Shown here: positions 1 through 64,000 of the stretch, piece after piece
Position numbering within the stretch: position 1 is the first letter of the stretch
How the letters are laid out: each line of letters starts with the position of its first letter
NCBI RefSeq assembly: GCF_023517795.1
Contig: NZ_CP082928.1
Coordinates: forward strand, 4,960,001 to 5,024,000
Length of the DNA stretch: 64,000 bases
Origin: Pseudomonas fulva
GTDB lineage: Bacteria > Pseudomonadota > Gammaproteobacteria > Pseudomonadales > Pseudomonadaceae
Direction: 5' to 3'
Made by a program: the position numbers and the translations under genes
The notes under the pieces: model-generated
What the model was told of the DNA's origin: nothing
The model's database searches: none
The model's input: only the letters and a program-made list of their open reading frames with translations

Positions 1-1
1 C

Positions 2-634
2 TGGCGCAGCCGCCCGCAGCACCAGCGCCGCACGCAGATGGAAGAGGTAGTGGCGGGCTGCGCCAGCCCGCGGCTGATGCCGTCACCATTGCTGCATGGC
101 GATACCTGGCAGACCCTGGCAGAGCAGCGCGAGGCCTCGCGCTCGCTGGGGGTCGAAGGCATGATGCTCAAGGGCCGTGAGGCGGCCTATGGCGTCGGGC
201 GCAGCAAGGACGTCGGCGTGTGGTGGAAGTGGAAGATCGACCCCCTGAGCGTCGATGCCGTGCTGATCTACGCCCAGCGCGGCCATGGTCGCCGGGCCAG
301 CCTGTACAGCGACTACACCTTCGCCGTCTGGGACGGCGCGCCGGGCGATCCCGAGCGGCGCCTGGTGCCCTTCGCCAAGGCCTATTCGGGGCTGACCGAC
401 GAGGAAATGCGCAAGGTCGACGCCATCGTGCGCAAGACCACGGTGGAGAAGTTTGGCCCGGTACGCAGCGTGACGCCCAGCCTGGTGTTCGAGTTGGGCT
501 TCGAGGGCATCGCCCGTTCGCCCAGGCACAAGAGCGGCATCGCCGTGCGTTTTCCGCGCATGCTGCGCTGGCGTCACGACAAGGGCGTGGAGGAGGCCGA
601 CACCCTGGAGTTGCTGCAGGAACTCCTGCCATGA
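2..634 (+). CDS. ATP-dependent DNA ligase, C-terminal part (5' end outside window)
   Basis: The reading frame is open from the left edge (base 2), so this is the C-terminal ~210 residues of a longer protein. Visible nucleotidyltransferase motifs include a motif IV-like [10 protein letters not shown] and a motif V-like WWKWKID followed by [11 protein letters not shown], where the catalytic domain passes into the OB fold. ATP-dependent ligases seal nicks through a lysine-AMP intermediate; the active-site lysine lies before the window. The stop overlaps the helicase start (ATGA at 631-634), so the genes are translationally coupled. The following helicase and PdeM-like phosphoesterase are the known companions of this ligase subfamily, usually preceded by a beta-CASP exonuclease gene that would lie upstream. 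It is an accessory repair ligase, not the NAD-dependent replicative LigA. Confidence 0.88.
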
Positions 635-3210
635 CTCTGGCCAGCACCTGGCTGCGGCGTAACGGCTGGAAGGCCTTCGACTTTCAGAAAGAAGTCTGGC
701 AAGCCGTCGCCGACGGGCAGAGCGGCCTCGTGCATGCCTCCACCGGCGCCGGCAAAACCTATGCGGTATGGCTTGCAGCGCTCAATCGATTCGCCGGTAA
801 AGCACCGTCGAAAAAAACCGCAGGCAGCAAGCGAGCGCCGGCAGCGGCGCCGTTGACGGTGCTGTGGATCACCCCGATGCGCGCCCTGGCGGCCGACACC
901 CAGCGGGCCCTGCAGGCGCCGATCGACGGCCTGGAACTGCCCTGGACGGTGGGCATGCGTACCGGCGATACCGGTAGCGCAGAACGCCAGCGCCAGGCGC
1001 GGCGCCTGCCCACGGCCCTGGTGACCACCCCCGAAAGCCTGACCCTGCTGCTGACCGGCGCCGATGCGAAAGCCCAGTTCGCCCAGGTCGGCATGCTGGT
1101 GGTGGACGAGTGGCACGAATTGCTTGGCAACAAGCGTGGCGTGCAGTTGCAGCTGGCCCTGGCGCGGCTGCGCCAATGGAACCCGGGGCTGATCGTCTGG
1201 GGCCTGTCGGCGACCCTGGGCAATCAGCCTCACGCCCTGGAGGTGTTGCTGCCCGACGGCAGCGGTCGCCTGGTGCGCGGCGAGCAGGGCGGCAAACCGC
1301 TGATCGACACCCTGTTGCCGCCGGCGGTGGAGCGTTTTCCCTGGGCGGGTCACCTGGGCTTGCGGTTGCTGCCCCAGGTGGTCGAGGAACTGGAAAACAG
1401 CAGCGTCAGCCTGGTATTCACCAATACCCGCTCGCAATCGGAGCTCTGGTACCAGGCCTTGCTCGGTGCACGGCCGGACTGGGCCGGGCTGATCGCCCTG
1501 CATCACGGCTCCCTGGCCCGGGAGGTACGCGACTGGGTCGAGAGCGGGCTCAAGCAGGGCAAGCTCAAGGCGGTGGTGTGCACCTCCAGCCTGGATCTGG
1601 GGGTTGACTTCCTGCCGGTCGAACGGGTCCTGCAGATCGGCTCGGCCAAGGGCGTCGCCCGCCTGCTGCAGCGCGCCGGGCGCTCCGGGCACGCGCCGGG
1701 GCGTATCTCGCGCGCCACCCTGGTGCCGACCCATGCCCTGGAGTTGCTCGAGGCCGCCGCCCTGCAGGATGCCGTGGCAGCGGGGCGTATCGAGGCGCGG
1801 GAATCGCCCCGTCAGCCCCTGGATGTATTGGTCCAGCACCTGGTCAGCGTGGCACTCGGTGGTGGCTTCCGGCCTGACGAGCTGCTGCGCGAGGTACGCA
1901 GCACTTGGGCCTATCGCCACCTCGATGAGGCGCAGTGGCGCTGGGCGCTGGCCTTCGTGCGCCAGGGCGGCGAGTCCCTCAGCGCCTACCCGGATTACCA
2001 GCGTGTCGAGCCGGACGACGAGGGCATCTGGCGGGTGCCCAGCCCGCGCCTGGCCCGTCGCCATCGGATGAGCGTGGGCACCATCGTCAGCGATGCCAGC
2101 CTGACCGTGAAATGGTGGAGCAAGGGCGGCGGTGGCGGCTCTCTGGGCAGCGTCGAGGAGGGCTTTATCGCCCGTCTGCGTCCTGGTGACGTGTTCCTGT
2201 TCGGCGGTCGCCCCCTGGAGCTGGTGCGGGTCGAGAACATGACTGCCTACGTCAAGCGCAGCGCCGCCGGCAAGGCCAGCGTGCCGCGCTGGAATGGCGG
2301 GCGCATGCCCCTTTCCAATACCTTGGCCGAAGCGCTGGTGGCACGTTTCGGCGAGGCCGCCCAGGGCCGTTTCGAGGGGCCGGAGATGCGCCTGCTGCAG
2401 CCATTGCTCGAGGTGCAGGCCAACTGGTCGGCACTGCCGGCGCCCGGCACGCTGCTGGCCGAGACCCTGCATTCGCGCGAAGGCTGGCACCTGTTTCTGT
2501 ACCCCTTCGCGGGCCGTAACGTGCACCTGGGGCTGGCCAGCCTGCTGGCCTGGCGCCTGGGGCAGCGGCAGCCCCTGAGCTTTTCCATTGCCGTCAACGA
2601 TTATGGCCTGGAATTGTTGTGCGCCAGCGAGGTGGATTGGCCACGGCTGCTCGATGCTGACCTGTTCGGTGACCACGACCTGCTGCATGACGTGCTCGCC
2701 AGCCTCAATGCCGGGGAGCTGGCGCAGCGGCGCTTTCGCGAGATCGCCCGGATCGCCGGCCTGGTGTTCGGCGGTTACCCCGGTGCGGGCAAGAGCCTGC
2801 GCCAGGTGCAGGCGTCCAGTGGGCTGTTCTTCGATGTGTTCCGCCAGTACGACCCGGACAACCTGTTGCTCATCCAGGCCCATGACGAAGTGCTCAGTCA
2901 GGAGCTGGACGTGCAGCAGCTGCGTCATACCCTGGCCGACATGCGCGCCGCGCAGCTCAACCTGCATGCCCTGCGCCGCGCCCCGCCGCTGGCGTTCCCG
3001 CTGATGGTGGAGCGTTTTCGCGAACGGCTCAGCTCGGAAAAGCTCGCCGATCGCATCGCCCGCATGCTCGGCGAACTGGAGCGCGCCGCCGGGCCCGGAC
3101 CCCAGGTGGCGGAAGCGCCGCTGGTGGAAGTCGAGCCGCCGATCCGCCGTGGCGAGCGCAAGCGCAAGGATGGTCGGCCGACACGCAAGACCAGGACCGG
3201 GTCGGCATGA
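631..3210 (+). CDS. Ligase-associated DEXH-box DNA helicase (Lhr-like)
   Basis: An 859-residue superfamily 2 helicase of the Lhr-like, ligase-associated type, predicted to unwind DNA in a repair complex with the adjacent ligase. Visible motifs: Walker A ASTGAGKT (residues 36-43), DEWHE box (160-164), SATLG motif III (194-198), a [10 protein letters not shown] segment (319-328) and motif [10 protein letters not shown] (348-355). Long C-terminal winged-helix and DUF4175-like regions follow, and the tail is basic. The open frame extends upstream to 220, but the ATG at 631 overlaps the ligase stop and gives the family's normal N-terminus ([17 protein letters not shown]), so the upstream extension is out-of-frame ligase sequence. 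The stop overlaps the next start (ATGA at 3207-3210). Confidence 0.93.
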
Positions 3211-3866
3211 GTGCAGCCCACCTGGCAGTGGACATAGCCGGAGAAACGCTGTGGCTGCTGGCCGACAAGGCCCTGTACTGGCCGGCCAGGCAGGCGCTGC
3301 TGATCGCCGACGCGCACTTCGGCAAGGCCGCCACCTACCGGGTGCTTGGCCAGCCGGTGCCCCAGGGCACCACGGCGCGCAACCTGCAGCGCCTCGACCA
3401 ACTGCTGCACGACTATCCCACCGGCCAGCTGATCTTCCTCGGCGACTTCCTGCACGCCAGGCCGGCCCGCAGCGGCAGCACCCTGGCCGCCTTGCAGGCG
3501 TGGCGCAGCCGACACCCCGACCTGCAGATCCTGCTGGTACGCGGCAACCATGATCGCAGTGCCGGCGATCCGCCGGCCGAGCTGGGCATCGAGGTGGTGG
3601 GCGAGCCCTGGCCGATGGGGCCGTTCGCGCTGTGTCACGAGGTACTGGAGTGCCCGGGACGCCACGTGCTAGCCGGGCACCTGCATCCGGTTTTCGTACT
3701 GCGCGGGCGAGGGCGGGACCGGCTGCGCATGCCGTGCTTCAGCATCGAGCCGGCAGTGACCCTGTTGCCGGCCTTCGGGGAATTCACCGGCGGCATGGCC
3801 ATCGAGGCGACGATCAGGCGGGCCATCTATGGCGCTTTGGATGGCGCGGTATGGCGATTGGCCTGA
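3207..3866 (+). CDS. pdeM: Ligase-associated DNA damage response endonuclease PdeM (calcineurin-like phosphoesterase)
   Basis: A 219-residue metallophosphoesterase, the last gene of the ligase/helicase/PdeM set. The metal-ligand motifs are in order: DAHFGK (35-40), GDFLHA (79-84), GNHD (113-116) and GHLHPVF (157-163), as expected for a dinuclear-metal phosphoesterase. There is no signal peptide, so it acts in the cytoplasm. ATGA coupling to the helicase (3207-3210) implies one operon. The family is predicted to be a nuclease working with the ligase and helicase in DNA repair; the exact substrate cannot be read from sequence. Confidence 0.9.
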
Positions 3867-4020
3867 CTGACCATGCGACGGATCGTCACGCCTGAATTAG
3901 CCGGAGTACTGGCGAATCGCCGTTCTTCCACGCTATATCGTTGAACAATCGTGTTTTAGTTCCTCCACGGACGTCACTTCCCGCCCGTATCGTCGGTCAT
4001 CAGCCGAAACATTCATCGAT

Positions 4021-4048
4021 CTCTAGTTATTTATGGCTCTGCCGATAG
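4021..4048 (+). promoter_or_regulatory. Candidate FliA (sigma-28) promoter of the chemoreceptor
   Basis: CTCTAG at 4021-4026 and GCCGATAG at 4041-4048, with 15 bases between TCTA and GCCGATAG. The sigma-28 consensus is TAAA-N15-GCCGATAA; the -10 box matches 7 of 8 and the -35 is weaker. It lies about 85 bases before the chemoreceptor start, and chemoreceptors are typical FliA targets. Confidence 0.5.
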
Positions 4049-4132
4049 AATGCGTGCCGCTCAAAAAAACAGCTCGGTCCAATAATAATTTTCCAGCTGC
4101 CTGAACCCGGTCACAAATTGGAGAATTATTAT

Positions 4133-6055
4133 ATGAACAGCTGGTTTTCGAACATCAGCGTCACCCTGAAACTCGCCTTGGGCTTCGGCCTCGTGCTCGC
4201 CCTTACCTGTGTACTCGCGCTGACCGGTTGGACCAGCCTTGGCAGCCTTATCCAGCGCAGCGACTGGACCAATGACATCGCTCGGCTCAACGACACGCTC
4301 ACCGACCTGCGCGTCACCCGCCTGCAATACATGCTCACCAACGGCGACGAGCAAGCGGCCGCGACCGTGCAGAAGTCCCTCGACGGCTTCAAGACCCAGC
4401 ACGCCCAGGTGCTGGCTTCGTTCAAGAGCCCTGCAAACATAAGCCTGCTGCAGGACCAGGGCGCGCAGATCGATGCCTATCAGGTGTCGCTGAACAAGAT
4501 GCGCAGCGGCTATCGCGCCGTCAACCAGACGCGTCAGGACATGACCCGTCACGCCGTTGCTGCCAGCCAGGCCATGGAAGATATCAGCGCCGCGGTCATG
4601 GCGCTGCCTCCTTATGAAGAGGATCGTGCAGCCCAGTTTCAGGCCATCACCACGGCCAAGGAAAACCTGCAACTGGTGCGCTACAACGTGCGCATTTACA
4701 CCTACACGCCGACGGCCGAGGCTGAACGTGATGCCATGGCGCAGATCGACAAAACCATTGGAGACCTACAAGCGTTCCGTCAGATTTTCGCAGCCGACCA
4801 TGGCCCGCGGGTCGACCTGGTCACCACCGGCCTGGATAATTACCGTGCTGCGGTCATGGCCTTCAAAGCCGCCACCGAGACCATCGCCGTGGCGCGCAAG
4901 GAACTGACCGATGAAGGGTACGAGATCGTGCGGATCAGCAAGGAACTGACCGCCATCCAGATGGAGCGCCGCGACAGTGAAACGGCGTCGGCCCGTACCC
5001 TGCAGTTGAGCACCACGGTGATCGCGCTGCTGGTCGGTATCCTCGCGGCCTGGCTGATCACCCGCCAGATCACCCGCCCGCTGCAGGAAACCCTGGTGGC
5101 CGTCGAGCGCATCGCCGGTGGCGACCTGAGCCAGACCCTGCAGGTGACGCGCCGCGACGAGCTGGGCGTGCTGCAGCAGGGCATCCAGCGCATGGGCAGT
5201 ACCCTGCGCGACCTCATCGGCGGCATCCGCGATAGCGTCACCCAGATCGCCAGTGCTGCCGAGGAACTGTCGGCCGTTACCGAGCAGACCAGCGCCGGAG
5301 TCAACAGCCAGAAGGTGGAAACCGATCAGGTGGCCACCGCCATGCACGAGATGTCCGCCACCGTGCAGGAAGTGGCGCGCAACGCCGCCGACGCCTCGCG
5401 CGCTGCCGCCGACGCCGACCGCGAAGCCAACCTGGGTGACCGGGTAGTGGGCGAGGCCATCGCGCAGATCGAACGCCTGGCGGCCGAAGTGACCCGTTCC
5501 ACCGAAGCGATGAGCCATCTGCAGCAGGAAAGCAACAAGATCGGCAGCGTGATGGACGTGATCAAGGCGGTGGCCGAGCAGACCAACCTGCTGGCGCTCA
5601 ACGCGGCCATCGAAGCCGCTCGCGCTGGCGAGGCCGGTCGTGGCTTTGCCGTGGTCGCCGACGAAGTGCGTGGCCTGGCCCAGCGCACGCAGAAATCCAC
5701 CGAGGAGATCGAGGAACTGGTCGCCGGTCTGCAGCATGGCACCCAGCAGGTGGCCAGCATCATGCACAGCAGCCGCGAGCTGACCGACAGCAGTGTAGAG
5801 CTGACCCGCAAGGCCGGGGGTTCGCTGGAAAGCATCACCCGTACGGTGTCGAACATCCAGTCGATGAACCAGCAGATCGCCGCCGCCGCCGAGCAGCAGA
5901 GCGCGGTAGCCGAGGAGATCAGCCGCAGCGTGATCAACGTGCGCGACATCTCCGAGCAGACCGCGTCCGCCAGTGAGGAGACCGCTGCCTCCAGCGTCGA
6001 GCTGGCCCGTCTGGGCAGCCAGCTGCAGCAGATGGTCAGCCACTTCCGCGTCTGA
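4133..6055 (+). CDS. Methyl-accepting chemotaxis protein
   Basis: A 640-residue inner-membrane chemoreceptor. First membrane segment about residues 11-33, a periplasmic helical region of about 250 residues without a PAS or Cache signature I can recognise (probably a four-helix-bundle-type sensor), second membrane segment about 292-311 ([14 protein letters not shown]), a HAMP linker, then the cytoplasmic signalling domain whose hairpin tip ([19 protein letters not shown]...) is near 482-520. I chose the ATG at 4133 because GGAG at 4120-4123 is correctly spaced; a TTG at 4118 in frame overlaps that site. It signals through CheW/CheA, and the ligand is unknown. The gene stands alone, with a sigma-28-like promoter before it and a strong terminator after it. 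Confidence 0.93.
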
Positions 6056-6076
6056 TCACGAAGGTGCGCTGAAACG

Positions 6077-6112
6077 AAAAGGCCGTTGCTCTCCGAGCAA
6101 CGGCCTTTTTTT
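6077..6112 (+). terminator. Rho-independent terminator after the chemoreceptor
   Basis: A stem formed by GGCCGTTGCTC (6081-6091) and GAGCAACGGCC (6095-6105), with a three-base loop, A residues before it and seven T residues after it. Confidence 0.92.
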
Positions 6113-6230
6113 GGTTCTTTGCATTTTTGCGGGGAGGATGGGCCTGACACCGGACTGGCAAGTTAGTGTGAGTACGCGGGTGGTTTTGCCGCTCAAGCTG
6201 CTTGCGTGGGTTTGCTGACATCTCCCGTTT

Positions 6231-6345
6231 CGCCCTGTCGGGCGAGTCAATTTTGCGGGCAAAAGTAACCAAAACCCTCCGCCCGATCATACGGCCCCGG
6301 CTGCGCTGGGGTTCGCTCACTCCATCGCCCTCCTGGACGGGCTCT
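6231..6345 (-). repeat. Partial copy of a composite intergenic repeat (inverted relative to 6655-6785)
   Basis: Runs from a CGCCCTGTCGGGCGAGTCA segment through CAAAAGTAACCAAAACC to CGGCCCCGGCTGCGCTGG and a TTCGCTCACTCCATCGCC block. The reverse complement of 6655-6785 has the same blocks in the same order, with substitutions. No ORF with coding character lies here. Similar blocks are widespread in Pseudomonas intergenic regions as I recall them; I do not know an agreed name. Strand is relative only. Confidence 0.7.
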
Positions 6346-6375
6346 GCGCGCCCCCTGAATCGCAGGCAGTTCACC

Positions 6376-6460
6376 AGTTCGTAGGGTGGATGACGCTCTT
6401 TTCATCCACCGTGCGATCACGGGGCGGTGGACGGGTGAAGCGTCGTCCACCCTACGAACT
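6376..6460. repeat. 85-bp near-palindrome (GTAGGGTGGA family)
   Basis: The ends AGTTCGTAGGGTGGA (6376-6390) and TCCACCCTACGAACT (6446-6460) are perfect 15-base complements. Inner parts ATCCACC and GGTGGAC also pair. It is a small interspersed-repeat-like hairpin placed between the two inverted repeat copies on either side. Confidence 0.75.
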
Positions 6461-6479
6461 GACGGGACCGGAGCGCGGG

Positions 6480-6795
6480 CTTGCAAGATTTCCACGGACT
6501 CAAGTTAGGCAGCGTCTGTTTTTGCTGTTGCTCTCGAGTTGCGATCTCACAGACGACGCCCAAGTCCCCTTCAGGAGGCCGAGTGGAATCGCCACGTAAG
6601 GGGTTGAGCGACATGGATGTCGCGAGAGCCGTGAAGGGCCAGGGATGGCCCTTCACGGCGTGCCCCTGGAGTGGTGATGGAACGAGGGAACCGCGGCGCA
6701 GCCGGGGCCGGATGTAGGGGTGTGTTTCTTTGCTTACTTTCTTTGCACAAGCAAAGAAAGTAAGGCGCCCGTAAGGGGCGAAAACCATTCGGCCA
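6480..6795 (+). repeat. Composite intergenic repeat with two perfect hairpins
   Basis: Contains a 10-bp stem GTGAAGGGCC/GGCCCTTCAC (6631-6640 with 6647-6656) and a 14-bp stem CTTACTTTCTTTGC/GCAAAGAAAGTAAG around ACAA (6733-6764). The part 6655-6785 is the inverted counterpart of 6231-6345. The whole stretch 6113-6918 has no convincing gene; the ORFs in it are short and shadow the repeats. Confidence 0.7.
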
Positions 6796-6918
6796 GGCGG
6801 CGGGCCAATGGAGAGTGCCAAGTCACCGACAGCTAACACGTAATTGCCAGTCCGGTATCAACCAGACATTCCCGCTAAAATGCGAAGAACCCTTTTTGCG
6901 CGGGCCTCGCGAGGGCGA

Positions 6919-7701
6919 TCAGTGAGTCGCAATCCAGATCAGCAAACCGGCCTGGAACAGACAGAAGGCCACCAGGCAGGCGATGGTGAAGCGCAGGCCG
7001 CCATCCTCGCGCTTGAGCTGCTCCAGGCGCTCACGCTGCTTGCGCAACTGGACGTCCTGTTCCTGCAGGTTCTGGTCGGCCAGCTGCAGCATCTGCGCAG
7101 CGTCCAGCTGCTCGATGAACTGTACCTTGTCGGCGTTCCAGTCGCCGTGCAGGGCGCTGACCCGTGCGGCGCTGTACTGCGCCTTGAGTTGGTTTTCCTG
7201 GTAGTCGACGCTGAAGCCCTGCGCCTTGAGGCAGTGGTCGCGGCGTGCGCGGGCCTCGTCGTTGAGCGCATCGCGGCTGGGCAGCGGGCCGCTTTCCAGG
7301 CTGTAGTGGGCGCAGTGCTGCTTCGCCCAGGCCGCCGCCTGGGCCAGCAGAAAGCGGCCAAGTCCGCGGTTGTGCGGCTCCAGGCTGAGGCCGCTGTCGG
7401 GGCCGAAGCGCGCCTCCTTGGTGCGGTGATCGAGCCACAGCTCCAGCACGTTCTGTTCCTTGCGCACCTTCTGGCCGGGCAGTTGCAGGCTCAGGCGCAG
7501 CAGGCTCTGTTCCTTGCTGTGCCGCTCGACGCGGCCGAGCTGCACGAAACGTAGCGGGCGGGCGCCGGTGTGGCGGTCGACGGGCAGCGGCGACAGGCGC
7601 AGCAGACGGAAATGCTCCGGCTGCAGGTTCGCCCAGGGGTGCGACGATTCGGGCTGCTCGCCTTCCGGCGCGGCGACGGCGGTGGTTTCGCTGTCGGTCA
7701 T
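6919..7701 (-). CDS. GNAT-like protein with coiled coil and C-terminal membrane anchor
   Basis: A 260-residue protein I do not recognise by name. The first ~200 residues look like a divergent GNAT acyltransferase: an RGLGRFLLAQAAAWAK segment in the position of the acyl-CoA-binding loop, and a later ARRDHCLKAQGF segment like the GNAT C-terminal 'F/Y-x-x-x-GF' strand. Then follow a charged coiled-coil stretch (about 205-235, NLQEQDVQLRKQRERLEQ) and a single hydrophobic helix at the very C-terminus (FTIACLVAFCLFQAGLLIWIA) with only a few residues after it. That is tail-anchor architecture, with the catalytic-like domain in the cytoplasm. Start ATG at 7701 has GAGGAA upstream. The partner and the acyl acceptor are unknown. 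Confidence 0.72.
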   Translation of the reverse strand: MTDSETTAVAAPEGEQPESSHPWANLQPEHFRLLRLSPLPVDRHTGARPLRFVQLGRVERHSKEQSLLRLSLQLPGQKVRKEQNVLELWLDHRTKEARFGPDSGLSLEPHNRGLGRFLLAQAAAWAKQHCAHYSLESGPLPSRDALNDEARARRDHCLKAQGFSVDYQENQLKAQYSAARVSALHGDWNADKVQFIEQLDAAQMLQLADQNLQEQDVQLRKQRERLEQLKREDGGLRFTIACLVAFCLFQAGLLIWIATH

Positions 7702-7806
7702 CTGGCGTTCCTCGAGAAGCCGCCCTGCAGCTGGCAGGGCGGTCGGGACGGACTCATGATCCCAAGGGGCAGCCAGTGGTCGCTGCGCAGCAGGTCATGA
7801 AGGGTT

Positions 7807-8787
7807 CTAGGGGTTATCGGCAGCGTTGGCCGTCTCTGCAGCTGGCAGCGCCTTGATGAAGCTCGCCAGGCGAGCGGTCAGGCCGCGGGCCAGGGGCAGG
7901 TCGGGGTTGTCATAGGACGCCAGTTGCGCGTCCATGTCCATGGGCACGATGCGCAGCACGTGGTTCATGCCGCTGACGATCTGCAATTCGGCCCGTGGGT
8001 TGGCGGCGTGCAGCGCCTCGGCGTCCTGCACGCTGACCTGGATATCGTGATCGCCCTGCAGGATCAGTGCCGGCACCTTGACCTGCGCGAAGGCCGCCGC
8101 CGGATCCTGGCGGAACAGGGAAATCAGGTAGGGCTGCACGCTGGTGCGAAACAGTACGGTCAGCTCGTCCGACACCTGGGGCACCTGGCGGCCTTCATGC
8201 AGCGCTTCGAGCAGCGCCTCGGCCTCGCCACGCAGACGCGGCGGCAGGCGGTTGCGCAGTTGCTCGCGCAGCAGCTGGTCGATGGGCCGCGCACTGCCGG
8301 CGATCGACACAAGAGCATCCGCGTCTGCCTGGTTGGCCGCCAGGGTGGCGATCAGCGCGCCTTCGCTGTGGCCAACCAGAATCACCTGGCTGAAGCGTTT
8401 GTCCTGGCGCAACTGATGGACCCAGGCCACCACGTCGGCCACGTAGCGCTCCACGCTGAGGTCGCGTTCGTGCGGCGTGGCGGCAAAGCTGGCGGCGATG
8501 CCGCGCTTGTCGTAACGCACGCTGGCGATGCCTTGCTGGGCGAGGGCCTGGGCCAGCTTGCGGTGCGCGTCGTTATGCCCGCCGCCGGGGTTGTTGCCGT
8601 TACGGTCGGTCGGCCCCGAGCCGGCCACCAGCACCACCACGGGCACCGCTTCGCTGCGCTGCGGCAGCACCAGCGAGCCGTGCAACACGCCCTGGCCGGT
8701 ATCCAGGCTGACCGGTTCACGCAGGATGGGGGCGGCCTGGACCAGGCCGGTGAAGAGGGAAAGGGTCAAAAGCAAGGCTCGCAGCAT
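7807..8787 (-). CDS. Exported alpha/beta hydrolase
   Basis: A 326-residue alpha/beta hydrolase with an N-terminal signal sequence (MLRALLLTLSLFTGLVQA). Visible features: an oxyanion-region VAGSGPTDRNGN, the nucleophile elbow GHSEG, an acid in the LQGDHDIQV segment and a catalytic-His segment GMNHVLR. This is the pattern of secreted esterase/peptidase-like hydrolases annotated as alpha/beta hydrolase. The frame extends to a TTG at 8829, but the ATG at 8787 starts the signal peptide directly. It is divergent from aroC (165 bases between the starts). The substrate is not predictable. Confidence 0.85.
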   Translation of the reverse strand: MLRALLLTLSLFTGLVQAAPILREPVSLDTGQGVLHGSLVLPQRSEAVPVVVLVAGSGPTDRNGNNPGGGHNDAHRKLAQALAQQGIASVRYDKRGIAASFAATPHERDLSVERYVADVVAWVHQLRQDKRFSQVILVGHSEGALIATLAANQADADALVSIAGSARPIDQLLREQLRNRLPPRLRGEAEALLEALHEGRQVPQVSDELTVLFRTSVQPYLISLFRQDPAAAFAQVKVPALILQGDHDIQVSVQDAEALHAANPRAELQIVSGMNHVLRIVPMDMDAQLASYDNPDLPLARGLTARLASFIKALPAAETANAADNP

Positions 8788-8951
8788 GATGGAGACGGGT
8801 CTGTGATGGGCTCTGTTGGACGCTGGCAAATGGCCAAAGGTTCGCGCACGGGTGATCTCGGCGGTTGGCTGGGAGTATACTCAGCGGCTTTCTCTATGGG
8901 CCTGCCTTTTCGCCGCAGGCTGCAGATCGAACGTCTCTGGAGTCTCGCGCA

Positions 8952-10043
8952 ATGTCCGGCAATACCTTCGGCAAGCTGTTCACCGTCACCACGGCAGGCG
9001 AGAGCCATGGCCCGGCGCTGGTCGCCATCGTCGACGGCTGCCCACCGGGCCTGGAGATTTCCCTGGACGATCTGCAGCGCGACCTGGATCGCCGCAAGCC
9101 CGGTACCAGCCGTCACACCACCCAGCGCCAGGAAGCCGACGAGGTGGAAATCCTTTCCGGGGTGTTCGAGGGCAAGACCACCGGTTGCGCCATCGGCCTG
9201 CTGATCCGCAACATCGACCAGAAGTCCAAGGACTACTCGGCGATCAAGGACCTGTTTCGCCCGGCCCACGCCGACTACACCTACCACCACAAGTACGGCA
9301 TCCGCGACTACCGTGGCGGTGGCCGCAGCTCGGCCCGCGAGACCGCCATGCGCGTGGCGGCCGGGGCCATCGCCAAGAAGTACCTGGCGGGCCAGGGCAT
9401 CGTCATTCGCGGCTACATGAGCCAGCTCGGCCCCATCGAAATCCCTTTCAAGACCTGGGATTCGGTAGAGCAGAACGCCTTCTTCAGCCCTGACCCGGAC
9501 AAGGTGCCGGCGCTGGAGGCGTACATGGATCAGCTGCGCCGCGACCAGGATTCGGTGGGTGCGAAGATCACCGTGGTTGCCGAGGGGGTGATGCCGGGCC
9601 TGGGCGAGCCGATCTTCGACCGCCTGGACGCCGAGCTGGCCCATGCGCTGATGAGCATCAACGCGGTCAAGGGCGTGGAAATCGGTGATGGGTTCGCCGC
9701 GGTGGCCCAGCGCGGCACCGAGCACCGTGACGAGCTGACCCCGGCGGGCTTCGTGTCCAACCATGCCGGCGGCATTCTCGGCGGCATTTCCAGCGGCCAG
9801 CCGATCGTCGCCCATCTGGCGCTCAAGCCGACCTCCAGCATCACCACGCCAGGGCGCTCGGTGGACGTCGATGGCAACGCGGTGGACATGATCACCAAGG
9901 GCCGCCACGACCCCTGCGTCGGCATCCGCGCCACGCCGATCGCCGAAGCGATGATGGCCATGGTGCTGATGGATCACCTGTTGCGCCACCGTGGGCAGAA
10001 CGCCGATGTGCGCGTGAATACGCCGGTACTGCCGCAGCTTTGA
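8952..10043 (+). CDS. aroC: Chorismate synthase
   Basis: A 363-residue enzyme matching full-length AroC, which converts 5-enolpyruvylshikimate-3-phosphate to chorismate using reduced FMN, the last step of the shikimate pathway. Clear family sequence: [22 protein letters not shown], the [16 protein letters not shown] segment, the [23 protein letters not shown] block and GGISSGQPI near the FMN site. The ATG at 8952 gives the standard N-terminus; the upstream in-frame ATG near 8865 would add an unusual leader. It is followed 24 bases later by a HEAT-like gene, probably the same transcript. Confidence 0.98.
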
Positions 10044-10067
10044 GCGAGCCTGCAAGGCGAGGGTGGT

Positions 10068-10670
10068 ATGAGCGAATTTCCCGAGGTGCTACGCAGCGTG
10101 ACCGGCAAGCGCATCTCGGCGGTTCGCGATGCGCTGTTCGCGCTGGAGCCGGCGCAGATCGACGAGCAGGGCGCTGGCTACCTCGTTGAGCTCTACACCA
10201 GCAGCAAGCAGCTCGATGTGCGCAAGCAGGTACTCAGGCTGCTGTATGACCTGGATTTCCAGACGCTCGATGAGTTTTTCGCCCTTGCCTATCGCAAGGA
10301 GCGCTACCTGGACATGAAGGTCTATGCCCTTCGTGGCCTGGCGCGCCGCTCGGAAGAGAAGCAGTTGCAGCGATTGCTCGAAGGCTTTCGCCAGACCCTG
10401 GCGAAAAGGCAGCAGTCCACGCCATACAACTATCAGGAGTACGAGCTGCTCAGGGGGCGTAACGCATTGCCGTATCTGGTCGAGCGTTATGGCTACGCCT
10501 GCCTGCGCGATACCCTCGAGCAGGTCAACCGGCAGTACGAAGCCATGCCGGAGGCCTTCAAGGGGCACTTCACCGTGGATGACAACGGCACGTTGGTCAC
10601 CCTGCGTGATCCGGGCGCAAGCAGTGCAATGATTCGGCAGTTCTTCGACAGCAAGGGTGTTCAGGTTTGA
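10068..10670 (+). CDS. Uncharacterised HEAT-like helical protein
   Basis: A 200-residue all-helical soluble protein with no signal peptide or membrane helix. Repeated helix pairs rich in leucine and charged residues (for example LDVRKQVLRLLYDLDF and LDMKVYALRGLARR) resemble HEAT-type repeats. I cannot assign a function. It sits between aroC and an MFS gene, and its TGA (10668-10670) overlaps a TTG that is the likely start of that gene, so the two are probably translated together. In the P. aeruginosa order I remember, aroC is next to the MFS gene, so this gene may be an insertion or a lineage-specific gain. Confidence 0.75.
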   Translation: MSEFPEVLRSVTGKRISAVRDALFALEPAQIDEQGAGYLVELYTSSKQLDVRKQVLRLLYDLDFQTLDEFFALAYRKERYLDMKVYALRGLARRSEEKQLQRLLEGFRQTLAKRQQSTPYNYQEYELLRGRNALPYLVERYGYACLRDTLEQVNRQYEAMPEAFKGHFTVDDNGTLVTLRDPGASSAMIRQFFDSKGVQV

Positions 10671-11815
10671 CGCCGACAGTCCCGTACTGGCGCCTGTCCG
10701 GTTTCTACCTGTTCTACTTCGCGCTGCTCGGTGCCACGGCGCCGTTTCTCGGCCTGTACTTCGCGCACCTGGGTTTTTCGCCAGCACGCATCGGCGAGCT
10801 GGTGGCCATTCCCATGCTGATGCGCTGCATCGCCCCGAACCTGTGGGGCTGGCTGGGCGATTACAGCGGTCGGCGCCTGCTCATCGTGCGCTTGGGCGCC
10901 TTGTGCACCCTGCTCAGCCTGAGCCTGATCTTCGTCAGCCAGAGCTATGCCTGGCTGGCCCTGGTGATGGCCTTGCATGCCTTCTTCTGGCATGCGGTGC
11001 TGCCGCAGTTCGAGGTCATCACCCTGGCGCACCTGCGCGAGCAGTCGGCGCGCTATGCGCAGATTCGCCTGTGGGGCTCGATCGGCTTCATTCTCAGCGT
11101 GGTCGGCCTGGGCAAGGCCTTCGATCTGCTCGGCCTGGATGTCTATCCCTGGGCGCTGCTGCTGATCATCACCGGTATCGCCCTGAGCAGCTTCTGGGTG
11201 CCGGATGCCCAGCCGCTGGCGTCGTCGCAGGCGGCGGGTCAGGGTGGTTTCCTGAGGCAGCTCAGGCGGCCCGGTGTGCTGGCTTTCTATCTCTGTGTGG
11301 CGCTGATGCAGCTGTCCCACGGGCCGTACTACACCTTCCTGAGCATCTATCTGGAGCAGCTCGGCTACAGCCGCGGATTGATCGGCATGCTCTGGGCCCT
11401 GGGCGTGGTTGCCGAGGTGCTGGTGTTCATGGCCATGGCGCGGTTGCTCAGGCATTTCAGCCTGCGCCAGGTGCTGGTCGCCAGTTTTGCCATCGCCGCG
11501 GTGCGCTGGGTATTGATGGGTTTTTTCGCCGATCACTTGGCCGTGTTGCTGTTCGCCCAACTGCTGCACGCCGCCACCTTCGGCAGTTTCCACGCCGCAT
11601 CCATCGCCTTCGTGCAGCGCAGCTTCGGCGCCCGCCAGCAGGGCCAGGGGCAGGCGCTGTACGCCTCGCTGGCCGGCATCGGCGGCGCGCTGGGTGCCCT
11701 GTACGCCGGCTATAGCTGGAACGGCCTTGGTCCGCAGTGGACATTCGCCCTGGCGGGGCTGGCCGCCTTGGTCGCAGCCGTTATCATGGCCCGACGCACG
11801 GCCGAGCCGACATGA
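10667..11815 (+). CDS. MFS transporter, HcaT-like (3-phenylpropionate permease type)
   Basis: A 382-residue protein with about 12 hydrophobic segments in two halves, beginning YWRLSGFYLFYFALLGATAPFLGLYF, the typical start of the MFS subgroup containing HcaT and nucleoside-permease-like proteins. A short GDYSGRR loop lies between helices 2 and 3. The likely start is TTG at 10667, overlapping the stop of the previous gene (TTGA); no ATG with a good ribosome site gives the full first helix. Inner-membrane location, probably proton symport; the substrate is unknown. It ends 47 bases before the acireductone-dioxygenase-like gene on the same strand. Confidence 0.87.
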   Translation: MTPTVPYWRLSGFYLFYFALLGATAPFLGLYFAHLGFSPARIGELVAIPMLMRCIAPNLWGWLGDYSGRRLLIVRLGALCTLLSLSLIFVSQSYAWLALVMALHAFFWHAVLPQFEVITLAHLREQSARYAQIRLWGSIGFILSVVGLGKAFDLLGLDVYPWALLLIITGIALSSFWVPDAQPLASSQAAGQGGFLRQLRRPGVLAFYLCVALMQLSHGPYYTFLSIYLEQLGYSRGLIGMLWALGVVAEVLVFMAMARLLRHFSLRQVLVASFAIAAVRWVLMGFFADHLAVLLFAQLLHAATFGSFHAASIAFVQRSFGARQQGQGQALYASLAGIGGALGALYAGYSWNGLGPQWTFALAGLAALVAAVIMARRTAEPT

Positions 11816-11862
11816 CCCAATCAGGTCGCCGCAAGGTGGCCGACACCAGACAGGAATTACCC

Positions 11863-12408
11863 ATGAGTCGCCTGAGCGTTCACCACCAGTCCAGCCCGCA
11901 GATCCCCAACAAGGTGCTGGGCCATGCCGAAGACATCGCCAGCACCCTGGCGGCGGTCGGTATCGAATATCGCGAGTTGCCGCTCCAGGCGCGGGTGCAG
12001 GCTGGGGATGCCGGCGAGGCCGTCCTCGCCGCCCTGGGCGAGTCGCTGGAGCAATTCAAGCGTGACGGCGACCTGAGCCAGGTCGAGGTGATCAGCATCG
12101 ACCAGCGTCACTGGCCCCGCGAGGGCGACCAACCGGTTCAGGCGCCAGTCGAAATGGTGGCCGACGGCGCGCAGCTGTACCTGTTCCTGGCCGGGCAGGG
12201 CCTGCTGAGCCTGCATGTCGATGACTACGTCTATGCCTTGGCTGGTGAGCGCAATGCGCTGATCAGCGTGCCGGCCGGCACGCGCCACTGGTTCGATCTG
12301 GGCGAATTTCCCCACTGTGCGGCGATTCGTCTGTCTGCCGCCAACGCCGCGGTGGCGCGGCCAAGTGGTGATGCCATCGCCGCGAGCTTTCCGCGCCTGG
12401 AAGACTAA
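11863..12408 (+). CDS. Acireductone dioxygenase homologue without the metal-binding HxHxxxE motif
   Basis: A 181-residue cupin closely following acireductone dioxygenase (MtnD, methionine salvage) from end to end: the N-terminus resembles MSxLSVyHxSSPxxPNKVLxHxEDIAxTL, later LHVDDYVYAL, ISVPAGTRHWFDLGE and a final FPRLED. In true MtnD an EHRHGEDEVRFF segment supplies two histidines and a glutamate; here the aligned residues are EMVADGAQLYLF, so three of the four metal ligands are missing and only the histidine in GTRHWFD remains. It should therefore lack normal Fe or Ni dioxygenase activity. AGGA at 11852 fixes the start. No mtnB or mtnC lies nearby. Its stop overlaps the convergent ogt stop (12405-12408). 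The intact ends argue for retained function rather than decay. Confidence 0.8.
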   Translation: MSRLSVHHQSSPQIPNKVLGHAEDIASTLAAVGIEYRELPLQARVQAGDAGEAVLAALGESLEQFKRDGDLSQVEVISIDQRHWPREGDQPVQAPVEMVADGAQLYLFLAGQGLLSLHVDDYVYALAGERNALISVPAGTRHWFDLGEFPHCAAIRLSAANAAVARPSGDAIAASFPRLED

Positions 12409-12902
12409 TCGAACAGGCTGGCCTGGGGCCGCGGCACCGCGCCCTCGAGTTCCAGCAGCAGCTGTTTGCGCGGCAGGCCGCCGGCAAAGCCGGTCAGGCT
12501 GCCGTCGCGGCCGATCACCCGGTGGCAGGGGATGATGATGCAGATCGGGTTGGCGCCATTGGCGGCGCCCACGGCGCGTACGGCGTTGGGCCGTTCGATG
12601 CGCTGGGCCAGGGCGCTGTAGCTGTCGATCCTGCCGAACGGGATCTGCTGTAGCGCCCGCCACACTGCCTGCTGGAAGGGCGTGCCTTGCGGGTTGAGGC
12701 GCAGCTCGAAGCGCTGCCGGTCGCCCTCGAAATATTCGTCGAGCTGGCGGCTGGCATCATCGAGCTGCGAGCCGGCCGCCTGCCAGCCGTCACCGATCTG
12801 CCAGGGCGTACGCTCCACGTCCATCAACAGCTGCTGCAGGCCGTGCTCGTCGCCGACCATGAACAGACGGCCGATGGGGCTTTCCTGATAGCGATAGAAC
12901 AT
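12405..12902 (-). CDS. ogt: Methylated-DNA-[protein]-cysteine S-methyltransferase
   Basis: A 165-residue suicide repair protein that moves a methyl group from O6-methylguanine to its own cysteine. The acceptor motif NPICIIIPCHRVIGRDGSLTG contains PCHRV, and the DNA-binding helix region GTPFQQAVWRALQQIPFGRIDSYSALA is complete. There is no N-terminal Ada domain, so it is Ogt-like. The start ATG at 12902 lies two bases after the alkA stop, making an alkA-ogt operon for alkylation damage. The longer open frame upstream runs inside alkA and is not needed. Confidence 0.95.
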   Translation of the reverse strand: MFYRYQESPIGRLFMVGDEHGLQQLLMDVERTPWQIGDGWQAAGSQLDDASRQLDEYFEGDRQRFELRLNPQGTPFQQAVWRALQQIPFGRIDSYSALAQRIERPNAVRAVGAANGANPICIIIPCHRVIGRDGSLTGFAGGLPRKQLLLELEGAVPRPQASLFD

Positions 12903-12904
12903 CC

Positions 12905-13783
12905 TCAGCCTCCCGAATAGTTGTGCCACAGGTGCGCGGCGGCATAGGCGCGCCAGGGCCGCCAGGCTTCGGCGTGCAGCTGCAGTTGCCGGGCGGTGAT
13001 GCCGGTGGGGCCCCAGATCGGTGCCTTGAGCAGGCCCAGGTCGCTGGCGGGAAAGGCATCGGCGTCGCCGAAGGCGCGCAGGGCGATGTACTCGGCCGTC
13101 CATGGGCCGATGCCGGGCAGGGCGCAGAGGCGCCCGATCAGCTCGCTCGCCCCCTGGCTGATATCCAGGCGCAGCGTGCCGCTGGCGACCTGGGAGGCGA
13201 AGTGCTGCAGGGTCTGCACGCGCTTGCCGGGCATGCCGATGCCGTCGAGGTTGGCAGCCGCCAGTGCATCGGGTGTCGGAAACAGCCGATCGATGCCTGC
13301 AGGTGCGTCGGCCAGCGGTTCGCCGAGCCGTTCGACCAGGCGCCCGGTGATGGTTACCGCGGCCTTGACCGTGACCTGCTGGCCAACGATGGCACGTACC
13401 GCCTGTTCGAAGGCATCGAAGGCGGTTGGCAGGCGCAGGCCGGGGTGGCGGGCGAGCATCTGTGCCAGATGCGGGTCGGCGGCGAAATGGGCGGCGATCA
13501 GCGCCGGGTCGGCATCCAGGTCGAACATGCGCCGCACCCGCTGGGTGAGTTCCGCCAGGCAGGCGCTGGCCGAGGCGCTGTGCTCCAGCCTCAGGGCATG
13601 CTGATCGGGCAGGGCGGTGACGCGAAACCAGCCGCTTACATCACCAAGGCGAAAGCTGCGGCAGTAGTCGTGCTCGCCCAGGCACTCCTGCCCCGCGATG
13701 GCGCGCAGCTTGAAGTGAGCGTGGAACTGCTGCCAGTCCCAGGGCGCCTGGTAGGGCAGGGTGAGAAATTCAGTGCTTGGCAT
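12905..13783 (-). CDS. alkA: DNA-3-methyladenine glycosylase II
   Basis: A ~292-residue HhH-GPD base-excision glycosylase. An N-terminal AlkA_N-type beta domain (about 1-110) precedes the helical domain with AFEQAVRAIVGQQVTVKAA, the helix-hairpin-helix GIGMPGKRVQTL... LCALPGIGPWTAEYIALRAFGDADAFPASDLGLLK, whose final D is the catalytic aspartate. It removes alkylated bases such as 3-methyladenine. An in-frame ATG at 13837 would add 18 residues (MKVIFHADKAPPRRYRHA); I prefer the ATG at 13783 (MPSTEFLTLPY), though neither has a strong ribosome site. The ogt gene follows after two bases. Confidence 0.93.
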   Translation of the reverse strand: MPSTEFLTLPYQAPWDWQQFHAHFKLRAIAGQECLGEHDYCRSFRLGDVSGWFRVTALPDQHALRLEHSASASACLAELTQRVRRMFDLDADPALIAAHFAADPHLAQMLARHPGLRLPTAFDAFEQAVRAIVGQQVTVKAAVTITGRLVERLGEPLADAPAGIDRLFPTPDALAAANLDGIGMPGKRVQTLQHFASQVASGTLRLDISQGASELIGRLCALPGIGPWTAEYIALRAFGDADAFPASDLGLLKAPIWGPTGITARQLQLHAEAWRPWRAYAAAHLWHNYSGG

Positions 13784-13956
13784 GGCGTGACGATAACGCC
13801 GAGGTGGCGCCTTGTCAGCGTGAAAAATGACTTTCAAAGCCGAACGGTGTGCCCCGCCGCGGAGTATTGAGAATGCGTCGCGACAAATTTTTCACATCCG
13901 ACCCTCCAGACTGCCGCGGCGCCGCTCGCCGTGACAGGGCGGGCCTGCAGTTCCAG

Positions 13957-14094
13957 GCCGTTGAAAAACGTAGGCGAGGTCGCTGATGCGAGGCAAAAAC
14001 AGGCGAAAAAGCGGAGTTTACGTGTTGTAAATGAGCATTTTGAGCCTGGTTTTAACGAAGCAGCGGCAACGCAGGTAGTTTTTTCAACAGCCTG
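13957..14094 (-). repeat. ~135-bp MITE-like repeat, copy 1
   Basis: Bounded by GGCCGTTGAAAAACGTAGG on the left and GGTAGTTTTTTCAACAGCC on the right, an imperfect terminal inverted repeat, with shared inner blocks GGCGAAAAAGCGGAGTTTACG, GTAAATGAGCATTTTGAG and a GGCAACGCAGGTAG end. The same blocks, diverged and in the opposite orientation, occur at 17949-18084. It sits between alkA and the LtaS-like gene, close before the latter's start. Strand is relative only. Confidence 0.8.
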
Positions 14095-14121
14095 GTAAAC
14101 GTCTTTTGTGGATGATCGAAC

Positions 14122-16209
14122 ATGACCCCTACAGCAGTTCAGGGCACCCCTTCCAACACCCCCCATTCCCTGCAGGCGATACGCAGCCAGTTGCTCTTCA
14201 CCCTGTACAGCGGCCTGGCCTTGCTGGTGATGTACACCCTGCTGCGCGTCGCCTTGCTGGTCTACAACCGCGAGCTGATCGGCGACACGCCGGGCGCCGC
14301 ATTCGTCGAGGCCTTCTACAACGGCCTGCGTTTCGACCTGCGGGTGGTGGTCTACGCCTGCGCGCCGCTGCTGATCGCCTTGCTCAGCACCCGCGCCATG
14401 CTGGCCCGCGGCTGGCAGCGCCTGTGGCTGACGGTCTTCGCCAGCGTGACGCTGTTTCTCGGCCTGGCCGAGCTGGATTTCTACAAGGAATTCCACCAGC
14501 GCCTGAACAGCCTGGTGTTCCAGTACCTGCAGGAAGACCAGGCCACGGTGATGAGCATGCTGTGGAATGGGTTTCCGGTGGCGCGCTACCTGGTCGCCTG
14601 GTTCGTCATCACCGGCCTGTTGTGGTGGATGTTCAGCCGCTTCGATCGCGCCAGCCGCCCCCAGGTGGCGGCCCGTGCTGGCGGCGCACGGCCCGCGGTG
14701 GCCTGGTACTGGCGGGTGTCGGTGTTCTTCCTGTGCCTGCTGATCGCGGTGATCGCCGCCCGCGGCCACCTGCGCCAGGGCCCGCCGCTGCGCTGGGGCG
14801 ATGCCTATACCACCGAATCGATGTTCGCCAACCAGCTGGGCCTCAATGGCACCCTGACCCTGTTCACCGCGGCCCAGGCGAGCTTCGGCCCGCACCGTGA
14901 CAACACCTGGCAATCGACCCTGGACGACCAGCAGGCCCGGCAGATCACCCGCGACATGCTGCTGACCGTGGACGACCAACTGGTCGATGCCGACAGCGCT
15001 GCCATCCGCCGCGTCTATACGCCGCCGGGCGACAAGACCCTGCCGATCCGCAACGTGGTGGTCATCCTGATGGAGAGCTTTGCCGGGCATTCGGTCGGCG
15101 CCCTTGGTGCGCCCGGCAATATCACCCCGTATTTCGACAAGCTGAGCCGGGAGGGGCTGCTGTTCGACCGTTTCTTCTCCAACGGCACCCACACCCACCA
15201 GGGCATGTTCGCCACCATGGCGTGCTTCCCGAACCTGCCCGGCTTCGAATACCTGATGCGCACGCCTGAAGGTGCCCACAAGTTCTCCGGCCTGCCGCAG
15301 CTGCTGGGCGCCCGTGGCTACGACAACCTGTACGTCTACAACGGCAACTTCCAATGGGACAACCAGTCCGGCTTCTTCAGCAACCAGGGCATGACCCGCT
15401 TCATCGGCCGTGAGGACTTCGTCGACCCGGTGTTCATGGACCCCACCTGGGGGGTGTCCGACCAGGACATGTTCGACCGCGGCGCCCTGGAACTGAAGAC
15501 CAACTACGGCGAGAAGCCTTTCTATGCGCTGTTGCAGACGCTTTCCAACCACACGCCCTATGCCCTGCCGAAAGACCTGCCGGTCGAGCCGGTGATGATC
15601 AACGGCAAGGAAGATCTGCACCGCACCGCCATGCGTTATTCGGACTGGGCGCTGGGGCAGTTCTTCGAGAAGGCGCGCAGGGAGCCGTATTTCAAGCAGA
15701 CGCTGTTCGTGGTCGTGGGCGACCATGGTTTTGGCGGCTTCGACCAGGTCACGGAGATGGATCTGCAGCGCTTCAACGTGCCGCTGCTGCTGATCGCCCC
15801 GGGCATTCAGGAGAAATTCGGCAAGGTCAGTCATACCGTCGGCACCCAGGTGGATATCGTGCCGACCATCATGGGCCGCCTGGGTGGCGAGGTACGCCAT
15901 CAGTGCTGGGGACGCGACCTGCTCAATCTGCCTGAGGGCGATGGTGGCGTGGGCGTGATCAAGCCGTCCGGCGGCGATCAGACCGTGGCCATCGTCACCG
16001 CCGAGCACGTGCTGGTACAGCCCAAGGATTTCGAACCACGTTTCTATCGCTATCGGCTGGGGGCGAAACCCACCGCCACGCGGATAGACGGGCCCGTGGA
16101 CGAAGCGCTGAAAAAACGTATGGAAGGCTTCCTGCAAACCGCTACCAAGAGTTTGCTGGATAACACGGCTGGGGTGGTGGACGGCATGCCGGATAAACCC
16201 AAGCCCTGA
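14122..16209 (+). CDS. LtaS/OpgB-like membrane phosphoglycerol transferase (sulfatase fold)
   Basis: A 695-residue inner-membrane enzyme: about five hydrophobic helices in the first ~225 residues, then a large periplasmic alkaline-phosphatase/sulfatase-type domain. Probable metal ligands and nucleophile are E318 in VILMESF, T356/T358 in SNGTHTHQG and D534-H535 in VGDHGFGG. Such proteins move phosphoglycerol from phosphatidylglycerol to an acceptor (lipoteichoic acid in Gram-positives, periplasmic glucans in OpgB); in Pseudomonas the acceptor is probably a glucan or an envelope glycolipid. It stands alone, with a repeat before it and a bidirectional terminator after it. The start at 14122 lacks a good Shine-Dalgarno. 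Confidence 0.85.
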   Translation: MTPTAVQGTPSNTPHSLQAIRSQLLFTLYSGLALLVMYTLLRVALLVYNRELIGDTPGAAFVEAFYNGLRFDLRVVVYACAPLLIALLSTRAMLARGWQRLWLTVFASVTLFLGLAELDFYKEFHQRLNSLVFQYLQEDQATVMSMLWNGFPVARYLVAWFVITGLLWWMFSRFDRASRPQVAARAGGARPAVAWYWRVSVFFLCLLIAVIAARGHLRQGPPLRWGDAYTTESMFANQLGLNGTLTLFTAAQASFGPHRDNTWQSTLDDQQARQITRDMLLTVDDQLVDADSAAIRRVYTPPGDKTLPIRNVVVILMESFAGHSVGALGAPGNITPYFDKLSREGLLFDRFFSNGTHTHQGMFATMACFPNLPGFEYLMRTPEGAHKFSGLPQLLGARGYDNLYVYNGNFQWDNQSGFFSNQGMTRFIGREDFVDPVFMDPTWGVSDQDMFDRGALELKTNYGEKPFYALLQTLSNHTPYALPKDLPVEPVMINGKEDLHRTAMRYSDWALGQFFEKARREPYFKQTLFVVVGDHGFGGFDQVTEMDLQRFNVPLLLIAPGIQEKFGKVSHTVGTQVDIVPTIMGRLGGEVRHQCWGRDLLNLPEGDGGVGVIKPSGGDQTVAIVTAEHVLVQPKDFEPRFYRYRLGAKPTATRIDGPVDEALKKRMEGFLQTATKSLLDNTAGVVDGMPDKPKP

Positions 16210-16214
16210 AACGC

Positions 16215-16246
16215 AAAAAAAAACCGGCGCCTGGCGCCGGTTTTTT
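16215..16246. terminator. Bidirectional terminator between convergent genes
   Basis: Stem AAACCGGCGCC/GGCGCCGGTTT with an A tract before it and a T tract after it, between the LtaS-like gene and the lipoprotein gene on the opposite strand. Confidence 0.92.
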
Positions 16247-16260
16247 ATGGGTGGAGCGAT

Positions 16261-16848
16261 TTAGCTGCAGCCTTCGACGTAGAACACCGCCGGAGGCAAA
16301 CCGATGCGCCAGCGCGTTACCACGCCGTCGGGATCGGTCTCGAACACCATCCGCGCTTCGCTATCGATATAGGGCGTGACGATAAAGTCCGTCGCACCTT
16401 GGACATACTTGTTGGGCTGCTCTTCGAAGCGCCCTGGGTAGGTGGCGCGGATCTGCTGGGCGCTGCTGCCCACCTGCAGGCCGCGGGGTGCCTTGCGCTC
16501 GCGGCTGTCGATGTCGTAACGCACGAACTGGCCGTTCTCGAGCATGAACGAGGAGCCGAAACCCTTGGCCGGACGCGGATCCTGGAACAGCTGGCGGCAG
16601 CTGTCCGAGCCGCCACCGTCACGCAGCGAGCCCTTCCAGGCGGCGCGCACGGCCGTTTCGTCGCTGCCGAAACGGGCACTGGCAAAGCCGGCGAAGGGAC
16701 TGAGATCCTCCTTTTCCTGCAGCTTGGGCGGGCTGCTCTGGGCGGCGGAGGCGGTCTTGGCGGGGGTATTGCTGGCGTCGCTGCAGGCGCTCAGCGCCAG
16801 AATACTGGTCATTACAACAGCGGAAATTGAAAGCGTACGGTTCGCCAT
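16261..16848 (-). CDS. Predicted lipoprotein, unknown function
   Basis: A 195-residue protein with a lipoprotein signal: MANRTLSISAVVMTSILALSACSDAS, where LSAC is the lipobox and C about residue 22 would be lipidated. The residue after the cysteine is Ser, consistent with outer-membrane sorting. The mature part has an alanine/proline linker followed by a compact domain with two conserved-looking cysteines (DSCRQLF and the last VEGCS), probably a disulphide, and a calcium-sensor-like GQFVRYDIDSRERK stretch that I cannot assign. I chose the ATG at 16848 because it starts the signal peptide; 31 in-frame upstream residues do not look like a signal. Confidence 0.72.
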   Translation of the reverse strand: MANRTLSISAVVMTSILALSACSDASNTPAKTASAAQSSPPKLQEKEDLSPFAGFASARFGSDETAVRAAWKGSLRDGGGSDSCRQLFQDPRPAKGFGSSFMLENGQFVRYDIDSRERKAPRGLQVGSSAQQIRATYPGRFEEQPNKYVQGATDFIVTPYIDSEARMVFETDPDGVVTRWRIGLPPAVFYVEGCS

Positions 16849-16994
16849 GAAAATCCAACCTTCGTCTCGAATGGGAACGGCCGCACCTGAGCGCGGCCGA
16901 ATCGGTGAGGCATGAGACCGGTCGAATCGAGGCATTTGCATGCCGGAATATCAGTCCAAAGGCCCGCTGCGTATGCAGGCTTTTTGCCGCAGTC

Positions 16995-17273
16995 TCATGC
17001 TGCGTGGCGTTTGGCCACATTTTCCGAAAAAAGATCCCGGCTTTTATCCAGATGTTGATCGACCAGCCACTTGCCGTGGGCAATAGAGGCCTGCTGGGCC
17101 TTGGTCAGGTCATCGAGAAAGGCTCCGTTGACCGGCAGCGACAGACGTCGCGTGGTGCGACCGTCCGGTGTGGTGATACGGCAACCGCCGGCCCAGGGTG
17201 TGGGGATGCCGGGGTGCTCCATGACTTCGGCACTGATGTAGTGGTCGCGGTAAGTGCACTGCAGCGTACTCAT
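16995..17273 (-). CDS. Small conserved-looking hypothetical protein
   Basis: A 92-residue soluble protein with start ATG at 17273 and a GAGGT ribosome site. No signal peptide or membrane helix. It reads as a small beta-strand start (LQCTYRDHYISAEV) and GGCRITTPDGRTTRRLSLPVNG followed by helices (FLDDLTKAQQASIAHGKWLVDQHLDK). I do not recognise the family. It is a single gene between the lipoprotein gene and rraB. Confidence 0.65.
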   Translation of the reverse strand: MSTLQCTYRDHYISAEVMEHPGIPTPWAGGCRITTPDGRTTRRLSLPVNGAFLDDLTKAQQASIAHGKWLVDQHLDKSRDLFSENVAKRHAA

Positions 17274-17585
17274 GGTGTGTACCTCGTGGGTCTGGCCCAG
17301 GCGGCAGGGTGATCATGGCGCTGCCGTCAGGGCGTGGCTTCACCCTCGTGTATAGCACGGCGTTGCCGGCCGGCGAGGCGGGCCGACGAGCTGCGGGGGC
17401 AAAGATAGTTGGATGACCGCAGGCCACCTGCGGTCTATCCTTGAGAGGCGTGCTGCGCGATTCGGGCACGCGTCTTCAGACCAGTTCGTACCCGCGAGTG
17501 TCATCACGGTGCGCCGTGTGTTGCATGTTGAGACAGATCGCCGGTTCCACGGCGTATCAATTTCCTCGTCCGATGGAGATCAACT
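17274..17585. other. Intergenic region, no gene seen
   Basis: A divergent gap of 312 bases between a small hypothetical gene (minus) and rraB (plus). It must hold both promoters, but I cannot point to a convincing -35/-10 pair. No ORF with coding character and no repeat recognised. Confidence 0.6.
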
Positions 17586-17933
17586 ATGAGCACGATTCTG
17601 CACGAAGATGTTGGTAGCGGCATTCTGCGCCGTATGAAGGAAGGCGGATTCGATTTCGCCAGCGTCCATCCCATCGAGTTCTACGCCATCTTTCCCGACC
17701 GCGCCCGGGCCCTCAAGGCCACCCACAACTTTCGCGGCGAAAGCCTGCATGCCCAGGTCACCGAGCGTGACGAGGGCGACTGGTACCTGCAGGTCAGCAA
17801 GGTGATGCACGTCACGCCTGCCGGCATCGGCGATTTCGCCCAGGATCTGGAGTCGGTGGTGATTCCCCTCGGCGGCGAACTCGATGGCTGGGGCGTGACC
17901 CAGCAGCTGAACCCGGTCAGCCGCCAGGGGTAA
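17586..17933 (+). CDS. rraB: RraB family regulator of ribonuclease E
   Basis: A 115-residue protein of the RraB family (regulator of ribonuclease activity B), with the typical core IEFYAIFPDRARALKATHNF...VTERDEGDWYLQVSKVMHVTPAGIGDF and a final GGELDGWGV. In E. coli RraB binds the C-terminal scaffold of RNase E and changes which transcripts are cleaved. Start ATG at 17586 with GGAG close upstream. It is monocistronic and followed directly by copy 2 of the ~135-bp repeat. The function in Pseudomonas is inferred from family membership only. Confidence 0.82.
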   Translation: MSTILHEDVGSGILRRMKEGGFDFASVHPIEFYAIFPDRARALKATHNFRGESLHAQVTERDEGDWYLQVSKVMHVTPAGIGDFAQDLESVVIPLGGELDGWGVTQQLNPVSRQG

Positions 17934-17948
17934 CCGCAGAGGCCGACA

Positions 17949-18084
17949 GGCCGTTGAAAGCCTACCTACGTTGCCATTGCGGCGTTGAAAACAACCTCGA
18001 AATGCTCATGTACAACTCGTACACGCCGCTTTTTCGGTTGCCTTCGCCTTGCACCGGCTGCCTCGCCTAGGTTTTTCAACGCCC
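17949..18084 (+). repeat. ~135-bp MITE-like repeat, copy 2
   Basis: Begins GGCCGTTGAAAGCCTACCTACG and ends CCTAGGTTTTTCAACGCC. It shares the order of blocks of 13957-14094 in opposite orientation (GCTCATGTACAACTCGTACACGCCGCTTTTTCGG corresponds block for block to the other copy), with clear divergence. Its right end reaches the stop codon of the emfourin gene. Confidence 0.8.
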
Positions 18085-18087
18085 CTG

Positions 18088-18405
18088 CTAAAGGCCATTT
18101 TTCCAGAGCGTCACCAGATCCCGGGGGGCCTGCTCCTCGGGAACGTTCAGCACCAACTCCTCCTGCGCGCGCTGTGCGCAGGTCTGCAGCTCGATCCGGT
18201 AGAAGCGCTGGTCACTGCGGCCGGCCTCCCTGCTGGCAACCGGCAGGCAGGCTTCCAGCAACGAACACACCTGCCCACGCTGGTCCGGGTCGCACTGGGC
18301 AAAGTCGATCTCGCGGGGGCGACTGAGCGTGGCGATGGCCGCGAAGCCGCCTTGCCGGGAAATGCGCACCAACGCCTGGTCGGTCAGCGGAGGCAGCTTG
18401 TTCAT
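18088..18405 (-). CDS. Emfourin-like protealysin inhibitor
   Basis: A 105-residue soluble protein (MNKLPPLTDQALVRISRQGGFAAIATLSRPREIDF...). Small proteins starting with a xLxPLxDxxxVRIxREGGFA pattern and encoded directly after protealysin-like peptidases are the emfourin family, tight slow-binding inhibitors of those peptidases. It overlaps the peptidase gene by four bases (ATGA on the minus strand, 18402-18405), so the two are made together. It contains two cysteines and no signal peptide, like its partner. The stop lies at the edge of the ~135-bp repeat. Confidence 0.85.
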   Translation of the reverse strand: MNKLPPLTDQALVRISRQGGFAAIATLSRPREIDFAQCDPDQRGQVCSLLEACLPVASREAGRSDQRFYRIELQTCAQRAQEELVLNVPEEQAPRDLVTLWKNGL

Positions 18406-19442
18406 GATGCGCCGCCCTCTACGCCCACGTCACGCCAGGCCTGCGCCACTGCGGCGGCCTCCGTGGAGCCCTGGCCGAAACGCCGTGCGGCGCGATCCAC
18501 GCACAGGCGGGCGAATTCGCTGAAGTCGGCATCGTTGGCCAGGCGTTCATCGCACAGCGTGTCGTACCAGATCAGCCCGGCTTTCTCCCAGGCATGGCCT
18601 CCCAGCGCCTTGGCGGCCAGATAGAAGGCGCGGTTGGGAATGCCCGAATTGATGTGCACGCCGCCGTTGTCCTCGCGGGTCTGCACGAAATCGCGCATGT
18701 GCCCGGGCTGCGGATCCTTGCCCAGCAATGGGTCGTCGTAAGCGCTGCCGGGTGCCGACATCGAGCGCAGCCCCTTGCCGTTCACCGACTCGGTGAGCAG
18801 GCCGGCACCGATGATCCAGTCCGACGCCTCGACCGTCTGCTGCAGTGCGTACTGCTTGGTAAGGATGCCGAACACGTCGGAAAGCGATTCGTTGAGCGCG
18901 CCGGACTGGTTGACGTAGACCAGCGCCGCCTCGCTGTCGATCACCCCATGGGTCAGTTCGTGAGCGACCACGTCGAGGGCGATGGTGAAACGGTTGAAGA
19001 TCTCGCCGTCACCGTCGCCGAAGACCATCTGCTCGCCGTTCCAGAAGGCGTTCTCATAGCGTTGGCCATAGTGCACGGTGCCGATCAGCGGCAGGCCGTT
19101 GCCGTCGATGGAATGGCGGCCGAGCACCTCGTGGAAGAACCGGTAGGTGGCGCCCAACGCGTCGTAGGCTTCGTCGACGGCGTCGTCGCCGGTGGCCGGC
19201 TGGCCCTCGCTGCGGGCGAGCTGGCCAGGCAGCTGCATCTGCTGCTGCGCGTCGAAAATGCTGCGCTCGGGTTGGCCGGCGGGCAGCAGCTGGCGCGCTT
19301 GCACGTTGCTCGGGCGCGGCCTGCCGTTGTTGTGCCTGAGGGAGCTGACGTGCTGCAGGGTGTTGCGCGCACAGTCGCGCTGGCGCTCGGAGCCGTGGCC
19401 GATGATACGGTCGAGGATGTAGGGCGGTATCAGGCTGTTCAT
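18402..19442 (-). CDS. Protealysin-like M4 metallopeptidase
   Basis: A 346-residue thermolysin-family peptidase. It has no signal peptide and starts with the short protealysin-type propeptide (PPYILDRI, residues 6-13). The zinc site is complete: HELTH (161-165), third ligand E185 in NESLSD, and the catalytic histidine H263 in GGVHINSGIPNRAFY. Protealysins are made as inactive precursors inside the cell and self-process; homologues in Serratia cleave actin and promote invasion. Coupled to its inhibitor gene downstream. Divergent from the ATP-grasp gene across a 364-base gap. Confidence 0.94.
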   Translation of the reverse strand: MNSLIPPYILDRIIGHGSERQRDCARNTLQHVSSLRHNNGRPRPSNVQARQLLPAGQPERSIFDAQQQMQLPGQLARSEGQPATGDDAVDEAYDALGATYRFFHEVLGRHSIDGNGLPLIGTVHYGQRYENAFWNGEQMVFGDGDGEIFNRFTIALDVVAHELTHGVIDSEAALVYVNQSGALNESLSDVFGILTKQYALQQTVEASDWIIGAGLLTESVNGKGLRSMSAPGSAYDDPLLGKDPQPGHMRDFVQTREDNGGVHINSGIPNRAFYLAAKALGGHAWEKAGLIWYDTLCDERLANDADFSEFARLCVDRAARRFGQGSTEAAAVAQAWRDVGVEGGAS

Positions 19443-19806
19443 CGTGCGTTCCTTGTCCGGAGAAGCGTGGCGGCCAGGTCGATACCTGACCTCTCACAGG
19501 TGGGAACGCATTGCGCCGGCAATGTTTCTGTCGCACCGACATTTCTGGACAAAAGGGCATGACAGAAAAGTGCAATCCTTTGCCGCCTCGCCTGTCAGAG
19601 ATTCCATGGGGGCAGCCATGCCCCCGCCAGCCTGATTGATCGTGATGCCTGCGGATCGCGCACGCCCTTGCCTGGGCCTGTCGCTCGCGCTTCAAGATGG
19701 TGCAAGGCGCGTTCGGTTTTAAAATAAGTAATTGATATTAAAGGAATAAAACCGCTGGCTCGGCGCTTGCAGTGTACGGGTCGAACAGGGCTGCAAGGAG
19801 TACAGC
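19443..19806. other. Divergent promoter region, no gene seen
   Basis: 364 bases between the protealysin start and the ATP-grasp start. An AT-rich stretch at about 19715-19755 (AAAATAAGTAATTGATATTAAAGG) is the likeliest promoter area for the rightward genes. No ORF with coding character. Confidence 0.55.
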
Positions 19807-21216
19807 ATGACCCGCACCTTTTACGACGAAATGCACCTGCCCGACGGTAGCTGCCGCACCCATTATCAGGCCTTTTCCCGCTGGCTGCAGGAAACCCCCC
19901 AGGATCTGCTCGACCAGCGCCGCCGTGAGGCGGACCTGCTCTTCCACCGTGCCGGCATCACCTTCACCCTGTATGGCGATGCCCAGGGCACCGAGCGCCT
20001 GATTCCCTTCGACATCATTCCGCGCAGCATCCCGGCCAGCGAGTGGCGCATCGTCGAGCGTGGCTGCATCCAGCGCGTGCAGGCGCTGAACATGTTCCTC
20101 GCCGACCTGTACCACGACCAGCGCATCATCAAGGCCGGCCTGATCCCCGCCGAGCAGGTGCTGGCCAACGAGGGTTACCAGCTGGCGATGCAGGGCCTCG
20201 ACCTGCACCGCGACCTCTATGCGCACATCGCCGGGGTCGACCTGGTGCGTGACGGCGACGGCACCTATTACGTGCTCGAGGACAACCTGCGTACACCCAG
20301 CGGCGTGAGCTACATGCTCGAAGACCGCAAGATGATGATGCGCCTGTTCCCCGAGCTGTTCGCCAACCAGCGCATCGCGCCCATCGACCATTACCCCAGC
20401 CTGCTGCTCGATACCCTGAAGAGCGCCAGCCCGCTCGACAACCCGACCGTGGTGGTGCTGACCCCCGGGCGCTTCAACAGCGCCTATTTCGAACATGCCT
20501 TCCTGGCCCGGGAGATGGGCGTCGAGCTGGTGGAGGGCGCCGATCTGTTCGTGCGCGACGACAAGCTGTTCATGCGTACCACCGCCGGGGCCAGGCAGGT
20601 CGATGTGGTCTATCGTCGCCTCGACGACGCCTTCCTCGATCCGCTGGCCTTCAACCCGGAGTCCATGCTCGGCGTGCCCGGGCTGTTGTCGACCTATCGC
20701 TCGGGCAACGTGGTGCTGGCCAATGCCATCGGTACCGGGGTGGCGGACGACAAGTCGATCTACCCCTATGTCGGCGAGATGATCCGCTTCTACCTGGACG
20801 AGGAGCCGATTCTCAAGAACGTGCCGACCTGGCAATGCCGCAAGCCGGCGGAGCTGTCCCACGTGCTGGCCAACCTCAAGGACCTGGTGGTCAAGGAAAC
20901 CCAGGGCTCGGGCGGCTACGGCATGCTGGTCGGCCCGGCGGCCAGCAATGCGGAGATCGAGGCCTTTCGCCTGCGCCTGATCGCCCGGCCGGGAGCCTAT
21001 ATCGCCCAGCCGACCCTGTGCCTGTCGACCTGCCCGACGTTCGTCGAGAACGGCATCGCGCCGCGCCACATCGACCTGCGTCCCTTCGTGCTGTCCGGCA
21101 AGGAAACGCGCATCGTGCCGGGCGGCCTGACCCGGGTGGCGCTGCGCGAAGGCTCGCTGGTGGTCAATTCGTCGCAAGGCGGCGGTACCAAGGACACCTG
21201 GGTGGTGGAGGACTGA
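19807..21216 (+). CDS. Circularly permuted type 2 ATP-grasp protein
   Basis: A 469-residue protein of the circularly permuted ATP-grasp family (former DUF404/DUF407). Typical segments: EERLIPFDIIPRSIP-like (RLIPFDIIPRSIPASEW), the strongly conserved YVLEDNLRTPSGVSYMLEDRKMM, RRLDDAFLDPLAF, and PSLVVKETQGSGGYGMLVGP-like (VVKETQGSGGYGMLVGP). Comparative genomics predicts that this family ligates an amino acid or amine to a peptide or carboxylate with ATP. It is the first gene of a three-gene operon with an alpha-E protein and a transglutaminase-like protein; only three bases separate it from the next gene. Good AAGGAG at 19794-19799. Confidence 0.92.
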   Translation: MTRTFYDEMHLPDGSCRTHYQAFSRWLQETPQDLLDQRRREADLLFHRAGITFTLYGDAQGTERLIPFDIIPRSIPASEWRIVERGCIQRVQALNMFLADLYHDQRIIKAGLIPAEQVLANEGYQLAMQGLDLHRDLYAHIAGVDLVRDGDGTYYVLEDNLRTPSGVSYMLEDRKMMMRLFPELFANQRIAPIDHYPSLLLDTLKSASPLDNPTVVVLTPGRFNSAYFEHAFLAREMGVELVEGADLFVRDDKLFMRTTAGARQVDVVYRRLDDAFLDPLAFNPESMLGVPGLLSTYRSGNVVLANAIGTGVADDKSIYPYVGEMIRFYLDEEPILKNVPTWQCRKPAELSHVLANLKDLVVKETQGSGGYGMLVGPAASNAEIEAFRLRLIARPGAYIAQPTLCLSTCPTFVENGIAPRHIDLRPFVLSGKETRIVPGGLTRVALREGSLVVNSSQGGGTKDTWVVED

Positions 21217-21219
21217 GAC

Positions 21220-22170
21220 ATGTTGAGTAGAACCGCCTCCGATCTGTACTGGATGTCCCGCTACCTGGAACGTGCGGAAAACCTGGCACGCATGCTGGAC
21301 GTCAGCTACTCGCTGTCGCTGATGCCCCAGGACGGGCGCCGTGACGGCCTCGACGAACTGGCGATGCCGCTGCTGATCACCGGCACCCTGGAGGATTACC
21401 AGCAACGCCACGGTGCGCTGCACGCCGAGCGCATCCTGCATTTCTTCGCCCTGGACGCGCAGAACCCGGCGAGCATCTACAGCTGCCTGGGCGCGGCGCG
21501 CAGCAATGCCCACGCCGTGCGCGGACGCATCACCGCCGACATGTGGGAAAACATCAATGCCACCTGGCTGGAGATCCGCGGCATCGCCGAGCAGGGCCTG
21601 GGCCGTTATGGCATCAGCCGTTTCTGCGAGTGGGTCAAGGAGCGCTCCCACCTGTTTCGCGGCGCCACCTTCGGTACCATCGTGCGCGGCGAGGCCTACC
21701 GTTTCATTCGCCTGGGTACCTTCATCGAGCGCGCCGACAATACCTTGCGCCTGCTCGACTCACGCTACGAGCTGCTCGGCGAGGACGTCGACGATGCCGA
21801 TGGCCGGCCCGCCCACAGCTACTACCAGTGGAGCGCCTTGCTGCGCGCACTGTCGTCGTTCGAGGCCTTTGCCGAGGTCTATCGAGGCTCGCCGGGCGCC
21901 CGCAAGGTCTCGGAATTGCTGCTGCTGCGCGGCGAGGTGCCGCGCTCGCTGAGCGCGTGCATGGACGAGCTGTACCAGATGCTCGCCGGCCTGCCCGGCG
22001 ACAACGGTCGACCCGCGCAGCGCCTGGCGGCCGAACTCAATGCGCGGCTGCGCTACACCAGCATCGATGAAGTGCTGGAGGAAGGGCTGCACGTCTGGCT
22101 GACCGAGTTCATCGAGCAGATTCACGAGCTCGGCAGCGCCATCCACACGTCCTATCTGGAGGTCGCATGA
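21220..22170 (+). CDS. Alpha-E domain-containing protein
   Basis: A 316-residue all-helical protein beginning MLSRTASDLYWMSRYLERAENLARMLD, the signature opening of the alpha-E family (DUF403). Conserved-looking later segments are ARSNAHAVRGRITADMWENIN, FIRLGTFIERADNTLRLLD and YYQWSALLRALSSFEAF. Its biochemical role is unknown; it always travels with the circularly permuted ATP-grasp protein and a transglutaminase-like protein, and is predicted to be part of the same peptide-modifying system. It overlaps the next gene by four bases (ATGA, 22167-22170). Confidence 0.92.
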   Translation: MLSRTASDLYWMSRYLERAENLARMLDVSYSLSLMPQDGRRDGLDELAMPLLITGTLEDYQQRHGALHAERILHFFALDAQNPASIYSCLGAARSNAHAVRGRITADMWENINATWLEIRGIAEQGLGRYGISRFCEWVKERSHLFRGATFGTIVRGEAYRFIRLGTFIERADNTLRLLDSRYELLGEDVDDADGRPAHSYYQWSALLRALSSFEAFAEVYRGSPGARKVSELLLLRGEVPRSLSACMDELYQMLAGLPGDNGRPAQRLAAELNARLRYTSIDEVLEEGLHVWLTEFIEQIHELGSAIHTSYLEVA

Positions 22171-22964
22171 GACTGTCCATCCGTCACAACACCACCTATC
22201 ACTACGAGGATCAGGTGCGGGCCAGCATCCAGTACCTGCGCCTCACGCCCCACGACAGCGCCCGCCAGCAGATACTCGACTGGCAGCTGGATTTGCCGCG
22301 GCCCGTTCGCGCACAGCGTGACCCCTACGGCAACATCCTCCACGTGCTGACCCTGGACGAGCCCCACGAGTCGATCGTCATCGGCGCCCGGGGCCTGGTG
22401 GAGATCGACGAGTCGAGCGATGCCGAGCACGAAAGCCAATCGGCGCTGCCGTTCCTGCGCTTCACCCGGCTGACCGATGCCGATGCGGCGTTGCGCGACT
22501 TCGCCTGGACGCAGTGCGCCCAGCGTCGCGATCGCCATGCGCTGATCGACCTGATGCACGGCCTCAATGCGCATATCCGCTATCAGCCCGGTTCGACCGC
22601 CGTGGAGACCAGCGCGGCCGAAGCCTTCGCCGGGCGTCAGGGCGTTTGTCAGGACCACGCCCATGCGTTCATCGCCTGCACGCGCAGCCTGGGCATCCCG
22701 GCGCGTTACGTATCCGGCTATCTGGTCGCCGACAACCAGGATCACCTGGCCAGCCATGCCTGGGCCGAAGCCTGGCTGGACGGCGCCTGGTACAGCTTCG
22801 ACGTGACCAACTGCCTGGCCCGGCCCGAGCGGCATCTGAAGCTGGCGATCGGCCTGGATTACCTGGATGCCTGCCCGGTACGCGGCATGCGCCGCGGCGG
22901 TGGTAGCGAGCGGATGATGGCGCGGGTCGACGTCGAGCCACTGATCAGCGTACAGGTGCAGTGA
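22167..22964 (+). CDS. Transglutaminase-like cysteine peptidase family protein
   Basis: A 265-residue protein with an N-terminal beta domain (RLSIRHNTTYHYEDQVRASIQYLRLTP) and a papain-like transglutaminase core. The catalytic triad is visible: Cys in RQGVCQDHAHAF, His in LASHAWAEAWL, and Asp in YSFDVTN. It is the third gene of the ATP-grasp/alpha-E/transglutaminase operon. A fourth partner found in many Pseudomonas, the proteasome-like Anbu peptidase, is not next to it here; the next gene is an AEC transporter. Confidence 0.92.
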   Translation: MRLSIRHNTTYHYEDQVRASIQYLRLTPHDSARQQILDWQLDLPRPVRAQRDPYGNILHVLTLDEPHESIVIGARGLVEIDESSDAEHESQSALPFLRFTRLTDADAALRDFAWTQCAQRRDRHALIDLMHGLNAHIRYQPGSTAVETSAAEAFAGRQGVCQDHAHAFIACTRSLGIPARYVSGYLVADNQDHLASHAWAEAWLDGAWYSFDVTNCLARPERHLKLAIGLDYLDACPVRGMRRGGGSERMMARVDVEPLISVQVQ

Positions 22965-23064
22965 TCCACGGGCATCTTCGTCCCTGGTCGGCGCCATCCC
23001 GGCATGGCTTGCGGTCATGGGGGGATGGCTTCTAGCATGGCCGCTTTGCCCGAAGGGGGAGGCC

Positions 23065-23952
23065 ATGCTGGCCGAGTTGTTTGCTGTATTGGCGCCGGTG
23101 ATCATCGTCTCCGGCGTCGGCTATGCCTGGGCCCGTAGCGGTCAGGCCTATCCCACCGATTTCATCGCCCGCCTGGTATTGACCATCGGTACGCCGAGCC
23201 TGGTGCTGGCCACCCTGAGTCGTGCGGATATCGATCCCAAGGCATTTACCAGCATGGCCCTGGGCTGCGTACTGGTAACCGCCTGCATGGGCCTATTCGG
23301 GGCGCTGTTCAGCCGTTTGTTCCGCCAGCAGTGGAAGGTACTGGTCCCGGCGTTCCTGTTTCCCAATACCGGCAATATGGGCCTGCCCATCAGCCTGTAT
23401 GCCTTTGGCGAGCATGGCCTGGCACTGGCCGTGGCCTTTTTCCTGACCCTGTCGATCATGCAGTTCAGCGTCGGCATCGCCCTGTCGGGCAATGCCGCTT
23501 CCATCAAGGATTTGCTGCGCAACCCGATTCTGGTCAGCCTGTTGCTGGCGCTGCCGATGATTTTCATGGACCTGCAACTGCCGCGCTGGCTGGCCAATAC
23601 CGTCGGTCTGGTGGGTGGCATGACCATTCCGCTGATGCTGCTGACCCTGGGCGTTTCGCTGGCCAGTATCCGCCTGCACCACCTGGGCTCCGGGCTGGTG
23701 CTGGGCGCGCTGCGTATCGTTCTGGGGGCGGGCGTCGGCTGGGGCATCGGCGCGGCGATGGGGCTGGAGCCGCTGACCCACGCCGTGCTGGTGGTACAGT
23801 CGGCCATGCCGGTGGCGGTGTTCAACTATCTGTTCGCGGTGCGCGCCAATCGCTCACCCGAACAGGTCGCCAGCCTGGTGATGTGCTCGACGCTCCTGGC
23901 GATCGCCTGGTTGCCGCTGATCCTGGCGTGGTGGATGCCGCGGGTCAACTGA
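23065..23952 (+). CDS. AEC family transporter
   Basis: A 295-residue inner-membrane protein with about ten hydrophobic helices, of the auxin efflux carrier type: N-terminal MLAELFAVLAPVIIVSGVGYAWARSG, NTGNMGLPISLYAFGEHGLALAVAFF (the conserved N-x-G-N-x-G-L-P crossover) and a C-terminal AMPVAVFNYLFAVRANRSPEQVASLVMCSTLL. Bacterial members move organic acids or related anions; the substrate is unknown. The start ATG at 23065 has AAGGGGGAGG before it, which decides against the upstream in-frame ATG at 23017. A small membrane-protein gene lies on the opposite strand just after it. Confidence 0.92.
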   Translation: MLAELFAVLAPVIIVSGVGYAWARSGQAYPTDFIARLVLTIGTPSLVLATLSRADIDPKAFTSMALGCVLVTACMGLFGALFSRLFRQQWKVLVPAFLFPNTGNMGLPISLYAFGEHGLALAVAFFLTLSIMQFSVGIALSGNAASIKDLLRNPILVSLLLALPMIFMDLQLPRWLANTVGLVGGMTIPLMLLTLGVSLASIRLHHLGSGLVLGALRIVLGAGVGWGIGAAMGLEPLTHAVLVVQSAMPVAVFNYLFAVRANRSPEQVASLVMCSTLLAIAWLPLILAWWMPRVN

Positions 23953-23957
23953 GCGGC

Positions 23958-24053
23958 CTAGCCGATCATGCGGCTCAGGTTGGGAAGAATCAGCAAGACG
24001 GCGGTGGCAAAGAGAATCAGCCCCGCCTGGCGGAATTTCGGTTTGTTGAACAT
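23958..24053 (-). CDS. 31-residue single-helix membrane protein
   Basis: A small ORF with start ATG at 24053 and TAG at 23958. The protein begins MFNKPKFRQAG, then has one hydrophobic helix (LILFATAVLLILP), and ends NLSRMIG. An AAGG ribosome site is correctly spaced (nine bases) upstream, and the positive-inside rule gives N-in orientation. The stop lies six bases from the convergent AEC stop. Its coding nature rests on the ribosome site, the clean amphipathic/basic N-terminus and the membrane helix. Confidence 0.6.
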   Translation of the reverse strand: MFNKPKFRQAGLILFATAVLLILPNLSRMIG

Positions 24054-24317
24054 GGCCGTTCGCCTTTTGATTGTTGTGATGGGCCGTGATTACCGCTTCG
24101 TCCCCAGTGCCTCGGCAAAACCCGACGGCGTATGTATTGACTGTAGAGGGAGCGGCTGGGTTTTTTAGATCGCTTGTTTCTAACGAAATGCGAGAGGGCA
24201 TCTGCAAGGATATGGAACCCTTTCGCGCTTGCGTATAGCCCCGGCGCCAGACGCTATGGGGCTCGCAACGCATTGCCGACAGCCACTGACCGTTCGTCCG
24301 GACCTTTTCACCACCAT

Positions 24318-24344
24318 AAAAAAACCGGCCACTTGGGCCGGTTC
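24318..24344 (-). terminator. Rho-independent terminator of the PepSY gene
   Basis: Stem AACCGGCC/GGCCGGTT around ACTTG; on the minus strand the stem is followed by a run of seven T residues. Confidence 0.85.
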
Positions 24345-24358
24345 TCCTGGCTGGTCGA

Positions 24359-24625
24359 TCAATTGTCCAACTGCTCACGAATGACCTTGCCGCTCTTGCC
24401 ATCCACGCGGAATTCGTAAAGGCGGTTGTCCTGCTTGGTGCCTTCACCTTCCCAGTAGCCGGCGTCGTCCGCCTCGATCTTGTGGATCTGGGTGAAACCG
24501 GCCTGCTTGGCGCTGTTCAGCGCCTGCTCGATGCTGATCCAGTCGGCGCCCGGGCGGTCGGCCATGGCGAAGCCGGCGCTCATGGCGGCAGCGGCGGTGA
24601 GGGCAGTCAGGGTCTTCTTGAGCAT
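24359..24625 (-). CDS. PepSY domain-containing exported protein
   Basis: An 88-residue periplasmic protein: signal peptide MLKKTLTALTAAAAMSAGFAMA with a probable cut after AMA, then one PepSY domain (WISIEQALNSAKQAGFTQIHKIEADDAGYWEGEG...YEFRVDGKSGKVIREQ). PepSY modules are small beta-alpha domains linked to peptidase inhibition or envelope regulation. AAGGAG precedes the ATG. It is transcribed as a single gene with its own terminator. Its role here cannot be told from context. Confidence 0.88.
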   Translation of the reverse strand: MLKKTLTALTAAAAMSAGFAMADRPGADWISIEQALNSAKQAGFTQIHKIEADDAGYWEGEGTKQDNRLYEFRVDGKSGKVIREQLDN

Positions 24626-24706
24626 CGTGGAACTCCTTTACTGGTTGGAATGAACGCGCCCGAATTCAGGCACTGCAGATTTGGAGTCTGACGCTTCGCT
24701 TCGGGT

Positions 24707-24877
24707 TCAGGTAAAACTGCCCTGGTTCGGTGCAGGCGCTGCTGCCTGGCTCGCCGTCGCAGAGGACAGAGCCGGGTGCTGCATGCTCGCTGCCAGCAGG
24801 GGCAGGGCGATAGCCAGGTAAAGGCCGATGGCGCCCAGGGCACCGTTGCGTGCGTATCGAATGGTCTGGCTGTGCAT
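24707..24877 (-). CDS. Small membrane protein, unknown function
   Basis: A 56-residue protein (start ATG at 24877): MHSQTIRYARNGALGAIGLYLAIALPLLAAS, one membrane helix, then an alanine/proline/serine-rich tail (TASQAAAPAPNQGSFT) that would be periplasmic. The helix is preceded by basic residues, so it is either a membrane anchor or an uncleaved signal. The ribosome site is weak, and an in-frame ATG at 24919 would add 14 proline-rich residues. It lies upstream of the PepSY gene on the same strand, 81 bases away. I do not recognise the family. Confidence 0.5.
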   Translation of the reverse strand: MHSQTIRYARNGALGAIGLYLAIALPLLAASMQHPALSSATASQAAAPAPNQGSFT

Positions 24878-25067
24878 GGCGTTTGCGCTCGTCGGTGGCC
24901 CCGGGGGCCGATTGGCCAATCATCGGTCCGCTGGCGCGGGCGCAGAAGTAAATGCTGCTTATGGCGGTTATCGAATCGGCTGATGACTCCAATAGCGGCA
25001 TGCCTCTTGCCTTGATGGAGCCGCCAAGGCAGGCTTTGACTGCTCCATCATTTTTTCAGGTACCGTC

Positions 25068-25796
25068 ATGTCGCTGCAGATCTGCATTCTGGAAACCGAC
25101 ATCCTGCGCCCCGAGCTGGTCGACCAGTACCAGGGCTACGGCAAGATGTTCGAACGTCTCTTCACTGGCCAGGCCATTGCAGCCAGCTTCCATGTATTCA
25201 ACGTGATGCAGGGCGACTACCCGCCCAGCGAAGCGCGCTTCGATGCGTACCTGGTCACCGGCAGCAAGGCCGATTCGTTCGCCACCGATCCCTGGATCGA
25301 AACGCTCAAGCGCTATCTGCTCGAACGCTATAGGGCGGGCGACAAGTTGCTGGGCATCTGCTTTGGTCACCAGTTGCTGGCCCTGCTGCTCGGCGGCAAG
25401 GCCGAGCGCGCCAGTGGCGGTTGGGGCGTGGGCGTCCATCGCTACCAACTGACCGAACAGCCGGACTGGATGACGCCGGCACTGGATGAATTGACGCTGT
25501 TGATCAGCCATCAGGATCAGGTCACCCGGTTGCCGGAAAACGCCACGCTGCTGGCCACCAGCCCGTTCTGTGCCCATGCGGCCTACCGCATCGGTGACCA
25601 GGTGCTGTGCTTCCAGGGCCACCCCGAGTTCGTGCCCGAGTATTCCCGCGCGTTGCTGGACATTCGTCAGCAGCACATCGGCGAAGCCACCTACCGTGCA
25701 GCGGTCGATACCCTGAACCAGGATCACCACGGGCGTACCGTTGGCGAGTGGATGCTGCGCTTCGTGGCCCATGGCAAGGCGGCTCAGCCGGCCTGA
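25068..25796 (+). CDS. Class I glutamine amidotransferase-like protein
   Basis: A 242-residue stand-alone GATase1 protein of the GuaA-N/YfeJ/PuuD-neighbour type. Catalytic triad: Cys in GICFGHQLLA (about residue 101), then the His and Glu of CFQGHPEFVPEYSR. The N-terminus MSLQICILETDILRPELVDQYQGYGKMFERL is typical for the subgroup annotated as glutamine amidotransferase with an unknown acceptor. It hydrolyses glutamine to supply ammonia, or acts as a gamma-glutamyl hydrolase. Single gene, with a terminator directly after it. Confidence 0.88.
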   Translation: MSLQICILETDILRPELVDQYQGYGKMFERLFTGQAIAASFHVFNVMQGDYPPSEARFDAYLVTGSKADSFATDPWIETLKRYLLERYRAGDKLLGICFGHQLLALLLGGKAERASGGWGVGVHRYQLTEQPDWMTPALDELTLLISHQDQVTRLPENATLLATSPFCAHAAYRIGDQVLCFQGHPEFVPEYSRALLDIRQQHIGEATYRAAVDTLNQDHHGRTVGEWMLRFVAHGKAAQPA

Positions 25797-25814
25797 TCGC
25801 CCCAAAAGCGGCGC

Positions 25815-25845
25815 ATAAAAAAACGGCCCTTGCGGGCCGTTTTCC
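25815..25845. terminator. Bidirectional terminator between amidotransferase and mqo
   Basis: Stem AAAACGGCCC/GGGCCGTTTT around TTGC, with A tract before it and T tract after it, serving both convergent genes. Confidence 0.9.
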
Positions 25846-25887
25846 GTTCCGGCATGGCGCCTTGCGTGGAGGCGCCTGCCGACATGC

Positions 25888-27507
25888 TTACAGCGCTTCG
25901 GCTGCAGCCTCTGCTTGCGGGGCATCTTCGGCCTGGGGCTGTTCCGGCTTGACCTCGACGAAAGTCAGCTGCAGACGCTCGCTGCTCCAGGCGCGGGTCT
26001 TGTTGGTCAGCTCCAGGTTGTTGTTCAGGGTCTGGCCGTAGGAGGGGATGATCTCTTTCAGCTTGGCCTGCCACTCGGGCGTATTGATCTTGTCCTTGAA
26101 GGTACGCTCCATCAGGTGAAGCATGATCGGCGCGGCAGTGGAGGCGCCTGGCGAGGCACCCAGCAGTGCGGCGATGGAGCCGTCCTCGGAACTGACCACT
26201 TCGGTGCCGAACTGCAGGATGCCGCCTTTCTCGGGATCCTTCTTGATGATCTGCACGCGCTGGCCGGCCTGGATCAGTTCCCAGTCCTTGTCCTGCGCTT
26301 CGGGGAAGTATTCGCGCAGCGAGTGCATGCGGTCTTCCTGGCTGAGCATCAGTTGGCCGATCAGGTAGGTGCTGAGCGAGAAGTTGTCGATACCCGCATT
26401 GATCATCGGCGAAATGTTGTGGGTGGTGATGGTGCCGAACATGTCCAGCAGCGAACCCTTTTTCAGGAACTTGGTGGAGAAGGTGGCAAACGGCCCGAAC
26501 AGGATGACTTTCTCGCCATCGATCACCCGGGTATCCAGGTGCGGAACCGACATGGGTGGCGAGCCTACCGATGCCAGACCATACACCTTGGCCTGGTGCC
26601 TGGCGGCGATTTCCGGGTTACGGGTAACCAGGAACGAGCCGCCAACCGGGAAGCCGGCGTAGCCTTCCGCTTCCGGAATGCCGGATTTCTGCAGCAGCTT
26701 GAGCGCGCCGCCGCCTGCACCGATGAACACGAACTTGGCATTGACGGTGCTCAGCTTGTCGCCGTTGGCCAGGTCGGCCATGGTGACGTTCCAGGTGCCG
26801 TCGTCGGCGCGAGTGATATCGCGTACTTCCTGCTGCACATGGACATTGAACACGTCCTTTTTCTGCGACAGGTTGTTCAGCAACTGGTTGGTGATTTCAC
26901 CGAAATTGACATCGGTGCCTGTCTGTACCCGAGTCGCGGCGATTTTCTGGCCGGGCTCGCGGCCTTCCATCACCAGCGGGATCCACTCCTGGATCTGAGC
27001 GGGGTCGTCGGAAAACTCCATGTTGCGGAACAGCGAGCTGTGCTGCAGGGCGTCATAGCGCTTCTTCAGGAACTCGGTGTTCTTGTCGCCCCACACGAAA
27101 CTCATGTGCGAAACGTTGTTGATGAAGGACTTCGGGTTTTTCAGCACGCCCTGGTCGACCTGGTAGGCCCAGAACTGCTTGGAGATCTCGAACGATTCGT
27201 TGATCGCCACGGCCTTGCTGATGTCGATGGTGCCGTCGGCCTTTTCCGGTGTGTAGTTCAGCTCGGCGAGCGCCGAGTGACCGGTACCGGCGTTATTCCA
27301 GGCGTTGGAGCTCTCGCTGGCGACCTCGGGCAGGCGCTCGTACAGGTCGATTTTCCAGGTTGGCTCCAGCTCGTTGAGGTAGGTGCCGAGGCTCGCACTC
27401 ATGATGCCCCCGCCGATCAGCAGGACGTCCACGGATTTTTCCGGTTCGGGTTGCTTGGCGCAGCCGAGCGCACTCAAGCACAGTAGGGACAGCAGGAGTT
27501 TCTTCAT
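25888..27507 (-). CDS. mqo: Malate:quinone oxidoreductase
   Basis: A 539-residue FAD enzyme that oxidises malate to oxaloacetate and passes electrons to quinone. Clear family sequence: [24 protein letters not shown] (FAD-binding), [58 protein letters not shown] and [16 protein letters not shown]. The N-terminus [20 protein letters not shown] is signal-like with a cysteine, which suggests an exported or lipid-anchored form rather than the plain cytoplasmic-face enzyme; the lipobox is imperfect (ALGC). A ~30-residue Ala/Glu/Gln-rich tail ends the protein. The longer upstream frame to 27669 is non-coding in character. Confidence 0.95.
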
Positions 27508-27839
27508 TAGACAGACCATTTCCAGTGATGTAATTGCATGGCCGCAAGACCGACGTTGGTGCCGCTCCGGATGATGGAGTGGCAGCGCCTGTTGCATGCG
27601 GCCAGGTTTCGTTCTGCGAAACCGATCAGTCCCGGTGATTTTTTGAAGCGCCGGGCATTTACCTTTCATGTGCGCGCTTTCGTCGCAGGCTGGCCCCGAA
27701 AAGCAATATGCATGCCTAAATCCTTGGCCATCACTGAGCTAGTGATCTGTATCAATTTCCCTATGACGTTTCTGTGAGTGGGTGGCGAAATCCCGCCTCT
27801 GAATCGCTGTATAGCGCTCCGTGGGTGGCGGGTTCTCGC
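27508..27839. other. mqo upstream region, no gene seen
   Basis: 332 bases upstream of mqo and downstream of a minus-strand hypothetical gene. It contains an imperfect inverted repeat, GGCGAAATCCCGCC (27782-27795) with GGCGGGTTCTCGCC (27827-27840), that may end the upstream gene's transcript. The AT-rich stretch around 27710-27775 is the likely mqo promoter. Confidence 0.5.
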
Positions 27840-28262
27840 CTAATTGCTCATCACCGCACCACCAGTGCCCTGGCTGCCGCCCCCGGTGCCCGGCGTAGCC
27901 GGAGCAGTGGAACCGCCAGGCGAACCCGTTTGTGGAGCAGAGCCGCCCTGGGGGCCGGCTCCCGGCGTGGTGGAGGAGGGCTGACGTTGAAGATTCTGTT
28001 CTGCCGGCCGCTGCCCCGCGTCGTTCCGCCTGGCGGGGGAGTTGAGGGTGCTGCGGGGCGCCTGCTGCCCAGGCTGCTGTTGGGGATCCATCGCCTGGCC
28101 CGTGCCGCTTTCGCTGGCAGGCGGTGCGCCGGTGCGCTCACGAACCATTTCGTCGCCGATTCTGTCGCGTTGCTGTTGCAACGACATGCCGTTGTCATCT
28201 GCCTGTACGCCAGCGCTGAGCGAAGCTGCGAGCAGCAGCGCCAATCCCGTGAGTTTGTTCAT
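27840..28262 (-). CDS. Exported low-complexity protein
   Basis: A 140-residue protein with a signal peptide ([21 protein letters not shown], cut after VQA). The mature part is predicted disordered: a polar start ([24 protein letters not shown]), then Gln/Pro-rich and finally Gly/Ser/Thr-rich sequence with [16 protein letters not shown] and many GG and SP pairs. No catalytic motif. Proteins of this kind vary quickly in length between strains. Function unknown. Confidence 0.65.
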
Positions 28263-28560
28263 GACCGTCTCCAGAGGGTTGCCGTGTGATCAGGTGACTG
28301 CCCATGCTCTGGCAATGTTCAGGGAATCTTCCCGCAGGACCGCGCAGCGGCTGAATGGAGGCCCGATGCCGAGGCTGGACGCGCCGGCGGCGAAAATCAG
28401 GGAAGGGGTCTACCCTGATAGCAGCTCGGCAGCCGCGGGCTCTGCCATGCCGGTTGACGGCGATTCGGTGGCAGGCGGCGGGCTGTCGACTCTGCAGAAT
28501 CGAACCCCGGCCGTTCTCTGGCCTCAGAGGACAGGTCTCAACAACAAAGAGGTCGTTCAC

Positions 28561-30081
28561 ATGATCTATGCCAAACCCGGTACCGCAGGCGCCGTCGTTA
28601 CCCTGAAATCGCGCTACGGCAACTACATCGGCGGCGAGTTCGTCGCGCCGGTGGGCGGTCAGTACTTCACCAACACCAGCCCGGTGGATGCCTCGGCCAT
28701 CGGTGAATTCCCACGCTCCGACGCCAAGGACATCGACAAGGCCCTGGACGCCGCCCATGCCGCTGCCGAGGCCTGGGGCAAGGCGTCGGTGCAGGAGCGC
28801 GCGCTGATCCTCTTGAAGATCGCCGACCGCATCGAGGCCAACCTCGAGCTGCTGGCCGTGGCCGAGACCTGGGACAACGGCAAGGCGGTGCGCGAGACCC
28901 TGAATGCCGACGTGCCCCTGGCTGCCGACCACTTCCGCTACTTTGCCGGCTGCATCCGCGCCCAGGAAGGCACCTCGGCGGAAATCAACGAGCACACCGC
29001 CTCCTACCACTTCCACGAGCCCCTGGGCGTGGTCGGGCAGATCATCCCCTGGAACTTCCCGCTGCTGATGGCCGCCTGGAAGCTGGCGCCGGCCCTGGCG
29101 GCGGGCAACTGCGTGGTGTTGAAACCCGCCGAGCAGACGCCGCTGTCGATCACCCTGCTGGCCGAGATCATCGGCGACCTGCTGCCAGCGGGCGTGCTCA
29201 ATATCGTCCAGGGTTATGGCCGTGAAGCCGGCGAGGCCCTGGCCACCAGCACCCGCATCGCCAAGATCGCCTTTACCGGCTCCACGCCGGTGGGCTCGCA
29301 CATCATGAAATGCGCCGCCGCCAATATCATCCCGAGCACCGTGGAGCTGGGCGGCAAGAGCCCGAACATCTTCTTCGAAGACATCATGAACGCCGAGCCG
29401 GCGTTTATCGAAAAGGCCGCCGAAGGGCTGGTGCTGGCCTTCTTCAACCAGGGCGAGGTGTGCACCTGCCCGTCCCGGGCGCTGGTGCAGGAGTCGATAT
29501 TCGAACCGTTCATGAACGAGGTGATGAAGAAGATCAAGGCCATCAAGCGCGGCAACCCGCTGGACACCGACACCATGGTCGGCGCCCAGGCCTCGCAGCA
29601 GCAGTACGACAAGATCCTCTCCTACCTGGAGATCGCCCAGCAGGAAGGCGCCGAGCTGCTGGCCGGCGGCGCCACCGAGAAGCTCGAGGGTGATCTGGCC
29701 GGCGGCTATTACATCCAGCCGACCCTGCTCAAGGGCACCAACACCATGCGTGTGTTCCAGGAGGAAATCTTCGGCCCGGTGGTCGGCGTGACCACCTTCA
29801 AGGACGAAGCCGAAGCCCTGGCCATCGCCAACGACACCGAGTTCGGCCTGGGCGCCGGCGTGTGGACGCGCGACATCAACCGCGCCTACCGCATGGGCCG
29901 CGGCATCAAGGCCGGCCGCGTCTGGACCAACTGCTACCACCTGTACCCGGCGCACGCTGCCTTTGGCGGCTACAAGAAGTCCGGGGTCGGGCGCGAAACC
30001 CACAAGATGATGCTCGACCACTATCAGCAGACCAAGAACCTGCTGATCAGCTACGACATCCATCCGCTGGGCTTCTTCTAA
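28561..30081 (+). CDS. exaC: NAD-dependent aldehyde dehydrogenase (ExaC/AldB type)
   Basis: A 506-residue aldehyde dehydrogenase. The opening [36 protein letters not shown] is typical of the ExaC/AldB group that oxidises acetaldehyde in ethanol metabolism. Key sites: the proton-relay asparagine in [12 protein letters not shown]-binding FTGSTPVG, the general base Glu in [10 protein letters not shown] and the nucleophile Cys in [11 protein letters not shown]. Size and sequence are normal for the family. In P. aeruginosa exaC lies beside exaAB and pqq genes; here it stands alone. The ATG at 28561 is preceded by ACAAAGAGG; the upstream frame to 28042 is spurious. A terminator follows. Confidence 0.92.
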
Positions 30082-30098
30082 AGCGCCCAGGCGTTACG

Positions 30099-30127
30099 GA
30101 AAACGCGGCCTCGGCCGCGTTTTCTTT
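30099..30127. terminator. Bidirectional terminator between exaC and a LysR gene
   Basis: Stem GAAAACGCGGCC/GGCCGCGTTTTC with a two-base loop, followed by TTTT. It ends both convergent genes. Confidence 0.88.
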
Positions 30128-31092
30128 TAGTTGCCGGCGCCGCGCTGCAAGGCGCCTTGCAGCGGCAAATCCCAGGGGGGAATGGGGCCGAAGCGGTTTT
30201 TCAGGAACTCCAGCAGCAGGCGGCTGCGTGAGTCGGTGTCGCGCTCCAGGCGCAGCGCGTAGATGCCGCTGGGCTCCGGCGCCGGCAGGCCGTTATCGCA
30301 GAACAGCGCCACCAGTTCGCCACGCACCAGGTATTCGCTGACCAGCCAGGTCGGCAAATGCGCCACGCCCAGGCCCGCCAGCACGCTGAACACCAGGGTC
30401 TCGGCATTGTTGGCGGTCATGCGCAGGCGGCGAGGGCGGTACACCGCCAGCTTGCCCCCGTTCTCGAAGCGCCAGGCGTAGGCGGGGGCGAGGCCATCCC
30501 AGTCCAGTCCATCGTGCTCCAGCAGTTCTGCCGGGGTTCGCGGCACACCCCGGCGTTCCAGGTAGGCCGGGCTGGCGCACACCACGCGGACCATCGGCGC
30601 CAGCGGCGTCGCCACCAGGCGGGTATCGGCCAGGGGGCCGATGCGCAGCACCAGATCCACTTCGCCCAAATGGGTGCCATGCAGATCGATAAAGCTGTCG
30701 ATCAGCCTGAGTTGCACGTCCAGCCCTGGATAGGCAGTGAGAAAGTCGGCAATCGCCGGCGCCAGGTGACGACGACCAAACGGCGCAGGGGCGTCGATGC
30801 GGATCAGCCCCTCCGGGGCGCTGCTCAACGACACCGCCTCGGCACGCGCCAGGTGCAATTCGGCGAGAATCCGCCGGGCCCGTTCGGCGAATGCCAGCCC
30901 GGCCGGGGTGGCGCGCACCGCATGGGTGCTGCGGCTGAACAGGCTGCAATCGAGGGAGCGTTCCAGGGCATCGATGCGCCGTGACACGGCCGACGGCGTG
31001 AGCGGATGCAGCCTGGCGGCGGCGGAAAAGCTGCCGCTCTCCAGTACGTCGAGAAACAGGCTGAGCTGGTCGGTCAGGGCATCGGGATTCAT
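30127..31092 (-). CDS. LysR-family transcriptional regulator
   Basis: A 321-residue LysR regulator. N-terminal winged helix with LSLFLDVLESGSFSAAARLHPLTPSAVSRRIDALERSLDCSLFSRSTHAVRATPAG, then the periplasmic-binding-protein-like effector domain (about 95-300). The sequence resembles the CrgA/DmlR-type group. It is divergent from a TauE/SafE exporter gene 107 bases away, so it probably controls that gene. I chose ATG at 31092 (MNPDALTDQ); the open frame runs far upstream through sequence without coding character. Confidence 0.87.
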   Translation of the reverse strand: MNPDALTDQLSLFLDVLESGSFSAAARLHPLTPSAVSRRIDALERSLDCSLFSRSTHAVRATPAGLAFAERARRILAELHLARAEAVSLSSAPEGLIRIDAPAPFGRRHLAPAIADFLTAYPGLDVQLRLIDSFIDLHGTHLGEVDLVLRIGPLADTRLVATPLAPMVRVVCASPAYLERRGVPRTPAELLEHDGLDWDGLAPAYAWRFENGGKLAVYRPRRLRMTANNAETLVFSVLAGLGVAHLPTWLVSEYLVRGELVALFCDNGLPAPEPSGIYALRLERDTDSRSRLLLEFLKNRFGPIPPWDLPLQGALQRGAGN

Positions 31093-31199
31093 GCAGGGCT
31101 CGTTGTGCGCATTTTGCATAGCCATTATGCCGGGCTGTGCGTTACCCATCCAGCGGGTGATGGGTAGCATGCGCTCACCCTGTTTGAACGAGATGAACC

Positions 31200-31955
31200 A
31201 TGGATCTGCTCGCGTTTGCCCTGAATATCCTGCTCGGCCTGGCACTTGGCACCCTTGGGGGGCTGTTCGGAATTGGCGGCGGTCTGATCGCGATTCCGGC
31301 ACTGGGCGTGTTGTTCGGGCTGGATCAGCAACTTGCCCAGGGCACGGCACTGGTGATGGTGGTGCCCAATGTGTTGCTGGCGCTGTGGCGTTATCACCAG
31401 CGCAATCGCATCGACCTGCGCCATGCCCTGGCCCTGGCCCTGAGCAGCTTCGTGTTTGCATTGTTCGGGGCGAGCTGGGCGGTCAATCTCGACCCCGAGT
31501 CGATGCGCCTGGCCTTCGTGGGCTTTCTAATCGCCCTGGCGTTCTACAACCTGCTGCGCATGTTCCTGCGTTCACCGGCGGCGTCGGGCCAGTTGCGCCA
31601 TCCCTGGCCGTGGCTGAGCGTGCTGGGCAGTGGCTCGGGCTTGCTGGGCGGGCTGTTCGGTGTCGGCGGCGCGGTGATCGCCACCCCGATTCTCACCAGC
31701 GTATTCGGCACCTCCCAGGTGGTGGCACAAGGTTTGTCGTTGGCACTGGCAGCACCCAGCACCGGGGTGACCTTGGCTACCTACGCCCTGCATGACCACG
31801 TGCAGTGGGCGTTGGCCATTCCTTTGGCGATCGGCGGGCTGCTCAGCATCAGCTGGGGCGTACGCCTGGCTCATGCCCTGCCGGAGCGCCAGTTACGCGT
31901 GCTGTTTACCGCGTTCCTGCTGGTCTGCGCGTTGGTGCTGGGCCTCAAAGCCTGA
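31200..31955 (+). CDS. TauE/SafE-type sulfite or organosulfonate exporter
   Basis: A 251-residue inner-membrane protein with about eight hydrophobic helices in two repeats, each opened by a glycine-rich motif (TLGGLFGIGGGLIAIPAL near 20-37 and LLGGLFGVGGAVIATPIL near 148-165), the hallmark of the TauE/SafE family. Family members export sulfite, sulfonates or related anions. It is divergent from the preceding LysR gene and its last 11 bases overlap the end of the convergent second LysR gene. A link to the sulfur genes further right is possible but not shown by position. Confidence 0.88.
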   Translation: MDLLAFALNILLGLALGTLGGLFGIGGGLIAIPALGVLFGLDQQLAQGTALVMVVPNVLLALWRYHQRNRIDLRHALALALSSFVFALFGASWAVNLDPESMRLAFVGFLIALAFYNLLRMFLRSPAASGQLRHPWPWLSVLGSGSGLLGGLFGVGGAVIATPILTSVFGTSQVVAQGLSLALAAPSTGVTLATYALHDHVQWALAIPLAIGGLLSISWGVRLAHALPERQLRVLFTAFLLVCALVLGLKA

Positions 31956-32799
31956 AGCCTTCGAGAATCTGTTCGGCCAGCGCCTCGCTGGCCGGTGAAC
32001 GGGTGCGCTCGTTGCGCAGCAGCATCACGCTGGCCATCGGCAGTTCCGGCATGCCTTCAGCGTGGCCGAGAATGCGCAGGTCGGCGGTGATCAGGCTGCG
32101 CAGCTGGGCGGTGATCGCCAGCCCGGCGCTGACAGCTGCCATGATCGCCGACAGGCTCGGGCTGCTGTAGGCGATTCGGTAGCTGCGCGACTGCGCCTCC
32201 AGTGCGTTACAGGCCCAGGTACGGCAAAAACACTGGGTGTTGAACATCGCCAGCGGCAGCGGATCGGCCTCGTGCAGATTGGCCGTCGAGGCCTGGGCCC
32301 AGACCAGATGTTCCTGGCGCAGCAACTCACCGATCTCCGAACCGGGCTCGCGCGTGACGATGGTCAGATCCAGGTCGCGGCGCTGCAACAGGGCGAACGA
32401 GGGTTCGCAGTGCAGCTCTACCTGAACCAGCGGATAGGCCTGGGCGAAGCGGATCAGGATGCCCTGCATGAAACGCATCACGTAGTCATCCGGCGTGCCG
32501 ATGCGCAGGGTACCGACCATGTCGGGTTGGCACAGAATGTTGAGCGCCTCGGTGTGCAGCTGAAGAATGCGCCTGGCATAGCCCAGCAGCATTTCGCCCT
32601 CGGCGGTCAGGCTGAGCTGGCGGCCCTCACGCTGAAACAACGGCCGGCCGATCACATCGTCCTCGAGGCGCTTCATCTGCATGCTCACCGCCGACTGCGT
32701 GCGGTTGACCGCGTCAGCGGCCCGGGTGAAGCCACCGTAATCGGCTATCGCGACAAAGGTGCGCAGCAATTCGCTGTCGATAGTAGGGGCCTGCGCCAT
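31945..32799 (-). CDS. LysR-family transcriptional regulator
   Basis: A 284-residue LysR regulator: helix-turn-helix ADYGGFTRAADAVNRTQSAVSMQMKRLEDDVIGRPLFQREGRQLSLT (about 20-62), followed by the effector domain starting MVGTLRIGTPDDY. The N-terminus and the VQRTQSAVSMQ-type recognition helix fit the LrhA/HexA-like branch, which often controls motility or virulence traits. Its start is 98 bases from a divergent DUF1127 gene; its end overlaps the TauE-type gene tail to tail by 11 bases. Confidence 0.87.
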   Translation of the reverse strand: MAQAPTIDSELLRTFVAIADYGGFTRAADAVNRTQSAVSMQMKRLEDDVIGRPLFQREGRQLSLTAEGEMLLGYARRILQLHTEALNILCQPDMVGTLRIGTPDDYVMRFMQGILIRFAQAYPLVQVELHCEPSFALLQRRDLDLTIVTREPGSEIGELLRQEHLVWAQASTANLHEADPLPLAMFNTQCFCRTWACNALEAQSRSYRIAYSSPSLSAIMAAVSAGLAITAQLRSLITADLRILGHAEGMPELPMASVMLLRNERTRSPASEALAEQILEGFRL

Positions 32800-32896
32800 T
32801 CATCAATCTCCGAGATGTATCGCATAAGAAACATTCGTTGGATTGATCTTATCCCTGGGCCGACACTGAAATCCATCCCTTCAGGAGGAAGAACAG

Positions 32897-33103
32897 ATGG
32901 ATCATCAGCTATGTGTCGAACTGGCCGGTCAGCGTCAGCCCCTGAGTCTTGTCGGCTGGTTGAAAAATCGTGTCGCACGGGTGCGCCGTTGGCAGCAGCT
33001 GGCGTCACTCAGCGACGCGGCGTTGAAGGACCTGGGGCTCAACCGCAGTGAGGTGTTCAAAGAGATACAGCGGCCGTTCTGGGACGACCCGCTGTGCAAG
33101 TAG
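32897..33103 (+). CDS. DUF1127 domain small protein
   Basis: A 68-residue protein whose C-terminal half has the DUF1127 pattern: an arginine-rich helix VGWLKNRVARVRRWQQLASLSDAALKDLGLNRSEV. Small proteins of this kind are known in alphaproteobacteria as regulators that bind RNA or act in phosphate and C1 metabolism, and occur widely in Pseudomonas. An excellent AGGAGGAAG precedes the ATG. It is divergent from the LysR gene, which may regulate it. Confidence 0.88.
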   Translation: MDHQLCVELAGQRQPLSLVGWLKNRVARVRRWQQLASLSDAALKDLGLNRSEVFKEIQRPFWDDPLCK

Positions 33104-33172
33104 GCGGCCTGCGGTTGGTCGATTCGGCGCGATGGGTTACCGTATTTTTTTCATTCGTCGTTGGGTGCAGCC

Positions 33173-34381
33173 ATGTCGATCACCGCCAGCTTGTCTGCCG
33201 CCCAGGCACGGCGCGCGGTGCTTGCCGCGCAAGGGTTCGTGCCGCGCCCGCGATCGGGGCCGCCTGGCAGCCGCGCGGTCAATGGCGTGATCGAGCGGCT
33301 GGGCCTGCTGCAGATCGACTCGGTGAATGCCGTGGTGCGCTCGCATTACCTGCCCCTGTATTCACGCCTCGGCCACTACGATCCGCAGTTGTTGCAGCTG
33401 GCCGCCTGGAGCAAGGGCCGGCAGCGCACGCTGTTCGAATACTGGGGGCATGAGGCCTCCCTGCTGCCATTCGACTATTACCCGCTGCTGCGCTGGCGCA
33501 TGCAGCGAGCGAAGGAGGGGCGCGGGATCTACAAGGCGCTGGCAGCGCTGGGGCGCGAGCAGCAACCGTTGATTCGCGAGGTGCTGCAGGCGGTCGTAGA
33601 ACGCGGCGCACTGGGCGCCGGCAGCCTGGCCGGGGAGCGCTCGCGCAGCAGCCCCTGGTGGGGGTGGACGGCGCAAAAGCAGGCACTGGAATGGCTGTTC
33701 GCCGCAGGTGAAGTGACGGTAGCCGGTCGTCGCGGCTTCGAGCGGCTATACGATCTGCCGGAGCGGGTGCTGCCGGCATCCCTGCTGGCACAGCAGCTTG
33801 GCGAGGCCGATGCACAACGTTCGCTGGTGCTGCAGGCGGCCAGGGCGCTGGGCGTGGCGACCGAGCGAGACCTGCGCGATTACTTTCGTCTGCAGCCGGG
33901 TGACTGCCGGGCACGCTTGCAGGAGCTGCTCGAGGATGGCGCCTTGAGCCTTGTCCGCGTGCAGGGCTGGGCGCAGCCGGCGTACTGCGTCGCGCCCTTG
34001 AAAGTGCCGCGTCGGGTGGCGGCCTGCACGCTGCTGTCGCCCTTCGATTCGCTTATCTGGGAGCGCTCGCGGACCGAGCGGCTGTTCGATTTCCGCTATC
34101 GGCTGGAAATCTACACCCCACAACACCAGCGCGTGTATGGCTACTACGTGCTGCCGTTTCTGTTCGGCGAGCGGATCGTCGCGCGGCTGGACGTGCGTGC
34201 CGAGCGGAGCCAGGGCTGCCTGGCGATCCATGGGGTGCATGAGGAGCACCCCGGGTTGGACGAGGACGGCATCGCGGCGCTGGCAGGCGCGGTAAGGCGC
34301 CTGGCCGACTGGCTGGGCCTGAGTGCCATCCGCATCGCCTGCCAGCGTGGCGAAGGCTTGCGCCTGGCGGCGCAGTTCTAA
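33173..34381 (+). CDS. YcaQ/AlkX-type crosslink-repair DNA glycosylase
   Basis: A 402-residue protein of the HTH_42 superfamily (YcaQ, AlkZ, AlkX). Winged-helix modules run along the sequence (for example SLSAAQARRAVLAAQGF and LVLQAARALGVATERDLRDYFRL). The Q-aliphatic-D motif of the YcaQ branch is visible as LLQIDSVNAV (around residue 48). YcaQ excises alkylated purines and unhooks interstrand crosslinks. The ATG at 33173 is used; a TTG at 33161 would add four residues. Single gene, 72 bases before pyrF. Confidence 0.85.
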   Translation: MSITASLSAAQARRAVLAAQGFVPRPRSGPPGSRAVNGVIERLGLLQIDSVNAVVRSHYLPLYSRLGHYDPQLLQLAAWSKGRQRTLFEYWGHEASLLPFDYYPLLRWRMQRAKEGRGIYKALAALGREQQPLIREVLQAVVERGALGAGSLAGERSRSSPWWGWTAQKQALEWLFAAGEVTVAGRRGFERLYDLPERVLPASLLAQQLGEADAQRSLVLQAARALGVATERDLRDYFRLQPGDCRARLQELLEDGALSLVRVQGWAQPAYCVAPLKVPRRVAACTLLSPFDSLIWERSRTERLFDFRYRLEIYTPQHQRVYGYYVLPFLFGERIVARLDVRAERSQGCLAIHGVHEEHPGLDEDGIAALAGAVRRLADWLGLSAIRIACQRGEGLRLAAQF

Positions 34382-34453
34382 TCGCCGCAACCCCCATCGG
34401 CAATCGCTTGCGCTACAATGCGCGGCGAATTTGGCCCGCTCGAGAGTTACCCC

Positions 34454-35152
34454 ATGTCCGTTTGTCAGACCCCCATCATCGTCGCCCTGGATTTCCCGAC
34501 CCGGGAGGGGGCACTGGCTCTGGCCGATCAGCTCGATCCGAAACTGTGCCGGGTGAAGGTGGGCAAGGAACTGTTCACCAGCTGCGCATCGGACATCGTC
34601 GCCACCCTGCGTGACCGCGGCTTCGAGGTGTTTCTCGACCTGAAATTCCACGACATCCCCAATACCACGGCCATGGCCGTCAAGGCCGCCGCGGAAATGG
34701 GCGTATGGATGGTCAACGTGCACTGCTCCGGCGGCCTGCGCATGATGAGCGCCTGCCGCGAGGTGCTGGACAGGTTCAACGGCCCGGTGCCGCTGCTGAT
34801 CGGTGTCACGGTGCTGACCAGCATGGAGCGCGAGGACCTGGCCGGTATCGGTCTGGATATCGAGCCCCAGGAGCAGGTGCTGCGCCTGGCTGCCCTGGCA
34901 CAAAGGGCCGGCATGGACGGCCTGGTCTGTTCGGCCCTCGAAGCGCCGGCACTCAAGGCCGCGCAGCCGGCGCTGCAGCTGGTAACGCCAGGCATTCGCC
35001 CGGCCGGCAGCGCCCAGGACGATCAACGCCGTATTCTCACCCCACGCCAGGCACTGGATGCCGGGTCCGATTACCTGGTGATCGGCCGCCCGATCAGCCA
35101 GGCGGCCGATCCTGCCGCTGCGCTGGCCAAGCTGGTCGCCGAGCTGGGCTGA
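34454..35152 (+). CDS. pyrF: Orotidine 5'-phosphate decarboxylase
   Basis: A 232-residue TIM-barrel enzyme that decarboxylates OMP to UMP in pyrimidine synthesis. The catalytic K-D-x-x-K-D array is visible in [13 protein letters not shown], with the N-terminal IIVALDFPT and VKVGKELF strands and the C-terminal phosphate-binding [10 protein letters not shown] and YLVIGRPI. Normal length. ATG at 34454, with a longer in-frame start at 34418 rejected because it adds sequence outside the family. A 65-base gap separates it from queF. Confidence 0.98.
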
Positions 35153-35217
35153 TCAGCCCCTTCATTTACGTGCGGCGCCGCTCGCCGGCGCACCCGTTGC
35201 ACTGCAGGTAACGCCTC

Positions 35218-36045
35218 ATGAATTCCGTGGAACATTCGCCGCTGGGCAAGAGCAGCGAGTACATCGCGACCTACTCGCCCGAACTGCTGTTTCCCATTCC
35301 CCGTGCCACCAAGTGGGCCGAGCTGGGCTTGAGCGCCGAGGCGCTGCCCTACCGCGGCGTGGATTACTGGAATTGCTTCGAGCTGTCCTGGCTGCTGCCC
35401 TCCGGCAAGCCGGTGGTGGCCATTGGCGAGTTCGCGGTTCCCGCCGACTCTCCGAATATCATCGAGTCCAAGTCGTTCAAGCTGTACCTCAACTCGTTGA
35501 ACCAGTCGGTGTTCGCCACTGCGCAGGCACTGGTCTCCGTGCTGGAGAAAGACCTTTCGGCTACCGCCGGCAAGCCGGTGGCGGTGCGCGTGCGCAGCCT
35601 GGACGAAGCCGCCCGGGAAGGGCTGACGGCGTTGCCGGGTAGCTGTATCGACGATCTGGATGTCAGCATCAGCAACTACACCGCGCCACAGCCGGAGCTG
35701 CTCGACTGCGATCCGACGCGGATCGTCGAGCAACGCCTGCACAGCCATCTGCTGAAGTCCAACTGCCCGGTCACCGGCCAGCCGGACTGGGGCAGTGTGG
35801 TGGTCGAGTACCGCGGCGCGGCGCTGGCCCCGGCAAGCCTGTTGGCCTATCTGGTGAGCTTCCGCCAGCACGCGGATTTTCACGAGCAGTGCGTGGAACG
35901 GATTTTCCTGGATCTGCAGAAATGCCTGCAGCCCGAGTATCTGACCGTCTACGCGCGCTACGTGCGCCGCGGCGGCCTGGATATCAACCCGTACCGCACC
36001 ACGCTGGCCGAGGTGCCGGCGAACCGGCGTCTGGTCAGGCAATAG
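35218..36045 (+). CDS. queF: NADPH-dependent 7-cyano-7-deazaguanine reductase (type II)
   Basis: A 275-residue long-form QueF that reduces preQ0 to preQ1 in queuosine synthesis. The QueF signature [16 protein letters not shown] (about 82-97) and the catalytic cysteine in [12 protein letters not shown] (about 181-192) are both present, with the expected acid/His in the [12 protein letters not shown] segment. It is monocistronic with a terminator after it. In P. aeruginosa, from memory, queF heads the same neighbour set that follows here. Confidence 0.97.
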
Positions 36046-36092
36046 GCGCATCCTCCATCACCCACGCGGCCCGGTCAGAAAGGCCGTGCTTA

Positions 36093-36116
36093 AAAAACCA
36101 GCCTGATGGCTGGTTT
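36093..36116. terminator. Terminator between queF and the DUF4404 gene
   Basis: Stem AACCAGCC/GGCTGGTT around TGAT, with an A run before and a T-rich stretch after it; it can serve both convergent genes. Confidence 0.82.
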
Positions 36117-36135
36117 CGTTTGCGCGGCGCCTGGG

Positions 36136-36402
36136 TCAGATCCCGATATTGGCCAGGGTCTGCATGATGTTGCGAAGGCTCGCGGCGAGATTCGGGTGGC
36201 TCACTTCGAAACGTTCCACCGCCAGATTGACCCCATCGACCAGCGAGGCATCAGGCGTGGTCACCGGTTGCGCCGCCAGTTGCAGCTCGATGTCGCGGGC
36301 GATCAGCTCGAGCGACTCGCGATCTTCTTCGTTTTCTGGCGGATGTTCGACCAGTTGCTTGCGCAGCTCTTCCAGTTGCTGCTGCAGATGGTTCGCAGGC
36401 AT
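36136..36402 (-). CDS. DUF4404 family protein
   Basis: An 88-residue soluble, helical protein: LQQQLEELRKQLVEHPPENEEDRESLELIARDIELQLAAQP followed by a short C-terminal helix FEVSHPNLAASLRNIMQTLANIGI. This is the pattern of DUF4404, whose function is unknown. The ATG at 36402 has AGGGAGA in the right place; the 13 extra residues from 36441 are rejected. It is next to queF in Pseudomonas genomes I remember. Confidence 0.85.
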   Translation of the reverse strand: MPANHLQQQLEELRKQLVEHPPENEEDRESLELIARDIELQLAAQPVTTPDASLVDGVNLAVERFEVSHPNLAASLRNIMQTLANIGI

Positions 36403-36500
36403 GGGATTCTCCCTCTCTTGATAGGCAAGACAATTGACCATGGGGCGCGACGAAAGGTCAGTACTTCTTGCTTGTCCAGGCCCGACGCAAGCGTGCTGGC

Positions 36501-37178
36501 TCAGGGCTTCTCGCCCTTGCTGCGGCGAATCTGCAGGTGGTCGAGGCAGGCGGGCAGGTCGGTAAGCTGGTCGATTACCGAATGGGCGCCGAGCCGGTAG
36601 AGCGCCAGCGTGGCGTCAGCGCGCAGGCGCTCGCGTTGCAGTTCGTCGAGCAGCTGCCAGTCAGCCAGTGTATGGCCTGCCAGTGAGCCGCAGGCGGCGA
36701 GGCCCACGGTCCATAACCCGGCATTCAGGCCGGCCTGCACGAGGCGCGGCTCGCCGCTGACCAGCACGCAGCCTTCCAGGCGCTCGATCTGCAGCGCCGC
36801 CAGGGCGTGCCAGCAGGCATCCGGTGCGGGCCAGGTACGCTGGGTGCAGTTCGGGGAGGCTGCCAGCCAGTCGGGCAGACGGCTGGCCAGTCTCTGGGTC
36901 AAGGCCTCTGGCAGTTCATCCAGCCAGGCGCAGGGCACCTGCTGTTCATGCAGGCTGCGCAGGGTGCTCAGCGCGCCGGGGGTCGGTTCGGCGCAGCCGT
37001 CCAGCTCCAGGCTGGCGACGGCATGACGAGCCGGACTGCCGCCTTCGCGCACCAGGGCCAGGTGGCGCTGGCCGCTCAAGGACGCACTGCGTGCGCCGAA
37101 ATCCACCAGGCAGCCGGACAGGCCGAACAGGATGGCCGTGAAGGAGGATGAGGCGGCGCAAAAGGCTGGCTGAGGCAT
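36501..37178 (-). CDS. Phosphonatase-like HAD protein lacking the catalytic nucleophile
   Basis: A 225-residue protein that follows the phosphonoacetaldehyde hydrolase (PhnX)-like HAD pattern: a first strand TAILFGLSGCLVDFGARS, a later LEGCVLVSGEPRLVQAGLNAGLWTVGL resembling the third HAD motif with its lysine region, and AGHTLADWQLLDELQ near the end. In active HAD enzymes the first motif is DxxGT; here the aspartate is replaced by glycine (FGLSGC), so normal phosphatase chemistry is not expected. It is the likely counterpart of the 'phosphonatase-like' gene found next to queF and mlaA in P. aeruginosa. No signal peptide. Confidence 0.72.
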   Translation of the reverse strand: MPQPAFCAASSSFTAILFGLSGCLVDFGARSASLSGQRHLALVREGGSPARHAVASLELDGCAEPTPGALSTLRSLHEQQVPCAWLDELPEALTQRLASRLPDWLAASPNCTQRTWPAPDACWHALAALQIERLEGCVLVSGEPRLVQAGLNAGLWTVGLAACGSLAGHTLADWQLLDELQRERLRADATLALYRLGAHSVIDQLTDLPACLDHLQIRRSKGEKP

Positions 37179-37377
37179 GCGATGTCGATCCCTGGCGATT
37201 ATCGCTGCAACCTTGCCAAGTCAATATGACGAAGACGTGACGCGGCGCACTCTCCAGACCTGCGGTCGCCTGTGGCGGCTCCCGGATGTCGCGGTGCGCT
37301 GCCTATTGGCGGCGGACGGCTTTATACTACGCCGCTGCCGCCGGACAGGCCGCGCTCATTAGCCTAGGAGAACAGCA

Positions 37378-38079
37378 ATGCGCTTGATTGGACCCGATTG
37401 GATCGCAAGCCTCGGTCGGATGCTGGCCTGTGCCGGCTTGATGGTACTGCCGCTGGCAGGCCAGGCGGCAACGGAAGACCCCTGGGAGTCGTTCAACCGT
37501 CCCGTCTTTCGCTTCAACGATACCGTCGATACCTACGCCCTCAAGCCACTGGCCCAGGGGTACCGGGCGGTGACACCGCAGTTCCTGGAAACCGGTGTGC
37601 ACAATGTATTCCGCAACGTCGGCGATGTCGGCAACCTGGCCAACAATCTCCTCCAGGGCAAGGCGCACGACGCCGGCGTGGACACCAGCCGCCTGTTGCT
37701 CAACACTACCATCGGTGTGCTGGGCTTGTTCGACGTGGCGAGCAACATGGGCCTGCAACGCAGCGATGAAGACTTCGGCCAGACCCTGGGCGTCTGGGGC
37801 GTGCAGAGCGGCCCGTATCTGGTGCTGCCGCTGCTCGGCCCAAGCTCGCTGCGCGACGCGCCGGCCAGGATCCCGGACAGCTTCCTGACGCCCTATCCCT
37901 ACATGGACCATGTGCCGACGCGCAACGTCACCCGCGGGGTCAATATCGTCGATACCCGTGCCAGCCTGCTGGACGCCGAGCGCATGATCAGCGGCGACAA
38001 GTACATCTTCATCCGCAATGCCTATCTGCAGAACCGCGAATTTCGCGTGCGCGATGGCGATGTGGAAGACGATTTCTAG
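37378..38079 (+). CDS. mlaA: MlaA/VacJ family outer-membrane lipid asymmetry protein
   Basis: A 233-residue MlaA-family protein: EDPWESFNRPVFRFNDTVDTYALKPLAQGYRAVTP, then FRNVGDVGNLANNLLQGK, FGQTLGVWGVQSGPYLVLPLLGPSSLRDAPAR, all hallmark segments. MlaA removes misplaced phospholipids from the outer leaflet of the outer membrane and hands them to the Mla pathway. The N-terminus has a signal sequence ending GQA and no lipobox cysteine at the cleavage site, so this homologue may not be lipidated. A TATACT -10-like box lies at 37322-37327. Divergent from the HAD gene. Confidence 0.95.
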   Translation: MRLIGPDWIASLGRMLACAGLMVLPLAGQAATEDPWESFNRPVFRFNDTVDTYALKPLAQGYRAVTPQFLETGVHNVFRNVGDVGNLANNLLQGKAHDAGVDTSRLLLNTTIGVLGLFDVASNMGLQRSDEDFGQTLGVWGVQSGPYLVLPLLGPSSLRDAPARIPDSFLTPYPYMDHVPTRNVTRGVNIVDTRASLLDAERMISGDKYIFIRNAYLQNREFRVRDGDVEDDF

Positions 38080-38125
38080 GAATCGGGGAGGGCGGTTGCC
38101 TGGTGGCCGAACGGCCTGAGCGAGG

Positions 38126-38150
38126 CGTGATGGAGGCTGGCTCCATCACG
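38126..38150. terminator. Hairpin between convergent mlaA and PilZ genes
   Basis: Perfect 10-bp stem CGTGATGGAG/CTCCATCACG around GCTGG. There is no T tract on either side, so it may be a weak terminator or mRNA end-stabilising hairpin. Confidence 0.45.
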
Positions 38151-38162
38151 TAACCCGGTGTT

Positions 38163-38462
38163 TCAGTTCATCGAGGTCACGGCGACGCCGAGAACCTGCC
38201 GGCCATCACCCAGATCCGTTACGCGTACCACTTCCGCGTCGGTTTCCAACCCCTTGAGCGAATCGTGAGTGGACGGAATCAGCACGCTCACCCTGTCACC
38301 CACCTTCGCCTGACATTGCGCTTCGAGCTGCATGCCGGTGCTCGACAGGTCCCGGCACAACGCAGGAACGCTCTGGCCGCCATGAGTGAGCGTTACCTGG
38401 GTCTCCAGGCGCATGCGAATGTAATCGCGCTTTTCCGTGTAATCACGATCATTCTGACTCAT
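38163..38462 (-). CDS. PilZ domain protein (c-di-GMP binding)
   Basis: A 99-residue single PilZ domain. The c-di-GMP-binding motifs are intact: RxxxR as RDYIR (residues 12-16) and DxSxxG as DLSSTG (about 44-49). Such proteins switch conformation on binding c-di-GMP and pass the signal to a partner. The ATG at 38462 has GAGGAT before it. It lies between mlaA and an RssB-like regulator; the gene pair order is shared with P. aeruginosa as I recall it. Confidence 0.92.
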   Translation of the reverse strand: MSQNDRDYTEKRDYIRMRLETQVTLTHGGQSVPALCRDLSSTGMQLEAQCQAKVGDRVSVLIPSTHDSLKGLETDAEVVRVTDLGDGRQVLGVAVTSMN

Positions 38463-38672
38463 CGGGCTATCCTCATTGTAGGTCGGGGCTGTGCTGCGAT
38501 TCTTATAACCCCCGCCCATTTGAGGTGTAAAGCTGCTCGGCGGCTAACGGCGCCTGTTGAATCGCGCTGAGGATGGGAGTACCGTCTGCGCCTTGACGCG
38601 AACCGTGTACCCGCGCAGGTCGTTGGCTGCGTTTACGCTAACCATCCCCGGCGCAGTTTGCCTGGAAACCCC

Positions 38673-39857
38673 ATGCACAAAACCAGTGCCACATTGCTGC
38701 TGATCGATGATGACGAAGTCGTCCGCGCCAGCATTGCAGCCTACTTGGAAGACAGCGGCTTCAACATCCTGCTGGCCAGCAACGGCCTGCAAGGTCTCGA
38801 AGTGTTCGAGCGCGAACGGCCCGATCTGGTCATTTGCGACCTGCGCATGCCCCAGGTCGATGGTCTCGAACTGATCCGCCGTATCAACGCGCTGGAAGTC
38901 TCCGCGCCGATCATCGTGGTCTCCGGCGCCGGGGTGATGACCGATGTGGTGGAGGCGCTACGCCTTGGCGCGGCCGATTACCTGATCAAGCCCCTCGAGG
39001 ACCTGGCCGTGCTCGAGCACTCGGTGCGTCGTGCGCTGGATCGCGTGCACCTGCGCCAGGAGAACGAGCGCTACCGCGAGAAGCTGGAAACCGCCAACCG
39101 CGAGCTGCAGGCCAGCCTGCACCTGCTGCAGGAAGACCAGAACGCCGGGCGCCAGGTGCAGATGAACATGCTGCCGGTCACCCCCTGGGAAGACGAGGGG
39201 CTGTCGTTCGCCCACCAGATCATCCCCTCGCTGTACCTGTCCGGTGATTTCGTCGACTACTTCCGGGTCGACGAGCGCCGCGTGGCGTTCTACCTGGCGG
39301 ACGTTTCCGGCCACGGCGCCTCGTCGGCCTTCGTCACCGTGCTGCTCAAGTTCATGACCACGCGCCTGCTCTACGAGTCGCGGCGCAACGGCATGCTGCC
39401 CGAGTTCAAGCCGTCGGACGTGCTCAGCCATATCAACCGCGGCCTGATCAACTGCAAGCTGGGCAAGCACGTGACCATGCTCGGTGGGGTGATCGACGAA
39501 GCATCCAACCGGCTGACCTACAGCATCGGCGGCCACTTGCCGCTACCGGTGATGTACACCGGTGGCCAGGCCTATTACCTGGAAGGCCGCGGCCTGCCGG
39601 TCGGCCTGTTCAAGGAGGCCGATTACCACAACCTGGAAATCGACCTTCCCGAATCATTCAGCCTGACCTTGCTGTCCGACGGCATTCTCGATTTGCTCGA
39701 CGGCGACAATCTGCAGGAAAAAGAAGCCTTGCTGCCCAAGCTGGTCAGCCAGGCAGGTGGAACCCTGGACGGGTTGCGTAGCGTGTTTGGACTGGCCAAT
39801 CTGGCGGAGATGCCGGATGATATCGCCTTGCTGGTGTTAAGCAGGAACCTTGCATGA
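38673..39857 (+). CDS. rssB: RssB-like response regulator with PP2C-type phosphatase domain
   Basis: A 394-residue protein: N-terminal receiver domain (phospho-accepting D56 in LVICDLRMP; lysine in YLIKPLED), a coiled linker (about 125-160), then a SpoIIE/PP2C-type phosphatase domain with acidic metal-binding residues in YLSGDFVDYF, ADVSGHGASS, IGGHLPLP and LLSDGILDLLDG. E. coli RssB targets RpoS for ClpXP but has a dead phosphatase domain; in Pseudomonas the domain keeps metal ligands and the next gene codes for a matching STAS protein, so a partner-switch dephosphorylating that STAS protein is likely. ATGA overlap with the next gene (39854-39857). Confidence 0.9.
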   Translation: MHKTSATLLLIDDDEVVRASIAAYLEDSGFNILLASNGLQGLEVFERERPDLVICDLRMPQVDGLELIRRINALEVSAPIIVVSGAGVMTDVVEALRLGAADYLIKPLEDLAVLEHSVRRALDRVHLRQENERYREKLETANRELQASLHLLQEDQNAGRQVQMNMLPVTPWEDEGLSFAHQIIPSLYLSGDFVDYFRVDERRVAFYLADVSGHGASSAFVTVLLKFMTTRLLYESRRNGMLPEFKPSDVLSHINRGLINCKLGKHVTMLGGVIDEASNRLTYSIGGHLPLPVMYTGGQAYYLEGRGLPVGLFKEADYHNLEIDLPESFSLTLLSDGILDLLDGDNLQEKEALLPKLVSQAGGTLDGLRSVFGLANLAEMPDDIALLVLSRNLA

Positions 39858-40351
39858 ATCCTGGGATAAGCCCCGGTAGAATCCAGTTCGCCGAGCAGGA
39901 TGGTACCTTCGTCCTCAAGTTCATCGGCGAAGTGCGCCTGACCCTGTGTTCGGCTCTGGATTCCACGATCGAGAAGATTTTCACTGCGCTGAACTTCTCC
40001 GCCATCGTCATCGACCTGACGGAAACGCGCAGCATCGACAGCACCACCCTGGGGCTGCTGGCCAAGCTGTCGATTCTGTCACGACAGAAGGTGGGCCTGT
40101 TGCCGACCGTGGTGACCACCCACGCCGACATCACGCGGCTGTTGCAATCGATGGGCTTCGATCAGGTGTTCAACATCATCGACCAGCCCTACGAGTGCCC
40201 GAATTGCCTGGCCGACCTGCCGTCCCAGGATCAATCGGAAGACGTGGTGCGCGCCCACGTGCTGGAGGCGCATCGCATCCTGATGGGCCTGAACGAGTCG
40301 AACCGCGCGGCCTTCCATGACCTGGTCAGTGCCCTCGAACAGCATCCCTGA
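39854..40351 (+). CDS. rssC: STAS domain anti-sigma-factor antagonist (RssC-like)
   Basis: A 165-residue protein with an N-terminal STAS domain (about 1-105) and the phosphorylatable serine S63 in IDSTTLGLL, like SpoIIAA/RsbV. A C-terminal extension has a CPNC pair (ECPNCLADL) and a helical tail, longer than a minimal STAS protein. The four-base overlap with the RssB-like phosphatase gene shows that the two form a partner-switch pair; the kinase partner is not here. Gene symbol is used by analogy. Confidence 0.85.
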   Translation: MNPGISPGRIQFAEQDGTFVLKFIGEVRLTLCSALDSTIEKIFTALNFSAIVIDLTETRSIDSTTLGLLAKLSILSRQKVGLLPTVVTTHADITRLLQSMGFDQVFNIIDQPYECPNCLADLPSQDQSEDVVRAHVLEAHRILMGLNESNRAAFHDLVSALEQHP

Positions 40352-40365
40352 AGCCCGGCCATAAA

Positions 40366-40404
40366 AAAACGGGGCGCCGACAGCATCGGCGCCCCGTTTT
40401 GCAT
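40366..40404. terminator. Bidirectional terminator between rssC and tal
   Basis: A 15-bp perfect stem (AAAACGGGGCGCCGA with TCGGCGCCCCGTTTT) around CAGCA, with an A tract before it. Ends both convergent genes. Confidence 0.95.
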
Positions 40405-40411
40405 TTCAGGG

Positions 40412-41338
40412 TCAGCTGTTGGCGGCGAGCAGCTTTTCCAGTTTTTCCTGATCGCGGGCGAACTGACGGATGCCCTCGGCGAGTTTTTCGGTGGCCATGG
40501 CGTCTTCGTTCATGTCCCAGCGGAACTGGGTTTCACTGATGCGCGCTTCACTCTGCCCGGACACCTCGGTATCGAGCTTGCGCTCCAGGGTGCCGTTGTC
40601 GTCGGCCAGTTGCTGCAGCAGCTCGGGGCTGATGGTCAGGCGGTCGCAGCCAGCCAGCTGTTCGATCTGGCCGATATTGCGGAAGCTTGCGCCCATCACC
40701 ACGGTCTTGTGGCCCTGGGCCTTGTAGTAGTCGTAGATGCGCGCCACCGACTGCACCCCAGGGTCTTCCGCGCCCACGTAGTCACGGCCTTCGGCCTTCT
40801 TGTACCAGTCGTAGATTCGCCCCACGAACGGCGAGATCAGGAAGGCGCCGGCATCGGCGCAGGCACGGGCCTGGGCGAAGGAGAACAGCAGGGTGAGGTT
40901 GGTCTGCACGCCGGATTTTTCCAGCTGCTCGGCGGCGCGGATGCCTTCCCAGGTCGAGGCGATCTTGATCAGGATGCGCTCGCGGCTCACGCCGGCTTCT
41001 TCATACAGCTCGACCAGGCGCTTGGCACGGCTCAGGGTGGCCTGGGTGTCGAAGGACAGGCGCGCATCCACCTCGGTGGAAATGCGCCCGGGGATCACCT
41101 GCAGGATTTCCCGGCCCACGGTCACGCCAAAACGGTCACTGGCCAGGTCTACATCACCCTTGCTGACCGCCACCGCCTGCTTGAGCAGGTCGGCGTAGCG
41201 GGGCAGCGCGGCGGCCTTGAGCAGCAGGGACGGGTTGGTGGTGGCGTCGACCGGCTTGAGGCGGGCGATGGCGTCGATGTCGCCGGTGTCGGCAACCACG
41301 GTGGTGAACTGCTTGAGTTGATCCAGCTTGGAGGTCAT
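40412..41338 (-). CDS. tal: Transaldolase
   Basis: A 308-residue class 1 transaldolase moving a three-carbon unit between sugar phosphates in the pentose phosphate pathway. Motifs: [13 protein letters not shown] near the N-terminus and the Schiff-base lysine in [21 protein letters not shown] (about residue 130). Full length with normal ends. A single gene with a shared terminator; 92 bases separate its start from the end of dusA. Confidence 0.97.
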
Positions 41339-41430
41339 GTCACGGCCTTGTCGATTCGGGGTGTCACGACCTTACCTGAGCCTCGGTTGCCGCTCAACTG
41401 GTGGCACGGCCGTTGAGCGGCCGTGCTGCC

Positions 41431-42441
41431 TCAGCGGCCCTGCAGCAGCTCGGCCGCCTGGTCGAAAATGGCCAGCGGCTGGTCGCTCTTGTGGATGTCT
41501 GCAGACAATAATTGACGGAAGCGCCGCGCCCCGGGGAAGCCCTGGGCAAGGCCCAGCATATGGCGCGTGACGTGGTGCATCAGGCCGCCAGCGGCCATAT
41601 GCCGCTCGATATAAGGGCGCATGACCAGCATCGCCTGGTGCCGACTGACTGGCTGGCGTTCGCTGCCGAACAGTTGCCCGTCGACCTCCGCCAGCAGATA
41701 CGGATTGTGGTAGGCCTCGCGGCCGAGCATCACCCCGTCGAAGGTCTGCAGGTGCTGCCTGCATGCCTCGAGCGTCTTGATGCCGCCATTGAGGACCAAT
41801 TCGAGATCAGGAAAGTCCTGCTTCAATTGCGCGGCGATATCGTAGCGCAGCGGCGGAATCTCGCGGTTTTCCTTCGGCGACAGACCCGAGAGAATGGCGA
41901 TGCGTGCATGCACGGTAAAGCTGCGACAGCCGGCATCGCGCACCTGGCCGACGAAATCGCAGAGCTCTGCGTAGCTGTCGCGCCCGTCGATACCGATGCG
42001 GTGCTTGACGGTGACGGGGATGCTCACCGCATCGCGCATCGCCTTGACGCACTCGGCCACCAGCGCCGGATGGGCCATCAGGCAGGCGCCGATCATGTTG
42101 TTCTGCACCCGGTCACTGGGGCAGCCGACGTTGAGGTTCACCTCGTCGTAGCCCGCCTGCTCGGCAAGCCGTGCACAGGCCGCCAGGTCGGCCGGGTTGC
42201 TGCCGCCCAATTGCAGCGCCAGGGGATGCTCGGCCTGGTCGTAGTGCAGAAACCGCTGGGTATCGCCATGCAGCAACGCGCCGGTGGTGACCATCTCGGT
42301 ATAGAGCAGCGCGTGCTGCGACAGCTGGCGCAGGAAGTACCTGCAGTGGTGGTCTGTCCAATCCATCATCGGCGCCACGGAGAAGCGGCGGGATAGCGCG
42401 TGGCCGGTATCGGCGGGCAGTGAGGATAATTCTGGGGGCAT
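41431..42441 (-). CDS. dusA: tRNA-dihydrouridine(20/20a) synthase
   Basis: A 336-residue FMN enzyme reducing uridine in the tRNA D-loop. DusA-type sequence: RRFSVAPMMDWTDHHCRYFLR, LYTEMVTTGALLHGD, LALQLGGSNP, the catalytic Cys in VNLNVGCPSDRVQ, and VTVKHRIGIDGRDSY. The frame also contains a TTG three codons upstream (42450); I use the ATG at 42441. Same neighbourhood (tal, dusA) as in P. aeruginosa as I remember it. Confidence 0.96.
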   Translation of the reverse strand: MPPELSSLPADTGHALSRRFSVAPMMDWTDHHCRYFLRQLSQHALLYTEMVTTGALLHGDTQRFLHYDQAEHPLALQLGGSNPADLAACARLAEQAGYDEVNLNVGCPSDRVQNNMIGACLMAHPALVAECVKAMRDAVSIPVTVKHRIGIDGRDSYAELCDFVGQVRDAGCRSFTVHARIAILSGLSPKENREIPPLRYDIAAQLKQDFPDLELVLNGGIKTLEACRQHLQTFDGVMLGREAYHNPYLLAEVDGQLFGSERQPVSRHQAMLVMRPYIERHMAAGGLMHHVTRHMLGLAQGFPGARRFRQLLSADIHKSDQPLAIFDQAAELLQGR

Positions 42442-42795
42442 TTTGCTCAAGTCTGTTCGATGCTTAATAAGGCTGGGCTGCCGTTTTTAGCCTGGGGCAT
42501 CAGGAAGGTGGCAGATGCAAACATTCGCCGGCATGAGTGGCGAGCGGGGCGGTAACGCCATGGTCTGGGTTGGGTAACGAGTGTGAATTCGGCTGCGCCG
42601 TGAGGTCAGTTTACCAAGAAAGCTGCCCCTGCGATCGAAATGGCCTGCTGCGCTCAAGGCCAGCAGCCAGGGGCAATGGCTTCTCGGCGCCGGGGGCGGG
42701 GGCAGATACGCTTGCCTGGCCGTTTGTCGAACGGCGGGCACTTCGCGCCGCCGGTTTCAACCAATCTAATACGCGCAGACGCTCTGCGCCTGACA

Positions 42796-43011
42796 GTGGA
42801 AGACAAGAACGGCCCGGCAGCACCCTATCAAGGGCCATCCGTTAACAGCTCGACGCAGGGGCATGGTTCGAAGCAGGAGCAGGATGCCGTCAAATCGGAA
42901 GCAGAGCATGACGGCGATTCAACGCCGCCTGCAGACGGCCAGGGTACGCCTGACGATGACCGGCAAGGCGATGACAGAGTCGATTGTTCGATGTTGCAGC
43001 TGAATTCCTGA
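42796..43011 (+). CDS. Possible small acidic disordered protein
   Basis: A candidate 71-residue ORF from a GTG at 42796. The translation is hydrophilic and acidic (EDKNGPAAPYQGPSVNSSTQ ... EQDAVKSEAEHDGDSTPP ... DDRQGDDRVDCSMLQLNS), unlike the arginine/proline-rich noise ORFs around it, and its stop codon touches a perfect hairpin with T residues (43012-43037). No clear ribosome site, and the frame stays open upstream to 42640, so the start is uncertain. No recognised family. Confidence 0.35.
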   Translation: MEDKNGPAAPYQGPSVNSSTQGHGSKQEQDAVKSEAEHDGDSTPPADGQGTPDDDRQGDDRVDCSMLQLNS

Positions 43012-43037
43012 AGCCCAGCGCTAGCGCTGGGCTCTTT
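43012..43037 (+). terminator. Hairpin terminator after the small acidic ORF
   Basis: Perfect palindrome AGCCCAGCGC TA GCGCTGGGCT followed by CTTT. Confidence 0.65.
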
Positions 43038-43485
43038 CAACCCTGTCCTGGTTCCTCTGGCCGTCGTCCTTCTGCTCGCAAGCGCAGCGTTTCGGCAACC
43101 CGTGGCGCGTCATCAAAGCGCTGAGGCCGATGCCTGTTTCGCTCACCGGGGAGTGGCGCAGATGGCCGGGAAGTGGGCTGGCAGCCGGCGTTATGCTTGG
43201 GGGAGGATGCATGAGCTCGTTGATGCCGGGCGTTGCGCAGAGCAGGCGCGGCCATCGCCGACAGGGTGAGCGCATGCTGGATCCATATGGCGCATGGCTT
43301 GGTGGCAACGAGCGACTATCCCAATCACAAGGAGCGTGCTATCGAAGCGCCCCGCATACGGTCTGACGCCGACCCAGGCTTAAAGCTGTTGAATGCCGCA
43401 CAGCGGATCAACACCTCTTGCCCGCATGGGCACACCATCATTGTTTATGTAATCGCTAAATACTTGTTATTAAAGAAAATATCAG

Positions 43486-43503
43486 TTGGCATGGATTCTG
43501 TTG
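43486..43503 (+). promoter_or_regulatory. Candidate sigma-54 promoter of the first sulfur operon
   Basis: TTGGCATGGATTCTGTT: GG at 43488-43489, ten bases, then GT at 43500-43501. The consensus is GG-N10-GC, so the -12 half has one mismatch; the -24 half is strong. The coding start is 59 bases downstream with AGGAG at 43551. Confidence 0.5.
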
Positions 43504-43559
43504 GTAAGTGATTAAACAGTGCCACGACAAGGTGCTGGCCTTATCGACCAGGAGTCCCC

Positions 43560-44969
43560 ATGTCACGTGAAATTCGTTTGAACGCCTTCGAGATGAACTG
43601 TGTCGGCCATCAGTCACCTGGCCTGTGGCGGCACCCCAAGGATCGCGCCTGGCAGTACAAGGATCTGGAGTACTGGACGGATCTGGCCAGGTTGCTGGAG
43701 CGCGGCAAGTTCGACGGCATCTTCATCGCCGACGTGATCGGTATCTACGACGTGCTGGGCGGCAATGGCGACGCGGCCATCCGCCAGGCGACCCAGGTTC
43801 CGGTCAACGATCCGCTGGCGCTGATCACGCCAATGGCCCTGGTTACCGAACACCTTGGTTTCGGCCTGACTGCTTCGCTGACCTTCGAGCATCCGTATCC
43901 CTTCGCCCGGCGCCTGTCGACCCTGGACCACCTAACCAAGGGGCGCATCGGCTGGAACATCGTCACGTCCTACCTCGACAGCGGTGCGCGCAACCTCGGG
44001 CAGAAGGCCCTGAGCGATCACGATGCGCGCTACGACTACGCCGATGAATACCTTGAAGTGCTCTACAAGCTGTTCGAAGGCAGCTGGGAGGAGAGGGCGG
44101 TGGTGCGTGATCGTGAACGCGGGATCTTCACCGACCCGAGCAAGGTTCATGAAATCCGTCACCAGGGAGAGCATTTCCAGGTGCCTGGCATCCACCTCTG
44201 TGAACCGTCGCCGCAGCGCACGCCGGTGCTCTACCAGGCTGGCGCATCGAGCCGCGGCAAGGACTTCGCGGCCGGGCACGCCGAGTGCGTGTTCGTCGCC
44301 GCACCGTCCAAGGCGATCCTGAAGAAAACCGTGGCAGACATCCGCCGTCGGGCTGCCGAAGCCGGGCGCGATCCACGCAAGGTGCTGATCTTCAACCTGC
44401 AGACGGTGATCGTCGACGAGACCGACGCCAAAGCCCAGGCCAAGTGGCAGGAGCTGAAATCCTATAGCAGCTACGAGGGGGCGCTGGCGCTGATTTCCGG
44501 CTGGACCGGTATCGACTTTGGCCAGTACCAGCCGGATCAGGTGCTCAAGCACATCCACACCAACGCCATTCAATCGGCAGTAGAAACCTTCTCTACCGCC
44601 GACCCGGACAAGCAGTGGACGGTCCAGGAACTGGCTGACTGGGTTGGCATTGGCGGCTTCGGTCCGCTGATCGTCGGCAGTGCGCAGACCGTTGCCGACG
44701 AGCTGCAGGCCTGGGTCGAGGAGACCGACGTGGACGGCTTCAACCTGGCATATGCCCTGGCCCACGAAACCTTCCGTGATGTGGTCGAGCTGCTGGTGCC
44801 CGAGTTGCAGGCACGCGGCGTGTACAAGACCGATTATCGCTCCGGAACCCTGCGCGAGAAATTGTTCGGTGATGGCCCGCGACTGCCCGCCAACCATCCG
44901 GGCGCCGGTTATCGCGACCTCAGCCAGCAGCGTAAAGCTGCCAGTGTCAGCCTGGCCGAGCCGGCCTGA
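43560..44969 (+). CDS. LLM-class flavin-dependent monooxygenase (NtaA/SnaA/DszA family)
   Basis: A 469-residue FMNH2-dependent monooxygenase of the NtaA/SnaA/DszA branch: IRLNAFEMNCVGHQSPGLWRHP, ARLLERGKFDGIFIADVIGIYD, LVTEHLGFGLTASLTFEHPYPFARRLSTLDHLTKGRIGWNIVTSYLDSGARNLG and RTPVLYQAGASSRGKDFAAGHAECVFV are characteristic. Members open sulfones, sulfonates or amine rings using FMNH2 from a separate reductase. It is the first gene of the operon, 20 bases before the ligase-like gene. The precise substrate is unknown; sulfones or other organosulfur compounds are inferred from the neighbouring SfnG, SfnB and MsuE genes. Confidence 0.88.
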   Translation: MSREIRLNAFEMNCVGHQSPGLWRHPKDRAWQYKDLEYWTDLARLLERGKFDGIFIADVIGIYDVLGGNGDAAIRQATQVPVNDPLALITPMALVTEHLGFGLTASLTFEHPYPFARRLSTLDHLTKGRIGWNIVTSYLDSGARNLGQKALSDHDARYDYADEYLEVLYKLFEGSWEERAVVRDRERGIFTDPSKVHEIRHQGEHFQVPGIHLCEPSPQRTPVLYQAGASSRGKDFAAGHAECVFVAAPSKAILKKTVADIRRRAAEAGRDPRKVLIFNLQTVIVDETDAKAQAKWQELKSYSSYEGALALISGWTGIDFGQYQPDQVLKHIHTNAIQSAVETFSTADPDKQWTVQELADWVGIGGFGPLIVGSAQTVADELQAWVEETDVDGFNLAYALAHETFRDVVELLVPELQARGVYKTDYRSGTLREKLFGDGPRLPANHPGAGYRDLSQQRKAASVSLAEPA

Positions 44970-44989
44970 CTCGGCAGAGGAGCCGTCGC

Positions 44990-45949
44990 ATGAGCATTCA
45001 TGAGTTCTACCCGCCATTGCCTGAGGTGGTGGCCGACAGCGCACTGACGGCGCTGCAACGTTGGGCTCGGGAGCGGCCGACGCAGATCGCTCTGCGCCAC
45101 CGCCGCCTTGGCGCCTGGAAGGCCTGGCGCTGGATCGATGTGCAGCGCGAGGTCGAGCGAGTCGCCGATGGCTTGCGCCAGCAGGGTTTCACCCCTGGGG
45201 CGCGACTGGCGTTGAGCGGTGCCTTCGAGCCGAGCCTGCTGATTCTGGCGTTGGCTGCCCAGCAGCTTGGTGGCCAGAATCTGGTGATCGGCCGCGATAG
45301 TCGTGGCGATGAGCTGCAACGGCTGCTGCGCCATGGGCGTCCGGCGTTTGCCTTCGTCCAGCGCCGTGAGAACGTGTCGCACTGGTTAGGCAGCGGCCTT
45401 GTCGAGTATTGGCCGCTGCGCCTGTTTTCCGCCCAGGCCAATGCCGTGAGCAATGGCTTGTGGCAGGTGCAGCCACTGTCGACGCTGTTTGTCGGCGAGG
45501 CGCCGGTAGCGCAGCGTCAGGGTTGGGCGCAGGTGGCCGAGGATGATGTGCTATGGGTCGATGAGGGCACCGAATGGCGTGAGGGATTGAGTTATTTGCT
45601 GAGTCGCTGGCTGGAACATGGTGAGGGTCTGGCCTTCCCGGAAACCAGCGAGTCAGCCGGTCGCGATCGCCGCGAAATTGCCCCGACCGGATTGTTGCTG
45701 TCTGCCGCGCGGGTCGAGGCGCTGGCTGGCGAGATCGAGGCCCGTCTACCCCCAGCGGGCAGTTGGCGGCGGCGCCTGTGTGACTGGACGCTGGCGAATC
45801 CGCACCAAGGCATGCGCCGCTGGCTGAAGGAGCGGGTGCGGCGCTTGCTCGGTTTCCACCGGCTGCGCCGGATCGAGGTGCCGGGTGCGCCTGCCGGTGC
45901 AGTGCTACGAGGCCCGTGGCTGGATGAATATCTGGAGCGGGCGGCATGA
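44990..45949 (+). CDS. Shortened acyl-adenylate-ligase-like protein without the ATP-binding core
   Basis: A 319-residue protein that follows the N-terminal half of the long-chain acyl-CoA synthetases that accompany branched-chain-type ABC operons. Recognisable parts: RPTQIALRHRRLGAWKAWRWIDVQREVERVADGLRQQGFTPGARLAL, LALAAQQLGGQ, GEGLAFPETSESAGRDRREIAPTGLLLSAARVEALAGEIEARL (the enzyme's LREIxPTxxxxxPRxWE region) and RRWLKERVRRLLGFHRLRRIE. The [ST]SGTTGxPKG ATP-binding motif is absent (position taken by VLWVDEGTEWREG), and nothing corresponds to the C-terminal half. It is uninterrupted and overlaps the next gene by four bases (ATGA, 45946-45949). It cannot be an ordinary ligase; a scaffold or regulatory role is possible. 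Confidence 0.72.
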   Translation: MSIHEFYPPLPEVVADSALTALQRWARERPTQIALRHRRLGAWKAWRWIDVQREVERVADGLRQQGFTPGARLALSGAFEPSLLILALAAQQLGGQNLVIGRDSRGDELQRLLRHGRPAFAFVQRRENVSHWLGSGLVEYWPLRLFSAQANAVSNGLWQVQPLSTLFVGEAPVAQRQGWAQVAEDDVLWVDEGTEWREGLSYLLSRWLEHGEGLAFPETSESAGRDRREIAPTGLLLSAARVEALAGEIEARLPPAGSWRRRLCDWTLANPHQGMRRWLKERVRRLLGFHRLRRIEVPGAPAGAVLRGPWLDEYLERAA

Positions 45950-46716
45950 GCGCCTTGCTGGAGATACGCAACGTGTCACTGTCGTTCAAGGGCGTGAAGG
46001 CGATTTCCGATCTGTCGTTCAGTGTCAGGCGTGGTGAGATTTGCGCCCTGATCGGCCCGAACGGGGCTGGCAAGAGCTCGCTGCTGAATATCCTCAATGG
46101 GGTCTACCAGGCCGATGCCGGGCAGCTGTACTTTGCCGCCAAACCGTTGCGCCGGCCACACCCGCTGAAGGCTGCTCGGCTCGGGATTGGCCGCACCTTC
46201 CAGAACAATGCCCTGTTCAAGAAGATGAGTGTGCTGGACAACCTGCTGACGGGGCTGTCGCGCTTCCAGCGCAGCTTCTTTCTCGAGCAGGCGCTGGGCC
46301 TGCCACGTGCCCGGCGTGAAGCGCGCGCTTTCGCTGAACGCGCCGAGAGCGTGCTCGAGTTCCTCGAGCTGCAGCCCTGGCGCGACGTTGCCGTGGGCAG
46401 CCTGGCCTACGGCCTGCAAAAGCGCGTGGAGCTGGGCCGCGCACTGATCGCGCAGCCGACTCTGTTGCTGCTCGATGAGCCGATAGCGGGGATGAACGCC
46501 GAAGAGAAACGGGACATGAGCCGCTTCATCGCGGACATCAACCGCGACCTCGGCACCACGGTGATTCTCATCGAACACGACATTCAGGTGGTCATGGGGT
46601 TGTCCGGCCACGTGGTGGTGCTGGACTACGGGCGCAAGGTCGGTGATGGCACACCGGCCGAGGTTCAGGTCAATCCCGATGTGATCGCCGCTTATCTGGG
46701 GACGCCAAACGGATGA
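45946..46716 (+). CDS. Branched-chain-type ABC transporter ATP-binding protein (LivG-like)
   Basis: A 256-residue ATPase: Walker A GPNGAGKSS (about 36-44), a LivG-type signature SLAYGLQKRVELGRAL, Walker B LLLLDEPIAGM, and H-loop IEHDIQVVM. LivG-like NBDs power uptake through LivHM permeases. It overlaps both neighbours by four bases (ATGA at 45946 and at 46713-46716), so it is in a tight operon. The cargo is inferred from the operon to be an organosulfur compound or its acid, not necessarily an amino acid. Confidence 0.94.
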   Translation: MSALLEIRNVSLSFKGVKAISDLSFSVRRGEICALIGPNGAGKSSLLNILNGVYQADAGQLYFAAKPLRRPHPLKAARLGIGRTFQNNALFKKMSVLDNLLTGLSRFQRSFFLEQALGLPRARREARAFAERAESVLEFLELQPWRDVAVGSLAYGLQKRVELGRALIAQPTLLLLDEPIAGMNAEEKRDMSRFIADINRDLGTTVILIEHDIQVVMGLSGHVVVLDYGRKVGDGTPAEVQVNPDVIAAYLGTPNG

Positions 46717-47594
46717 TCTTTTTTCTGGAAACCCTGATCGGCGGGTTGCTCGCCGGCACTCTGTATTCGCTGGTGGCCATCGGCTTCGTGCTGATCTACA
46801 AGGCCAGCGGTGTGTTCAATTTCGCCCAGGGCGCGATGCTGCTGTTTGCCGCGCTGACTTTCGTCAGCCTGCACGAGCAGGGGCTGCCTTTCGCCTTGGC
46901 GCAGGCTGTGACGGTGCTGGTGATGATCATCGGCGCGCTGTTGATCGAGCGGCTGGTGCTGCGGCCGCTGGTCAATCGCTCGCAGATCACCCTGTTCATG
47001 GCCACCCTCGGCCTGTCGTTCATCATCGAGGGCCTGGCCCAGGGGCTGATGGGCGCCCAGGTGCGTGCGCTGGATCTGGGTATCGAGGACATTCCGCTGT
47101 TCGTTGGCGAGATCATGATCAGCCAGTTCGACCTGGTCGCCGCGAGTGTTTCGGCCCTGCTGGTGGTGGTGTTGGCTTTGCTGTTCAACCAGACTCGTAT
47201 CGGCGTGGCGCTGCGGGCGGTGGCCGACGATACCCGTGCCGCGCTGTCGCTGGGCATCAACCTGAATCGCATCTGGCAAATCGTCTGGGCCGTAGCGGGA
47301 GTGGTCGGTCTGGTTGCCGGGCTGCTCTGGGGCGCGCGCCAGGGCGTGCAGTTCTCGCTCTCGCTGGTGGTGCTCAAGGCGCTGCCGGTGCTGATCATCG
47401 GCGGCTTCACCTCGATTGGCGGGGCCATCGTCGGCGGGCTGATCGTCGGCGCAGCGGAAAACCTTGCCGAGGCCTACATCGGCCCGCTGATCGGTGGCGG
47501 CATCACGCCCTGGTTCGCCTATTTCCTCGCCCTGATCTTCCTCTACATTCGTCCGACCGGCCTGTTTGGCGACCGGGCCATCGAACGGGTATGA
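46713..47594 (+). CDS. Branched-chain-type ABC transporter permease (LivH-like)
   Basis: A 293-residue inner-membrane protein with about eight hydrophobic helices: GLLAGTLYSLVAIGFVLIYKASGVFNFAQGAMLLFAALTFV is the LivH signature opening. The EAA-like loop is in GVALRAVADDTRAALSLGINLNRIWQIVWAVAGV. Start ATG overlaps the LivG-like stop. It forms the membrane channel with the following LivM-like protein. Confidence 0.95.
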   Translation: MIFFLETLIGGLLAGTLYSLVAIGFVLIYKASGVFNFAQGAMLLFAALTFVSLHEQGLPFALAQAVTVLVMIIGALLIERLVLRPLVNRSQITLFMATLGLSFIIEGLAQGLMGAQVRALDLGIEDIPLFVGEIMISQFDLVAASVSALLVVVLALLFNQTRIGVALRAVADDTRAALSLGINLNRIWQIVWAVAGVVGLVAGLLWGARQGVQFSLSLVVLKALPVLIIGGFTSIGGAIVGGLIVGAAENLAEAYIGPLIGGGITPWFAYFLALIFLYIRPTGLFGDRAIERV

Positions 47595-47598
47595 CGCC

Positions 47599-48663
47599 AT
47601 GATCGCTTCCGTTTCACGCCTGCGCACCCGCTTCGACGAAGCGCCTCTGATCCTGGTACGCCATCGCTGGCCGCTGGGGTTGTGGCTGTTGCTGCTGCTG
47701 GCTTTCATCGCGCTGCCCTTGCTGGGCAACGACTATTGGCTCAACGCGATCCTGATTCCCTTCCTGGTGTTGTCGCTGGCCGGGCTGGGGCTGAACCTGC
47801 TGACCGGCTACACCGGGCAGACCTCGGTCGGTGCCGCCGGCTTCATGGCGGTGGGGGCTTTCGCGACCTACGGTCTGCTGCTGCGTGTGCCTGGGCTGCC
47901 TTTGCCGCTGGCGCTGATCGGCGGCGGGCTGATCGCCGGCCTGGTCGGCTTGCTGTTCGGCATTCCCAGTTCGCGGATCAAGGGTTTCTACCTGATGGTC
48001 ACCACGCTGGCTGCGCAGTTCTTTCTGGAGTGGGTGTTCGCCAAGTTTCCCTGGTTCTACAACTACGCCTCGTCCGGAACCATCAGTGCGCCGCGCCTGG
48101 AATTGTTCGGCTACAGCCTGGCCACGCCGGTCGGCCGTTACCTGCTGACCCTGAGTTGCGTGGTGCTGCTGACCTGGGTGGCGGTCAACCTGGTGCGTAG
48201 TCAGGTCGGCCGCAACTGGATGGCGATCCGCGACATGGATACCGCCGCGGCAGTGATCGGCATTCCGGTGGATCGCTACAAGCGCCTGGCCTTCGCGGTC
48301 AGCTCCTTCTACCTGGGCATCGCCGGGGCGCTTTGGGCCTTCGCCTACCTGGGCACCGCCAGCGCCGGGAGTTTCGATATCAACCGGTCGTTCCAGATCC
48401 TTTTCATCATCATCATCGGTGGCATGGGCAGCATCGCCGGCAACTTCATCGGCGCCGCCTTCATCAGCTTTACACCGATCTTGCTCAACCACGCCGGGCA
48501 ATGGCTGTTCGACGGCAGCGTCGATGCCGGGCAATTGCAGAACCTGCAGAAGATCCTCTTCGGCAGCCTGATCATCTGGTTTCTGATCAAGGAGCCGGAA
48601 GGGCTGGTACGCCTGCTCGGCGACCTGCGCGAACGCATCAGGGTGTGGCCGCTGAGATTCTGA
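47599..48663 (+). CDS. Branched-chain-type ABC transporter permease (LivM-like)
   Basis: A 354-residue permease with about ten hydrophobic helices. LivM hallmarks: LAGLGLNLLTGYTGQTSVGAAGFMAVGAF, a GRNWMAIRDMDTAAAVIGIPVDRYKRLAFAVSSFYLGIAGALWAF loop, and IIIIGGMGSIAGNFIGAAFI. ATG at 47599, four bases after the LivH-like stop; an in-frame start at 47566 would lie inside the preceding gene. A charged N-terminal cytoplasmic segment (about 30 residues) precedes the first helix. Confidence 0.95.
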   Translation: MIASVSRLRTRFDEAPLILVRHRWPLGLWLLLLLAFIALPLLGNDYWLNAILIPFLVLSLAGLGLNLLTGYTGQTSVGAAGFMAVGAFATYGLLLRVPGLPLPLALIGGGLIAGLVGLLFGIPSSRIKGFYLMVTTLAAQFFLEWVFAKFPWFYNYASSGTISAPRLELFGYSLATPVGRYLLTLSCVVLLTWVAVNLVRSQVGRNWMAIRDMDTAAAVIGIPVDRYKRLAFAVSSFYLGIAGALWAFAYLGTASAGSFDINRSFQILFIIIIGGMGSIAGNFIGAAFISFTPILLNHAGQWLFDGSVDAGQLQNLQKILFGSLIIWFLIKEPEGLVRLLGDLRERIRVWPLRF

Positions 48664-48745
48664 GCCCCACGATTTGAACGCTACCACGAACCTTGACCCG
48701 ACCCCGGGAAAGGAGGTTTCCAGCACTGCACAAGAAGTACACATC

Positions 48746-50086
48746 ATGCGCAAAACCTTGCATCGCCACCTGCTCGCCAGCCTTTTCGTGCTCGGCGCTC
48801 AGGTCTTGTCACCGGCCATCGCCCAGGCCGCCGATAACCAGCAGTTCATTCCCATGGCCACCTACCGGGTCGGCGCCTATGCGTCCAGTGGCATTCCCTG
48901 GTGGGCCGGGGAGATCGACTACTTCCGCTACATCAACGAGGTGGAAGGCGGCATCAACGGCGTCAAGCTGGTGTGGCAGGAGTGCGAGACCGAGTGGAAC
49001 GTCGATCGCATCGTCGAGTGCTATGAGCGCTACAAGGATGGCAAGGATGGCGCGCCGACGGCGTTCTTCTTCACCCACAGTACCCCAGGCTCCTATGCGC
49101 TGATGGAGAAGGGCGCGGCCGACCGCATCCCGTTGATCGATGGCGCGGGCGGACGTACCGAGTCCACCGACGGCAGCGTGTTCCCCTATGCCTTTCCGCT
49201 GCTGTTGAACTACTACAGCCAGGCCTCGGTGGGCATCAACTACATTGCCGAGCGCGAGGGTGGTTTCGACCAGCTCAAGGGCAAGAAGATCGTCACCGTC
49301 TACCACGACTCGGCCTACGGTCGCGAAACCCAGGCGCCGATGAAGCTGCTCGCGGAAAAGTACGGATTCGAGAACATCCAGATCCCGGTGGCCGATCCGG
49401 GCAACGAGCAGTCCGCGCAATGGCGCCAGGTGCGGCAGATCAAGCCGGACTGGGTGTTCCTGCGTACCTGGGGCGTGTCCACTCCGGTGGGCATCAAGAC
49501 CGCTGCGCGCTTTGGCATTGCGGTGGATCGGATCATCGGCGACGTCTGGGCCGGTTCAGAGGCTGACGTGATCCCTGCTGGCACGGCGGCCAAGGGTTAC
49601 CAGGCCCTGGCGCCGTTCCCCGGTGGCGACGGTTTCGAGATTCACCAGCGCCTGCGCCAGCATATCCTCGATGCCGGCAAGAGCGACCTCAAGGACAAGC
49701 GCTACTTCGGCAAGGTGTACTACAACATCGGCCTGATCAACGCCGCGATTGCCGTCGAGGCACTGCGCACTGCCCAGGGCAAATTTGGTAACCGCCCGCT
49801 CACCGGCGAGGAAGCACGCTGGGGCTTCGAGCATCTGGACATCGATGCAGCGCGTCTCAAGGCCAGCGGTTTCGAAGGGCTGTTGCCACCGCTGAAACTG
49901 TCCTGCTCTGACCACGAGGGCGGCGGTGCTGCCCGTGTGCAGCAGTGGGATGGCGATAAGTGGGTGCTGGTGACCGACTGGGTCCAGGCCGACCGCGCCA
50001 CCCTGCGTCCGCTGATCGAAACCAAGTCCGCTGCCTACGCCAAGGAAAAAGGCATCACCCCACGCGACTGCGCCAACGAGCAATAA
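48746..50086 (+). CDS. ABC transporter substrate-binding protein, copy A (LivJ-like)
   Basis: A 446-residue periplasmic binding protein of the branched-chain-amino-acid type. Signal peptide MRKTLHRHLLASLFVLGAQVLSPAIAQA. Long identical stretches with copy B (50153-51487), for example QECETEW, YHDSAYGRETQ, YGFENIQIPVADPGNE and LKLSCSDHEGGGAA, show a tandem duplication. Two positions around the binding cleft differ (for example copy A FFFTHSTPGSYALME against copy B VYQPNGAPAAYALAD), so ligand specificity may have diverged. The ribosome site is weak at the ATG 48746; the frame stays open to 48674. Confidence 0.92.
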   Translation: MRKTLHRHLLASLFVLGAQVLSPAIAQAADNQQFIPMATYRVGAYASSGIPWWAGEIDYFRYINEVEGGINGVKLVWQECETEWNVDRIVECYERYKDGKDGAPTAFFFTHSTPGSYALMEKGAADRIPLIDGAGGRTESTDGSVFPYAFPLLLNYYSQASVGINYIAEREGGFDQLKGKKIVTVYHDSAYGRETQAPMKLLAEKYGFENIQIPVADPGNEQSAQWRQVRQIKPDWVFLRTWGVSTPVGIKTAARFGIAVDRIIGDVWAGSEADVIPAGTAAKGYQALAPFPGGDGFEIHQRLRQHILDAGKSDLKDKRYFGKVYYNIGLINAAIAVEALRTAQGKFGNRPLTGEEARWGFEHLDIDAARLKASGFEGLLPPLKLSCSDHEGGGAARVQQWDGDKWVLVTDWVQADRATLRPLIETKSAAYAKEKGITPRDCANEQ

Positions 50087-50152
50087 GACCCTATCGACAA
50101 CCAGCGCCTGGCCGCCGTTGTGCAGATCGGGCGCGTGAGTAGAGAAAACAGC

Positions 50153-51487
50153 ATGAATGCAACCCTGAAACGTAGCTTCGCCGCCTTCGGCCTGGCGCTC
50201 GCAACCTGCGCCGCGCTGCCGGTGACGGTCCAGGCGGCCAATGAACAGTTCTTCCCGCTGGCCACCTACCGGGTCGGTGCCTATGCCTCCAGCGGCATTC
50301 CAGTGTGGGCCGGGATGATCGACTACCTGCGCTACATCAACGAGGTGGAAGGTGGCATCAATGGCGTCAAGCTGGTCTGGCAGGAGTGCGAGACCGAGTG
50401 GACGGCGGAGAAGGGCATCGAGTGCTACGAGCGCTTCAAGAATGGTCTGGGTGGCGCACCGGTGGCGGTCTACCAGCCCAATGGCGCGCCGGCTGCCTAT
50501 GCCCTGGCGGACAAGGCTGCGGCCGACAAGATCCCGCTGATCACCCTCGGCTACGGCCGCACCGAAGCCACCGACGGCAGCGTGTTCCCCTACAACTTCC
50601 CGGTGATGCTGACGTTCTACAGCGAGGCTTCGGCGTTCATCAATTACGTGGCCGAGCGCGAAGGCGGGCTGGACAAGCTCAAGGGCAAGAAAATCGCCAC
50701 CGTCTACCACGACTCGGCCTACGGTCGGGAAACACAGGGGCCGTTGAAGCTGCTGGCAGAAAAGTACGGTTTCGAGAACATCCAGATTCCCGTCGCCGAT
50801 CCGGGTAATGAACAGGCTTCGCAATGGCGCCAGGTACGGCAGCTCCAGCCGGACTGGATATTCCTGCGCACCTGGGGCGTGTCTACTCCGGTGGCGATCA
50901 AGACCGCCGCACGTTTCGGCTTTCCGGTCGATCGCATCATCGGCGACATCTGGGCCAGCTCCAACGAAGACGTGCTGCCGGCCGGCGAGGCGGGTAAGGG
51001 CTACCTGGCGCTGACGCCCTATCCGGGCGGTGCCGACTTCGACATTCACCAACGCATCAAGGAACACATCCTCGACAAGGGCAAGAGCGACCTCAAGGAT
51101 CCGAAGAGTTTCGGCAGCGTGTACTACAACTCCGGTCTGGTGAACGCCGCCATCGCCGTCGAAGCGATTCGCGCCGGGCAGAAGAAATTTGGCAACCGGC
51201 CACTCAACGGCGAGGAAGGTAGCTGGGGCCTCGAGCACCTCGATCTCGACGATGCGCGCCTCAAGGAGATCGGTTTCCTTGGCCTGATGCAGCCACTGAA
51301 GCTTTCGTGCAGCGACCACGAGGGTGGCGGGGCCGCCAAGGTTCAGCAGTGGGATGGGCAGCAGTGGAAGCTGATCACCGACTGGGTTCAGGCCGACCGT
51401 GTCACCCTGCGTCCGTTGATCGACGCCAAGTCGGCCGAGTACGCGAAAGAGAAGGGTGTGACGCCTCGCGATTGCAATGCGCAATAG
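50153..51487 (+). CDS. ABC transporter substrate-binding protein, copy B (LivJ-like)
   Basis: A 444-residue paralogue of copy A, 66 bases after it, with its own signal peptide (MNATLKRSFAAFGLALATCAALPVTVQA). Same fold and length, identical in many blocks. Differences are concentrated in the region around residues 110-140 and in the hinge-proximal segment QASQWRQVRQLQPDWIFLR. Both proteins can presumably deliver to the same LivHM-like channel, giving the importer two ligand ranges. Its end is 79 bases before the LivF-like gene. Confidence 0.92.
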   Translation: MNATLKRSFAAFGLALATCAALPVTVQAANEQFFPLATYRVGAYASSGIPVWAGMIDYLRYINEVEGGINGVKLVWQECETEWTAEKGIECYERFKNGLGGAPVAVYQPNGAPAAYALADKAAADKIPLITLGYGRTEATDGSVFPYNFPVMLTFYSEASAFINYVAEREGGLDKLKGKKIATVYHDSAYGRETQGPLKLLAEKYGFENIQIPVADPGNEQASQWRQVRQLQPDWIFLRTWGVSTPVAIKTAARFGFPVDRIIGDIWASSNEDVLPAGEAGKGYLALTPYPGGADFDIHQRIKEHILDKGKSDLKDPKSFGSVYYNSGLVNAAIAVEAIRAGQKKFGNRPLNGEEGSWGLEHLDLDDARLKEIGFLGLMQPLKLSCSDHEGGGAAKVQQWDGQQWKLITDWVQADRVTLRPLIDAKSAEYAKEKGVTPRDCNAQ

Positions 51488-51566
51488 CCGCCTGCCGCGA
51501 ACAGGCAGCGGGGTTCAAACGTGCGACATACAACCGGGCGCGAGTGTGCCCACGGAGGATACAGAT

Positions 51567-52346
51567 ATGAGCAGTGCGCCCCAAACGACTGCCGCGAGCC
51601 GGGAGCTACTTGCGGTAGACGATATCGAAGTGATCTACGACGGCGCGATCCTCGCCGTGGCCGGGGTTTCTCTGCGGGTCGGGCAGGGCGATATCGTCGC
51701 GCTGCTCGGCGCCAACGGCGCTGGCAAGAGCACCACGCTCAAGGCCATTTCCGGTTTGGTGCAGGCCGACCGGGCGCAGGTCAGCCGTGGCCAGATCCGG
51801 TTCCAGGGACAGAGCACCGCAGGCGTTGCAGCCAACCTGCTGGCGCGCCAGGGTATCGTCCATGTGCTGGAGGGGCGGCATGTATTCGCCCACCTGACCA
51901 TCGAGGAGAACCTGCGCAGCGGCGGCTTCCTGCGCAAACCCACGCGACGCCAACTGGAGCAGGATCTGGAGCGCATCTACGCCTGGTTCCCGCGCTTGAA
52001 GACCAAGCGCAAGGCCCAGTCAGGGCTGACTTCCGGCGGCGAGCAGCAGATGCTTGCCATCGGCCGTGCGCTGATGACCAAGCCGCGCCTGGTGCTACTC
52101 GATGAGCCCTCGATGGGCCTGGCGCCGATCATCGTCGAGGAGATCTTCGCCATCGTCGCCCAGCTCAATGCCCAGGAGGGCGTGAGCTTTCTGGTCGCCG
52201 AGCAGAACATCAACGTCGCCCTGCGCCATGCCAGTTACGCCTATATCCTGGAGAACGGTCGGGTGGTGGGAGAGGGCGGCGCTGCCGAGTTGGCAGCGCG
52301 GGAAGATATCCAGCATTTTTACCTGGGCGGCAAGGCAGATCGATGA
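51567..52346 (+). CDS. Branched-chain-type ABC transporter ATP-binding protein (LivF-like)
   Basis: A 259-residue second ATPase of the same importer: Walker A GANGAGKST, signature TSGGEQQMLAIGRAL, Walker B LVLLDEPSMGL and H-loop AEQNINVAL. GGAGG at 51554-51558 supports the ATG at 51567. Compared with typical LivF it carries an extra N-terminal stretch and a FLRKPTRRQLEQDLERIYAWFPRLKTKRKAQSG insertion of the type seen in ABC operons with synthetase genes. It is the last gene of this operon. Confidence 0.94.
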   Translation: MSSAPQTTAASRELLAVDDIEVIYDGAILAVAGVSLRVGQGDIVALLGANGAGKSTTLKAISGLVQADRAQVSRGQIRFQGQSTAGVAANLLARQGIVHVLEGRHVFAHLTIEENLRSGGFLRKPTRRQLEQDLERIYAWFPRLKTKRKAQSGLTSGGEQQMLAIGRALMTKPRLVLLDEPSMGLAPIIVEEIFAIVAQLNAQEGVSFLVAEQNINVALRHASYAYILENGRVVGEGGAAELAAREDIQHFYLGGKADR

Positions 52347-52396
52347 GCAAGCGTATCAAGTGACCTGCATTACCAAGCAGTCGCCAGAGCAAACGC

Positions 52397-52438
52397 TTCG
52401 CGGATGAATCCGCTCCCACAAGAGCAACTGTGGGAGCA
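52397..52438. repeat. REP-like element
   Basis: TTCGCGGATGAATCCGCTCCCACA followed by TGTGGGAGC in inverted orientation (TCCCACA against TGTGGGA): a Pseudomonas REP-type sequence. A related element is at 61493-61527. Confidence 0.75.
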
Positions 52439-52510
52439 CTGGTCGGCACTCCGATTGTCCGCGAAGAATCTTCGCTTCACAGCACTGTTCACTGCTGTTC
52501 GATCCAGCAA

Positions 52511-52549
52511 AAAAACGCCGCGATTCTGCAATGCAGTCGCGGCGTTTTT
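52511..52549 (+). terminator. Rho-independent terminator of the first sulfur operon
   Basis: Stem AAAAACGCCGCGA/TCGCGGCGTTTTT (13 bp) with a 13-base loop that is itself a small palindrome (CTGCAATGCAG). Confidence 0.88.
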
Positions 52550-52714
52550 CTTGGCTGATCGGTTCAAGCCCAGACCCGGTTTTTCCGCCCTGAAGAAACT
52601 GCTGTGGCACCGGCAACAGCAGTTGCACAGATTGCCCTGAAGGCACATTGCCTTGATGTTGAATTGTTAATGCAAGTAATTGATTAATATTGATTTAATG
52701 CCTTGGCATGGTTG

Positions 52715-52731
52715 TTGGCATAGCGGTTGTA
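52715..52731 (+). promoter_or_regulatory. Candidate sigma-54 promoter of the porin gene
   Basis: TTGGCATAGCGGTTGTA: GG at 52717-52718, ten bases, then GT at 52729-52730. One mismatch to GG-N10-GC. A second, poorer -24-like TTGGCATG begins 12 bases earlier. The porin start is about 47 bases downstream. Confidence 0.55.
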
Positions 52732-52777
52732 CAACGCCTAGAAAGGCGCCGACCCTGTCACTCCAAGGACCTCTGCC

Positions 52778-54130
52778 ATGCGCCCTACAACTTGCTACAG
52801 AGCAGCTCTTTCTCTGGCCATCCTGCTGGCCAGCCCTGCCTTTGCCGACAACGATGAGGATGAAGGTTTCATCGACGGTGCGCAGATCCACGTGCTCAAC
52901 CGAAACTTCTTTTTCAGCCAGGACTATCGCCACGGCGACTTCACTCGCAACCCAAATAATGGCGAGCGGCAAAGTCTGCATCGCGAATGGGGCCACGGCA
53001 TCATCGCCAACCTGCAATCCGGCTTCACCCATGGCACTGTAGGCTTCGGCCTGGACGCGCAGGGGTTGGTCGGCCTCAAGCTCGATGGCGGTAACGGTAC
53101 GGTCGGCAATGGTGTCGGCGTGCCCGGTATCGTGTCGCGCTCGGGGAGCAACTTCGACGGCGAGCCCAAGGACAGCTCCGGCAAGGTTGGTGCAGCACTC
53201 AAGGTGCGCGCCTTCGACACCGAGCTGCGCTATGGCGACGTCAGCCCGAGCAGCCCGGTATTGCACGCCAGCGACATTCGCCTGCTGCCGCAGACCCTGC
53301 GCGGCTTCATCTTCAACAACGAGTCGCTGGATGGCCTGAGCCTGCAGGGTGGCAAGCTCGAGTCGAGCAGTGACCGCAACGCCAGCAGCCACCGTGGCGA
53401 CCTCGGCACCGTGTATGCCGGGCGCATCAAGGGTGCCAATGATGTGGTGTACCTGGGCGGCGATTACCGGTTCAACGACCAACTCACCTTGCGCCTGCAC
53501 AGCAGCCGCCTCGACGACGTCTGGAGCCAGTCGTTCTTCAACGTCGAGCATGTGCAGCCGCTGGGTAGCCAGTTGAGTCTGAAGACCGGGCTCAATTATT
53601 ACCGCACCCGTGACAGCGGCCAGGCGCTGGCCGGAGAGATCGACAACGACTCCTGGAGCGTGCATGCCGGGCTGGCTGCCGGCTCTCATGGCCTCAAGCT
53701 GTCCTACACGCGCATCGATGGCGACACGCCGTTCGACTATGTGTGGAATACCTATGACCTGCAGCTCGATGCCGCTTCGCAGGTATCGGACTTCAACAAT
53801 CCCAACGAGCGTGCCTGGGAGGCCCGTTACGACTACGACTTTGCCGCACTTGGCGTCCCTGGGCTGAGCCTGACTGCGCGTTATGTGCGCGGCAGCGACA
53901 TCGATGGCAGGCGCGCCAGTGGTGCCTACAGCTACTTCAATGGCATCGAGGATGGCCGCCACTGGGAACGCAATCTGTGGCTCTCGTACGTGGTGCAGAG
54001 TGGGTCGGCCAAGAACCTGTCCTTCAACCTGCTGCAAGCCACCCACCGCGTGGGTGGCGATCACAGTGCTGAATCGAACGTCGACGAGTTGCGCCTGATC
54101 GTTCAGTACCCGCTGGATATCAGCCTCTGA
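52778..54130 (+). CDS. OprD-family outer-membrane porin
   Basis: A 450-residue OprD-type channel: signal peptide MRPTTCYRAALSLAILLASPAFA, then GFIDGAQIHVLNRNFFFSQDYR (the OprD opening), LHREWGHGIIANLQSGFTHGTVGFGLDAQGLVGLKLDGG, RAFDTELRYGDVSPSSPVLHASDIRLLPQTLRGF and a C-terminal ELRLIVQYPLDISL. OprD porins have 18 strands and pass small, often carboxylated, molecules. It lies between the two sulfur operons and has its own sigma-54-like promoter, so it probably serves as the outer-membrane entry for the compounds imported by the ABC systems. Confidence 0.93.
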   Translation: MRPTTCYRAALSLAILLASPAFADNDEDEGFIDGAQIHVLNRNFFFSQDYRHGDFTRNPNNGERQSLHREWGHGIIANLQSGFTHGTVGFGLDAQGLVGLKLDGGNGTVGNGVGVPGIVSRSGSNFDGEPKDSSGKVGAALKVRAFDTELRYGDVSPSSPVLHASDIRLLPQTLRGFIFNNESLDGLSLQGGKLESSSDRNASSHRGDLGTVYAGRIKGANDVVYLGGDYRFNDQLTLRLHSSRLDDVWSQSFFNVEHVQPLGSQLSLKTGLNYYRTRDSGQALAGEIDNDSWSVHAGLAAGSHGLKLSYTRIDGDTPFDYVWNTYDLQLDAASQVSDFNNPNERAWEARYDYDFAALGVPGLSLTARYVRGSDIDGRRASGAYSYFNGIEDGRHWERNLWLSYVVQSGSAKNLSFNLLQATHRVGGDHSAESNVDELRLIVQYPLDISL

Positions 54131-54235
54131 GCCAGCTGTTCGCTGGGCAACAGCTGATCCGCAGTTTGTCCCGTGGGCGCTTTGCCGATAACCGGGAAGG
54201 TTCGCCAAATAGCTGAATCAACAGGGTTGCCCAGG

Positions 54236-54253
54236 TTGGTACGGGCTGTGCTG
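54236..54253 (+). promoter_or_regulatory. Candidate sigma-54 promoter of the second sulfur operon
   Basis: TTGGTACGGGCTGTGCTG: GG at 54238-54239, ten bases, GC at 54250-54251, an exact GG-N10-GC. The start codon of the SfnB-like gene is 36 bases downstream. Confidence 0.55.
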
Positions 54254-54288
54254 TAGCCCTGGGGAACCCGTCACTCATGGAGTAGCAC

Positions 54289-55521
54289 ATGACCCAGTCA
54301 CCGTCAGCCGACCTGCCTGCGCAGGTTCGCTCGGCGCCGCAGCGTGCGGCCCATATCATCCGTAACGACGCCGAAGCCATCGAGGTGGCGCAGCGCCTGG
54401 CCGAGGATTTCGCCCGCGACGCGGCCTTGCGTGACCGCGAGCGACGCTTACCCTGGGAGGAGCTGGAACGCTTCTCCGAAAGCGGCCTGTGGGCGATCAG
54501 CGTGCCCGAGGCCTACGGTGGCGCGGGGGTGTCTTACGTCACCCTCAGCGAGGTGATCGCGACCATCTCTGCCGCCGATTCGTCGCTTGGCCAGTTGCCA
54601 CAGAACCACTTCGGCGTGCTCAGCAACCTCGGCCTGACCGGCAGCGAGGAGCAGAAGCGCCACTACTACGCCAAGGTGCTGCAGGGCTACCGTTTCGGCA
54701 ATGCCTTCTCCGAAGCGCGCAGCCAGTACGTCACCACCTTCCAGACGCAGATCCGCTTCGAAGGCGACAGCGCCGTGCTCGACGGCGAGAAGGCCTACTG
54801 CACCGGTGCGTTGTTCGCCCACATCGTCCCGGTCGCGGGTGTCGACGAGGAGGGTCGCCCACACATCGCCTTCGTGCCACGCGACGCCGTCGGCCTCACG
54901 GTGATCGACAGTTGGGACGGCTTCGGCCAGCGCATCACCGCCAGCGGCCAGGTGCGTATCGACGGCGTACGGGTGCCCGCGAGCGACGTGATACCGGCCT
55001 GGAAGGCCTACGACCAGCCCACCGCCGATGGCCCGATTTCGCAGATCATCCAGGCGGCGGTGGACACCGGCATCGCCCGTGGCGCCTTCGCCGAAACCCT
55101 GCGCGTGGCGCGTCAGGCACGCCCCTGGGTGGACAGCGGGTTGCAGCACGGCTGGCAGGACCCGCTCGGCCAGGCGCTGATCGGCGAGCTGGCCTGGCGC
55201 CTGCAGGCGGCCGAGGCGATCTTGCAGCGCGCTGCCGAGGCGGTCGATCGCGCCGTCGCCGAGCCCAGCGAAACGCACGTTGCCGACGCCTCGGTGGTGG
55301 TCGGCCAGGCCAAGGTGCTGTCCACCGAGATCTCCCTCGAGGCGTCCAGCCGCCTGCTGGAGCTGGGTGGCACGCGCAGCGTCTCGGTCAGCCAGGGGCT
55401 GGATCGCTTCTGGCGCAACGCACGCACCCACACCCTGCATGACCCGGTGCGCTGGAAGTACCACCTGGTCGGCAACCAATTGCTCAACGGCATCCGGCCG
55501 CAACGTCATTCCTGGAACTGA
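54289..55521 (+). CDS. sfnB: SfnB-family sulfur acquisition oxidoreductase
   Basis: A 410-residue acyl-CoA-dehydrogenase-fold flavoprotein: AQRLAEDFARDAALRDRERRLPWEELERFSESGLWAISVPEAYGGAGVSYVTLSEVIATISAADSSLGQLPQNHFGVL, GNAFSEARSQYVTTFQTQI, DGFGQRITASGQVRIDGVRV and WRNARTHTLHDPVRWKYHLVGNQLLNG. SfnB-type proteins belong to the sulfate-starvation response and are related to DszC, and need a reduced flavin. It heads the second ABC operon, with the short ORF 55531-55917 directly after it. The biochemical substrate is not established for this subgroup. Confidence 0.9.
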   Translation: MTQSPSADLPAQVRSAPQRAAHIIRNDAEAIEVAQRLAEDFARDAALRDRERRLPWEELERFSESGLWAISVPEAYGGAGVSYVTLSEVIATISAADSSLGQLPQNHFGVLSNLGLTGSEEQKRHYYAKVLQGYRFGNAFSEARSQYVTTFQTQIRFEGDSAVLDGEKAYCTGALFAHIVPVAGVDEEGRPHIAFVPRDAVGLTVIDSWDGFGQRITASGQVRIDGVRVPASDVIPAWKAYDQPTADGPISQIIQAAVDTGIARGAFAETLRVARQARPWVDSGLQHGWQDPLGQALIGELAWRLQAAEAILQRAAEAVDRAVAEPSETHVADASVVVGQAKVLSTEISLEASSRLLELGGTRSVSVSQGLDRFWRNARTHTLHDPVRWKYHLVGNQLLNGIRPQRHSWN

Positions 55522-55530
55522 GGTCACGTC

Positions 55531-55917
55531 ATGTCCAACACCCATTCCCAAGGCCGGGGCGACCTGGCCCATGCCCGTCATGTCGAGGCCGCTCTGCTCG
55601 ACTACCTGCGCGGGCAGAGTGCCCGTCATGAAGCGCTGGTAATCGCTGCAGTCGGCGAGTTGCGCATCCGTATCGACGCCGCCGACGCGTTGCTGGCACG
55701 CGCCGATGCCTCGCAGTCGGCCGCCATCGCTTTTCGTCTGGCCGCCGCCGAGGCCGCGCGCCTGGCCGGGCAGACGCATTTCGAGCTGACCGGAAGCAGC
55801 CTGCCGCGTCCACAGCCGGGCAGCGCCGAGCCGGCACTGCTCACTCAACGGCGGCTGCTCGGCGACCACTACCTCAACGGCGCCGCCTTGGCCGACCAGC
55901 AAGGGGCGCAGGCATGA
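55531..55917 (+). CDS. Orphan protein resembling the C-terminal helical domain of SfnB
   Basis: A 128-residue protein that appears to be a stand-alone version of the C-terminal four-helix domain of SfnB-type acyl-CoA dehydrogenases. Blocks align with the upstream SfnB: VGELRIRIDAADALLARA with IGELAWRLQAAEAILQRA; QSAAIAFRLAAAEAARLAGQTHFELTG with the VVVGQAKVLSTEISLEASSRLLELGG region; and RRLLGDHYLNG with RWKYHLVGNQLLNG. The N-terminal and middle domains (FAD site) are missing. It keeps an open frame, starts 10 bases after sfnB, and overlaps the binding-protein gene by four bases (ATGA at 55914-55917), so it is translated as an operon member. Possible helper subunit or a gene remnant. Confidence 0.7.
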   Translation: MSNTHSQGRGDLAHARHVEAALLDYLRGQSARHEALVIAAVGELRIRIDAADALLARADASQSAAIAFRLAAAEAARLAGQTHFELTGSSLPRPQPGSAEPALLTQRRLLGDHYLNGAALADQQGAQA

Positions 55918-56882
55918 GTCGAATCCTGACGTTGCTCACCGCTCTGCTGCTGGCACTGGCGGGCGGCCTGGCGCAAGCCGAGGAGGGCGATGCCGTGCCG
56001 TCGCTGGCCGGCAAGCGCATTGCCGTGAGCATGACCGGCACCAGTCATTACTTCGATATCAAGGCGTTCCAGGCGCAGGTCGATGAGATCAAGCGCCTGG
56101 GCGGCACGCCGATCACCCTCGACGCCGGACGCAACGACCGCAACCTGGTCAGGCAACTGCAGACGGTGGTGACACAGAAGCCCGATGCGGTGATCCAGAC
56201 CCTCGGCACCCTGAGCGTTATCGACCCCTGGCTCAAACGCATCCAGGTGGCGGGCATCCCGCTGTTCACCATCGATGCACCGTCGCAGTACAGCCTCAAC
56301 AACACCACGTCGGACAACGTCGCGGCCGGCCGAGCGCTGGCCGAACAACTGGTGCGCGACACCGGCGGCAAGGGCCGCATCCTGGTGTTCAACGGCTTCT
56401 ACGGGGTGCCGGTCTGCGCGATCCGCTATGACGAGTTGAAGAAGGTGCTGGCCGCGCATCCGCAGCTGCAGATCATCGAGCCGGAGCTGCGCGACGTGAT
56501 CCCCAACACCGTGCAGGATGCGCGCAGCCAGATCGCCGCGCTTCTGAACAAGTATCCCAAGGGCGAGATCGCCGCCATCTGGTCGGCCTGGGACATTCCT
56601 CAGCTCGGCGCCAGCCAGGCGCTGATCGACGCCGGGCGCACCGAGATCCGCACCTACGGTGTGGACGGCACGCCTGAAGTGCTGGAGCTGATCGCCCGTA
56701 GCGATTCGCCCATCGGCGCGGTGGTGGCGCAGCAGCCTGACCTGATCGGCCGTACCGCGGTGCGCAACGTGGCCCGTTACCTGGCCGGACAGCGTGATCT
56801 GCCGAAGGAGAGCCATGTCGCCACACTGTTGACGACCCGCGACAACCTGGATCAGGTCAAGAACCTGCGAGGTGATCAATGA
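55914..56882 (+). CDS. Sugar-type ABC transporter substrate-binding protein, copy A
   Basis: A 322-residue periplasmic binding protein of the ribose/LacI-like fold, with a Sec signal peptide (MSRILTLLTALLLALAGGLAQA). Blocks: KRIAVSMTGTSHYFDIKAFQAQVDEIKRLGGTPITLDAGRND, QKPDAVIQTLGTLSVIDPWLKRI, LVFNGFYGVPVCAIRYDELKKVL and DVIPNTVQDARSQIAALLNKYPKGEIAAIWSAWD. It overlaps copy B by four bases (ATGA, 56879-56882). The ligand is unknown; the operon suggests a sulfur-containing or sulfated compound rather than ribose. Confidence 0.9.
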   Translation: MSRILTLLTALLLALAGGLAQAEEGDAVPSLAGKRIAVSMTGTSHYFDIKAFQAQVDEIKRLGGTPITLDAGRNDRNLVRQLQTVVTQKPDAVIQTLGTLSVIDPWLKRIQVAGIPLFTIDAPSQYSLNNTTSDNVAAGRALAEQLVRDTGGKGRILVFNGFYGVPVCAIRYDELKKVLAAHPQLQIIEPELRDVIPNTVQDARSQIAALLNKYPKGEIAAIWSAWDIPQLGASQALIDAGRTEIRTYGVDGTPEVLELIARSDSPIGAVVAQQPDLIGRTAVRNVARYLAGQRDLPKESHVATLLTTRDNLDQVKNLRGDQ

Positions 56883-57907
56883 GCGACCACCCATTCGCCG
56901 GCATTTCCCGGCGCCACCTGCTCGGCGCTTGTTCGGCAATGCTCGCTCTCGGGCTTGCCGCACCGTTAAGCCGCGCTGTGGCGAACGACGCCGATAGCGG
57001 CGCCGAGGCGAGCGCTACAGTGCCTTCGCTGAACGGCAAGCGCGTCGCCATCAGCACCGTGGGCACCAGTATCTATTTCGACAGCCGGGCCTTCAAGGCG
57101 CAGGTCGAGGAGGTGCAACGCCTCGGTGGCACGCCGATCACCCTGGACGCCGGGCGCAACGACAAGGCCATGGTGACCCAGTTGCAGAACCTGGTGACCC
57201 AGAAGCCCGATGCGGTGATTCATAACCTCGGTACACTGAGCATCATCGACCCATGGTTCAAGCGCATCAGCGCCGCCGGCATCCCGCTGTTCACCATCGA
57301 GGTGCCATCGCAGTACGCGATCAATACGATTTCCGCCGACAACTGGAGCACGGGATTGCTACTGGCCAAGCAGTTGGTGGCCGATCTGCGCGGCAAGGGC
57401 AGGGTGCTGCTGTTCAATGGTTTTTATGGCGTACCGAGCTGCGGCATTCGTTACGATCAGTTGAAGCTGGTTAGCAAATTCTACCCGCAAATCGAATTCA
57501 TCCAGCCGGAGCTGCACGACGTGATTCCCAACACCGTGCAGGACGCCCGCAGCCAGGTTGCCGCCTTGCTCAACAAGTACCCCAAGGGTGAACTCGACGC
57601 GATCTGGGCGGCCTGGGATCTGCCGCAGCTCGGGGCCAGCCAGGCGTTGATCGAAGCCGGGCGCAATGAAGTGCGCACCTATGGCGTCGACGGTACGCCC
57701 GAGGTGCTGGACCTGCTGCGCCAACCGGGTAGCCCGGTGGCGGCGGTAGTGGCGCAGCAGCCGGCGCTGATCGGCCGTACGGCGGTACACAACGTTGCCC
57801 GTTACCTGGCTGGCGAGCACGATCTGCCGCGCGAGACGTTCGTCGAAACCCTGCTGACCACGGCGGGTAACGTCGATGAAGTCCGACGTATCCGGGGCGA
57901 CGCATGA
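56879..57907 (+). CDS. Sugar-type ABC transporter substrate-binding protein, copy B (Tat-like signal)
   Basis: A 342-residue paralogue of copy A, with many identical blocks (VPSLNGKRVAIS, GGTPITLDAGRND, NTVQDARSQVAALLNKYPKG, YGVDGTPEVL). Its N-terminus differs: MSDHPFAGISRRHLLGACSAMLALGLAAPLSRA contains SRRHLLG, a twin-arginine-type motif, so it may go through the Tat pathway, while copy A has a plain Sec signal. ATGA overlaps at both ends (56879-56882 and 57904-57907) show strict co-translation. Confidence 0.9.
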   Translation: MSDHPFAGISRRHLLGACSAMLALGLAAPLSRAVANDADSGAEASATVPSLNGKRVAISTVGTSIYFDSRAFKAQVEEVQRLGGTPITLDAGRNDKAMVTQLQNLVTQKPDAVIHNLGTLSIIDPWFKRISAAGIPLFTIEVPSQYAINTISADNWSTGLLLAKQLVADLRGKGRVLLFNGFYGVPSCGIRYDQLKLVSKFYPQIEFIQPELHDVIPNTVQDARSQVAALLNKYPKGELDAIWAAWDLPQLGASQALIEAGRNEVRTYGVDGTPEVLDLLRQPGSPVAAVVAQQPALIGRTAVHNVARYLAGEHDLPRETFVETLLTTAGNVDEVRRIRGDA

Positions 57908-59442
57908 GTACGCCGGTGCTGGAGCTGCGCGGCATCGTCAAGACCTTCGGCGCCACCCGTGCACTCGATGGCGCGAGCCTGCGCGTGGCGGCGGGCAGCG
58001 TGCACGGCCTGGTAGGCGAGAACGGTGCCGGCAAGTCGACGCTGATCAAGGTGCTGGCCGGCATCCACCGCCCGGACGCCGGCAGCCTGCTGCTCGACGG
58101 CCAGCCTTACGGGCATTTCAGCCCGCGCCAGGTGGAGCGCCTGGGCATCGGCTTCATCCATCAGGAGCGCTTGTTGCCGGCCAGTTTCACGGTTGGTGAA
58201 GCTTTGTTCTTAGGCCATGAACGGCGGCGCGGCCCATTGCTCGATCGACGTAGCCAGCAGTGCGAGGCTGCACATTTGCTGGACGATTACTTCGGCCTGC
58301 GTCTGCCGGCCGATGCGCTGATCGGTGAACTGAGCAGCGCCGAGCAACAGGTGGTGCAGATCGTCCGTGCGCTGCTGGTCAAACCCCGTGTGCTGGTGTT
58401 CGACGAGCCCAGTGTGGCTCTGGTGCAGCGTGAAGTGGAGCGTTTGCTGCGGATCATCCAGCGCTTGCGCGATGATGGCCTGGCGATCATCTACATCTCT
58501 CATTACCTGCAGGAAATCGAGGCCCTGTGCGACCGCGTGACGGTGCTGCGCAACGGTCGCGATGTCGCCGAAGTCGACCCACGAAACACGTCGCTGGAGC
58601 AGATCACGCGGCTGATGGTCAACCGAGAAGTCGGCGAGCTGTATCCCAAGGTGACGGTGCCTGCCGGTGCGCCGTTGCTCGAGGTGCGCGGGTTGAGCCG
58701 GGCACGGGCTTACCTGGATGTCGACCTGCAGGTGCGCCGCGGCGAGATCGTCGGCCTCACCGGGTTGGTGGGTTCGGGCGCCAAGGAGCTGCTGCGCAGC
58801 CTGTTCGGCCTGGCACCACCGGACGTCGGCGAGGTACGCCTGGAAGGGCGTCCGTTGTCCCTGCGCAGCCCGCGCGAGGCGGTCGGCGAGGGCATCGCGC
58901 TGCTGCCCGAAGAGCGCCGCCGACAAGGCGTGGCGCTCGACCTGAGTGTGCAGGAGAACACCACCCTGGCAGCCCTGTCGCGCTTCGTCCGCGTGGGGCT
59001 GTTGTCGCCGGTGCGCGAGCGTCGTACCACCCTCGAGTTGATCGAGCGCCTGAGTATCAAGACCCCGGGCGCGCATGCTGCGGTGCGCCAGCTCAGCGGC
59101 GGCAACCAGCAGAAGGTGGCGCTGGCGAAGTGGTTCGCGCGGCGCTCCAGCCTGTACCTGCTGGACGAGCCCAGCGTTGGCATCGATGTCGGCGCCAAGG
59201 TGGAGATCTATCGGCTGATCGGCGAACTGGTGAAGGAGGGCGCCGGGGTGCTGATCCTGTCCTCCGACCTGCCGGAGTTGATCGGTCTCTGCGACCGCAT
59301 TCATGTCATGCACCGCGGCGCCATCGCCGCACGTTTCGCCGCTGGCGAAGCGAACAGTGACCGCCTGTTGGCGGTGGCCAGCGGCGCGCAACGCGCACCG
59401 CACGAGGAACGACCTTTCTATGCCTACGCCATCGCTATCTGA
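57904..59442 (+). CDS. Sugar-type ABC transporter ATP-binding protein (RbsA-like, two NBDs)
   Basis: A 512-residue protein with two fused nucleotide-binding domains, the hallmark of RbsA/MglA/XylG. First NBD: Walker A GENGAGKST (about 39-47), signature ELSSAEQQVVQIVRAL, Walker B LVFDEPSVAL. Second NBD: degenerate Walker A GLVGSGAKELL, signature LSGGNQQKVALAKWF, Walker B LLDEPSVGIDVG. The first NBD signature deviates from the usual LSxGxxQ only slightly. Overlaps copy B by four bases, and its end overlaps the permease start (59420). Confidence 0.94.
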   Translation: MSTPVLELRGIVKTFGATRALDGASLRVAAGSVHGLVGENGAGKSTLIKVLAGIHRPDAGSLLLDGQPYGHFSPRQVERLGIGFIHQERLLPASFTVGEALFLGHERRRGPLLDRRSQQCEAAHLLDDYFGLRLPADALIGELSSAEQQVVQIVRALLVKPRVLVFDEPSVALVQREVERLLRIIQRLRDDGLAIIYISHYLQEIEALCDRVTVLRNGRDVAEVDPRNTSLEQITRLMVNREVGELYPKVTVPAGAPLLEVRGLSRARAYLDVDLQVRRGEIVGLTGLVGSGAKELLRSLFGLAPPDVGEVRLEGRPLSLRSPREAVGEGIALLPEERRRQGVALDLSVQENTTLAALSRFVRVGLLSPVRERRTTLELIERLSIKTPGAHAAVRQLSGGNQQKVALAKWFARRSSLYLLDEPSVGIDVGAKVEIYRLIGELVKEGAGVLILSSDLPELIGLCDRIHVMHRGAIAARFAAGEANSDRLLAVASGAQRAPHEERPFYAYAIAI

Positions 59443-60403
59443 GGCCTTGCGCCCGCAGTTCGTGCAATTCTTAAGGCGGCGCGGGGCGCTGTTGGCCTTT
59501 GCCGCGATCCTGCTGGCCTTCGCCTTCAGCGCGCCGAACTTCCTCACCCCGGGCAACCTGGTCAATGTCCTCGCCCAGTCGGCGATCCTTGGCATCCTTG
59601 CCTTCGGCCTGACCACGGTGATCATCGGCGGTGGCTCGAACGTGGTGTCCGGTGGGCTCGATCTGTCGCTGGCGGCCAATCTCGGCTTGTCAGCGGCGGT
59701 CTATGCCAGCCTGAACAATGCCGGTGTCGGTGATTTCGCCAGTATTGCCGCGACCCTTGGCACCGGCCTGGCCATCGGCACGCTGAATGCGCTGGTGGTG
59801 GTCGGTTTCCGTTTGCCGCCGCTGCTGGCGACCCTGGCGACCTTGAACCTGGTGGCCGGGCTGGAACTGGTGCTGACCGAGAACACCGTGCTGCCCAGCA
59901 CTTCGCCGTTGCTGGAATGGCTGGCCTTCGGCAGCTGGCTCGGCGTGCCAGCCTTGGCCTGGGTGCTGGCGGCGGTCGGCGGCGTGCTGATTCTGTTGAT
60001 CCAGCACACGCCCTTCGGCCTGCGCCTGTACGCCGTCGGCGAGTACCCGGAAGCGGCCAATGCCGCCGGCCTGTCGGTACGCGGCTACGTGTTCGCCAGC
60101 TACCTGATCAGTGGCCTGTGCGGCAGTCTGGCGGCGTTCTGCTCGGCGGCCTGGTTCAGCGGCAGCACCACCGGCTCCGGCGAGATGCTGCTATCGGTGG
60201 TGGCCATCGCGTTTCTCGGGGTGATCTTCTCCCGGCGCCTGCAGCCAAGCATCGGCGGCGCACTGCTGGCCACGTTGCTGGTCGGGGTGCTGATCAACGG
60301 CTTCCAGCTTCTGAATATTTCCAGCTTCTGGGTCGACGGCGTGCAGGGCGTGCTGATCCTGCTGGTGGTCGCCCTGTCCGGTTTGCGCAACAAGGAGGCC
60401 TGA
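59420..60403 (+). CDS. Sugar-type ABC transporter permease 1 (RbsC-like)
   Basis: A 327-residue inner-membrane permease with about ten hydrophobic helices: FSAPNFLTPGNLVNVLAQSAILGILAFGLTTVIIGGGSNVVSGGLDLSLAANLGLSAAVYA is the RbsC-type opening, and YAVGEYPEAANAAGLSVRGYVFASYLISGLCGSLAA is the coupling loop. ATG at 59420 lies inside the end of the ATPase gene (23-base overlap); the upstream frame to 59303 is inside it. It pairs with permease 2 as a heterodimer. No clear substrate motif. Confidence 0.93.
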   Translation: MPTPSLSEALRPQFVQFLRRRGALLAFAAILLAFAFSAPNFLTPGNLVNVLAQSAILGILAFGLTTVIIGGGSNVVSGGLDLSLAANLGLSAAVYASLNNAGVGDFASIAATLGTGLAIGTLNALVVVGFRLPPLLATLATLNLVAGLELVLTENTVLPSTSPLLEWLAFGSWLGVPALAWVLAAVGGVLILLIQHTPFGLRLYAVGEYPEAANAAGLSVRGYVFASYLISGLCGSLAAFCSAAWFSGSTTGSGEMLLSVVAIAFLGVIFSRRLQPSIGGALLATLLVGVLINGFQLLNISSFWVDGVQGVLILLVVALSGLRNKEA

Positions 60404-60404
60404 G

Positions 60405-61391
60405 ATGTCCGATTCGTTATCCGCACCGCAACCCGCTCGCCTGAGCGGGCTCTCGCGCCAGGCGCTATTGCGCCTGGTCATGCCGACGCTGTTCGCTGGC
60501 GTGCTGCTGTTCTTCGCCCTCGAGGCGCCTGGCTTTCTTACCGCCGGCAACCTGTCCAGCCTGCTGCTGAACAACTTTGTGCTGCTGGCCATCGTCGCCA
60601 TCGGCATGACCTACGCCATCGCCGCTGGCGGCATCGACCTGTCGGTAGGCACGGCGCTGGATTTTTCGGCGCTGGCCTTCGTCTTGCTGCTCAATGCCGG
60701 TTTCGGGCTGTATGTGGCGATTCCCGGAGCGCTGTTGGCTGGCAGCCTGGCCGGGCTGTTCAATGCCGGGCTGATCGCCGGGCTGGGCATTTCACCGTTC
60801 CTTGCCACCCTCGGCACACTGTTCATCGGCAGCAGCGTGCAAAAGCTGCTCTCCGATGGTGGGCAGCCGATCTACCTGGAGGCGCAGGTGCGCAGTGGCC
60901 TGGCCAGCGAGCGCCTGCTTGGCGTGCCGCTACCCATGCTGTTGGTGGTACTGCTGGCGTTGGTGTACGGCCTGTTGCTGGCGCGTGGGCGCTTTGGCCG
61001 GGAGATGCTTGCCGTTGGCAGCCAACCGCTGGTAGCGCGTTATTCGGGCCTGGCGCAGCGGCGTATCGCGGCTTTGGTGTTCATCGCCAGTGCCTTTGCC
61101 TGCGCGCTGGCCGGCATCCTGCTCCCGGCCACGGTGAACGCCTACGTGCCGATGTCTGGCAACGCTTTCCTGATGAATGCCATCGGTGCGGTGTTCATTG
61201 GCGCCACGCTGAGCCGACACAACCGGGTCAACGTGCCCGGTACGTTGCTTGGCGTGCTGTTTCTCAACGTCACCGCCAACGGCCTGCTGCTGATCGGCTG
61301 GAATTTCTTCTGGCAGCAGGTGGCCACTGGCGTTCTGATTCTGGCGGTTCTGCTGTTCAGCTTTGCCAGTCGGCGGCTGGCAAGCAACTAA
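60405..61391 (+). CDS. Sugar-type ABC transporter permease 2 (RbsC-like)
   Basis: A 328-residue permease similar to permease 1: FFALEAPGFLTAGNLSSLLLNNFVLLAIVAIGMTYAIAAGGIDLSVGTALDFSALAF and MLAVGSQPLVARYSGLAQRRIAALVFIASAFACALAGILLPATVNAYVP. Starts one base after the permease 1 stop, with GGAGG before it. Having two separate RbsC-like permeases in one operon instead of one homodimeric RbsC is less common. Last gene of this operon. Confidence 0.93.
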   Translation: MSDSLSAPQPARLSGLSRQALLRLVMPTLFAGVLLFFALEAPGFLTAGNLSSLLLNNFVLLAIVAIGMTYAIAAGGIDLSVGTALDFSALAFVLLLNAGFGLYVAIPGALLAGSLAGLFNAGLIAGLGISPFLATLGTLFIGSSVQKLLSDGGQPIYLEAQVRSGLASERLLGVPLPMLLVVLLALVYGLLLARGRFGREMLAVGSQPLVARYSGLAQRRIAALVFIASAFACALAGILLPATVNAYVPMSGNAFLMNAIGAVFIGATLSRHNRVNVPGTLLGVLFLNVTANGLLLIGWNFFWQQVATGVLILAVLLFSFASRRLASN

Positions 61392-61614
61392 CGCGGGCGT
61401 TTCGTGTGAAACGCTGTGTAAGGGCCTGGGCACGATAGGTCTAGGTCAGTTTTTCTGGATACTCCAAGCCATTGGCCGGAATGTGGCACATTACCTGTGG
61501 GAGCGGGCCATGCCCGCGAAACAATCACGGAAAGGCGGCCTATCTCTTGGTTTCCTGAACGAGCGTGATCAGGTTCCAAGGCCTGGAGATGACTCTCCAG
61601 GCCAGGCATCGCCA
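61392..61614. other. Gap between convergent sulfur genes, with REP
   Basis: 223 bases between permease 2 and the minus-strand acyl-CoA-dehydrogenase-like gene. Holds a REP-like element (61493-61527), and I see no gene or strong terminator. Confidence 0.6.
61493..61527. repeat. REP-like element
   Basis: CCTGTGGGAGCGGGCCATGCCCGCGAA: the core GTGGGAGCGGGC..GCCCGCGAA is a typical Pseudomonas REP half-palindrome. Confidence 0.78.
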
Positions 61615-62853
61615 TCAGGCCTGCTTGGCACCGCCGCCGATCTGCCAGACGTAGGGCGGCTCGGTGCCGTTCACATGCCAGTCGCCGATGATGCGTTCCT
61701 TGTAGATCACCGGGTTGTGCGAGGCGGCGGTACGGGCGTTGCGCCAGTGGCGATCGAGCTGTTTGACGGTGCTGGTGCCGGAAGCGCCGAGCGTGTTGAA
61801 CAGGTCGCTGGTGGCACGCAGCACCAGTTCCACGGCGGCCACCTGGGCCTGGGCTGATTCCAGTTCGGCGGCGCTGTTGGCCTGCTGCTCGGCCGTTTCA
61901 TCGCGGTTAAAGCGTGCCAGGTAGGCCCGTTGAGCCGCTTCGGTGGCGCGCAGGGTGCCCGCTTCGGCGGCGTAGACCAGGCCACTGGCCTTGCCGATCA
62001 CCTGCAGCACTTGTGGGTCCTGACTCACGGCCGGGGCGTTGCCATGGCTGAACACCCGCGTGCGCTCGCTGGTTTCCTGGCTGAAGTCGCGCACGGCGGC
62101 GCGGCCTGAGCCAACGATGACGGCCAGCAGAACCAGTTGGTAGAACGCCGTCTGGTATTTGAAGCGGGTGGCGAAATCGATGATGTTCTCTTCCTCGACC
62201 ACCGCGTTCTCGAACACCGAGGTACCGCTGCCAGTCGTGCGTTGGCCGAAACCGTCCCAGTCGTCGCTCTGGGTGATGCCGGGCTGCTGGGTGCGGATTG
62301 CCGCGATCACGTCGGCGCCGGTGTCATCGCGACGGGCGAAGAGGTCGATCCAGTCGGAGAAGAGGCTGCCGGTGCTGTAGTACTTGGTGCCGTTGACCAC
62401 CCACTGCTCGCCCTGGCGTGAGACTCGGGTGATGACGTCGCCGATCTTCACCGCGCCAACCTCCGTCCAGGCGCAGCCGACCAGGTCACCCTCTGTGAAG
62501 CGTTTGAACCACACATCCTGCGGCGCGCTGGCATGGGCATTGAGGCGATCCTCAACGAAGGCGAAGTGCCCGCGCAGCGCCTGCGGCAGGTTGGAGTCGG
62601 CCTCGGCCAGTTCGATCAGCAGTTGGAACAGTTGCGGCAGTGATGCGCCCGCGCCACCGTGTTCGACCGGCACGCGCACGGCACCGAAGCCGGCCTCCTT
62701 CAGCCAGTGGATGGGTTCGAACGGCAGGCTGCGGGTGCGCTCACGTTCGACACTGCCTTCGGCGATGCGCGCAAAGATCGGCCGGAAGCGGGCGGCAAGG
62801 GATTCATAGTCGGTGCCGGTAGACAGGTGTGGCACATGGGCTTGAGCGGTCAT
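61615..62853 (-). CDS. Acyl-CoA-dehydrogenase-fold flavoprotein (second SfnB/DszC-like)
   Basis: A 412-residue protein of the same fold family as SfnB: YESLAARFRPIFARIAEGSVERERTRSLPFEPIHWLKEAGFGAVRVPVEHGGAGASLPQLFQLLIELAEADSNLPQALRGHFAFVED, KIGDVITRVSRQGEQWVVNGTKYYSTGSLFSDWIDLFARRD, DWDGFGQRTTGSGTSVFENAVV and WRNARTAASHNPVIYKERIIGDWHVNGTEPP. It is more like the DszC-type (SnaB, IboC) monooxygenases than SfnB. GAGGAGA before ATG 62853. Divergent from msuE-sfnG, with a sigma-54-like element on this strand 45-60 bases upstream. Confidence 0.88.
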   Translation of the reverse strand: MTAQAHVPHLSTGTDYESLAARFRPIFARIAEGSVERERTRSLPFEPIHWLKEAGFGAVRVPVEHGGAGASLPQLFQLLIELAEADSNLPQALRGHFAFVEDRLNAHASAPQDVWFKRFTEGDLVGCAWTEVGAVKIGDVITRVSRQGEQWVVNGTKYYSTGSLFSDWIDLFARRDDTGADVIAAIRTQQPGITQSDDWDGFGQRTTGSGTSVFENAVVEEENIIDFATRFKYQTAFYQLVLLAVIVGSGRAAVRDFSQETSERTRVFSHGNAPAVSQDPQVLQVIGKASGLVYAAEAGTLRATEAAQRAYLARFNRDETAEQQANSAAELESAQAQVAAVELVLRATSDLFNTLGASGTSTVKQLDRHWRNARTAASHNPVIYKERIIGDWHVNGTEPPYVWQIGGGAKQA

Positions 62854-62896
62854 CGCAGTTCTCCTCGATTGATGCGATTGCTGACGGCTGATCCTT

Positions 62897-62913
62897 CGCA
62901 AACTCCATGCCCT
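62897..62913 (-). promoter_or_regulatory. Candidate sigma-54 promoter of the second SfnB-like gene
   Basis: On the minus strand GGGCATGGAGTTTGC: GG (62911-62910), ten bases, GC (62899-62898), an exact GG-N10-GC with -12 TTTGC. The start codon is about 45 bases downstream. Confidence 0.6.
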
Positions 62914-63130
62914 GTATATAAATCCTTATAAATCAATTAATTGTGATTTATCCGGGCAGATGAGCTGTACCGCCACCAACAGCTTGTTGAACGACTGTTG
63001 GAAGGCGGGCAGTACTGCTGCCGGCGCTACTGTTTCTCCAGGGTCAGTGCTTCAACAGCTTGCGCGCGGCTGAGCAGCTGCAGCTGTTGCTGGATGACCA
63101 CAACTAGTTGAATTAAATGGATTTAATTCA

Positions 63131-63147
63131 TTGGCACGGTTGCTGCT
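63131..63147 (+). promoter_or_regulatory. Candidate sigma-54 promoter of msuE-sfnG
   Basis: TTGGCACGGTTGCTGCT: GG at 63133-63134, ten bases, GC at 63145-63146, the best match in the window to the TGGCACG-N4-TTGCW consensus. It is followed 42 bases later by the ribosome site AGGAGG. Confidence 0.72.
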
Positions 63148-63189
63148 CAAGCGCTCTTGAACAATGCCCGAGGGGCAGGAGGGATGAGC

Positions 63190-63750
63190 ATGAGCGCAAG
63201 CGTTATCAAGGTTGTGGTGGTGTCGGGCAGTCTGCGTACGCCATCGCGTACTCATGGCCTGCTGGAGGCGCTGGTGCAAAGGCTGCAGGCAAGGCTGCCG
63301 AACCTGCACGTGCATTGGGTTCGTGTCGCCGAGCTGTCCAACACGCTGTCCGGCTCGCTTGAGCGCGACACGGCCTCTGCCGATCTGCGACCTCACCTGC
63401 ACGCCATCGAGCAGGCTGACTTGCTGCTGGTTGGCAGCCCGGTCTATCGCGCGTCCTACACGGGGTTGTTCAAGCACCTGTTCGATCTGGTCGACCATCA
63501 GTCGCTCAAGGGTGTGCCCGTGGTACTGGCCGCTACCGGTGGCAGCGAACGCCATGCACTGATGATCGATCACCAGTTGCGCCCGCTGTTCGCCTTCTTC
63601 CAGGCCCACACCCTGCCGTATGGACTGTATGCCAGCGTCGAGGCCTTCGATGACTACCGCCTCGCCGACGCAGCGCAGTTCGAACGGATCGAGCGGGTGC
63701 TCGACACCGTTGCGGCGTTCTTTCATATCCCGGTCGCCAGTGCGGCCTGA
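63190..63750 (+). CDS. msuE: NADH-dependent FMN reductase (MsuE/SfnF-like)
   Basis: A 186-residue flavodoxin-fold reductase: [28 protein letters not shown] (FMN phosphate loop), [73 protein letters not shown], very like MsuE. It makes FMNH2 for the LLM monooxygenases SfnG and, by inference, the DszA-like gene product. In P. putida the equivalent gene next to sfnG is called sfnF. AGGAGG at 63177-63182 is one base from ATG 63184 but seven from ATG 63190, so I choose 63190. The sfnG gene follows after 26 bases. Confidence 0.92.
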
Positions 63751-63776
63751 CCTTCCGAGCTACAGGAGCCATCGTC

Positions 63777-64000
63777 ATGAGCCAACCGATCAAATTCGCC
63801 TACTGGGTACCCAACGTCAGCGGCGGCCTCGTCGTCAGCAAGATCGAGCAGCGCACCAGTTGGGATATCGATTACAACCGCAAGCTGGCGCAGATCGCCG
63901 AGCGTTCCGGGTTCGAATACGCGCTGTCGCAGATTCGTTTCACGGCTGGTTATGGCGCTGACAACCAGCATGAGTCGGTGACCATCAGCCACGCCCTGCT
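63777..64000 (+). CDS. sfnG: Dimethylsulfone monooxygenase SfnG (3' end outside window)
   Basis: The first 74 residues of an FMNH2-dependent LLM monooxygenase that cleaves dimethylsulfone to methanesulfinate. The opening MSQPIKFAYWVPNVSGGLVVSKIEQRTSWDIDYNRKLAQIAERSGFEYALSQIRFTAGYGADNQHESVTISHALL is characteristic of SfnG. An AGGAG sits before the ATG at 63777. It is in one transcription unit with msuE. The rest of the gene and possible msuC/msuD-type partners lie beyond the right edge. Confidence 0.95.
   Translation, partial: MSQPIKFAYWVPNVSGGLVVSKIEQRTSWDIDYNRKLAQIAERSGFEYALSQIRFTAGYGADNQHESVTISHAL

Follow-up and report, generated by a model that had tools for sequence, protein, structure and literature searches.

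A probable σ54-type organosulfur gene island in Pseudomonas with two retained enzyme pieces that suggest non-catalytic roles

To our knowledge, the import of organosulfur compounds by soil and plant Pseudomonas is poorly described outside the Ssu and Tau systems. The Pseudomonas sfn/msu loci, with SfnG, MsuC, MsuD, MsuE and SfnR, share their enzyme families and σ54-type control with the locus considered here, and SsuABC and TauABC have the sulfur-starvation uptake role that we infer for its importers. According to a figure legend, the sfn genes of P. putida include ABC transporter genes (PMC8234197). In a 64,000-nucleotide stretch from Pseudomonas fulva (the window; contig NZ_CP082928.1, positions 4,960,001 to 5,024,000), we find a real gene island with the appearance of a σ54/SfnR-type organosulfur locus (Table 1). 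The initial annotation described a 20-kb island ending at the window edge and containing two importers. The island and both importers stand, but the boundary and the count do not: only the first 224 bases of the claimed sfnG lie before the window ends at position 64000, and the continuation, read in locus L006, holds a second LIV operon (LIV-B), an amidohydrolase, an SsuD/MsuD enzyme, a sigma-54 activator and an acyl-CoA-dehydrogenase-fold flavoprotein, so that the full island has three importers (two LIV, one ribose-type). The main genes were listed correctly, and two had gone unlisted, a half acyl-CoA ligase and a 128-residue stand-alone SfnB-type domain, on which much of our argument turns.

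Table 1. Features of the island within the window.
Feature	Position	Strand	Basis or remark
Weak σ54-like site TGGCATG-N4-CTGT before LLM gene	43487..43501	+	score below 95% null
LLM flavin monooxygenase, DmoA/LadA-like	43560..44969	+	TIGR03860, 577 bits (cut-off 280)
Half acyl-CoA ligase without A3 and A5-A10 motifs (pseudo-ligase, LIV-A)	44990..45949	+	
livG-type ATPase	45946..46716	+	start overlaps pseudo-ligase stop (ATGA)
livH-type permease	46713..47594	+	
livM-type permease, start codon uncertain	47566..48663	+	
LIV binding protein 1, start codon uncertain	48674..50086	+	PF13458; 713 bits to 4ru0
LIV binding protein 2, 72% identical to protein 1	50120..51487	+	PF13458
livF-type ATPase	51477..52346	+	
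σ54-like site TGGCATG-N4-TTGG before oprD	52704..52718	+	consensus score
OprD-family porin	52778..54130	+	PF03573, 488 bits
σ54-like site TGGTACG-N4-GTGC before sfnB	54237..54251	+	consensus score
SfnB, group D flavin monooxygenase fold	54289..55521	+	TIGR04022, 617 bits (cut-off 431); DszC-type structures
Stand-alone SfnB-type C-terminal four-helix domain (ACADc), 128 aa	55531..55917	+	
Ribose-type binding protein 1	55914..56882	+	PF13407; start overlaps ACADc stop (ATGA)
Ribose-type binding protein 2, 66% identical to protein 1	56879..57907	+	PF13407
RbsA-type double ATPase	57904..59442	+	
RbsC-type permease 1, true start probably further in	59303..60403	+	
RbsC-type permease 2	60405..61391	+	
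SfnB/DszC-like flavoprotein	61615..62901	-	TIGR04022, 280 bits (under cut-off 431)
σ54-like site TGGCACG-N4-CTGC before msuE	63132..63146	+	consensus score
MsuE FMN reductase	63157..63750	+	TIGR03566, 243 bits (cut-off 213)
sfnG start, edge-cut; rest in L006	63777..64000	+	TIGR04021, 632 bits (cut-off 383)

The LLM protein belongs to the NtaA/DmoA family by its TIGR03860 score, as had been proposed, but its supposed DszA likeness gives way to a closer one: among solved structures its best full-length similarity is to the dimethyl-sulfide monooxygenase DmoA (6ak1, 553 bits) and the alkane monooxygenase LadA (3b9n, 518 bits), against 256 bits for DszA. The OprD porin, msuE and both ABC operons with duplicated binding proteins are borne out. 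The two SfnB/DszC-like flavoproteins have the fold and family of the DszC/MsuC group D monooxygenases, but only the plus-strand protein clears the SfnB cut-off. The window's LIV operon (LIV-A, 44990-52346) has a complete subunit set of two ATPases, two permeases and binding protein, with no subunit reaching the LivG, LivH, LivM or LivF cut-offs; for LIV-B, no livF match lies alongside in L006 or L024. The ribose-type operon (55914-61391) likewise combines binding proteins, a double ATPase and permeases. Half ligase and livG overlap by ATGA, as do ACADc and the first ribose-type binding protein.

The families of its enzymes, the conservation of promoter-like sites and the presence nearby of a sigma-54 activator, named SfnR by its domain and position, all fit organosulfur scavenging under sigma-54 control. 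Scored by consensus only, the sites before msuE, sfnB and oprD exceed the nulls seen there; the σ54-type promoters claimed earlier hold up at these genes but not before the LLM gene (6.8, below 9.0), nor in the plain count of σ54-like sites across the window, which is at chance level (40, with 39.7 expected). In relatives, 67 of 73 regions upstream of sfnB exceed the 95% null under this consensus scoring, compared with 1/74 control regions for livH and 17/80 for the half ligase, which would place the locus in the SfnR/σ54 regulon as far as promoter-type sites define it.

We count the LIV importer as part of the organosulfur system: in 73 of 80 loci the half ligase has an LLM gene no more than 1.5 kb upstream (four others are at contig edges and three are without one), and livG comes directly after it in 75 of 80. 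The idea of one coordinated uptake and desulfonation block is supported for the LLM-LIV core, which is conserved in Pseudomonas relatives; it is less firm for the rest, including the ribose-type importer, a variable neighbour. Ribose-type genes occur in 4/80 fetched stretches (L032, L038, L057 and L087), a count limited by stretch length, and there they lie near the sulfur core. SfnB or LLM genes flank this importer in 4 of 14 further loci (L171, L174, Shinella and Phyllobacterium), and sulfur neighbours are absent from the other ten; it adjoins glycerol genes in two Rhizobium records and LPS-core genes in one Pseudomonas locus. Among the closest solved binding proteins, many carry names with ribose or sugar as ligand, and in many hosts the importer may take up a sugar or polyol. 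It is quite possible, though we would lean the other way, that the importer carries such a compound here too and is a mere neighbour of the sulfur genes; its position in the window directly after sfnB and ACADc, with an overlapping start, and its recurring sulfur-gene neighbours speak against this.

Both LIV operons carry, ahead of livG, a gene labeled "AMP-binding protein" whose product corresponds to an acyl-CoA ligase in its front part alone. The predicted model is compact and confident and has the ANL N-terminal adenylation-domain fold, but the protein lacks what would make it a catalytic ANL ligase: among the best-listed relatives of two queries, the A3 phosphate-binding (ATP) loop occurs in 0/121 and 0/120 sequences by a strict and a wider pattern, the A5 motif in 0/241, and in 18 aligned half ligases the A7, A8 and A10 motifs of the C-terminal part (A7-A10) are absent. 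Given the kept fold, the half ligase might still bind an organosulfur acid or product in its old acyl pocket and act as a carrier or sensor, not a docking subunit. We regard this as improbable; the portion from A5 onward, which we take to form part of the ANL acyl pocket, is lost.

The kin of the half ligase are the ligases of LIV operons. Among 20 loci read in other Proteobacteria with the same importer, 11 have a full-length ligase in that slot and six have sfnG or LLM genes and no ligase; sulfur-type LIV operons outside Pseudomonas do without the half ligase. The full-ligase operons (L156, L158-L167) share gene families and the order ligase-livG-livH-livM-binding protein-livF with ours, but their ligase frames have 660-741 residues, with A3 and A5 motifs in ten (L164 by eye), whereas the half ligases have 319 or 376 residues, neither motif, and an LLM or sfnG gene upstream. 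From these sequence comparisons, we read the half ligase as a leftover, still kept, from a carboxylate-uptake operon that was converted to organosulfur; the ligase tree was rooted at its midpoint, and the direction from full to half ligase is thus unproven.

The second piece, ACADc, follows plus-strand sfnB in 72/72 loci, while the genes further downstream differ. Its model too is compact and confident, but with the C-terminal domain only, and neither N-terminal nor middle domain, it falls outside the group D monooxygenases. It lacks the HTLH-containing segment WRNxRTHTLHDP that SfnB has near its C-terminus, where HTLH presumably has an active-site role as in DszC.

One might expect such pieces to be slowly decaying remnants, or spacers for translational coupling, whose products do little. 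In the genus, 34 of the 149 genomes carry the half ligase, and sulfur-type LIV operons of other Proteobacteria persist without it; it diverges faster than its neighbours (45-85% identity, against 86-98% for livH), is interrupted by a stop in L082, and in 4 of the 34 genomes is split (G748) or matched in its first part only (G716, G727, G762). It outlives a deleted importer in 5/80 loci, which also fits slow decay, and the ATGA overlaps at livG and the ribose-type operon would suit a spacer. We nevertheless consider this explanation rather unlikely: the half ligase is under purifying selection, with dN/dS well below 1, and keeps 76 invariant columns among 12 sequences reaching down to 46% identity, both models are confident, and ACADc holds its place before varied downstream genes. 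The mostly intact retention of both pieces suggests that they took new, non-catalytic jobs in organic sulfur uptake.

Our best explanation, from the organosulfur island to ligase reduction and non-catalytic partners, is one we think probable as a whole, and within it the island would likewise probably be a sulfate-starvation system for organosulfur uptake and desulfurisation. Judging by the promoter-like sites, an SfnR-type activator and sigma-54 would switch on sfnB, msuE and oprD. Porin and LIV importers would bring the compound in, and MsuE would supply FMNH2 to SfnB, the DmoA/LadA-like LLM enzyme, SfnG and SsuD/MsuD, which by family would oxidise the sulfur and cut C-S bonds. The LIV importers may have arisen from operons in which this importer is paired with a full-length acyl-CoA ligase, or may go back to a common ancestor with them. 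In the shift to organosulfur, FMNH2 monooxygenases may have replaced the ligase as consumers of the imported compound, and the ligase may have been cut down to its non-catalytic N-terminal fold, as kept in Pseudomonas, or lost, as in sfnG/LLM-LIV operons elsewhere. The half ligase could now partner either the importer ATPase or the monooxygenase in a non-catalytic role, and the loose C-terminal domain could pair with SfnB through its four-helix bundle. More tentatively, we speculate that the half ligase is a dedicated LIV subunit, a pseudoenzyme from the rebuilt carboxylate operon that docks on LivG/LivF and couples uptake to LLM/SfnG, and that the loose domain makes SfnB a hetero-oligomer.

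Should this be true, the two non-catalytic pieces under purifying selection would add new cases of pseudoenzymes that work for transport and for flavin monooxygenases. The island provides importers and enzymes that lend themselves to testing, and it suggests how a carboxylate importer-ligase operon could have become an organosulfur importer. That it is an ordinary locus, the P. putida sfn cluster as already known but larger and without novelty, seems unlikely to us: the figure legend does describe sfn genes of that species, but its passage says no more about them, and the literature searched held no description of the dead-ligase state, its origin or a stand-alone SfnB-type domain.

ANL-like chains are also listed in large complexes (Euglena supercomplex chain 8iuf_E1; trypanosomatid mL69), and we claim no common origin with the half ligase. 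Compared with DmoA and LadA, the LLM gene here sits beside an importer. Beside the DszC/MsuC group D enzymes, there is an extra loose C-terminal domain without the WRNxRTHTLHDP segment. SsuABC and TauABC are a different class of ABC importer, whereas the importers here are LIV- and ribose-type. The island differs from the sfn/msu loci, as far as the legend passage describes them (PMC8234197): it has three importers, its LLM enzyme resembles DmoA and LadA, each LIV operon contains a half ligase, and a C-terminal domain accompanies SfnB.

The window covers positions 4960001-5024000 of a one-contig genome of 5.44 Mb, and Pseudomonas is the source of the closest relatives of its proteins. The initial annotation listed the genes of the organosulfur island mostly correctly, but its list ended inside the island and overlooked two genes; the layout followed here runs on past the window end, in locus L006.

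Gene layout of the organosulfur island in order (window positions unless prefixed L006)
Feature	Position	Strand	Remark
LLM flavin monooxygenase	43560-44969	plus	
Half AMP-binding protein (half ligase)	44990-45949	plus	front part of an acyl-CoA ligase
First LIV operon	44990-52346	plus	half ligase, livG, livH, livM, two LIV binding proteins, livF
Inverted repeat	52500-52550		terminator-like, seen by eye between livF and oprD
oprD		plus	
sfnB		plus	
128-aa gene	55531-55917	plus	stand-alone SfnB-type C-terminal domain (ACADc)
Ribose-type operon	55914-61391	plus	two binding proteins, double ATPase, two permeases
SfnB/DszC-like gene		minus	
msuE, start of sfnG			at window end
Second, sfnG-linked LIV operon	L006:4881-10178		past window: second half AMP-binding protein (376 aa), livG, livH, livM, one binding protein
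Amidohydrolase, SsuD/MsuD enzyme		minus	past second LIV operon
σ54 activator		minus	named sfnR by domain and position
Acyl-CoA-dehydrogenase-fold flavoprotein		minus	msuC-like by position only

The half ligase holds its place in other genomes. A scan of named genomes gave 117 places encoding a relative, and among the best 80 of these livG follows directly in 75. In the other five (L043, L044, L052, L067 and L071) the half ligase and the sulfur enzymes persist but the LIV importer next to them is gone, three of these loci retaining livF-like fragments. Of the 80, 73 carry an LLM gene no more than 1.5 kb upstream (4 meet a contig edge and 3 have none). Across the genus, 34 of 149 evenly drawn genomes carry the half ligase, our own included. 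Its dN/dS, window against four relatives and with two artefact rows left out, is 0.12-0.20 (neighbours 0.04-0.13). Several observations run counter to constraint on this gene: it diverges faster than its neighbours, its frame is split in one genus genome (G748), and in three others (G716, G727 and G762) only the N-terminal part is matched. The otherwise conserved copy at L082:10001-10960 has a single in-frame stop, possibly a case of early decay.

Where might such a gene have come from? Of 398 phylum genomes, 64 encode a member of the LIV binding protein family at E 1e-60 or better. We examined 20 of these places: 19 were those with the highest scores outside the genus, and one scored lower. 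A full-length ligase sits directly upstream of livG in 11, with A3, A5 and [TS]GD motifs (10 by script, L164 by eye); sfnG or an LLM gene takes that position, without a ligase, in 6 (gap 51-298 bases); L149, which does not belong to the Pseudomonas family, has the longer half ligase; and two (L153, L168) have neither a ligase nor an sfnG/LLM gene there. In a LivG-LivH-LivM tree of 43 operons, 12 (the 11 with a ligase plus L168) split from 31 organosulfur-type operons; these include L153, where no sulfur enzyme was found. Both half-ligase family profiles scored each of 10 LIV-operon ligases, L164 being outside the target set, above the six non-LIV ligases reported. The simplest reading of these comparisons is that a carboxylate importer-ligase operon became an organosulfur importer, monooxygenases replacing the ligase, which would have been reduced or lost; because the tree has a midpoint root, we only infer the direction of change. 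ABC transporter genes stand among the sfn genes of P. putida, according to PMC8234197. The open-licence papers searched yielded no description of the half ligase as non-catalytic, nor of the loose SfnB-type domain behind sfnB, and these two make up the part of the island that deserves bench study.

No livF match was found beside the second LIV operon, which may borrow livF from the first. In L023, from a relative, such a match is present. Of the 80 half-ligase loci, 12 share the window's tandem pair of LIV binding proteins and 62 have a single one; livM is absent from 6. The ribose-type binding protein is scarce in the phylum sample (11/398, own genome included), and Rhizobium plasmids often carry it (90 of 111 matching records). 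Four of the 80 loci (L032, L038, L057, L087) contain ribose-type genes, a count limited by locus ends. SfnB or LLM neighbours accompany 4 of 14 further ribose-type loci (L171, L174, Shinella, Phyllobacterium) and are absent from 10; two Rhizobium loci adjoin glycerol genes, and a Pseudomonas one (L170) lies within an LPS-core cluster (heptosyltransferases, Kdo/WaaP kinases, carbamoyltransferase). A role in sulfur uptake is plausible for this importer at this island, not as a general rule.

A plain count of σ54-like sites across the window is at chance level. Upstream regions score above the 95% null for sfnB in 67 of 73 cases (L044 counted twice), oprD in 7/8, LLM as first gene in 6/13 and the SfnB-like gene in 4/8, against controls of 1/74 for livH and 17/80 for the half ligase. 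Good sites in the window precede msuE (15.5), sfnB (11.4) and oprD (10.4); scores are poor for the LLM site (6.8) and for the top string ahead of the SfnB-like gene (6.7), and none was found before the 128-aa gene. Several relatives, L059, L064 and L068 among them, share a string with a σ54-like score, TGGGAGG-N4-TTGC, in the stretch that separates the half ligase from the LLM gene. The promoter-like sites and the nearby σ54 activator support, and do not prove, σ54 control of the island.

SfnB, MsuE, SfnG and the SsuD/MsuD enzyme each score above their curated NCBIfam cut-off, as does the LLM enzyme for the NtaA/DmoA subfamily. The best matches of the LLM enzyme among solved structures are DmoA (553 bits) and LadA (518), with DszA at 256; DszC-type enzymes are nearest to SfnB. 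In Acinetobacter baylyi, according to one study (PMC13352529), three group D enzymes oxidised DMS in vitro with one MsuE, and oxidation was undetectable for every group C enzyme. Since those group D enzymes share one MsuE, a chain of FMNH2 enzymes supplied by a single MsuE is an established pattern.
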